Positions 1-42,547 of a DNA stretch of 42,547 nucleotides are shown here, piece after piece; the first letter of the stretch is position 1; every line of letters starts with the position of its first letter. The stretch comes from Stentor roeselii (taxonomy: Eukaryota > Ciliophora > Heterotrichea > Heterotrichida > Stentoridae): the NCBI GenBank assembly GCA_006503475.1, contig RSEH01000340.1, forward strand, positions 1 to 42,547. Reading direction: 5' to 3'. The position numbers and the translations under genes are program-made. The notes beneath the pieces are model-generated. The model saw only the letters and a list, made by a program, of their open reading frames with translations. It searched no databases and was not told where the DNA came from.

Positions 1-50
1 TTAACACCCTAACACCCTAACACCCTAACACCCTAACACCCTAACACCCT
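1..50. repeat. Telomere repeat, (CCCTAACA)n
   Basis: Five full units of CCCTAACA in perfect register plus a final CCCT occupy bases 7-50, preceded by a partial unit reading TTAACA. They end abruptly at ATAACC. An 8-base C-rich tract at the very start of the window, read inward, is what a capped left chromosome end looks like. The same 8-mer is, to my knowledge, the telomere repeat of heterotrich ciliates such as Stentor and Blepharisma. The first base differs from the unit (T for C), which may be end damage or a read error. Confidence 0.95.
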
Positions 51-639
51 ATAACCTTTTAATATACAAATTGATTTTCTTAAATAAAATATGCTTGATT
101 ATTTGAATATATTATTTATACTCTTTATTCGTAATATTTATTTATCAATTTATTAATTTATTCAATTGATTTATCTGTTGATAATAATAATTATCGGTTG
201 GAACTTTAGGTGAATTTTTTAAATATTGCAAGGTTGGTCAATAAATATAAGTTTAAAGAATCATTAATAAAAATTGGGGTTAAAACACAAGACAATCGCG
301 AAAATCATATAAATTTTTTATAAATTCTTGTTCATTTATTATGAAAGCTTGGTTATAAAATACGAATTTATTTAACTTCTATCATAATTATTTTCAAGGT
401 ATTTATTTGACTCACAATTCCTAAATAAGAAAATTTAATTAATTATTATATATATTTGAGTTTATAATATCATATATCTTGTTTATATAATAAAGTTCTC
501 TTATAAAAAAAAATTACTCAATAAATTATATTTCATATGGTAATCAGTAATTATTCATTTTCTTTGCTGATATTAAAACAACATGATTCATATAATTATT
601 TAGAATTTAAGATTAATTTTCATATTCATTTGAATTTAA
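51..639. other. Subtelomeric AT-rich spacer
   Basis: Very AT-rich sequence between the telomere tract and the first recognisable gene remnant. I see no coding frame, no RNA gene and no obvious long repeat in it. Confidence 0.6.
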
Positions 640-2040
640 TTAAAATTGTCAGAGGTTGATTTGAGAAAAAGGGTTTTTTGAGAGTTTGGCATACAGAGTT
701 GCCTGACCTTGATATTGGTTTGAGACTTAATTACTATGATGACAGCATTCTATAAGCATGAGGAAATTTCGATGCTGTTTACGATTTTTTCATGCTATTA
801 TTTACTTATTCATAAAAACTCAGGCCTGGTCACTACTTTTTGATGAAGATAGTTATTTTGATTGCAGATATAGTCTCAAAAGCTTTATATGCAAAGATGA
901 ATTATATCTGCATTATGGAAATAAATTTTATATTGAAGATGATGAATATTACAGTGTTAATATCAGCTTACAAGATTTGAAAAAAATCGAAAAATATAAG
1001 CCTCTTCCCTGATTTCGAAGACTATTCATTAAGTTCAACTGTTTAAGTCAAAAACTCTTTATACATATTCGGGTTTACCAAGATATGACTAACTCTTACT
1101 CAAATGAATTAGGATAAATCACTCTAAATAACTTTTCAACATAAATCATTAAACGACCTTTTGCCCAACCGCCTGCATGATAGCATTTTTTGATGAATCA
1201 ATAAACTCAAAACTATTTATTTTTAGAGGAGTTGATTCAGGCACTATTTTCAACAATATATGGACATTCGAATTGATATCTGAAGTTTGGGAGCCATTTC
1301 TTCCAAAAGTTGACACTCTTAACCCGAGGTATCTTCACTAAACTGGCTCAGATGGATATTTTCGTTATTTTGGAGGAATAAGCAGCGGATTAGAAGACGG
1401 GCTGTTCATATTCAACTCTATTACTGGATACTGGACTGAGTTGAAACCAAGAACTTCAACTTATCCAAGTCCAGCAAAGGTCCTTGTTTAGTGGTAAAAA
1501 TTTTCAAAAAATTTCTGTTTGAAGGAAGTGAATAAAATTCAATTATAAATGTAATTTTATGTTCTAAATATTAATTAATCATAGATACCATCATAATTTT
1601 GCTCAAAGCTATTCACAAATTATAAAAGGTATTTACATAAGCTAGACCTTTCTTTCTTTAATTTTTTACTGCTATATTTGATTTAAGGTTTGATTTATAA
1701 TAATAGTTTAATTATAGTATTATGACTTTCTCTAAATAACTTTTAATTAGTATTATCTCTACTTTTAAAGCTCAAAACACTTTTGTTAGTATCAAATAAT
1801 GAAAAAAGTAAAATATTCATATTGATGAATTTTTATAATTAGAATATTTTTTCTTATATCATGGCTTATAGAAACAATTCCCATACTTATCATTTTTATA
1901 ATGTAATCTAAAATCCTCACCAATAACAAATTTCACTCTCTGTGAGTCGCCATGGAGAAATAAAAATTTAAACTGCTTCAATTTTAAAACCAACTATAAA
2001 GATGACCATTCCAGATCACATTTTAATCATTAAAATCATT
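640..2040 (+). pseudogene. Decayed kelch/3-TM family copy on the plus strand
   Basis: This is a degraded relative of the four minus-strand family genes, in opposite orientation. From ~680 the words WHTELPD and YYDDSIL match the start of exon 3 of the family. AWSLLFDEDSYFDC follows near 820, then a kelch stretch at ~1200-1500 with RGVDSG, FNSITGYWTEL and NPSPAK counterparts, broken by several stops and frame changes. At ~1925-2030 RHGEIK and MTIPDH match the conserved exoplasmic loop (HGEIKTGAQ and SSSIPDEDS), so most of the Cys-rich stalk and the first two membrane segments are missing. Only an 84-codon open stretch (758-1012) survives. It cannot encode a working protein. Limits are approximate because the ends fade into AT-rich DNA. 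Confidence 0.8.
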
Positions 2041-2120
2041 CATAATCATTTTTCTAACTAAACTATCTAAAAATTAATTGCCTTCATCTTCGCTTTTATT
2101 AACAAGACTGGTGGCATTTG

Positions 2121-2535
2121 CTACACATTTATCATTGATATAAGATTCATCCGTATTTTTATTACAGAAATTTCTTTATTGTTTTTTTCCTCCTCATTGT
2201 TGTCCACAGCCTTTTTTCTTTTCAATATTTTCATAAATTTTTCAAATTGCTTTTCAAAAATACTCATAAAAAACCCAGCTATTGCAAATAGTCCAGAAAC
2301 AGTTCCAAGCAAAGCCCCTGCAAAAAAGAAAAGGTCCTTCTTTAAAAGTCTTTTCGTGATAAGAACACTCGAATTAATTTCGATAAAAAGTTTAACAAAC
2401 AAACTAGAAACAAAAGTAAGTTCTTTATTTGAATGCTGACTTCCTTGCACAGGGCTGCTTTTCTCAGATATATGATAGCCGGTCACTTCGCTTTCCCAAT
2501 CGTTCGACTCAGACTGAAACAAAGATTTTTTCGGA
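2121..2535 (-). pseudogene. 3' fragment of a kelch/3-TM family gene
   Basis: This is an open minus-strand frame of about 133 codons without an ATG; the first codon of the open stretch is TTG (Leu). It corresponds only to the last part of the family protein: SLFQSES, the TGYHISE word, the SSVLITKRLLK stretch, the third membrane segment (FFFAGALLGTVSGLF) and a charged tail. Homology stops abruptly near 2535, just downstream of the next family gene, so it looks like a truncated duplication. The last membrane segment is nearly identical to that of the neighbouring full gene, which suggests a recent origin or gene conversion. Confidence 0.8.
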
Positions 2536-5505
2536 AATTTTATTTATTATATCAAGATTATCATAAAAATTATCCTAAAAGACTTATTAATATCTAACTA
2601 ATTAGTGGCCTTCATCTTTGCTTAGATTTAAAAAGTGAGATTCATTATGTAAGAATTTATCACCAGCTCGATATTCATTTGAGATATCCTCAATTTTCAT
2701 TCCAGAACCTTCTTTAATTTTATCAGGCTCTTCAAGGTTATTTTCAACAGTTCCTTTCTTCAATCTTTTCAAAAGCTTCTCGTATTGTTTTTCAAAAAAA
2801 CTCATAGCAAACCCAATAATCCCAAATAAGCCTGAAACAGTCCCAAGCAAAGCCCCTGCAAAAAAGAAAAGATCTTGCTTCAAAAGTCTTTGAGTGATAA
2901 GGACACTCGAGTTGATTTCAATCAAAAGTTTAACATAAAAGTTAGAGACAAAAGGAAGTTCTTCTGTTGAATGCTGGCTCCCTTGGACAGGACTGTTTTT
3001 CTCAGAAATATGATAGCCAGTCACATGGCTTTTCCAGTTTTTTGAATCAGACTTAAAAAAAGATGGAGTGGCTAAGAAGTTAAATTCGCTTGGAAAAGAT
3101 CCGATGAAGACAGAGCCACTGCTTGGTGAAAGTAATGAAGTCACTGAGCTATCTTCGTTTGGAATCGAAGAACTGGCTGTTACTCTCAGTTGAATCCCTG
3201 AAGTGTAACTGAGACGTTCAGTGATGTTGAATTCTAACTGGGCACCTGTCTTGATCTCTCCATCTTCGCAAGTCACTTGAATGGTGCAGGTTTTTTCACT
3301 GTTTAAGCTGCAGGATGTTTTATTGTGAGAGCAGTTTATGTTTACTAAGTATATCTCGATTGATGATGCACATTTTGAATTTTTTACACATTGGCCGCCG
3401 AAAGAATCTAGAGAGAGTTCAAAAGAAAGAGACTTTGACTCAAATGAAGAGACTTCGGATTCCATTATGATTAAAGGCACCTGACCTTTTGTTTCTTGGA
3501 TGTTTGCTTTTGCGAATGTCAAAATAGCTGTGCAGGTTACCATTAGTGATCCAAGGATGAAAATTACTGTAAAAAGCCCTCCTATTTTTGTCTGTTGTTT
3601 TTTTATGTAGTTGTCTTGATCATTATCGTGGCCAAGTTCATATAAGTCGATCTTTTCTAAGTAAATTCGCAATTTCTTTATAATCAAACAGCAGATAACT
3701 GCAAGAAAAATTGGACTGATGACTGAAAATCTGAAGATCAGAACGTCTTTCGAGATATCAGGTTCTTTATAAGATGAAGGCTGAGAAGAACTAACTGTTA
3801 GCATTTGCCTGTAATAAGATGGACTTATACTACCAACTGGACAATATAAATCTTTCGGACATGATATGCATTTTTTAGCTGCTGTCTCGTTGTTATAAGA
3901 ACCCTCAGGACAAGGAATGCATTGCGAAATACTTGTGGCTGCAATTTTCTCATTAAATGTTCCTGGTCTACACTCTTGGCATACAAAACTTCCTTGCTTA
4001 TCAGAAAATGTTCCTTCTCTACAATGTTTACATTGATTATTAGAATAATACGTGCCTGCGGAACAGAGTGCCTCACAGCCGATATCAATGCACAAGTCCT
4101 CAATATCGAACTTTGCGAAAATAGGGTTTCCAACGTTATGAGTAACAAAAAACTCTCCACCCCTACCTCCTCCATAGACATACAAAAACTTGTTGAAATA
4201 AACAAAGCCAGCTCCAAAGCTAATAAAATCGATTTCATCATCAAGACTTATAACTTTATCTCCTTCCCCAAAAGCACTAATAGTATAAACGGGATATTGA
4301 AACCAGAATTCTCCTCCAATACTGATTAAATAATCTCCAAGAATAACCTGAGTAGTAAAAGTAGTTTGATCCGTTTCGGTATCATCATTTGAATGAAAAA
4401 TTTGCCAAGTCATCGACGAAAGGTTGAAAAAATCAATTTGATTAGACCCATAACCAACTTCCAGACACCCAAGAGAAACATAGAAAAGTTCATCATCAAC
4501 CCAACAATAAGGTGAGCTCACTCTTTGCAGTCCTTCAGAAGAAAGCAGTTTAAATTGATTGTTTCCAATATCATACTCCCACAGTTCATTCGACTTATCC
4601 TCATTTCTTTCTCCTCCATAGAGAAGAACTTTAAAGTTTTTCACAACCAAACAAGCACCCTTAGCAGGACTCGGGTTGTTAAATGTTGCCGGTTTCAGTT
4701 CAGTCCATTGCCCAGTGATAGAGTTAAAGACAAACATGTCATCTCTTAATCCATAGGCATCTATTCCTCCCCAAATAACAAAAATATCGCCTTCTGAGCC
4801 AGCCGAATGATAGTACCTTTGACTCGGAATATTACCCTTCAGTAAAACTGGCTCCCATTTTTCAGATATCAAGTCGAAAGCCCAGATATCGTTGAAGATT
4901 TTGTCTGAATCAACTCCCCCGAAAACATATAGCTTTGAGTTTATTGCCACCATTGAATGATGAGATCTTGGTGGAGGTTGCTCAAAATGATCGTTGATCA
5001 GCTGTAATTCGAAATTATTTAGATTAATTTTACCAAAAGCATTTGAAAATGATGTTTCTGCTGTATCAGTTAATTTTCCAAATACATATAGAGAGTCTTC
5101 AGTTATAGTTAATTTTATATTAATATATTCATCGAATTCTGGAAAAAGGTTTAAATTTTTCCATTTCTTTTTATCTTCTCCCAAATTTATCATTAAACTG
5201 TCAAATTCTTCATTGTTCATTTCAAATTTACTATGACATATAACGTAAAGCTTTTCATTATATATAAAAATTCCTTCTGAATTTTTGCAAGTAGTGGCAA
5301 AACCTTCATCAGAGATAAGAGTCCAGCTGAGACTTTCGATAGAATAACTGTATAAGTATAAAGAATAATAATCATCTTCCTCATCATCAAAGGAAATAAC
5401 AAGGAAAATATTCCCATCATAATAAACATAAAAGAATCTGAAGAATATTTGGGGATATCTCCATGATTTTGAAGCTTTTCCCATTGAAAATCACTACAAT
5501 TCAGC

Positions 5506-5520
5506 CTAATTTTCAATTAC
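5506..5520 (-). other. 15-base intron 2 of family member 1
   Basis: The sense sequence is GTAATTGAAAATTAG. Removal turns FYR-stop into FYRLNCSDFQW, matching YRLNCSS in the paralogs. It is a phase 2 intron with A at position 10. Confidence 0.93.
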
Positions 5521-5758
5521 CTGTAAAAATTAATATCAATCAAAACCACAAAATACTGTATTCCCTCCTCAGCATAAGATGTAAAAGTTTTAAATGATTG
5601 AGGACTTGGAGTGCCAGTAGTTTTAACTTTTTCCCAAATTTTCATATCGAAGTCAAATGCCCAGAGATCATTTTTATAGCCGAGTTTAGTGGCTCCTCCA
5701 AAAACAAACAATTTTTCTTCAGTTATACTTGAAAAGCCTCCCATAAAGTATCGAGCTG

Positions 5759-5773
5759 CTGCTTAAAGTTTAC
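5759..5773 (-). other. 15-base intron 1 of family member 1
   Basis: The sense sequence GTAAACTTTAAGCAG contains an in-frame TAA. Its removal joins the frames as NPTARYFMGGF, matching the paralogs. It is a phase 1 intron with A at position 10. AG dinucleotides at intron lengths 12, 15 and 18 (AAGCAGCAG) would all keep the frame; only 15 fits the other nine introns. Confidence 0.9.
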
Positions 5774-6017
5774 TTGGATTTTCCTGTGAGGTAGGCATGA
5801 TCTTTTCCCAAAAAGATGTGTTTAATGAGAACTCCCAGAGATCATCATAAAGACAATCGCTGCAATCACCACCGAAGACTGCAATGGAGTTTCTAGTTTC
5901 GAGGAAGATTAGAAGCGAGTTTTCTCGTATTGTTGGAGGTGATCTGGGTTGAGGAATGAAATCAACTTTTAGTGATATGCTAAGAGAGATGAATAAAAGA
6001 ATCCAGAGAGATAACAT

Positions 6018-7323
6018 TTATAAATATGAACAAAATTTTTTTTAGAAGCAAGTAGTTTAGAGTTGATGAGAAATTTGAATGAAGGAAAGGATAGGATTAA
6101 TAAATTAAATTTTTGAGGGCTTTTAGTGAAATTTTTACAGTTGATTTGTGTCTTTTATAAGTCAATTAAACTTAAATCATTAAATTTATATTTTAATAGC
6201 TTTTTTGCTATTTCATATAGGTCAATACCTATTCAAATGAAATTTACATTTGAATTTCAAATATTTTAACAGTTCAAAAATTTTTTTTTTTAGTGATAAA
6301 ACTTATTGAATAATTTTTTTAGTTTATTAGATCTTTTGTCTCGGTAAAACTATTCTGCAATTTTAAGTGAGTTGTAGTTTCTTCCTTAAATATCTTCAAA
6401 CTTAATCACTGATATGATTATCTGATATTCTATCTCACAATCTAATCTAATATTTCATAGAAAAATGAATATAAATTTTTTACTCTGCTCGTTTGTTTAT
6501 CAAACCAAACTTGATTCAGAGTGAATAGTTTCAAATCTCCAAAAAGATAAATAATTATTTGTTTCAATACTTTAAGTTTGATTGATGAATTAAAATCACA
6601 TATATTAGGAGTAAATAAAAACCCGAGACGATTTATCAATAAAGTTAAAGTGAAAATTTTACCTTTGAATGTAGATTCTAATCTGTAATGAGTCAATTAA
6701 GTATAGCAGTTTGTATTCATGCTACCTCTTTTTCTGATTATTTTGAAGACTATCAAATGAGAAATCAGCGATAAATGTTTATAATAAAATTGTCTAGAGA
6801 TCATTTACCAATTAAAATAATTACTAGATCAAGCCAATCTTATAGTTCTTATTTTAATTTTTATCTTATATATAAATCCATATCGGCAAATTTAATTAAA
6901 GAAATTAGAAAATCATGAGTTTCTGTTCCACAGTCAGAAAAAGAAAGGACAGCTTATAGAGAGGGAGTGCCTATAGAAAGATAAGTATATTTATCTTACA
7001 CTGCCTGATTAGGACTACAGCATCACATATTATTCAAATAAAAACTAATTATTAATGAGCACCGCTGATAAGATTATTTAATGGTTTCTACTTTCAATAT
7101 CCAATGAACTATGCTTTGATTTGATGATATATTTTTATCAATTTGTATATTTGATTTTCTTTCTAGTTCTTATTATATCTAAGATTTTATAGGCCACTTG
7201 CAGTCAATTCTCCTAAAGAAAAAATCATATAAAAGATGAGGACATTACAAGATCAATTGAAAGATTCCTCCTTTGAATTTTAACTTAAATCAATCTTTTA
7301 TAGCTAAATTACTTAAAATAAGA
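6018..7323. other. AT-rich intergenic spacer
   Basis: About 1.3 kb of AT-rich DNA between two family genes. The open stretch at 6442-6696 (84 codons, minus strand) shows no convincing similarity to the family and no composition change, so I do not call it. The end near 6018 must hold the promoter of member 1. A TATA-like TTATAAATA on the plus strand sits directly against its ATG. Confidence 0.5.
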
Positions 7324-10300
7324 TCACTGATGATCTTCCTGTTTCTTTTCACCAAGACTATCGGATTCAGATCTCAAAGGAATTGCATCACCCTCAGGGA
7401 CTTTCTTAGCCTCAAGATTACCTAGCTCTCTATTACTATCGGAGCTGTCAATAATTCCGATTTCATTTTTTTTCTTCATCTTTTTCATGACCTTGTCAGC
7501 CTGTTTCTCAGACAAGGCCATAAGAAATCCACTGAGTCCGAAAAGTCCTGAAACAGTTCCAAGCAGAGCCCCTGCAAAAAAGAAAAGATCTTGCTTCAAG
7601 AGTCTTTTGGTGACCAGGACACTGGAGTCGATTTCAATGAAGAGCTTGACATAAAAGTTCGAGACAAACGGCAGTTCTTCAGGAACATGTTGACTTCCAT
7701 AGCCAGGAGAGTTTCTTTCAGAGATGTGATAACCAGTCACTTCGCTTTCCCATTCGCTAGACTCGGACTGAAACAAGGAAGAAGTTGCTGAGAAGTAAAA
7801 CAAACTAGCAGAGGATCCGATGAAGACAGAGCCACTATTTGGCAGAATTAGTGAACTGACAGAGCTGTCTTCATCGGGAATCGAGGAACTCGCTGACATG
7901 GTCAATTGAATGCCTGATGCATAACTGAGGCTTGCAGTGATGTTAAAGTCCACCTGGGCCCCTGTCTTTATTTCTCCATGTTTGCAAGTCACTTGAATGT
8001 TGCAAGTTTTGTTGTTTAACCTGCAAGAAGTTTCAACACTCGAACAGTCAATGTTCAACAAATATGGCTTGATTGATCGAGAACATTTTGAATGCTGTTC
8101 ACAGTCGCCTCCGAATGAATCCAGAGACAGTTGAAAATAAAGGACTTTTGACTCAAATGAGTCAACTTCGGACTCCATGATGATCAAAGGCACCTGCCCC
8201 TTAGTTTCTTGAATGTTCGCTTTAGAAAAAGTCAAAATCGCTGTGCAGGTGACCATAAGTGACCCGATAACAAAAAGTACAGTGAAAAGTCCTCCTATTT
8301 TCGTTTTTTTCTTGGAAACATATTTGCTTTCCTCGTCGTCATGCTGTAAAGTAAACAAATCAATTTTTTGCAAGTAGTTTCTCAGCCTCACAATAGTCAA
8401 GCACATCAAAACAATAAGGAAACTCGGAATGACGACCAAGAGGCGAAAGAGCAGCAAGTCCTGTGAAATGTCAGTTTCTTTGTAAGCAGCGGGCTGATAT
8501 GAACTGATTTTCTGAATCTCCTGGTAAGTCGAAGGACCTGTGCTTCCAATCGGACAAAAGGAACCATCTGGGCAAGGCTGGCACTCTGTAGCAGCCGTTT
8601 CGTTGCTGTAGTACCCTTGAGGGCAAGGAATACATTGAAATCTACTTGTCGCTGCTATTTTCTCGTTGTATGTCCCTGGGCTGCATTCTTTGCACTCTGC
8701 ACTTCCTGGCTCATCGTTAAATGTTCCTTGGGCGCAAGGCTTGCAGATGTTATCTGAAACATAAGTCCCAACAGAGCAGAGAGCTTCACATCCGAAAGAC
8801 TTGCACAAGTCCTCAACATCGAACTTTACAAGCAGCGGGTTCCCCACAAGATGAACAATAAAGTTGTTTCCGCTTCTACCTCCTCCATAGACATACAAAG
8901 TCTTTTGAAAGTAAGCGAAGCCAGCGGCATAGCTATCAAACCAGATCCGATCTTCGAGATCAACTAATTCATTACCAGAACTATAGGCTGTGATATAATA
9001 CATGGCGTAAACATACCAGAATTCCCCCCCAATGCTGATTATTTGATTCCCGACAACAACTTGAGATGCGAAACAACCACTCGAAGAAGAGCCTGATCCG
9101 TCGTTTGAGTGAAAAACGTGCCAGGTCTTCGAAGAAAGATTGAAAAAATCGACCTGGTCAGACCCGAGACTGTTTTCAAGACACCCGAGCGAGACGTAGA
9201 ACAGGTCAGAGTCCAGCCAGCAGTGTGCAGAACTCACTCTCTGCAGACCCTCGGATGAGAGCAGGTTGAACTCGTTTGTGCCGATGTCGTATTCCCAAAG
9301 TTCATTCGAGTTGCCTGAGTTTCTTTGTCCGCCGTAGAGATATATTTTGAAGTTTTTTAAAACAAGACAAGCGCCTTTCGCTGGACTCGGGTTGTAGGAT
9401 GTCACTGGGTTCAATTCAGTCCAGTACCCTGTGATTGAGTTGAAGATGAATAAATCATTTTTCAGTTCACTTGAAGTCATTCCTCCCCAGATGACAAAAG
9501 TGTCGCCGTCCGCACCTGCTGAGTGAAGATACCTTGGAGATGGGATGTCGCCCTTGGGCATCACTGACTCCCAGTATTCATCTATCAGGTCGAAAGTCCA
9601 CAGATCGTTAAAAATAACGCTTGAATCGATTCCGCCGAAAACATAGAGATTCGAATTTATCACTACTGTTGAGGGAAAGGATCTTGCAGGGGGTTGATCG
9701 AAATGGTCGTTTATTGATATGTAATTGAAATCTTTTAGCGATATCTTCCCAAATGTATTGGAAAAAGTGTAATCTGAAGTTTGCAGGTAACTCCCGAATA
9801 TGTATAAAAAGTTATCTATTTCCACAATGACATAATCCATATAATCTAAGAAATCTGGAAAGAGACTCAATTTTTTCCATTTGTTTTGGTCCTCAAGTAG
9901 ATTTATCTTTACAGCATCGAAAGTTTCATCACCGACCTCAAATATGTCTCCACAGAGAAGGTAGAGCTCGTCGTTGAAAATAAAACTGTTAGTTTTACCA
10001 CGGCAGTCATAGGAACTATCTTTGTCAGAGATCAGTGACCAGGTCAAACTTGTCAAAGAATAACTCGATAAGTGTAAAAGATTGCCTCCTTCATTTTTCA
10101 CCCATCCAGTTTGCAAAATATTCCCATTGTAATATTCAATAATAGAGTTACTCGAATAAAGAGGCACTTCTCCATTATTCGGTAGTGTTTCCCACTGAAA
10201 AGAAGAGCAATTGAGTCTAGATAAAAATTACCTGTACATATTTTTATTTCGTCCCTTGTTGGTATATCCGGATTGAATTACGAAATATTGAATTCCTTCT

Positions 10301-10743
10301 GATTCGTATGTAGTGTAAGCATAGCTTGATATTGAAGGTGGGGGAGAAATTGTTTGAATTTTCTGCCACTTGTAGGTCTCGAAGTCGAATTCCCAGAAAT
10401 CATTTTCATAGCCTAGAGTGGTGAGTCCTCCAAAAATGTAAATTTTCGAATCATTTAAACTTGAGAAACCCCCATGAAAAGATCGAGCTTCTATGTAAAG
10501 CTTACTTGGAATCTCGACTGAAGTAATCACAACTTTTTCCCAAGAATTCCACTCTGGACTATATTCCCAAATGTCAGAGTAAAAACAGTCAAAGCAAACA
10601 CCCCCGAAAATTATGAGAGATTCTCTGGATTTCAGGTAAGCTATTAATGGTGCTTCACGCAAAGGAGGAGGTGATCCTGGTATTGGAATGAATTCGACTT
10701 GCAATGAGATGCAAAGACATAAACCTATCAACAATATCCACAT
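7324..10743 (-). CDS. Kelch double-propeller, Cys-rich, three-pass membrane protein (family member 2)
   Basis: Exons of 238, 259 and 2893 bases, joined by removing introns 10491-10505 and 10217-10231, give 1129 residues and end at TGA. Order: signal peptide (MWILLIGLCLCIS); about twelve kelch repeats to residue ~620 (for example YIFGGLTTLGYENDFWEFDF and VFGGIDSSVIFNDLWTFDL); a GCC2/GCC3-like Cys stalk at ~635-725 (CPQGYYSNETAATEC); TM1 at ~752-777; a short basic loop (KKKTKIGG); TM2 at ~808-828; a ~210-residue exoplasmic loop with six clustered cysteines and N-glycosylation sites; TM3 at ~1043-1068 (FFFAGALLGTVSGLFG); and a charged cytosolic tail. Kelch propellers bind proteins or sugars, so a surface receptor or adhesion role is inferred; no enzyme motif is visible. 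It is intact, which makes it the reference for the broken neighbours. Confidence 0.88.
10217..10231 (-). other. 15-base intron 2 of family member 2
   Basis: The sense sequence is GTAATTTTTATCTAG, with an in-frame stop just inside. Removal joins NKNMYR to LNCSSFQWETL in frame. It is a phase 2 intron with A at position 10. Confidence 0.93.
10491..10505 (-). other. 15-base intron 1 of family member 2 (no stop inside)
   Basis: The sense sequence is GTAAGCTTTACATAG. It is read through as SKLYI in the open frame, so simple ORF calling would keep it as coding. It sits at the same position and phase as the stop-containing introns of members 1 and 3 and has A at position 10, so it is very probably spliced. 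Confidence 0.85.
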
Positions 10744-13664
10744 TTTATATACGTAATAAGTTTAATCTTAGCAGAGTATATAATTATTTGCGTAGTTTTG
10801 ATAGAAGGTATAGAATTTTGGTATATTTTTTGAATTTACGACATTTTAATATGAGGGAAATCTATGTATATGGAAAACCTTATTAATTAGGATTTATCAC
10901 AAGTAACTCTCTAAAGCAATTGAACCTTATTCAAATCTATACAAAATTTTATTCTATACCTATTTCCTCCGATATTATAAAATTATTCTTATTGAGAACT
11001 TGCTTATTGGGCATTTTGGTATAAGAAAATATTATAGACATATTGGAATTCTCAAGATTTCTATCCCTAATTCTTTTATTAACTCTAATCTTTACATTTT
11101 AGCCAATTTTTCTTGAATACTTATGAAATTTAATTGAGATTCTTTTTATAATCTTAGATTCTAAAATTTTATTGGTACATCAAATAAACCTAAAGTAGGG
11201 TTTTCTGCTGAAATTAACTTGGGCTGGTTTCTTTGAATTATATATAAATTAATTAGTTATTTGAAAAAATAATGGTTTAGAAAATATTTGGTGTATGTTT
11301 ATTTTAACTCTCTAAAAATGTACTGATTTAAGTGCATTATTTTTTTTAAATATTTAAAAACAATTTTCCTTTATTGTATCTAGACAAGCAGTTATTGATA
11401 GTGAGCTACAGTTATTTTATGATTCCAATTTCCTATAAATTAATTTTTAATTCGATATTTCTGAATTAACAGTGATTAAATTCAAGTTTGAACCATCCTG
11501 ATATATGCCCTTTCATAAGAAAAAGGTGAGCTAAATAATGTTATATTAATTTCTCCTTAAGTCGATATTTATGTATTCAAATTTCTTATAAAATAACGCT
11601 AATAAACACTATAGTTGATTTTAAATCAATTGAAGGTTTAATCAGCAAGTTAGGCACAAATATGTGTTTGATTCAAATACTCTTCCCAGTAACTAATTGT
11701 CTCAAAAATATGATAACCAGTTTTCCTTCACCAATAATACAACTGAAAGGAAATAAAATAAGGATTAACTTGAAAAAAATTGATACTGCAAGCAAATATA
11801 TTAAGATTCATTTGGATCACACCTCATTCATAGATTATCTATTGATGTTTATGAAATGATCACAAATTTTACATAAAAAGTATTTCAAAGTAATCTTTTT
11901 TAATTCGAATGATAATAAGAGGAATACTTTCACAAGCTTTTAAGTTTGATAAAAGGTTTCAGTTTTTTCCATAAAGCATCAATAGAATCTATCCATTCAT
12001 ACAAGAGATTTAATTTTACCATTTTGATAATTCTCGAAAATTCATTTTTAAATAATTGATTATCGTTTTTTAATTATCCTTAATAGAAAATTCATCTTAT
12101 ATAAACAATTTAATGATTTAAATATTCATATATTAAAACCACTTAGATTTGTCAACTATAACTAAATCAATAAGAAATGAATTTAAAATATCTAGTCCGT
12201 GCAAAATACTTCGATAATAATATGGAAAAAGTTTAGATGCAAAAAAAACTGCTTTTGCATTATTAGTAAGTTTTCAAAATAAAATCTAAGTTAAATAAAA
12301 ATATTATTATTGATTTTTCAGTGTCTTTTTCCAGCTATAATAACAAAACATTTTAGCTAATCAAGTATATTTGTTGTGGACTTATCAGATTTAATTTTTC
12401 AATATTAAATTTTCTAGTTAAATTCTAAGAAATAATTTAAGGCCTATCTATAAAGTTCAATAATATCGAGTTGTCTAGTTAAGTCGAGATACCTCATAAA
12501 ATGCCCCAGGTGAAATTTAAATCTAATGAGATAACTCAAGTGAAGCTATTAAGACCTTTTTCACGAAAAGCAACAACAAATTTTTAAGGAAATTTTCCAA
12601 AGAGTGAACCACTGAAGACATTTAAGACTCTCTGATTTCAGTAGGTAATTATTTGTTATTCAAGGTGAAAAGATTTCTTTGATAGATGAAATCAATTCTC
12701 ATATAATTTAAAAGTAAGTGAACATTATGAATTAAGACAAAATTTAGGTATATTATCTTATTATATGCAAAATATCATGTGGAATAGGAATCGATGATTT
12801 AATTATAAAAATGATTTGTAAACGTCTGAGCTTCCTTAATAGTATTATATTGGTTTTTAATAATATTCTAGAAGCAAGATTATCAGATACTAAGATTTGC
12901 AAAACGATTTATCGTAATAATCAAGCGATTAATCATTTTTATAACTAATTATGGCCAAACAATGATTTAAAACTTGACCTGATTAATATCAATAGTTTTT
13001 TTTCTTCTAATGATCAGTTTTTTTTAATCTCTAAATATTTTTTTTAACAAAAGTCATAAAATTTGATACCCATACCTGAAAAAGTATGTTAATAAATAAT
13101 ATTTTAGCTACTTAAATCTAAAATATGGTTATTAATACCTAATTCAAAACTAATATTATAGATTGCATATAAAATTGAGTTAGAAGTTTGGGCCATGTGT
13201 TTAAAAACTTTATTTGAGGCTACTAGAACTATAACTTTTGAAAATAATGAATAGTTCATTTATAATTCAATCCATGTGTAAATGCATGCAAGAATATTTA
13301 TATAAATTTTTACAATGCATAAATCTTTTGATTACTTATCTCTTAATGAAATCAGTTATTTTATGAAAAAATTGTATAAGGTTTATTTTTAAAGCAAATT
13401 TTCGGACTCTTATCGATTAAATATTATGATAATAGTTAGTCTGACTCAGGTTGTTAATATAGATACCAATATAACTTCAACAAAGAATAAAAAAGATTAT
13501 TTCATCTTTAAAACAAAAACTAATATTATCAATAAATTAAGCCTATCACGGTGCTATTTTAAGGGAATCCTAATAAAAAAATATTGAAATAAAAATTACT
13601 TATACTCAATCAACCATTTTCATATATTTTCAATACCATTTTAACTAACTATTAATCATGTTCC
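10744..13664. other. Long AT-rich intergenic region
   Basis: This is 2.9 kb of AT-rich DNA, the largest gap in the window. The longest open stretches (10704-10886 and 11662-11859, plus strand) are short, biased to AT codons and resemble nothing I know. I find no RNA gene, mobile-element frame or family remnant. The left edge carries TATATAAA immediately before the ATG of member 2. Confidence 0.5.
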
Positions 13665-16600
13665 TTATATTTCTTGAGATTGCAGAGGATTATTCGAATC
13701 TGGTACCGAAAGTGCTCCAACATTATCATTTTTACTTTTTTCATCAGAATTTTCCTTAATAAACATTTTTCCTTCCGGGTCACTTGAAACAATTCCGGCC
13801 TTAAACCTTTTACTGACTCTTTCATATTGCTGTTCAACAAAACTCATAGCAAGGCCAGTAAGTCCAAAAAGTCCAGAAACGGTTCCAAGCAATGCTCCTA
13901 CAAAAAAGAATCCATCCTGCTTCAAAAGTCTTTTCGTGATCAAAACACTAGAGTTGATTTCAATGAAGAGTTTAACATACAAGTTAGACACAAACGGAAG
14001 GTCTTCAGTGAAATGTTGACTTCCAGGCAAGGGACTAGTTCTTTCCGAGATATGATAGCCAGTTATTTCCCTTTCCCAGTTTTTCGACTCAGACTGAAAC
14101 AAAGAAGGAGTTGCTAAAAAGTAAAACTCACTTGCAACGGACCCAATGAAGACAGAGGCGTCATTTGGCAGTAACACGGTACTCACAGAACTGTCTTCTT
14201 TGGGTATTGACGAACTCGAGGTGATTGTTGCTTGAATTTCTGTTGTGTAGCTGAAGTGCTCAGTGATCTCGAAGTTTACCTGAGCTCCTGTCTGGATTTC
14301 TCCTTCTTTGCAAGACACTTGAACGGTGCAGGTGTTGTTGATGTTTGACATGCATGTGATTATAATTTGAGAGCATTTAATGTTCAGTAATTCAGGCTTT
14401 ATTGACGAAGCACACTCAGAACTGTCCCCACATTGGCCGCCGTACGACTTTAAAAACAACTCAAAAGAAATAAACTCGGACTCGAATCGTGAAACTTCAG
14501 ATTCCATGATGACCAAAGGCACCTGGCCTTTTGTTTCTTGAATGTTTGCTTTGGAAAAGGTCAAAATCGCTGTGCAGGTCACCATAAGACATGCCAAAAC
14601 GAAAATAACTGTGCAAAGTCCTCCTATCTTAGTTTGCTTCTTTTTCATGAAGTTGCCTTGTTCATAATTGTGCTTAACATCATACATGTCCAGCTTCGCT
14701 AGGTAATTTCTTAGTCTACTCACAGACAGTAAGCAGAGAACCAAAGCAATACTTGGGATAACGACTAAAAGTCGAAAAAGCAGCAGGTCTTCTGAAATAT
14801 CGGCTTCTTTGTATAATGAAGGCTGATGAGAACTGCTTTTTTGCTTTGACTGGAATGATGACGGGTTGATGCTTCCAACTGGGCAAAATAAATTGTTTGG
14901 GCATGGATGACATTCAGATGCCCCAGTTTCATTTGAATAAAATCCTTGAGGGCAAGGGATGCATTGAAATTTACTGGTTGCTGCAGTTTTGTTGTTAAAA
15001 CTTCCTGGGTGACACTCTTGGCATGTCGCGCTTCCTTGTTTATCGCTGTATGTGCCACTTTTACATGTCTCACAACTGTCGTTGGATATGTATGTCCCAG
15101 CAGAGCAGAGGGCTTTGCATCCGAAATAACTGCAAATGTCCTCAATATCAATCTTGTAAAATAATGGACTCCCGACGAGAGGGGAGATGTAATAGAAACC
15201 TCTTCCTCCACCAAAGATATACAAGGATTTCTCGAAATAGGTAAAACCTGCTGCGTAACTAATTTGGTCTATGTCATCTTCATGTGACAGTATTTCCTCT
15301 CCTTGTAAAAAAGCCCTTATGCTTAAAGAAGGATAGGAATTCCAAAGTTGGCCCCCTATGGTTATTAAGTAATCTCCAACCATAACCTGGCTCGATACAG
15401 AAGGCGGGTAAGCATCTCCATTATCATGATGAAAGATGTTCCACGTCATCGACGAAAAGTTGAAAAAATCTATTTGGTTCGACCCATTACCATTAGATTT
15501 TCTGCCAAGAGAAACATAGAACAAGTCATCATCAATCCAGCAAAAAGGAGAAATCACAGTTTGAAGTCCTTCATCTGATAAGAGTTGAAATTGATTAGTG
15601 CCAAGATCATATTCCCAAAGTTCATTGGACTTAACCCCATTTCTTTCTCCGCCATATAAAACTACTTTGAAGTTTTTCAAAGCTAAACAAGCACCTTTTG
15701 CAGGACTCGGATTAAATGAAGTGACAGGTTTGACCTCAGCCCAATGGCCTGTAATCGAGTTAAAAATAAACAAGTCATTTTTCAACCCGACAAAGCTTTC
15801 TCCTCCCCAAACTACAAAAATATCTCCATCAGACCCAGCAGAGTGAAGAAATCTTTTAGAGGGAATGTCACCCTTGGCTTGGACTAGTTCCCAGACTTCA
15901 GAAATCAAGTCGAAAGTCCAAAGATCGTTGAAGAGAGTGTCTGAATCGATGCCTCCGAAAACATAGAGTTTCGTGTTGATGGCTACCATTGAGTGATAAG
16001 ACCTGGCGGGGGGCTGAATGAAATGAGACCCGATCAGGTCATAACTGAAATCTTCTAAACTGATGATGCCAAGTGTATTCGAAATGTCACGAAAAGTGTC
16101 CCAGGTGTAGCTTCCAAAGATAAAAATAAATTCTTCAGTTTCCACAAGTGCAGCGTCTATATTATCTGCCCAATCAGGGAAGGGATCAAAGTATTTCCAT
16201 TCTTTTTTCTCGTCTAGCAAATTAACCTTTCTGAAGATGGATTTTTCACCATTAATAGTGTCTCTCCAATAGAACATAACATAAAGTTCATTATTATAAA
16301 GGAAGCTCCTCGAGCCTGTCCCAATTCTTTCATCATTCATTTCAGAAACGATTGACCAGCTGAAATTTTTTAAAGAATAACTATAAAGATAAGGAGAGGT
16401 GTCAGGATTCTCTGAATACTGCAAAAGGTTTCCGTCGTAATAATGAATAAAAGCGTACCATGTAGTAAGAGGAGCCTCTCCATTATTTGGAAGCTTTTCC
16501 CATTCAAAAGCAGTTAAGTTAAACCTAGATGCACGTTACCTGTAAATATCATCTGAATTTCCTGTCCAAGTTGCTCCTGCTTGGATTATAAAATATTGAA

Positions 16601-17057
16601 TCCCTTCTTCAGCGTAAGTTGTGAAAGCGTATTCAAACATTGACGGTGGCCGCGGAACTATTTCAATCTTCTGCCATTTGTGAGTCACGAAGTCGAACTC
16701 CCAGAAATCACCTTCAGGGCCTGAATTCGAAAGTCCTCCAAAGATGTAGAATTTTGACTCGGTAAAACTTGAGAAACCTCCTGAATAACATCGAGGGGCT
16801 GATTAAAACTTACCAGGGGACTCCAGAGAAGATATGAAGACCTTTTCCCAGGAAAATGAAACTAATGAAAACTCCCAGATATCTGAAAAGAATTGCTCAG
16901 TGTCGGAACCGCCGAAGATTATTAAGGATTCTCTGGGTTGTAGATAAGATGTGAACAGATTGTGACGGGGTTGAGGAGGTGATCTTGCTGGCGGAATGAA
17001 ATCAACTTTCAATGAAATACAGAGGTGGATACCCACTATTAGTAGCCATGATTGCAT
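13665..17057 (-). CDS. Kelch double-propeller, Cys-rich, three-pass membrane protein (family member 3)
   Basis: Exons of 244, 259 and 2860 bases, joined across introns 16799-16813 and 16525-16539, give 1120 residues ending in TAA. The middle exon has no ATG and would be missed by ORF scans; I translated it and it is fully open (PRCYSGGF, KFYIFGGLSNS, EGDFWEFDF, YFIIQAGATW). The signal peptide is MQSWLLIVGIHLCIS, followed by KVDFIP. The kelch array, the Cys stalk (CPQGFYSNETGASEC), the three membrane segments, the six-Cys loop and the tail follow the family order. The kelch face differs more from member 2 than the membrane core does: NIQETKGQVPLVIMESEV and FFVGALLGTVSGLFG are nearly unchanged. 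The likely role is a surface receptor or adhesion protein, inferred from architecture only. Confidence 0.88.
16525..16539 (-). other. 15-base intron 2 of family member 3
   Basis: The sense sequence is GTAACGTGCATCTAG. Removal joins DDIYR to FNLTAFEWEKL, matching YRLNCSSFQWE in the paralogs. It is a phase 2 intron with A at position 10. Confidence 0.93.
16799..16813 (-). other. 15-base intron 1 of family member 3
   Basis: The sense sequence GTAAGTTTTAATCAG contains an in-frame TAA. Removal joins SLESP to APRCYSGGF, matching the family. It is a phase 1 intron with A at position 10. Confidence 0.93.
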
Positions 17058-18499
17058 ATTTTTAAATTTGTGGAAATTGATTGATTTGTTTTCAAATTTT
17101 TTTAGGAAATAACTTGTGTTAGTTACCTAAAAAATGTTCATAAATTGGGAATTCGTGTGTTTTCTTTTATTAATATTATATCGTACAAATTTAATCTAAT
17201 TCTTTAAAGCTAATGCTTTACAAATTTTATAACAACATAAAAGAATGCTTATTAGACTTTAAGAGTTTTTAATATTCTGAAAATTCTCATTTCAAAATGC
17301 CTAAAACTAGATGATTTAAGCATACTCATAGGTTGGAAGTATCTTACATCATAAAGGTTATCTTAATTCAAGGTGTTAAGTTTAGGCAACAATATACTAT
17401 ATTACCTTTTAAATACTGACCCCTGATATTGTTGATTAACGAGATTATTACAGAGAATCATTATCGGTTAGTTTTAATTCATTATAATTTTAGACTGTTA
17501 ACTTGCTTTCGATATATTAAAAACTAATACACCTAAAATTAACTTGATTATTTACAGTATTCCAATCATAAATTTTTTTTCACCTTTTTAATCAAATGCC
17601 ATAATTAAACATTAATTTTGCCCCACTTTCTTAATCATTTGATAAAATACCCATTCAATCATCATTCTTTTCATCTTGAAAGTGAACTACCAGTTTAGAA
17701 GGCCATAGTCATTGAGTCTCTAGCTGCATAAACTACGTCTCCAGTATTAAAGAGCCATGCATTTAAATTAAGACATTAAAATTATACTGATTGTGATTAT
17801 CGATGAAAGCTATTTACGATTTGGTCATGGAAATTTACAGATTTTTTAGGATGTACTACCTTAGAAGAAGAATACATTTTTTTATTTCTCTTAGAAAAAC
17901 ATAAGATAATACCAAATGTCGATATGCTGGCAAGTTTTTAATGATGAAGATGTAAACCCCGTAAGTTACTCACGAGTATCAACATTTAAATGAAAGAAGT
18001 GAATTTTTTTTGGGAGCTGTAAAAAATTTACTTTTCTATGATATATCAAGAACCAGAATCGAAAATCACGAAATAAGTGATTGAAGGCATTTCTTTCATC
18101 GAAGTAAAATTAAAGAAATTTTAAAAGAAGTTTAGATGAAATATATATGTTCAAGATGAACTGAAAAAAATTTATTAACTATGGTTTAGAGTTTTTTTCG
18201 ACCAAAAATTTTATAGTCTGGTGATCTTATTGATCAAGAATTTATAATATTTTTTAATGGCTTTCATAATATTTAAGCTGATAGGAGGTGGCAAAATTGA
18301 TATTTTATGCAAGACAAGAAAAGATTTATCACTTGTGGATTGATGATATTATAGGTAATCCAAACAAAATATTAATCATTGTTCATAAGGTTTTAGTGCT
18401 TGAATTTAATCAAGTTGAATAATTCACAAATATAGAATTTAAACTCAGTGAAGCTTTTCAAATCATATTTATTATGTTTACTATCACTATTCAATAAAA
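17058..18499. other. AT-rich intergenic spacer
   Basis: About 1.4 kb without a supported gene. A weak IGGGK...IGNPN resemblance to the family's last kelch repeat at ~18283-18370 (plus strand) is too short and badly spaced to call as a remnant. Confidence 0.45.
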
Positions 18500-21400
18500 T
18501 CAATTCTGAACCAGAGAATTATTATGTTCAGTCCCTGAAATTATAGATTCAATTGGAATATTCTCAATTTTTACTTCTTTACTTTTAAAAATTTTGTTTG
18601 TGACTTTCGGTTGAGGAAAAACTTTTTTCTTCTTCAATTTTTTCATCAGTTTCTCTAAATACTGTTCAAAAAGACTCATAAAAAAACCAGTTATTCCAAA
18701 AAGTCCTGAAACAGTTCCTAACAAAGCCCCTGCAAAGAAAAAAAGGTCTTGTTTCAAAAGTCTTTTTGTGATAAGAACACTTGAGTTGATTTCAATTAAG
18801 ACTTTTATATACAAGTTAGAAACAAAAGGCAGGTCATCAGTGATATGTTGACTTCCATATACAGGACTGTTCTTTTCAGAGATATGATACCCAGTTATCT
18901 CACTTTCCCATTTTCTAGACTCTGACTGGAACAAGGAAGGAGTCACTAAGAAAGAAAATTCACTTGGAGTAGATCCAATAAAAACATATCCACTACTGGG
19001 AAGCAATAATGAACTGACTGAACTATCTTCATTTGGAATTGAAGAACTCGCAGTTAAAGTCAATTGAATTCTTGAAGTGTAACTCAGACTTCCAGTGATG
19101 TTGAAGTTTACTTGAGCACCTGTTTTTATTTCTCCATCTAAACAAGTTACTTTAATTATGCAAGTTTTGTTATTGTGCAGTATGCAGGTTTTTTGAGTGT
19201 TGAAGCATTTTATGTTTGATAAGTGTTGCTGGATTGAATCAGCGCATTCTGTTTTGTTTATACACTGCCCACCGAAAGCACTTAGAAAAAGAGAAAAAGA
19301 CAGTGATTTCGACACAAATGATGAAACTTCAGATTCCATTACGATTAACGGTACTTGACCTTTTGTTTCTTCGATGTTTGATTTTGAATACGTCAAAACT
19401 GCTGAAGAGGTTATCATCAGTGACCCAATAATGAAAAAAAATGTAAAAAGCCCTCCAATTTTAGTTTTTTTCTTTATAATATAATCACTTTTTTCATCAT
19501 CATGCTGAAGAGTATAAAGGTCAAGTTTTTCCAAGTAATTTCGGAGTCTCTTGATGAATAAACAACAGATAACAAAAAAAAGGCTTGGAATAATGACCAA
19601 AAGTCGAAAAAGCAACAAATCTTTTGAAAGATCAGGCTCTTTATATGATGAAGGCTGAGACGAACTCACCATTTTTAAATCATCTAAGGCTAAAGGGAAA
19701 GAGCTGCCAACTGGACAAAAAAAGTTATCTGGACAAGTTTGGCATATTTTAGAAGCACTTTTGTTACTGTAAAAGCCTTCTGGACAAGGAATGCATTGAA
19801 GTTTGCTTGTTGCTGAAATTTTACTGTTGTAAGTTCCTGGTTGGCACTTTTGACAGATCGAACTTCCTTGTTGATCGTTAAATGTTCCTTCATCGCAAGG
19901 TTTACAGGAATTTTTAAAAGAATAAGTGCCAGCAGAGCAGAGAGCTTTACATCCAATATTTTTACACAAGTCTTCAACATCAATCTTGGCAAAAACTGGA
20001 TTTCCAAGCAAAGAAGAAATAAAAGAATCTTCACCTCTTCCTCCTCCATAAACATATAAAGACTTGTTAAAATAAACAAAGCCAGCTGCGAAGCTTTCAA
20101 AATTTATTTTTTCTTTAAGATCCACTCTCTGATTTCCTGGTCCAAAATAGGTAATAGTGTCTAAAGTACGAAGATGCCAATACTCACCCCCTATACTGAT
20201 AACATGATTTCCGAAAATAACCTGATTTGAAAGAGAAATTTGATATATTGACCCGTCATCAGAAGGATTGTGAAAAACTTGCCAATTCTTTGATGTTAGA
20301 TTGAAAAAATCGATCTGGCCAGAACCATATCCAATATCTGTACACCCAAGTGAAACATAAAATAAATCAGAGTCTAGCCAACAAAACGGAGAACTTACCT
20401 TTCGCAAACCATCAGAAGATAGAAGATCGAATCCATTTGTCCCGATATCGTATTGCCAAAGTTCATTTTGCATCTCTGAATTCCTTTCCCCTCCATACAA
20501 AAAAACTTTGAAGTTTTTTAGTACCAAACAAGAGCCTTTCGTAGGACTTGGGTTGTTTGATGTTCTAGGTTGAAGTTGAGTCCAGAAACCAGTAATCGAG
20601 TTAAAAATGAACATTGAATCTTCCAACCCGTTGTTACTTACTCCTCCCCAAATGATGAAAATATCTCCATCTGAGTTAGCTGAGTGAAGATATCTTGGAT
20701 TAGGGATATCACCTTTCGCCTGTAGTAGTTCCCAGACTTCAGATATCAAATCAAAAGTCCAGAGATCATTATAAATAGTCCCTGAATCAACTCCTCCGAA
20801 AACAAACAATTTTGAGTTGATTAGGACCATTGAATGATAAGATCTTGGAGGAGGTTGCACCCAATGATCATTAATCAATTGATGTTTGAAATCATTTAAA
20901 GTGATTTTACCGAAAGTATTAGAAAAGTAACTTTTTGAGGTATTTGTGAAACTCCCGAAAATATAGACATCGTTTTCTATTTTTACTGAAGCTAGTTCAA
21001 AATAATCTATAATATAAGGAAGCAGGTTTAAGCTTTTCCATTCTTTGGTATTTTCTTTTAAATTGACCATTACACTATTATATTTATAATTTTCAATTTG
21101 ATACACCATAGGACATGCTAAATAGAGTGCATCTTCGATGATAAAGTTTATTGGACGATATGTGCAATTTAAAGGGTAATTGATTTCAGAAATTAATGAC
21201 CATCTCATTGTTGTAAAAGAATAATTGTATAAAGATGTAAACCTAACCTCCAAATCCATCCCTCCAGTCTGTAAAATATCTCCATTATAATACATGATTA
21301 TCGATCCAATTGAAGAAAGAGGTGCCTCTCCGTTATTTGGAAGCTTTTCCCATTGTAAAGAACTACAGTTTAATCTAAATGGCAAGTACTTATACATATT

Positions 21401-21901
21401 GTTTGTTAGGCCGTTTTTAGTTTTTCCTGATTGAATCACAAAATATCGAAATCCATCAGCGAAAAAACTAGTGTAAGCATAAGCTGATATTGGATCTGGC
21501 GTTGAATAAGTTTGAATTTTTCGCCAAGTACTTATGTCAAAGTCGTATTCCCAGAAATCATTTTTTCGACCTAGTTCAGAATGGCCGCCAAAAATATAAA
21601 GTTTAGATTCATTTAAACTTGTGAAACCACCGAATTGCATTCGAGCTTCTATATAAAATTTACGGGGTACCTCTAATGAAGTGACAATCACCTTTTCCCA
21701 AAAAAATGACTTCAAAGAAAATTCCCAAAGATCATTATAGTAGCAATTCGCATAATCACCCCCAAAGACTATAATCGATTCTCTTGATTTCATGTAGTCT
21801 ATAAAGGTATTTTCACGAAAAGGAGGAGGGGATCTAACTGCTGGAATGAAATCAACTTTGAGTGAGAAGCAGACGTAAATATTTAGAAACAACAACAACA
21901 T
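18500..21901 (-). CDS. Kelch double-propeller, Cys-rich, three-pass membrane protein (family member 4)
   Basis: The open frame runs unbroken from 21952, but its first codon there is TTG. The first ATG, at 21901, gives the family-type start MLLLFLNIYVCFSLKVDFIP and an exon 1 of 238 bases, exactly as in member 2. Two stop-free 15-base introns (21649-21663 and 21375-21389) sit at the family positions; removing them gives exons of 238, 259 and 2875 bases and a 1123-residue protein ending in TGA. Twelve kelch-like repeats can be counted, from VFGGDYANCYYNDLWEFSL to LYVYGGGRGEDS, suggesting two six-bladed propellers. A Cys stalk, TM1, TM2, the six-Cys loop (CINKTECADS) and TM3 (FFFAGALLGTVSGLFG) follow, with a lysine-rich tail. 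It is divergent from the giant gene to its right and is the last member of the array in the window. Confidence 0.88.
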   Translation of the reverse strand: MLLLFLNIYVCFSLKVDFIPAVRSPPPFRENTFIDYMKSRESIIVFGGDYANCYYNDLWEFSLKSFFWEKVIVTSLEVPRKFYIEARMQFGGFTSLNESKLYIFGGHSELGRKNDFWEYDFDISTWRKIQTYSTPDPISAYAYTSFFADGFRYFVIQSGKTKNGLTNNMYKYLPFRLNCSSLQWEKLPNNGEAPLSSIGSIIMYYNGDILQTGGMDLEVRFTSLYNYSFTTMRWSLISEINYPLNCTYRPINFIIEDALYLACPMVYQIENYKYNSVMVNLKENTKEWKSLNLLPYIIDYFELASVKIENDVYIFGSFTNTSKSYFSNTFGKITLNDFKHQLINDHWVQPPPRSYHSMVLINSKLFVFGGVDSGTIYNDLWTFDLISEVWELLQAKGDIPNPRYLHSANSDGDIFIIWGGVSNNGLEDSMFIFNSITGFWTQLQPRTSNNPSPTKGSCLVLKNFKVFLYGGERNSEMQNELWQYDIGTNGFDLLSSDGLRKVSSPFCWLDSDLFYVSLGCTDIGYGSGQIDFFNLTSKNWQVFHNPSDDGSIYQISLSNQVIFGNHVISIGGEYWHLRTLDTITYFGPGNQRVDLKEKINFESFAAGFVYFNKSLYVYGGGRGEDSFISSLLGNPVFAKIDVEDLCKNIGCKALCSAGTYSFKNSCKPCDEGTFNDQQGSSICQKCQPGTYNSKISATSKLQCIPCPEGFYSNKSASKICQTCPDNFFCPVGSSFPLALDDLKMVSSSQPSSYKEPDLSKDLLLFRLLVIIPSLFFVICCLFIKRLRNYLEKLDLYTLQHDDEKSDYIIKKKTKIGGLFTFFFIIGSLMITSSAVLTYSKSNIEETKGQVPLIVMESEVSSFVSKSLSFSLFLSAFGGQCINKTECADSIQQHLSNIKCFNTQKTCILHNNKTCIIKVTCLDGEIKTGAQVNFNITGSLSYTSRIQLTLTASSSIPNEDSSVSSLLLPSSGYVFIGSTPSEFSFLVTPSLFQSESRKWESEITGYHISEKNSPVYGSQHITDDLPFVSNLYIKVLIEINSSVLITKRLLKQDLFFFAGALLGTVSGLFGITGFFMSLFEQYLEKLMKKLKKKKVFPQPKVTNKIFKSKEVKIENIPIESIISGTEHNNSLVQN
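21375..21389 (-). other. 15-base intron 2 of family member 4 (no stop inside)
   Basis: The sense sequence GTACTTGCCATTTAG is read as YLPFR if unspliced. Spliced, the junction reads NNMYKLNCSSLQW, matching YRLNCSS in the paralogs. It is a phase 2 intron with A at position 10. Confidence 0.85.
21649..21663 (-). other. 15-base intron 1 of family member 4 (no stop inside)
   Basis: The sense sequence GTAAATTTTATATAG is read as RKFYI if unspliced. Spliced, the junction reads VPQARMQFGGF, as in the paralogs. It is a phase 1 intron with A at position 10. Confidence 0.85.
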
Positions 21902-22827
21902 TATATTGATTTGAAATAAATTTATAAAATGAAAGAAATTACTTGCTCTCAAAGAAAACGATAAGAATTATAGATTAAAATGGGTAAGAAGATAATCCAA
22001 ACTTTTTAGAATTCACTGATAAACTTAGGAAAATTTGAGGCTTCAAGAGAGATGAACCTTAAAAAGAACCATTTGCTTCTAATTCTGAGAAAAGGTCTTT
22101 ATCATCAACACTCAAAAACTAGAATTCCATCAAATCTTATTCGAATTGATTGAATATAAAATATTAAAAAATATTTCTTTTCATTTAAATAAAGGAATTC
22201 AGGTAAGTTCATCTTCATTTCAATTATCATATTGAAAAAATTAGATGCTTCAATCACATTTATTAGTTTTTTGTTTGAATTACATGAAATTTTCTTCCAT
22301 TATCAATTTCTCTAAACAATATAAAATTTTTTGGTTCTTAAATAGGTAGCGAAAGAGAGTGACTCAATCAAATAATTGTTTTAAAACGATGAAGAGGTAA
22401 GAAAAGAATGTTTTGTACGCGAGATGGGCCTTAAAGTATCATAGGATCTCCAAAATTATTCTAAATTTAATTCTTATTATTTTATAGCAAATTGATTAAT
22501 TATGCTAGTACGAAAGACAATCGAAAAAAATCGTTCACATAATTCAAATAAACTTACTTAAGTAACTATAATAATTACCTTCTTTAAGTATTTACAACTT
22601 CTGATTTGCAGATGATCATAATCAACGATTTAAATAACAAATTCCATATAAAATTATCTCAAAAAGCATTTGAAATTTTTACAGTCTTTTTGATCAAAAA
22701 CAAAATAGTCCTAATAATCCAAAATCTTTTTCTAATCGATGATAGTCCTACCCCATCCTTTTAAATAATTTCATTCAAAAATTAAAACAAGCGGGTTTTC
22801 CATTATCAACCTATCCAGAGTATATAA
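21902..22827. promoter_or_regulatory. Divergent intergenic region between the kelch array and the giant gene
   Basis: This is 0.9 kb of AT-rich DNA that must hold promoters for two genes leaving in opposite directions. TATATAA lies directly against the ATG of the giant gene (22821-22827), too close to be a conventional TATA box unless the 5' leader is internal or absent. I see no gene here. Confidence 0.45.
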
Positions 22828-25800
22828 ATGAAATTTCCAAAGACTTTCTTGAGTCTGCTTCTGTATTCACAATTACTCATGAGAATATCAAGTACACCCC
22901 CTCCAAATGAAAGCAACTTCTCAATTCTCTTCAACTTGACTTTCAAGACAGATACCTCCTGGACAAGCCTTTCAATCATAGATTCTACAAATCCTTCAAT
23001 TTTGAAAGACTTCGAAGAATCCGTGTTTTCCTCACCTCCTCCATCCTTAGACTTCCTAGTCTCGACCGAATCCTCCTGCCTATCCGATTCATTTTACTCC
23101 TCCCTTCCACTTTCCTCCCTTTCCACCCTCCTCTTCCTTTCCACCTCATCCGACCCTTCAATAACCCTCTGTTCTTCCAAAGCCATCGAGGCTTACCACA
23201 TCACTTCTTCAAAAGCCTCAATAAAAAAAAGCATAAACCTGGCAAAATCTCTGATCTTCCAAAAATTCCCCAGCCCGGCATCATCTTCAATAATTTTGGT
23301 CTCATCACAGTCAAGACACCTGTCATCCTGCGAAGACTACTTCTCAGTTCTGGACAACGGAATCTGCGAGCCGTGCATCAACGGGTGCCTGAAATGTTCG
23401 AATTCCACTTCTTGTGACCAGTGCTTTCCAGGCTCCGGAAGCAACTTCGGATATTGGCTGACAAGTGAAAAAACTTGTGAGTTCTGCAAATGGTACGAGT
23501 GTTCTGTTTGCATTGACGCCACTCGTTGCCAGACCTGCAACTCTGGGCATTTTAAGACTGATGATGAAAAATGTCTGCCGTGTACTGCGAGTTGTGAAAT
23601 ATGCACAAGTACTAAATGCACCAAATGCCAGAATAGCTACTTTTTAAATGGAGATGTCTGTGAAAAGTGCATTGTGATGTGTAGGATTTGTAATGATGAT
23701 CATAGTTGTGAGGCTTGTGAAGAAAGGTTTTTTCTTGATAGCTCGGGAACTGAATGTCTTGAATGTGGACTCAAATGCTTGACTTGCAGTGATCGCAGTC
23801 ATTGCTTCACTTGTCAAGATGGATTTGTGGCTGTTCATGGAGAGTGTGTTGCTTGTGTTGACAATTGCTTTGCTTGTCAGAATAGAGTTTGTTCGAAATG
23901 CTATCAGAAATTTTACCTGGATGGGTCTTTTAATTGTCTGCCTTGCTCTGATGGACTTTGTGAGGATTGTCCTTCGGATGTCTGTAAAACTTGCAAGTTG
24001 GGCTCGGTCCTTATTTCTGGAGCATGCATGGAATGTCCAGATGGGTGCAAAATTTGTGATAAGGATAAAGTTTGTAAACAGTGTCTTATTGGACCTTTGA
24101 TTAATGGTGGGTGCTTGATCTGTGGAAAGCACTGCGTTAATTGTGATGATGAAAAATGCTATGACTGTGATCCTGGATTTTTTGAAATGACTGGATATAG
24201 AGATTGCTTTCCATGTCAAAGTAATTGCATTGACTGTAATGAGGAAGAATGTAAAAGGTGTGTTGATAGATATTATATAGCAGGCCATGAGTGCTTTCAA
24301 TGCTCAGCTCACTGCTTGAGCTGTGAGAAATACGAAGTTTGTGATAAGTGTGATGAGTCATATTTATTAAAAGCGAAACTGGATGAGTCTGGGAATATTT
24401 TCTGCCAACCTTGCATTGCTAATTGCAGTATCTGCTTAGATGAAACTTCTTGTAGTGTGTGCAAAATCGGATTCGCCGTTAACAGTGACGGTCTTTGTGA
24501 AAGTTGTGGAAAAGGTTGTTCAAATTGTGTAGATGGCTTTTGTAAGTCATGTACTGATGAGTTTTTCTTTGACCCTAATCAAAAAGTGTGCTATAAATGC
24601 ACAGATTTTTGTATAAAATGCTCCGATTCAACCAGTTGTCAACTCTGCAAGATCGGCTACTTTTGGAACACCGAAGCATCTGCTTGTTATAAATGCCCAA
24701 CTAATTGCTTTGACTGCATCCAAGGTCAATGCTATGAGTGCTACATTGGGTTTTATCTAAATACTATAAACTCTTGTGCAGTTTGCAAAGAAGGATGTTT
24801 TAACTGTAAAAATTATGAAAAATGCTTAAAATGTTCTGATGGATATTATCTAAACTCTTTTACAGAGACCTGCTTTTTATGCATGACTTACTGTGACATT
24901 TGCTTTAGTGCATCAACATGTGATAAATGCAGCAAAGGATTCTATTTAAAGCAAAATAAATGTGCTAAATGTCCTGAAAACTGCCTAGATTGTGATATTG
25001 ACACAACCTGCTATGAATGTGGAAAAGGAACTTATCTTGGCAATGGTCAATGTTTGAATTGTGATTCAAAGTGTAGCGGTTGCGATTCTCTCGACATTTG
25101 CACTAGTTGTAACAGAACCTATTACCTTGAAAATACTAAATGTCTTAACTGTTACGAAAACTGTGATATATGCATAAACCCTGCATCTTGCAGTAAGTGT
25201 AAAACGGGATATTCAATTGAAAATCTAGCCAATAGTTTAGCAGGACATGATAACTCTTGTATTAAATGTGATGATGGATGTCTTGATTGTGAATCAACTG
25301 TATGTTTTGATTGTATGAGCGGCTACATGATGGATAATCATAAGTGCATTGAATGTCCTGATAATTGTATTTGGTGCTACAGTTTTTATAATCCCTTAAC
25401 TGAGATAACTAGCTACTACTGTGGATGGTGTCTTGAAGGCTATTTGATTGATCAGCCAGGTTGTAAGAGCTGCGGTGACTACTGCCTAGATTGTAATAAT
25501 ATTGGATGCTTGAAATGTGAAGATGGTTACTTCATCGATGAATATGAAACATGCACAAAATGCTCTCCAAACTGTCTTGACTGCTTCGACCTTACCTTTT
25601 GCTTCATATGCGATGATCTATATAACCTAAACTGGGGAACAGGCCTTTGTTCTAACTGCCCAAACCATTGTTTACAATGTGATATAGACGAAAAGTGTGT
25701 ACTTTGTGAAGATTATTACTACATAGATTCGAATGGGCTTTGTCCAGCATGTGGGTTTCATTGTATTGACTGTACTAAAGACGATTGTATCACCTGCGAC

Positions 25801-28800
25801 ATCGGTTTCTACGTCGACAAAAACGGTGACTGTGACATCTGCAAAGTAGGCTGCACTGAATGTGAAAGCAAAGACATCTGCAAGAAATGCGAAAACGGTT
25901 TCTATCTCGAAAAATTTTCTGAAACTCTTGCAGTTTGTCTTCCATGTTCAACAGGCTGCATGATATGCGAAGAGAATTCTTGCAAGGTATGCAAAGATTC
26001 TTATTATTTGGACCTGATCACTGAAAGTTGCATTTCTTGCACAGTGAAAATTCCAGGGTGTTCTTGGTGCTCAAGTCCAAAGAAGTGCGACAGTTGTTTC
26101 GTTGGATTCGCTCTTGATTCTGATTCGTTTTGCCGGAGGTGCAAAGATGGGTGCATTGATTGTTTCATGGAATCTTTCAATGGGCAGACTGCCGAAGTGT
26201 GTAAAACTTGCAACTCTTCTTATTTTTTAAATCAGGGTAGGTGTAAAAGATGCCCTGAAAATTGCTTGAAGTGTGGAGATGAAGAGACTTGCTTTTTGTG
26301 TCAAAAGTTTTACTTTATTGATAGTTACTTTCAATGCTCGGCTTGTCTACCAAATTGCTTAAGTTGTCGAGATAAGTTAAGTTGTGATAAGTGCAACACG
26401 GCTTTTTATTGGGACCTGAATTCCCAAAAATGCACGAATTGTGAGACAGGATGCGAGAGCTGCACTTCAAATGGCTGTAATTCATGCAAAAGAGGGTTGT
26501 ATTTGAACTATACAACAAATATGTGTGAATTCTGCACATCAAATTGCAATAATTGCCAGTCATTAAAATATTGCATAACATGCGATCCCGAGTATTTTTT
26601 TGATGAAAAATCATTAAAGTGTCTTCAGTGTCCTTCAAACTGCCGAGAATGTTCATCTAAAACAGAATGCTACTCTTGCTATACAGGTTATATGAATAGT
26701 GGCGGGCTTTGTAGTCAATGTCCTAAATATTGTGAAATTTGTAAAACTTCAGGGTGTGTACATTGTTTCGAAAAGTACTTTCTTGCATCAAATAATATTT
26801 GTACTGAATGTCCGAATCATTGTCTTCATTGTGAGACTGCATCAAAATGTACTGTGTGTGAGACTGGTTATTTTAAAACTTCTTCTAATTCTTGTGAGAA
26901 ATGCGATCAAAAATGCTTGTCATGCACCCAAGAAAAATGCCTTATATGTATGGATGGCTTCTTTAAATTCAACAATTCTTGTTCTCTTTGTCCAAAAAAC
27001 TGCAAATATTGTGTAGATGGTAATATGTGTGAGTTATGCTACCAAGGTTTATTCATCAATCCCATAACAGGACAATGCGAACGTTGTCTTGATCCAGGTT
27101 GTGAGATATGCTCATCTGAATCTTCTTGTGACTTGTGCAAACCAGGTCTTCTTAGAAATGTAGATGGAATCTGCTCAACTTGCCCAATATTTTGCGTTGA
27201 ATGTGACCATGGCAATAAATGCATCAAGTGCTCTAAAGGCTACTTCCCTGATTCAAAATCCGGAATGTGTTTCAAGTGCCCAGTTTATTGTGAGGATTGC
27301 AATAGCTTTACTAACTGCAAAAAATGTGCTGATAATTTCATCACAAAGGCTGACGGGACATGCATTCCTTGCATGAGAGACTGTCTATCCTGCGAAACAG
27401 GAAATACTTGCAGACAATGTGAAAAAGGCTCTTTTCTAAACATCACAAGTCAATGCGCGAGATGCAACAAGGGATGCATTCATTGCTCGAAACTTGAAAA
27501 CTGCTTCGAATGCGACAACAAACTTTTCTTAACTGATTCAGTTTGTCGACCTTGCACGGATTCAAAGTGTTTAAAGTGTCCAGGAAACAAGTGCAAAGAA
27601 TGCTTAGAAGGATTTTTTTTGGATTCTAATCAAATTTGCACTAAATGCTTTAAAGATTGCGCGTTGTGCTCAGTATTCAATGAATGCCAAGCTTGTAAAT
27701 CGGGATATTTTCTTGTTGAAAATGATTCGAAATGTGATAAATGTAGACTTCTTTGTTTAAGTTGCAATAGTAAAAATGAATGTTTTACCTGTCAGTCTGA
27801 ATTTTTCCTTGATCCTAATACAAGTCCAGCTTCTTGCACAAGATGTCCTTCAAAGTGTGAAGCTTGCTTAGCAGATCTTTGCTTAAAGTGCATATCTGGA
27901 TACTACTTAGGATATACAGGTCTCTGCTGGGAGTGCTCTAGAGGCTGTGAAATTTGTCAAAATGATAAAATATGTGATAAATGTAAAGAAGGATTTTATT
28001 CTAATGGTCTTGCTGTTTGCCAACCATGTCCTAGTCCTTGTATTAAGTGCAAAGCAGAGAAAATTTGTGAGGCCTGCACCTCCAGATTTAAATTAACCCC
28101 AGACCGTTCATGCATTGCCTGTCCAGAAGGTTGCGAGTCCTGCGATGACCTAAACAGATGCTATTCCTGTTCCACCAGTTTCATCTTAGAAGGCACATCC
28201 TGCTTTACCTGTTCAAATCCCGAAGTCCTCAGCATAGAAATCTCAAAAGATTTTCTTTCACTAGAAGTGAACTTCACATCACTTCTGGACAAAAAGCCAG
28301 TTATCTGCTCCAAAGCCATAACAACAAACGACACTTTCGGGGAAAACTGGAAATGTTCAATAAAAGAAAAGACCTTAAAAGTAATTTTTGGAAAAGACTT
28401 TTTATTAGACGAGTATTCAAATATTTCTATTTATACAGACCAGGTCTTTCACCGTCCTTGCCAAGTTAAAAAGATGTTCAGTTTAAAAGCTTCTTTTATG
28501 GAAACTCCTCCATCGCCTTCAGGCACTTTGAAAGGCTCGACTCAAGCTTCTCTTTTATGTGAAAACTCAAAACTTGACTACTACGTCGACAACGTCGAAG
28601 GAACTTTTGGTTTCGATCCAGTCTTAAAATGGTCTTCTTCATATGAAAATCCAGAATTTTCTATTTTTCTGGAAAAATTTAAAGAAACTCGAATTTTCAT
28701 CCCTATTTCAAAGTTCAATAAAATAAAAACTCTTTTAACTGTATTCGTTGAAATTTCTAATTGTTTCAAAAGAACAACAGTTTTGAAAATTGATACGAAT

Positions 28801-31686
28801 TTGATGGTGAATAAAGAAATTTCTGTGATGATTGACGCTGGAACTAACATCGAAATCCTTGCAAGTAAAAAATTTGAGATTAATGCGAAAGTCTTAGAAA
28901 CTTGTGGCGCAAATTCGAATTTTTCTTATATTTGGTCTCTTTCAAATTCAACAAACCCTCGTGCAAAAATGTCTGATTTTGATTTAGAAGTGAATGAAAA
29001 GGTGTTAAAAGTCCCTAAGAATACTTTAAGGCCTTTTTTCAAATATCTTTTCACCGTGAAAGTCACTTCTGGGAAGCTTTTTGGTAACAGTTCCGTTTGG
29101 GTCGATGCTAAAGCTGATGACCTCGTCGTTATTTTCAATAGAAAAGACGGGCTAGTCCCTATTTCCTTCGACGTGCTCATCGACGCCAGTGATTCCAACG
29201 ACCCAAACAAATTAAGCGAAAAATTATCTTTTCACTGGTCATGCACTCATCCAAACACCCACAAGTGCCGAACAAAACAAAACAACTTTCTTGAATCCCC
29301 TGAAAAAAACGAGTCTATCTTCTTGATACCGAAAGACACTCTGAATAATGCAAAGACTTACATCATCTCTTTAACCATCTCAACTTCAACTGACAACAGA
29401 AAAACTACCAGTTCACTCGCTTTGACAACTGAAGAAAAAATCTCGGCAGACATCAAGATTTTCATGGATCGTAAAAGAGTAGAATCTTCGAAAAGTTGTG
29501 AAATTAAAGCGAAAGTCACATCAAGTACACAGTTTCATCTTCTTTGGAGTCAAGTTCAAGGCCCAAGTGTTTCAATTCTAGAAGTTAGTTTGAATAACTT
29601 GTTTATTCCTGCAAATACTTTAAAACCTGGAAAAACTTACGAGTTTCAACTTACAGCTTATGAGTACTTTTCATTACTTTCTCCTAGTTCTGTGATTTCA
29701 TTCAAAACTAATCAAATCCCTGAGTGCTTAGGAGACCTTTCAATAAATAAATGGTCAGGAATGGTGCAAGTTGATGAATTTAGTCTTTCAATTCAACCTT
29801 GCATTGACCAAGACGAGGACTACCCTTTGACGTACGAGTTTTACATGAAGAAGCAGTCAGGAAATTTACAAGTTTTAGAAAAAGCAAGGTTTTCAAATAG
29901 TTTAAGTTTTATTCTGCTGGAAGATGATATTTATCTGGCTTATGTCAAAGTCATCGATCAACTTGGAGGGTCTAATCGAATCGCTTTGCCAAAATCTTTT
30001 TTCGTGAAAAGTAATTCAAGATCCCTCGAAACTCAGGACCCTGAGCAGTTATTCATGAAAATCATGCAAAAGTATGAAGACCTTCGATCTTTTTACGCTA
30101 TCAGCATCCTTAAAACCTTTCCAATGACCTCTTCACAAGTCAAGGTCATCTTTCAAAATTGTCTTGAATTCTATAAAAGTTCAGAAGTTGAGTTAAGTGA
30201 AGTGAAAATGATGATTTCAATTGTTTTAACTATTTTTGAATATCAGAAGTCTACTTTGAACTATGATCGGGTCAAGGAGTATTTAAATGTTCTTGTTGAA
30301 TTTGGAAGAAATTGCACTGAAGAATTCAATCAAGATGTCATTAAAAGTGTTTGGATGGTTGCTACTGAAGTTGTTAAAAATGGAAAGTTTCAGGAAAAAT
30401 TTGATTTACTTGCTGGAAACTTTTCGGATTACTTTGCTAGAATTTATTCGAAGGAGAAACATCCTGGAACGGTTCTTATCAATGTGACTGACTCAAACAT
30501 GACTTTTTTCAAGAAAAGGGAAATTTGCAAGAATTTTGAAGAGAAAAGTTTTAAATTACCTCGAAATGTTACTGTTTTCATCGAATCTTTACCTTTTAAC
30601 AGTTCAGATTTAATAGATATCAATTTGAAATCATTTCCTTCACCTGAAAGTTTCTCAGATTTCGTAGAAATCACTTTTACCAGATCAGGAAGTTATGAAA
30701 ACAACGAACTTCAAGTGGAAGATGAGCAAGTAAAAAAATTGACGAATTCTACAGTTTTATTCGAAGTTCCTATTTTAAAGAACTCTTTAAATATGTGGAC
30801 TTGCGAGGTGTATGAAGAAGAGTCTTGGAAAGAAGATGCTTGTGAACTTGAAAGTATTTCAAATGACTTGATAAAGTTCAGAATTTCTCATACTTCACTT
30901 TTTAGAGTTTCTATTAAAGAAGATCCTCGTTCTTTTATTTCAAGTTACCCGGTAACATTGGTGATGATCTTTATAATTTTATTTATTTTTCTTTTGATTG
31001 GAATGGTGATGAACTGTCGAGAAAGTGAGAAAGTTCAAATCTTTGATGAAAACTTTAATGATTCACCAAGGCGAAGGCCATGCAGTGATAATCCTTCTCA
31101 AATATACCCTGTTAATGTCCCCCCGAGTAACACTTTAAACGAAGAAACTGTTCTCAACCCTCATTTTAATGAAAGATGTTTCTGTTTGAAGAGTTTTTGG
31201 AATAAATCTGAACTCAGCAAGGGAGATATCATTATTGGAAACGTTTTTGTTTTAATCTCTATGCTCTGGTTACAGCTTAGCCTTATCAAAAAATTTGATT
31301 TAAAACGATTTAAACGAGAGGTTTCATTAACAATTTTTGCTTTATCTCTCGTTTTTGCCTTTCTTTTGCATATGTTGGTCTTGGTGATTTCGAAATTTGC
31401 TGGAAATATTGAAAAAAAATACAAAAATAAATGTTTTAGGCGTCTGCTTTTTGTTGTTGTTTTTTGTTTTTTTGGTCGAATTGCTGGGTGGTCTGCTAGT
31501 AAATCGGTTTATTTCACCTTTGAAGAGTCAGTAGTTGCTTTTGAGTTCTTTTGTGCAGCGCTGACCCAGGTGATTATAAGTGTTGTGATATGTTTAAAAA
31601 TGAGAGACTTCCTTAAACTAGAATATCGGCATAGAAACAATATTGATGAATTACAGACATTTAGAGATAATATTACTAAACACTAA
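22828..31686 (+). CDS. Giant furin-like Cys-repeat / REJ-like five-pass membrane protein
   Basis: A single uninterrupted frame of 2952 residues ending in TAA. I searched it for the 15-base intron pattern and found none that fits. Order: signal peptide (MKFPKTFLSLLLYSQLL); a serine-rich stretch; from ~170 to ~1800 dozens of CxxC-x(3-5)-C furin/VSP-like repeats with the word C..C...YFL; then ~850 residues with PKD/REJ features (IDASDSNDPNKLSEKLSFHWSC, LRPFFKYLFTVKV, LKPGKTYEFQLTA); a GPS-like motif near 2654-2690 (WTCEVYEEESW...HTSLF); TM1 at ~2705-2730; and four more helices at ~2799-2820, 2831-2855, 2870-2888 and 2901-2924. REJ plus GPS before a helix bundle recalls polycystin-1-like proteins, but the PLAT domain and most helices are absent. 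It probably acts in surface sensing or adhesion. It is much larger than its neighbours. Confidence 0.9.
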   Translation: MKFPKTFLSLLLYSQLLMRISSTPPPNESNFSILFNLTFKTDTSWTSLSIIDSTNPSILKDFEESVFSSPPPSLDFLVSTESSCLSDSFYSSLPLSSLSTLLFLSTSSDPSITLCSSKAIEAYHITSSKASIKKSINLAKSLIFQKFPSPASSSIILVSSQSRHLSSCEDYFSVLDNGICEPCINGCLKCSNSTSCDQCFPGSGSNFGYWLTSEKTCEFCKWYECSVCIDATRCQTCNSGHFKTDDEKCLPCTASCEICTSTKCTKCQNSYFLNGDVCEKCIVMCRICNDDHSCEACEERFFLDSSGTECLECGLKCLTCSDRSHCFTCQDGFVAVHGECVACVDNCFACQNRVCSKCYQKFYLDGSFNCLPCSDGLCEDCPSDVCKTCKLGSVLISGACMECPDGCKICDKDKVCKQCLIGPLINGGCLICGKHCVNCDDEKCYDCDPGFFEMTGYRDCFPCQSNCIDCNEEECKRCVDRYYIAGHECFQCSAHCLSCEKYEVCDKCDESYLLKAKLDESGNIFCQPCIANCSICLDETSCSVCKIGFAVNSDGLCESCGKGCSNCVDGFCKSCTDEFFFDPNQKVCYKCTDFCIKCSDSTSCQLCKIGYFWNTEASACYKCPTNCFDCIQGQCYECYIGFYLNTINSCAVCKEGCFNCKNYEKCLKCSDGYYLNSFTETCFLCMTYCDICFSASTCDKCSKGFYLKQNKCAKCPENCLDCDIDTTCYECGKGTYLGNGQCLNCDSKCSGCDSLDICTSCNRTYYLENTKCLNCYENCDICINPASCSKCKTGYSIENLANSLAGHDNSCIKCDDGCLDCESTVCFDCMSGYMMDNHKCIECPDNCIWCYSFYNPLTEITSYYCGWCLEGYLIDQPGCKSCGDYCLDCNNIGCLKCEDGYFIDEYETCTKCSPNCLDCFDLTFCFICDDLYNLNWGTGLCSNCPNHCLQCDIDEKCVLCEDYYYIDSNGLCPACGFHCIDCTKDDCITCDIGFYVDKNGDCDICKVGCTECESKDICKKCENGFYLEKFSETLAVCLPCSTGCMICEENSCKVCKDSYYLDLITESCISCTVKIPGCSWCSSPKKCDSCFVGFALDSDSFCRRCKDGCIDCFMESFNGQTAEVCKTCNSSYFLNQGRCKRCPENCLKCGDEETCFLCQKFYFIDSYFQCSACLPNCLSCRDKLSCDKCNTAFYWDLNSQKCTNCETGCESCTSNGCNSCKRGLYLNYTTNMCEFCTSNCNNCQSLKYCITCDPEYFFDEKSLKCLQCPSNCRECSSKTECYSCYTGYMNSGGLCSQCPKYCEICKTSGCVHCFEKYFLASNNICTECPNHCLHCETASKCTVCETGYFKTSSNSCEKCDQKCLSCTQEKCLICMDGFFKFNNSCSLCPKNCKYCVDGNMCELCYQGLFINPITGQCERCLDPGCEICSSESSCDLCKPGLLRNVDGICSTCPIFCVECDHGNKCIKCSKGYFPDSKSGMCFKCPVYCEDCNSFTNCKKCADNFITKADGTCIPCMRDCLSCETGNTCRQCEKGSFLNITSQCARCNKGCIHCSKLENCFECDNKLFLTDSVCRPCTDSKCLKCPGNKCKECLEGFFLDSNQICTKCFKDCALCSVFNECQACKSGYFLVENDSKCDKCRLLCLSCNSKNECFTCQSEFFLDPNTSPASCTRCPSKCEACLADLCLKCISGYYLGYTGLCWECSRGCEICQNDKICDKCKEGFYSNGLAVCQPCPSPCIKCKAEKICEACTSRFKLTPDRSCIACPEGCESCDDLNRCYSCSTSFILEGTSCFTCSNPEVLSIEISKDFLSLEVNFTSLLDKKPVICSKAITTNDTFGENWKCSIKEKTLKVIFGKDFLLDEYSNISIYTDQVFHRPCQVKKMFSLKASFMETPPSPSGTLKGSTQASLLCENSKLDYYVDNVEGTFGFDPVLKWSSSYENPEFSIFLEKFKETRIFIPISKFNKIKTLLTVFVEISNCFKRTTVLKIDTNLMVNKEISVMIDAGTNIEILASKKFEINAKVLETCGANSNFSYIWSLSNSTNPRAKMSDFDLEVNEKVLKVPKNTLRPFFKYLFTVKVTSGKLFGNSSVWVDAKADDLVVIFNRKDGLVPISFDVLIDASDSNDPNKLSEKLSFHWSCTHPNTHKCRTKQNNFLESPEKNESIFLIPKDTLNNAKTYIISLTISTSTDNRKTTSSLALTTEEKISADIKIFMDRKRVESSKSCEIKAKVTSSTQFHLLWSQVQGPSVSILEVSLNNLFIPANTLKPGKTYEFQLTAYEYFSLLSPSSVISFKTNQIPECLGDLSINKWSGMVQVDEFSLSIQPCIDQDEDYPLTYEFYMKKQSGNLQVLEKARFSNSLSFILLEDDIYLAYVKVIDQLGGSNRIALPKSFFVKSNSRSLETQDPEQLFMKIMQKYEDLRSFYAISILKTFPMTSSQVKVIFQNCLEFYKSSEVELSEVKMMISIVLTIFEYQKSTLNYDRVKEYLNVLVEFGRNCTEEFNQDVIKSVWMVATEVVKNGKFQEKFDLLAGNFSDYFARIYSKEKHPGTVLINVTDSNMTFFKKREICKNFEEKSFKLPRNVTVFIESLPFNSSDLIDINLKSFPSPESFSDFVEITFTRSGSYENNELQVEDEQVKKLTNSTVLFEVPILKNSLNMWTCEVYEEESWKEDACELESISNDLIKFRISHTSLFRVSIKEDPRSFISSYPVTLVMIFIILFIFLLIGMVMNCRESEKVQIFDENFNDSPRRRPCSDNPSQIYPVNVPPSNTLNEETVLNPHFNERCFCLKSFWNKSELSKGDIIIGNVFVLISMLWLQLSLIKKFDLKRFKREVSLTIFALSLVFAFLLHMLVLVISKFAGNIEKKYKNKCFRRLLFVVVFCFFGRIAGWSASKSVYFTFEESVVAFEFFCAALTQVIISVVICLKMRDFLKLEYRHRNNIDELQTFRDNITKH

Positions 31687-31706
31687 AGATATTTCCTTTA
31701 AACCCT

Positions 31707-31916
31707 CTAAAATTCAAATAATCTCTTCAAACAAGAGATTCCTAAAAGATCTTCTTTTTCTTAAAAACCCTTAACAACCCTTTCCATCACTAAAATTAAT
31801 AATCTACTCTCCTAAAATTCAAATAATCTCTTCAAAACAACAGATTCCCAAAAGATCTTCTTTTCTTAAAAACCCTTAACAACCCCTTCCATCACTAAAA
31901 TTAATAAACTACTCAT
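31707..31916. repeat. Tandem duplication, about 105 bases x 2
   Basis: Two adjacent copies with a period of 105 bases (for example TAAAATTCAAATAATCTC at 31708 and 31813) differ at only a few positions. They fill almost the whole gap between two convergent genes. Each copy contains AACCCTTAACAACCC, which resembles the telomere unit with one extra T and one extra A. The duplicated segment probably holds the 3' ends of both transcripts. Confidence 0.9.
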
Positions 31917-31919
31917 CCC

Positions 31920-32606
31920 TTACCCTTCACCAACAAACTCATCTCCACTTTTCCCTTTCTTCCTCTTATCAACTTTCAGTTTTTTTTTCTTATTATTCAA
32001 AAACAAAGTCTTAAAAATTTCCATAGTAGCAGCAGCGTCTTCAACACTAGAATGTTGTCCAGTTTGAATAACTTTTCCCAATGTCTGAAAAGTGAGTTTT
32101 TGCAAAGAAACCAAGGCATTCCCAGAGCTTTCCGCATAAAGTGTTTGAGTATCTCTAACTTTTTCCTTATCCAAAGTGATTTTCAAGGCTTTTAAGTCAT
32201 GATGAAGGGCATGTCCAACAACGATCTTTCCTTTAATAATCCTTTTAACCTGTTCCCTGACCTCCTGAAAAGACTTTGCGTATTTAAGGTGTCTGGCTCT
32301 TATTCCAGTGACAAAAGTTCGATAATTGACGACTTTTTCATCAGGTTTCACGAATAAATCTAGAAGGACTTCACATTCCATGTTTACAATGCTTACCCTT
32401 GCAAGGCAGTTCTTATCGTTTTCAGTGCTGACCATTTCGCAGTCAAGAGCCACGAAACTTTCACTTGTTGCTCCTGATGGGCGGTAGTCAGGGTTTTTCT
32501 TCCAGTTTGAATCGACCTGGCTTTCTTTTCGATTTCTTTTTAGAGGAAGCTTTGGACGGCTTAGGTCTTGAAAAATTTTCAACATTTCGTCTTTTTCACT
32601 TTTCAT
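31920..32606 (-). CDS. REXO4: REXO4-like RNA exonuclease (DEDDh family)
   Basis: A 228-residue protein with the DEDDh 3'-5' exonuclease core. The visible catalytic set is D55 and E57 in ALDCEMV, D137 in HALHHDLKAL, and H185 and D190 in QHSSVEDAAATM. The words DCEMV, VVNYRTFVTGI and GQHSSVEDA place it with the REXO4/Rex4/ISG20 branch, which trims RNA and acts in pre-rRNA processing in the nucleolus. Basic N- and C-terminal tails (KLPLKRNRKE and KKKKLKVDKRKKGK) fit nucleolar targeting. Length is normal for the core, with a short N-terminus. It converges with the giant gene across the tandem duplication, and its ATG lies four bases from the ATG of an opposite-strand small ORF. Confidence 0.9.
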   Translation of the reverse strand: MKSEKDEMLKIFQDLSRPKLPLKRNRKESQVDSNWKKNPDYRPSGATSESFVALDCEMVSTENDKNCLARVSIVNMECEVLLDLFVKPDEKVVNYRTFVTGIRARHLKYAKSFQEVREQVKRIIKGKIVVGHALHHDLKALKITLDKEKVRDTQTLYAESSGNALVSLQKLTFQTLGKVIQTGQHSSVEDAAATMEIFKTLFLNNKKKKLKVDKRKKGKSGDEFVGEG

Positions 32607-32610
32607 TATT

Positions 32611-32847
32611 ATGACGGATAGTGATGGGTTTCACTTACCTATTCTTAGAAGTTACAAACAACAGATGGTTTTTGAGAAAGGAATGAATAAGTCTTGTAGG
32701 GATACTGTCAATTTCACTTTGCCTTTGATATCTCAGAGGTTTTTACCTTTGAAAGTAAGAGGGTCTTTCCAACGGAAAAAAAAAGAATGTTGCAGTTTTT
32801 TGAGACAGGACGTCCAAGAAAAGTTAGAACCAAGCGAGAACTTCTAA
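32611..32847 (+). CDS. Small hypothetical ORF, 78 residues
   Basis: A 78-codon frame from ATG to TAA between two well-supported genes, on the strand opposite REXO4 and just before the 1042-residue gene (14 bases from stop to the next ATG). The product is basic, with no signal peptide, membrane segment or motif I know. With only four bases between its ATG and that of REXO4, the two 5' leaders would overlap. It may equally be part of a shared promoter region. I found no 15-base intron that links it to the next gene. Confidence 0.35.
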   Translation: MTDSDGFHLPILRSYKQQMVFEKGMNKSCRDTVNFTLPLISQRFLPLKVRGSFQRKKKECCSFLRQDVQEKLEPSENF

Positions 32848-32861
32848 TTGTATAATTAACT

Positions 32862-35800
32862 ATGAGCGATAATTCTAAGCACAAACAACTAGTTTTAGAC
32901 TACGTGTCAAACACGAACATAGAAACAATAATCCGTAACAGCATCCGGTCTCTAATCCAATCAAACTCAGTCCCCGACAACCCATTCGGTGCAATGTTCC
33001 GTCACTTCAGTTACTTCTCAGCCAAAGAAGACATGCGAAAGACTCAAGACTCAGTAAAAGGTGAATCTTTGAACGATCTCGAAAAGCCAAACGAGTTTTT
33101 CATAACAAGTCTCAAGAACCAATCAGATTGTTTCGGTCTTCCTCATCTTCTTCACTACGTAAACATCGACCACTTCAAAGTCCTTTACAAGGGACTTAAG
33201 GAGCTTTGTGTAGACCACAAAGGAAAATACGAAGCAGGTGAAAACCAACTAGTTCAAATGGAAGTAAGAACTTCAGTCGGAGGAGGCGAAATCTTCAAAT
33301 CTTCTCGTTTGCCGAACCCTGAAGTTTCATCGACTCCTCTTGAAATAAGAGCTGATTGTCTTATTGAAACTGGAAAATTTGAGAATGCTTTTCAGTTCTT
33401 TTCTGACTATGTTTATGAAGACATTATGAGAATCGGTTCGAATAACGCCCTGAACCTTGTAAGGGACTTTTGCATTGAACTTGGACTTAACTCACGGAAT
33501 ATCAGGAGATTGACGATGGAAGATATTAAGAAAAACAAGCAACTTCTGGTAAATGAATTGAAAAATGCGAGTCTTCAAAAGAGAAATTCTTATTTTCGTG
33601 TACTTGTCTTCAGCCAGGACCTTGAACGGTACTCGTCAAGGGACCTGATCCGCGCGGTTACCCCTTCTCGCTTGTTAAGTCTCACTGAACCTAGTGTTTC
33701 TGACCATTTTCAGTTCATTTCTTGCAAAAAGTACTATGTTTTGCATTATTCTTCACCAAGAACTCAGGAAAATAAATCACTTTCAAATGTTCCTTGTGTT
33801 TCTTTGTTCTCTGCTGTTTTTCCTAACCCAGATTCAGCTTCGAATTACGCAAAAGTATTTTATAATGAAGGGATTAACCCATATGATCAGGAATTTTTAC
33901 AGAATTTTTGTCAGAATAAAAGAGAAAAAATTGTGAAATTCTATAAAAATGGAAAAATTCATAAAATGGCCTGGGAAACTTTGCAACTTGCAAGTACTAG
34001 TAAAGATCATCAGGCTAATTCAGCTGTTGTTAATGAAATCTTCTCGTTGTTTTCTCATCCGAGTTCTAAACTTTTTAGAGTTATTCGTGAGTGCAAGGCA
34101 CTTATTTTGCTGGTGGACTCTTATTATGATACCGGATTTGAACACTTTAAAAAATTGGCTGAAGGACTTTTTGTGAGGATGAAAGGAAATTGCTGGACGG
34201 CCTTTGGCAATCCATCAACAGCCGAGATGATATTACTAAAGCCCCTAATTGTAAAGATGTTAAACCAAATCTCAATAAACAACTCAAGAACTCTAAATCT
34301 AAACCAGATGACCCTTCGCATATTAGAAAGACTAAAAACTCTCTGTTCATCACTAGCACGAGGTTGTTTCGATTTACTCCTAAGAGCCTTGCCAAAGTTA
34401 TCCGAAAGTCTTTCTCGTCTTTTATCCTCAGCAGGTGTTCCTCAATCAGAGACCTTCAACCAGTTCACCTCAAACAAGCAGACAGAATTATCATTCAACA
34501 TTTCAGACGAGTTGAAATCACGAAACATGCGAAAAGACAACGAGTACATTATAGTCTTCGAGTTCCTAGTAAAAACACAAGTAATTCAAGTCTTAACAAT
34601 GACAACACGCGACCTGGTCTTAAGTTACCCTCTAGTTCCTAACCCTTTAAAAATTTACGCAGTGAAGTTACTTTACGCGCTCTTTCGACATGACATGTTC
34701 CAGCAGTCCACAAATGAAGTGATTGAGACTCACATGCACCTTCCCAATGAAGTCTCTCCAGGAGTCTTCGTCCATTCAAATGCTGAAAATCAATTCAACG
34801 TATCAGGTCTGCCTTATGTTGTCGGCAGTGAAGAATTTTTAATTGTTTCTGCTAGTCAAGAAATCGGTTTTTTTAAAACTATTTTCAGTCAATATGAACT
34901 CGATGTTGAACTTTTCGCAAATATAAGGCCGAGGGGGTACACCTTAGAAGCAGTTACTTCTATTTGTGGAACTTCTGTTGTTAACTTTGAGGCACTTAGT
35001 AAATTTCCTAGTCTTTGGAATGTTTATTATGATGTTTCTGTCACTGGTGCTAATCTTAATTCAGCAACTCATACTTTTTTAATGCTTTTGGTCCAGTATG
35101 CACTTTGGCTTGATAATGGAACTGATGCACTTGTTGTTGGATTTTTTAGTCCTTTCGCTAGTCAGCCCTTGGCGAGTTTTGAACAATTGTTGGGAACTGA
35201 GGACAGGGAACAGTCAATTGAGCTTCTTTTGGCGACTATTCAGAAAGGCTCTCGAATATGGCTCAGGGTGTTGCTTCCTTTTCTAGGTGACCAGGAAAGT
35301 CAAGTGATTGGAGTGCCTATCGCTGTTCATTTTTACTTTAATATGCACTTTCGTATTAGTTATAACCGAACTGTCACTAGTCTTATCGACCTTTGCTCTT
35401 TAGAAGACCTTGTTAAAGTCTTTTATTCTCGAGAAGACTTTGAAGCTTGGAAAGTTATTAGTCAGGATTGCAAGAATATCACTGAAAAAATGCTTGATGA
35501 GTTTAATTCTAGTCTTAGTTCTGGAAAACATTATCGGGCGACTGTTGCTTTGTTGTTTTTGAAACTTTCTGAAAAAGATAAAGATGTTGTTGCTAAGTTG
35601 TTGAGGGTTAAAGATACACCGCTTAAGAGTATTATTGAATGTGAAAGATTTGCTAAGAATTTAATTGACTTTTGTGCTGCTGCTCATGTCGGACATAGGA
35701 AAAAAAACCCGGAACTTATTGCGGATTATGTTGAGAAGTTTGTGAGGTTCTTGGATGCTACTTTTCTTCAGGAGAGAAATGTGTTTTTGGAGAACTCGCA

Positions 35801-35990
35801 GATGAATGTTTTAAGAGTTGGGAATAAATTACTTGCAGATGTTAAAAATGCAAATGGGCCAAAGTATGGAAGAGCTCTTGAGTCGTTAATGTTTATTCAT
35901 GATCACCTAACCACATCAAAGACTCTCGCCTCCTTGTCACTCCAAGACGTCCTCGACAACCTAAAAGACTTCAGCAGTTCATCTCCCTGA
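32862..35990 (+). CDS. Unrecognised 1042-residue protein
   Basis: A single open frame ending in TGA; I cannot name the product. It has no signal peptide and no clear membrane helix, so it is probably cytosolic. Residues ~8-55 (YVSNTNIETIIRNSIRSL followed by PDNPFGAMFRHFSYFSA) look like the helical hairpin with an NPF turn seen in RIIa/Dpy-30-type and ENO4-like N-termini, which would suggest docking at an axoneme or scaffold; this is a weak inference. The rest is mostly helical, with scattered words such as LWLDNGTDALVVGFFSPF. It heads a run of three plus-strand genes spaced by 18 and 19 bases. Its codon use changes visibly along its length, with C/A-ending codons near 32.9-33.3, 34.2-34.7 and after 35.9 kb and T/G-ending codons between. 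Confidence 0.8.
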   Translation: MSDNSKHKQLVLDYVSNTNIETIIRNSIRSLIQSNSVPDNPFGAMFRHFSYFSAKEDMRKTQDSVKGESLNDLEKPNEFFITSLKNQSDCFGLPHLLHYVNIDHFKVLYKGLKELCVDHKGKYEAGENQLVQMEVRTSVGGGEIFKSSRLPNPEVSSTPLEIRADCLIETGKFENAFQFFSDYVYEDIMRIGSNNALNLVRDFCIELGLNSRNIRRLTMEDIKKNKQLLVNELKNASLQKRNSYFRVLVFSQDLERYSSRDLIRAVTPSRLLSLTEPSVSDHFQFISCKKYYVLHYSSPRTQENKSLSNVPCVSLFSAVFPNPDSASNYAKVFYNEGINPYDQEFLQNFCQNKREKIVKFYKNGKIHKMAWETLQLASTSKDHQANSAVVNEIFSLFSHPSSKLFRVIRECKALILLVDSYYDTGFEHFKKLAEGLFVRMKGNCWTAFGNPSTAEMILLKPLIVKMLNQISINNSRTLNLNQMTLRILERLKTLCSSLARGCFDLLLRALPKLSESLSRLLSSAGVPQSETFNQFTSNKQTELSFNISDELKSRNMRKDNEYIIVFEFLVKTQVIQVLTMTTRDLVLSYPLVPNPLKIYAVKLLYALFRHDMFQQSTNEVIETHMHLPNEVSPGVFVHSNAENQFNVSGLPYVVGSEEFLIVSASQEIGFFKTIFSQYELDVELFANIRPRGYTLEAVTSICGTSVVNFEALSKFPSLWNVYYDVSVTGANLNSATHTFLMLLVQYALWLDNGTDALVVGFFSPFASQPLASFEQLLGTEDREQSIELLLATIQKGSRIWLRVLLPFLGDQESQVIGVPIAVHFYFNMHFRISYNRTVTSLIDLCSLEDLVKVFYSREDFEAWKVISQDCKNITEKMLDEFNSSLSSGKHYRATVALLFLKLSEKDKDVVAKLLRVKDTPLKSIIECERFAKNLIDFCAAAHVGHRKKNPELIADYVEKFVRFLDATFLQERNVFLENSQMNVLRVGNKLLADVKNANGPKYGRALESLMFIHDHLTTSKTLASLSLQDVLDNLKDFSSSSP

Positions 35991-36008
35991 ATCCCAAAAT
36001 AATAAATA

Positions 36009-36395
36009 ATGGCCGAAGAGGCAAAATCCTTTGAAGACGACATCGAAGAATTCGAAAACCTAGGAGACAAGGTAAAAATCCTTTCAATGATGCGAAACAT
36101 GCTAAGATCCGAATCAAAACCCATGAAAAAAGTAGAAATTTTCACAGAAGACAACAACAACATCTACCCGACCTTCTGGTACAAAGACCGTCAAATCGCT
36201 ACTTGCCGAAAATGCGGTAAAACAGGTGACTCAATAACAAGCAAAAAATTAGGTCTAGGAAACTTTTCATGTTGTTGTTGTTTCTGCTTCTTATGTCTCT
36301 GGCCCTGCATTCCAATAATGTGTTGTTTAGTTTACGACGTCTGTCATTCCTGCCCCTACTGCAAAGCTGAGTTGGGTGTAAAGACCTTCATCTAG
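36009..36395 (+). CDS. LITAF-domain protein
   Basis: A 128-residue protein with a C-terminal LITAF (SIMPLE-like) zinc domain. C66xxC69 (CRKCGKTGDS) and H113-x-C115-P-Y-C118 (HSCPYCKAELG) form the zinc knuckle, and between them lies a Cys-rich hydrophobic stretch (~87-108) that in this family inserts into the cytosolic leaflet of endosomal and lysosomal membranes as a monotopic anchor. The acidic, helical N-terminal ~45 residues carry no PPxY motif that I can see. LITAF proteins recruit ESCRT and sorting factors. The gene starts 18 bases after the previous stop and ends in TAG 19 bases before the spinster-like transporter, another endolysosomal protein family. Confidence 0.88.
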   Translation: MAEEAKSFEDDIEEFENLGDKVKILSMMRNMLRSESKPMKKVEIFTEDNNNIYPTFWYKDRQIATCRKCGKTGDSITSKKLGLGNFSCCCCFCFLCLWPCIPIMCCLVYDVCHSCPYCKAELGVKTFI

Positions 36396-36414
36396 TTGAT
36401 AAATATTCATAAAA

Positions 36415-37923
36415 ATGGCAAAATGTTCCCTCGGCTGCCTTAATTTGTCACCAGTCGCACTTTTAGCTTACTTCTGCCTGTTGAACATCTTGATGTACAT
36501 CGACCGTGGCGCTGTGGCTTCTTTGGTCACTGCTTTCGAGGATGACCCGAATTTACATCTGACCAACTTCCAGGCAGGCGTCGTCGGGTCGGTCTTTATG
36601 TTTGGTTTCATGATTGCAAGTCCTATCTTCGCTAATGCATCACAGTCGGTGCATGCTTTCACTTTAATCACTGTCGGAGTCACTATTTGGGCAGGGTCTT
36701 GTCTTTTGGCTGGAGTTTCTAATTCTTTTGGACTCTTGGTCGCAGCGAGAGCGCTTTCTGGAATTGGAGAAGCTAGCTTTGTTTGTCTTGCATCTCCGAT
36801 TATTTTATCGAAGGCACCCGCGGATAAGAAAAACTTGTGGATATCGATTTTTTATAGTGCTTTGACTATTGGGTATGCTTTGGGATATGTCATTGCACCT
36901 CCTGTTAAAAATGGATTTGGAGGGTGGCAGTACGTATTTTTCCTCGAAATGATCGCAAGTGCCCCATTCATAATAATCGCTTTTTTCGCATACCGAGACC
37001 CATCTCTAATGTTTAAAAAAGAGCAAAAAGTGAGTATGATAGTTCAATTCAAAGAGCTCTGGAAGAACAAAGTCTATTGTTTCATGGTTCTGGGTTACGG
37101 TGCATTCACATTCACAGTCGGAGGACTGGCCTTTTGGGGTCCAGCGATCTTACAACGCGAGTACAATAAAAGCGAAACAGTGGCAAGTATGAGTCTCGGC
37201 TTCATCACGATTTTCTCAGGACTAGTCGCGACAGTCTTAGGTTCAGTGATCCTCGAGAAGATGTTAAAGCCATACCGATTAGAATTCGAAGATGGAAAGA
37301 TAAGCATGAGGAAGTACTCTTACTACATCACTGAAAAAGCCAATAAAGTCATCACAAGAGTCGCAATTGGTTGCCTCATTGTTGGACTTGCCGGAGCCAT
37401 CTTCGCTCCGACCCTCCCTGGCCCGAAGGGCCAGGGCCCTTTTGCTTTTTTTTTACTTTGTCTTTGTATCAGTGAGTTTTTGCTTTTTTTGTAAATGATA
37501 TGTAGAGGAATTGGACCTTCAAATATGGGAATTATGAATACTGTTGAAAATGATTTGAGACCACAGGCTGTCGCGGTTTCTATTTTCTTTATGCACTTGC
37601 TTGGAGACTTTCCTTCACCGTTTTTGATTGGAGTTATTAATGAATCTGTTAGTATGTACTTTGGGACTATTGTTCTTATGGGCTGGATGAGCTTTTGTTG
37701 TGTTTGTTGGATGATTGCTTTTGGAATCGCTGTATGAAATATTTAGAGGTTTCATGGAGCTCCTATGGAATATGTTAAAAGTCACTTTTGTTCAAGGAAT
37801 ATTGTCAAGCAGGAGGATGATAGAAGATTGATCACTGCTGATAATGAAGATGATAAAGATGATTATCACCAGGCGAGTATTGAAAAAAGTATCAATCGGT
37901 TAAGAGAGGATGAACTGTATTAG
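36415..37923 (+). CDS. Spinster-like MFS transporter
   Basis: Exons 36415-37490, 37506-37731 and 37747-37923 give 492 residues ending in TAG; without removal of the two 15-base introns the frame stops twice. It is a twelve-helix major facilitator protein of the spinster (SPNS) branch: LMYIDRGAVASL in helix 1, LTNFQAGVVGSVFM, ARALSGIGEASFVCLASPII in helix 4 and, after the first splice, GIGPSNMGIMNTV and FFMHLLGDFPSPFLIG, the typical SPNS late-helix words. Spinster proteins export lysosomal lipids or sphingosine-1-phosphate with proton coupling; the substrate here is unknown. The C-terminal tail is cytosolic and acidic (ITADNEDDKDD). It follows LITAF by 19 bases. A perfect GC-rich hairpin lies in its coding sequence 55 bases before intron 1. 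Confidence 0.92.
37416..37436 (+). repeat. Perfect GC-rich hairpin inside the spinster-like coding sequence
   Basis: CCCTGGCCC, loop GAA, GGGCCAGGG: a nine-base perfect stem in an AT-rich gene, followed within a few bases by long T runs. It is translated as LPGPKGQG. A smaller CGGAG/CTCCG pair (37392-37410) lies just upstream. It resembles a bacterial terminator in form only. Confidence 0.85.
37491..37505 (+). other. 15-base intron 1 of the spinster-like gene
   Basis: The sequence GTAAATGATATGTAG contains an in-frame TAA. Removal joins SEFLLF to LGIGPSNMG in frame. It is a phase 2 intron with A at position 10. Confidence 0.95.
37732..37746 (+). other. 15-base intron 2 of the spinster-like gene
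   Basis: The sequence GTATGAAATATTTAG contains an in-frame TGA. Removal joins MIAFGIA to RFHGAPMEYV and opens 58 further codons to TAG. It is a phase 0 intron with A at position 10. Confidence 0.93.
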
Positions 37924-38048
37924 ATTAGTTTGGAAATAGAGGATAATGAATTTTTTTTAGAAATTGTTTGTTTTTGGGGATGTTTAAATTTATTATCTAG
38001 TTTGAGTGGTTTTCTTGTTTTTAATTCATGTTGATTACTTAGCTTGTT

Positions 38049-39368
38049 TTATAATTTTAAGGTTTTTAACTTTAATAGACTTTTTACCCTTGATCGATTA
38101 ACTTTCTTTATACTTTTATCAGACCTTCTCACAAAAGACGAATTAAAAAAATTTTGAATAAGTCTTTTACAGAGATTAGTCTCATTTGGTAATTCTTGAA
38201 AATTTTCAACTTTTTTGTATTTTTCTTCGAATTTTTCATTTTCCTCGATTTTTTTAGTAAAGCTTTGAATTTGAAGGTTTTCTGCTACTTGAGGTTCTTC
38301 TTCAAGTTGAAAACCAATAACTGTTTTTTTTTCATCATTTTTTTTTATATTTCTCGGCTCAAGACAGGATTTTAAAGGATTTTTAGAAAGATTTTTACTG
38401 ATTTCAGGACTTTTTTTAAAATTTTTCACAATTTTAGAAGTTTCTGAAGCTGAAATATCAAAATTTCCAATTTCAAGATGTTTTTTATTATTTGATATGA
38501 AAGGAAGAGTTGTAGTTTTAGATAATTTTCCTGAATTTAAATGAGGTAAAATACGAAATTCATCATTTTTTATTTTTTTCGAAGGTTTTGAGATTTTTTT
38601 TTGGCCTTTCAAGGAGCCGAGCTGAAAAACTTCAAATTTTTTTTTAGAAATTTGACTGGAATCCGGCCTTGCTCCTTTAACTCGAACTTCAGGAAGATGT
38701 TCATCTGCAGATTCACGACGATTGTAAAAAGTTACAGAAAGCCTTTGAATGCTCTTATTTTTCTTATGCTGACTAAAAAGTTCAGCGGAACTACTTTCTG
38801 GAGTTTTATTGAAAATTAAATGATTTTCAATAGTTTTAGAAGATTTTTTTAGTTCTTTGGAATTTTCTATAGTTTTATCTTTAGAAAATAAATATTCTAC
38901 ATTGAGAACAGGTTTAAACTCTGTCTGAAGTCTTAAAAATATACTTGGATCAATAAAAAATTTAAATTTAGCCTCAATGATGAAATTTTTAACGATTTCT
39001 TCAGTTTTTTTAGTTTTTTGAGGCACTTCAACTTGAGTGGATATTTGAGAGATGAAAGTAGAAACATTAGAAACATCTTGGCTTGAATTTGATAAACTTT
39101 TAACAACTGCTTCAGATGAAAGAGAGTCTAATAAAATCAAAGGTTTTAGAAAACCATTGAATAATTGGGTAGAAACTATTGAAACTTGTTTAAGAGGAAT
39201 TTTTAAGACGATTATGTCGAATTGGTCATATAAAGAATGGTTTTTCAGTGAAAAATCGTATCCTTGATTCATTTGATTGACTTTTCGATAAAAGGATGTT
39301 TTTTTGGATAATAAAAATGCCCGAACCTTACGTTGTAGTTTTATGATGCTAAGTAAGTATTTTTCCAT
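38049..39368 (-). CDS. Lys/Ser-rich protein with an N-terminal IQ motif, unknown function
   Basis: 439 residues from ATG 39368 to TAA. I do not recognise the family. Near the N-terminus, LQRKVRAFLLSKK fits an IQ calmodulin-binding motif with Ala in the usual Gly position. Residues ~45-65 and ~125-170 look folded (FDIIVLKIPLKQ and IIEAKFKFFIDPSIFLRL). The remaining ~270 residues are rich in Lys, Ser, Glu and Asn and probably disordered, ending in a strongly basic stretch (RSRVKSLLKLKTLKL). It has no signal peptide or membrane helix. It converges with the spinster-like gene (125-base gap) and diverges from the CBM20 gene (235-base gap). A cytoskeletal or calcium-signalling role is possible but not shown. 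Confidence 0.75.
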   Translation of the reverse strand: MEKYLLSIIKLQRKVRAFLLSKKTSFYRKVNQMNQGYDFSLKNHSLYDQFDIIVLKIPLKQVSIVSTQLFNGFLKPLILLDSLSSEAVVKSLSNSSQDVSNVSTFISQISTQVEVPQKTKKTEEIVKNFIIEAKFKFFIDPSIFLRLQTEFKPVLNVEYLFSKDKTIENSKELKKSSKTIENHLIFNKTPESSSAELFSQHKKNKSIQRLSVTFYNRRESADEHLPEVRVKGARPDSSQISKKKFEVFQLGSLKGQKKISKPSKKIKNDEFRILPHLNSGKLSKTTTLPFISNNKKHLEIGNFDISASETSKIVKNFKKSPEISKNLSKNPLKSCLEPRNIKKNDEKKTVIGFQLEEEPQVAENLQIQSFTKKIEENEKFEEKYKKVENFQELPNETNLCKRLIQNFFNSSFVRRSDKSIKKVNRSRVKSLLKLKTLKL

Positions 39369-39603
39369 TTATATAAGGAAAAATTGAAATATTTCTATTT
39401 AGAGATATCTTGGTATTAAAGTAAATTTCTTATAATGAAACTCCCAGTCAAGTTAAATTCCAAGAATTTAAAAAGCAAAGAAATCTTTTAAATAACTATT
39501 CCAGTGAATAATATAAAATAATTAAAACTTTTCATACTGGTTTCGAAAGGTTAAAACTTTCATTAAATCTAATATTTTTATCTTAAGTCATTCATTATAT
39601 CTT

Positions 39604-41226
39604 ATGTCAAATAGTAATAAGCCAAGCTTCCTTTTTTCCCACATGAAAAGATCATCCAATGGAGACTCAGTCAGTCTGAGCTTCATTGACTTCATCACTG
39701 GGGATACTTCTGACTTGTCTTTATTTGATCAGCCCATGGTGAAGGTCGTTTTTAGTGTTAAAGCCTTGACGCATTTTGGTTCAGAAGTCAAATTATGCGG
39801 TAGTTTAAAAGAACTTGGAAACTGGGACCCTAATAATGCAGTCTCTTTTAAGACCTCTTCTCAATCGTACCCAACCTGGACATCAAACCCAGTCACAATT
39901 TCCCTTCAATCAGTCCCATTCACCTTCGAATACAAGTACATAATGATAAACAACAACACAAAGTCAATAAAATGGGAGTCATTCTCCAAGAACCGAATCT
40001 CAACAATCCGTGACAGGTGTTCATTCTGGAACTTCTACCAAATCACCGACAATTTTAACACCCACTCATCCCCCGAGCTAAGCCTATCCTCAACAAGCCC
40101 ATTAGTAGCTCAGATAAAAGAAATAACAAAAGGGCAGCCATTCGAATTAACCTTAGAAAGCCTTGCCTTCATATTAGAAACCAACCCTATCGACCTGACA
40201 TTAATCCACATGATTGCGATTGCTTTAAAGTCAATCAGCGGGAATATCAAAGAAATGATTTCAACTTTTTCAATAACTATTTCAAATTGCATGAAAATTT
40301 TAACAATTCAACAGACTAAAATGATTTTAAGTTTCATTAACCTCTCAGAACTTGAACTTATTAAACCTTCTGATCGACTTGTGGATTTTGCAGATATTTA
40401 TGAAAATTCTTCTCAAAATGATGATGAAGATTTCATCGTCGCTTATAACTTATCTGCATTGAGAAGTTCGATTTATATGGAATGTCGATCTGTTAAAAAT
40501 TCTGTTACTTTGATGCTCACTGATAATAACTTGGAAAAAAAGGAAATGGAATTAATTGATAAAATTTTAGAGAATATTGAAGATAAGGAATCGATTTGGA
40601 AAATTACACTTGTTGGGAAATGGATTTGTGAAATGCTTTTTTATCATTCGATTAGCTCTAAACATTTACATATTTTAAAGAATCAGTTTGAAAAACTGGA
40701 AAAACATGAAAATATTGAAGTTTTAAAAGATTTGCTTTATGAACTTATGAATTTGGTTATTGAGGAATATTGTAATATTGTGGGAAATACTAATCATAAT
40801 GATTGTGAAAGTTTGGCCAAGTCTTTAAACGTGGAATACGTCTTAATATACTACAACCTATTTACATTGGCATCAAGATTTATCCTAAAAAGTATTCCAC
40901 TAGTAAAGAAATGTCTAAACATCCCTCCCTACGTATGCTACTCATCAGGTTGTGTAACAGGACAATTATTCAACTACAACTGTGACACTTCAAAGATTCC
41001 ACCAAATTCAATTCTTCTAATAAATAAACCAGACGAGTACATCGACTTCACCGACTCAATAAGCGGAATAGTTGTAGGATCAACGAACTCCCTTCTAGTA
41101 CCTTTATTAGTCACAGGAAAACTAATGAAAGTCCCAATAACAATCGGCTTCATTCCTCCATTCGACTCAGCTGAATACACCTTGATGTCAAGTGAGGACT
41201 GTTGTAACTTATCCCAGAATAGTTAA
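39604..41226 (+). CDS. CBM20 starch-binding protein with a swivel-like C-terminal domain
   Basis: 540 residues ending in TAA. Residues ~42-145 match a CBM20 starch/glycogen-binding module: VVFSVKALTHFGSEVKLCGS, LKELGNWDPNNAV, FEYKYIMIN and IKWESFSKNR, with the conserved tryptophans present. A helical middle (~165-430) follows. Residues ~435-535 (CYSSGCVTGQLF, IPPNSILLINKP, SISGIVVGSTNSLLVPLLV, KVPITIGF) resemble the phosphohistidine swivel domain of glucan/phosphoglucan water dikinases and PEP-utilising enzymes. The position expected to hold the catalytic His is occupied by Leu, and no ATP-grasp domain follows, so it is probably not a dikinase but may bind glycogen as a scaffold or regulator. 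No signal peptide is visible. The CBM20 call is strong; the swivel call is tentative. Confidence 0.82.
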   Translation: MSNSNKPSFLFSHMKRSSNGDSVSLSFIDFITGDTSDLSLFDQPMVKVVFSVKALTHFGSEVKLCGSLKELGNWDPNNAVSFKTSSQSYPTWTSNPVTISLQSVPFTFEYKYIMINNNTKSIKWESFSKNRISTIRDRCSFWNFYQITDNFNTHSSPELSLSSTSPLVAQIKEITKGQPFELTLESLAFILETNPIDLTLIHMIAIALKSISGNIKEMISTFSITISNCMKILTIQQTKMILSFINLSELELIKPSDRLVDFADIYENSSQNDDEDFIVAYNLSALRSSIYMECRSVKNSVTLMLTDNNLEKKEMELIDKILENIEDKESIWKITLVGKWICEMLFYHSISSKHLHILKNQFEKLEKHENIEVLKDLLYELMNLVIEEYCNIVGNTNHNDCESLAKSLNVEYVLIYYNLFTLASRFILKSIPLVKKCLNIPPYVCYSSGCVTGQLFNYNCDTSKIPPNSILLINKPDEYIDFTDSISGIVVGSTNSLLVPLLVTGKLMKVPITIGFIPPFDSAEYTLMSSEDCCNLSQNS

Positions 41227-41255
41227 AAGTCTTATTCTAATCATCAACTTATTAG

Positions 41256-42547
41256 TTAAAACATAATACATGCTTCCATTTGACTCTTTTTCAGTGATTT
41301 TTCAAGGTTTAACTTTTTTGTTAAAACTTTTGACTTGTCTTTTAATTCTGGAAAATCGCCTCGGTCTGTTAGACATTCTTCTTCTTTTTCTGGAGGATTT
41401 TCTTTCGGTTCTTTCTCGAAAAAAAACTCTGGAAGTGAGTCTGAAATAGAGAAATTTGCTGATTTCATTGAAAAATCTGGAATATTTAATAGACTTCCCT
41501 GATAAGTCTTTTGAAAAATTGGAGTAGTTGATGGAAGACCGTTGTTTAAACTTTCTGAAATATTTGATACTCGGTTACGTCTCTTTGAGATTTTACAAGA
41601 AGAGTTTAAGTCATCCTGCGTTGCTAAAAGTTTTAAAAAGCTTGAAGATCGTTGATTTTTTTCATTTCTAGATACATTTAAACAACCGTTTCTTCTTTTT
41701 ACTTTCATTTTCCAACTACCTCTTTGGAGAATAACGAAGCAAGTTTGATTCTTGATTTCCACGAAACTTTTATTGCTCAAATTAAAGAAAGGGTTTAAAA
41801 TCCATTCAAAATTCATGAAAGAGATTTCATTTACCAAGAATTTCTTCATAAGAGACTTTAAATAAGAGTAATTCGGTATCTGTTAATATTTCAATTTCCT
41901 GACATAAGAAAAAAACATTTCAAATTCAGGAGGCAAGTCTTTAAAAAGCATGACTTTATCTGTTTTCACTTTTAAATTCAATACAAAATTCCACCTTTTC
42001 ATTCCTTCCAGTCGTGAATTGCAAATCCAAGGCAGTTCTCCTTTAGCGAGATATAAAAGACTGTAAATTAAAGACTCCAGGTCGTCTCTTCTACTTTGTC
42101 TGAAGCCCATGTGACAATTGATTGAAGCGAATGACGAGCTGCCTTTAAACGCGCATTTTGTTTTAAATGGTTTTTGATGGTTTTTTACGAGGAAGTAACT
42201 TGCTAGTCCGAAGTCGATCAATGAAATAGTTTTGCCTTCGTTTGACAGTAAAAACTGCTGAGGTTTCATGTCTCGGTGAAGGATTCCTTTGCTGTGAAGA
42301 GTCTCTAGTCGGCTTAGAAGTTGAATTGCAACCGCTGCGATTGTTTTTAATGGTAGGAGAAGGTCACCTTTTGAGTATTGAAGGCTTTTGCCTAGCATCT
42401 CCATCACCATGTAGGCTGTTTGGTTTATTGTGCTAAACTCAAATGCTTTTACGAAACCTTCAAGACCATAGACTGCTTGAAGTATCTTGAATTCCTTCCT
42501 CAACAATTCAACACATCCACTAAACTTAATAGCAACACTCTCCAAAC
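41256..42547 (-). CDS. Casein-kinase-1-like protein kinase, partial, crossed by an in-frame TAA
   Basis: The N-terminus lies beyond the right edge; the window begins just before the VAIK lysine. CK1-type motifs follow: LLRKEFKILQ (helix C), HRDMKPQQFLL (catalytic loop, 42247-42279), IDFG (42201-42222), FASINCHMGFRQSRRDDLESLIY and LPW. The frame meets TAA at 41883-41885 but stays open on both sides, and the next residues (QIPNYSYLKSLMKKFL, then FEWILN) are exactly the end of a CK1 catalytic domain (PDYxYLxxLF ... FDW). The TAA therefore replaces a residue just after YVRKLKY. A ~155-residue Ser/Lys/Glu-rich tail continues to TAG 41256-41258. Either the kinase is truncated, the TAA is read through, or the base is wrong. 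No 15-base intron removes it. Confidence 0.82.
41883..41885 (-). other. In-frame TAA inside the CK1 domain
   Basis: The sense context is KLKY-TAA-CAG ATA CCG, giving QIPNYSYL after the stop. The only GT-AG pair around it is 24 bases long, lacks A at position 10 and would delete conserved kinase residues, so splicing is an unlikely explanation. Confidence 0.9.

Follow-up and report, generated by a model that had tools for sequence, protein, structure and literature searches.

Fifteen-nucleotide introns with an adenine at base 10 in Stentor roeselii

Introduction

How does a spliceosome handle both ends of an intron that is only 15 nt long? The question is raised by a contig of Stentor roeselii (RSEH01000340.1, assembly GCA_006503475.1), in which ten such introns had been predicted. 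We analyzed positions 1 to 42,547 of this contig (the window, meaning the whole stretch of DNA).

The 15- and 16-nt introns of Stentor coeruleus were reportedly first described by Slabodnick in 2017. Introns of 15 nt make up 8173 of the 8806 in this species, the other 633 being 16 nt, and 8005 of the 8173 have a probable branch A at base 10 (PMC9505925, in excerpt). Blepharisma stoltei, with a compact somatic genome of 41 Mb and 66% AT, has mostly introns of 15 and 16 bp (PMC9942806, in excerpt). The original prediction had named Stentor and Blepharisma as known carriers of 15-base introns, in agreement with both sources. Loxodes magnus, of the sister group of heterotrichs, also has very short spliceosomal introns, with a mode of 17 bp, but there, unlike here, lengths <16 bp are negligible and multiples of three are depleted (PMC11441545, in excerpt). 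In a further comparison, a conserved A near the 3′ end is reported to be absent outside four named species, B. stoltei not necessarily being among those compared (PMC10946202).

In humans the working minimum from the 5′ splice site to the branch site is ~50 nt (PMC6692369, in excerpt). Introns of 15 nt test the two-ended handling by the spliceosome, because they are far below this distance. Five bases between the probable branch A and the intron end had been called extreme; set against the human value, the more extreme distance is the 9 nt from the 5′ splice site to the branch A. Added here are the known pattern in another genome (44.4 Mb) and a measure of how strongly the 15 bases mark an intron by themselves.

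The introns and their host genes

All ten 15-mers were found exactly as predicted, eight on the minus strand (5506 to 21649) and two on the plus strand (37491 and 37732). Each starts with GTA and has A as base 10. The 3′ end is TAG in eight and CAG in two (5759 and 16799).

The minus-strand introns lie in four tandem paralogs of a kelch-type membrane protein gene, at 2602..6017 (paralog 1), 7324..10743 (paralog 2), 13665..17057 (paralog 3) and 18500..21901 (paralog 4). In paralog 1 the frame was joined by both introns and breaks downstream of intron 2. A Pfam scan, run on paralog 2 only, gave kelch domains and Ephrin_rec_like. Intron 1 is of phase 1 in all four genes (5759..5773, 10491..10505, 16799..16813 and 21649..21663, for paralogs 1 to 4), and intron 2 of phase 2 (5506..5520, 10217..10231, 16525..16539 and 21375..21389). 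The plus-strand gene (36415..37923) encodes an MFS transporter of the spinster family, 492 amino acids long with its two introns removed, whose best solved matches were SPNS2. Its intron 1 (37491..37505, phase 2) is inside the ungapped SPNS2 alignment. Intron 2 (37732..37746, phase 0) is past the aligned stretch and had the lowest matrix score of the ten (see below).

Excision in silico fused the open frames into recognizable proteins, the kelch paralogs and the transporter. Retention would bring an in-frame stop in seven of the ten introns: both of paralog 1, both of paralog 3, intron 2 of paralog 2 and both of the transporter. With 10491, 21375 or 21649 retained the frame remains open, because 15 is a multiple of three; the case for these three as introns comes from their alignment with the paralogs.

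Two intron positions are common to all four kelch paralogs and the transporter adds two more, so the ten introns represent four independent positions. The prediction had presented them as an unaligned set from two unrelated gene types; the ten are not independent. Identity among the paralogs was 0.53–0.80 for the introns and 0.53–0.82 for the flanking exons. Since the paralog introns are no more diverged than their surroundings, the constancy of A10 among them is weak evidence by itself.

A length-specific excess at 15 nt

Introns were also searched for blindly with respect to position 10, in 242,547 bases and for lengths of 9 to 45 nt, with GT..AG ends and open frames as the only demands. Fifteen dinucleotide pairs served as controls. 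Five settings were used, and figures are from the loosest unless stated otherwise. At 15 nt the scan returned 32 candidates, where the controls averaged 4.3 and reached at most 14, and the count was above the control maximum at all five settings. Among the remaining lengths, none passed its control maximum at the loosest setting; 31 and 44 nt did so at some of the stricter ones. At 14 nt there were six candidates (control mean 2.4, maximum 7), five of them with A at base 10, and at the four stricter settings the counts against the control maxima were 6 vs 4, 4 vs 2, 4 vs 2 and 4 vs 1. These 14-nt candidates could be artefacts of single-base errors near A runs.

Among the 32 blind candidates, of which about four are expected to be false, 29 had A at base 10, as did 23 of the 25 outside the window. 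The GT and AG ends were imposed by the scan. The third base was A in 27, G in four and C in one, so that GTA is favored and not invariant. C or T was at base 13 in 29, A at base 4 in 28 and T at base 9 in 20. An A was found at base 11 in 14 and at base 12 in 11 candidates, fixed at neither. Three candidates were without A10, with about four false ones expected; one of them, L021 (position 5620), is plausibly a real exception. Together with the spliced frames and the homology among paralogs and to SPNS2, the excess of 32 over 4.3 supports the prediction that these are real 15-nt introns. The fixed A that it had singled out is likewise real (10/10 in the window), but it is not new: it is the published S. 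coeruleus rule, and the present case leaves that picture unchanged.

A finder based on codon usage was weak and was dropped for the open-frame scan. Its first version returned no candidates at any length, and the next run gave nine at 15 nt (control mean 0.5, maximum 3). With a different model there were five against 0.9 (maximum 4) at the loosest setting and almost nothing at two stricter ones.

A genome-wide search with GTAN6AN3AG had also been proposed. This loose pattern gave no genome-wide excess, with 20,800 matches against 27,064 for the reversed pattern. The fuller 15-nt pattern GTAAN4TAN2TAG did, with 1597 matches, against 188 and 191 for two variants at 16 nt and 286 at 19 nt. The fuller pattern reversed matched 783 times; for 16 and 19 nt the reversed patterns (776, 1174 and 765) exceeded the forward ones. 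Reversed patterns are poor controls, because the order of bases differs.

How much the 15 bases say alone

A matrix trained outside the window was used to rank 238 GT-N11-AG 15-mers. Nine of the ten introns were in the top ten and the remaining one was 20th. A10 carried 0.96 bits, the highest value beyond GT and AG, followed by 0.78 for base 3 and 0.70 for base 4. Three sense-strand GTG 15-mers in uninterrupted ORFs (34435, 27857 and 33238) scored 9.9–10.2, above intron 37732 (9.0). Of the 15-mers scoring ≥12 in an open-frame context, 21 of 29 held a stop, vs ~64% expected with introns spread evenly over the three phases, an expectation that is biased because the source introns were found by requiring a stop. 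The difference is too small to claim that selection favors introns with a stop in frame when retained.

Genetic code and splicing machinery

The 94 long ORFs ended in TAA (48), TAG (31) and TGA (15). Some of the TAG ends probably lie in introns; four such ORFs continue for 382–654 codons. In the 50,105 codons of these ORFs, the longest of which has 2952, there were 518 TGG and, by construction, no in-frame TGA. Beyond TGA stops (n = 15), a further TAA or TAG in frame followed at a median of four codons, as it did beyond TAA (seven). TGA acts as a stop and the code is standard, as in Stentor and unlike Blepharisma; in B. stoltei, UGA is tryptophan (PMC9942806, in excerpt).

A search for U1, U2 and U6 gave one match each, all with canonical recognition motifs: U1 with ACTTACCT, U2 with GTAGTA and U6 with ACAGAGA. 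CWC25 had a glycine at residue 2 only, and no Gly2-4 run. Conserved U1, U2 and U6 recognition motifs and a CWC25 without the glycine plug are shared with S. coeruleus, as are the 15-nt length, GTA start, AG end, A10 and standard code (PMC9505925, in excerpt). The N-terminus of the S. coeruleus ISY1 is termed strikingly non-conserved in the same source, whereas here ISY1 aligned with worm ISY1 from residue 11 onward; the alignment with the human protein began only at residue 33.

Proposed mechanism and alternative explanations

We consider it highly probable (about 0.93) that these are ordinary heterotrich nuclear introns of the Stentor type, in genes with the standard code, excised as a fixed 15-nt unit by the major spliceosome. 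The unit would start with GTA(A) as 5′ splice site and continue with U-rich bases 5–9, a probable branch A at base 10 and a pyrimidine-AG at bases 13–15. The usual footprint of U1/U6 and the usual branch footprint of U2 would both include bases 5–6. Because of this overlap, full simultaneous pairing of U1 and U2 looks impossible, and recognition may be sequential or the U2 pairing short. Branching at A10 would give a lariat loop of 10 nt with a tail of 5 nt. Both the role of A10 as branch nucleotide and the binding order of the snRNAs are inferred.

It is improbable that the introns are real while A10 is not, or not always, the branch, being fixed for example by contact with a splicing protein, with a neighboring A or a variable branch in use. 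The T favored at base 9, where the textbook yeast branch site has an A preceding the branch A, would make U2 pairing in the usual register weak. Yet A10 is the most informative base outside GT and AG, and neither base 11 nor base 12 offers a fixed A. In addition, the A of the 16-nt introns of S. coeruleus shifts to base 11, so that it stays equally far from the 3′ end (PMC9505925, in excerpt). A still smaller chance falls to the view that some 15-mers, chiefly 10491, 21375 and 21649, are translated as short in-frame insertions. The frames left open by these three would allow it, but at each of these sites other paralogs have an intron with a stop, the proteins of the paralogs can be aligned with the 15-mers left out, and the three ranked 3rd, 7th (tied) and 1st of the 238.

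Barely credible is that the ten match the motif only by chance, in a genome rich in AT. The loose pattern by itself would permit this, given its genome-wide deficit relative to the reversed pattern and its 19 occurrences in the window, nine of them outside the ten introns. However, seven of the nine run antisense to genes, and neither of the two in sense scored above 6.1, though the three sense GTG 15-mers scored higher. When a search demands open frames or the fuller pattern, the excess is specific to exactly 15 nt, and this length-specific excess refutes chance matching for the set as a whole.

Sixteen-nucleotide introns and look-alikes in coding sequence

S. coeruleus has 633 introns of 16 nt (PMC9505925, in excerpt). 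In the present scan of S. roeselii there was no 16-nt excess: three candidates were found (control mean 4.7), but only about two would be expected, which makes this comparison uninformative. A ruler stricter than that of S. coeruleus, with 16-nt introns nearly absent and coding selection against 16-nt look-alikes, is an unlikely reading. It draws on the genome-wide counts for 16 nt (188 and 191) and 19 nt (286), a comparison with a single frame-matched control spacing, which is inflated because some of the listed 19-nt matches, judged by eye, resemble a 15-nt intron with NTAG after it. It further draws on a comparison of look-alikes with codon shuffles in 24 combinations of length and pattern. 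The 16-nt pattern with A was the most depleted of the 24, with eight sense-strand look-alikes vs 21.8 expected (z −2.86). With 24 tests run, this is only a hint of look-alike avoidance in coding sequence. The 15-nt pattern with A showed no depletion (25 vs 22.4, a count that includes introns 21375 and 21649), and plain GTA..YAG was low at 12, 13, 15 and 16 nt (z −2.0 to −2.8).

Short introns in the kelch and transporter genes

All ten predicted 15-mers lay exactly where expected in the window (bases 1-42547 of contig C276, in an assembly of 44,391,514 bases and 522 contigs): at 5506, 5759, 10217, 10491, 16525, 16799, 21375 and 21649 on the minus strand, and at 37491 and 37732 on the plus strand. 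Each had the predicted GTA start and an adenosine at base 10 (A10, the probable branch A), and ended in TAG (8) or CAG (2). The open frames of the window genes became joined once the 15-mers were removed. Retention would bring an in-frame stop in seven introns; the remaining three stayed open.

Eight introns belonged to kelch paralogs 1 to 4, arranged in tandem at 2602-6017, 7324-10743, 13665-17057 and 18500-21901 (minus strand). The Pfam scan, covering paralog 2 among these genes, recognized kelch domains and Ephrin_rec_like. The other two interrupted a spinster-type MFS transporter (36415-37923), with SPNS2 as best solved matches (E about 1e-28). Intron 37491 fell within a gap-free alignment stretch to SPNS2; 37732 lay past the aligned stretch and was supported by frame and motif. 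Both intron positions were common to the four kelch genes, so that the ten introns of the original prediction, all present, represent four independent positions.

In both introns, bases 1-3, 10, 14 and 15 were invariant across the four paralogs; intron 1 was also constant at base 4 and bases 7-9, and intron 2 at base 13. This invariance is weak evidence alone, because the introns (identity 0.53-0.80) had diverged no more than their flanking exons (0.53-0.82). In paralog 1 the frame was joined across both introns and then broken further downstream, by a shift at about 5300-5505 (minus strand), downstream of intron 5506. The break marks a pseudogene, stems from a misassembly or belongs to a feature that went unrecognised.

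Length and base preferences in the window and further contigs

We scanned 242,547 bases in 21 sequences (the window plus 20 stretches of 10 kb from the non-randomly chosen contigs C1, C2, C3, C5, C10 and C20) for GT..AG candidates between two open flanks that were broken unless the candidate was removed. Fifteen dinucleotide pairs served as controls. With flanks of at least 40 codons each and a total of 150, there were 32 candidates of 15 nt (control mean 4.3, maximum 14), and every other length in the range 9-45 nt stayed within its own control maximum. At this setting we found six candidates of 14 nt (control mean 2.4) and three of 16 nt, without excess over the control mean of 4.7. At four stricter settings 15 nt was still far over its control maximum, and 14 nt was over its own too, as were 13, 31 and 44 nt at some of them.

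Base 10 played no part in selecting the 32 candidates, and A was found there in 29 (23 of 25 outside the window). A pyrimidine (C or T) stood at position 13 in 29, A at position 4 in 28 and T at position 9 in 20; position 3 held A in 27, G in four and C in one. A 15-mer with G at position 10, GTAATTCACGAATAG (stretch L021, position 5620, plus strand), is a plausible intron; a second candidate was nearby at 5454. Three of the 14-nt candidates came from stretch L025 (683, 4116 and 4889), two from L014 and one from L016; five of the six had A at position 10.

The 15-nt pattern with fixed A10 is already known, and we have met a published rule again. In Stentor coeruleus, 8173 of 8806 introns are reported as 15 nt, and 8005 of these carry their branch A at base 10; in most 16-nt introns it is at position 11 (PMC9505925). 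Introns of 15 and 16 bp are described as predominant in B. stoltei (PMC9942806), and about 95% of heterotrich introns as 15 bp (PMC11441545). Later papers point to Slabodnick 2017 for the earliest description. Our data add the same pattern in a further genome, a discrimination test and a hint of a lower share of 16-nt introns in this genome.

Regarding the genetic code, the 94 long ORFs (at least 200 codons) ended in TAA (48), TAG (31) or TGA (15). The next in-frame TAA or TAG followed after a median of 4 codons past TGA stops versus 7 past TAA, a short run indicating that TGA acts as a stop, in keeping with the standard code. Part of the TAG ends probably lie in introns, as the frame ran on for 382-654 codons after four of them.

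Discrimination of introns from other 15-mers

The 25 non-window candidates, not filtered for A10, served to train a matrix that was then applied to the window's 238 GT-N11-AG 15-mers. Ranks 1-8 were all predicted introns, nine of the ten were within the top ten, and 37732 was 20th. The 15-mers above it included, with scores of 9.9-10.2, three sense-strand GTG 15-mers at 34435, 27857 and 33238 (plus strand, uninterrupted ORFs), either decoys or unrecognised in-frame introns that stay open. GTAN6AN3AG had 19 matches in the window, nine outside the ten introns; by approximate gene bounds, seven of these were antisense to genes and two were sense, scoring at most 6.1. A full sense-strand match in kelch paralog 2, GTAATAGAGAGCTAG (7422-7436, minus strand), was open in frame and is probably not spliced, given its score of 6.0.

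Across 150,315 bases of long-ORF sequence, scored with a matrix that included the window introns, five sense 15-mers, intron 21649 among them, reached at least 12, versus 1.7 expected from codon shuffles and none antisense. There was no excess at thresholds 8 (19 vs 19.7) and 10 (8 vs 7.0). As to what else the spliceosome reads, a question raised with the original prediction, the window ranking and the long-ORF scores show that length and a few bases hold most of the signal; other features may also be read.

In the genome-wide search proposed with the original prediction, run over both strands, GTAN6AN3AG showed no excess, its 20,800 matches being fewer than the 27,064 of the backward-read pattern. 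The fuller GTAAN4TAN2TAG, matched by 8 of 28 candidate introns, had 1597 matches; 16-nt forms had 188 (A11) and 191 (A10), and a 19-nt form 286. Allowing for some 190-370 background matches, the counts suggest a total of ~4,000 to 5,000 introns, although the small sample behind the 8 of 28 leaves room for anything from ~2,500 to 10,000.

Splicing machinery

One above-cut-off match each was found for U2 (with GTAGTA), U6 (with ACAGAGA) and U1 (with ACTTACCT). The distance from the 5' splice site to A10 was 9 nt. Human splicing is reported to require about 50 nt between 5' splice site and branch, explained by the need for the helices of U6 with the 5' splice site and of U2 with the branch to form separately (PMC6692369). 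On a 15-nt intron the two footprints would overlap; we infer that they are used one after the other or that the U2 pairing is shortened. CWC25 began with MGLAFLNKKSW and was without the Gly2-4 run, which is described for human and reported missing in S. coeruleus (PMC9505925). The ISY1 alignment started at residue 11 against worm ISY1 and at residue 33 against human; the S. coeruleus ISY1 N-terminus is reported as divergent (PMC9505925).

Other genes in the window

One uninterrupted open frame (22828-31686, plus strand; 2952 aa) matched the Giardia VSP family (PF03302) along part of its length, and its product is probably a large cysteine-rich surface protein. The window also encoded a protein with an RNase_T exonuclease domain (31920-32606, minus strand) and one with a CBM20 starch-binding domain (39604-41226, plus strand).
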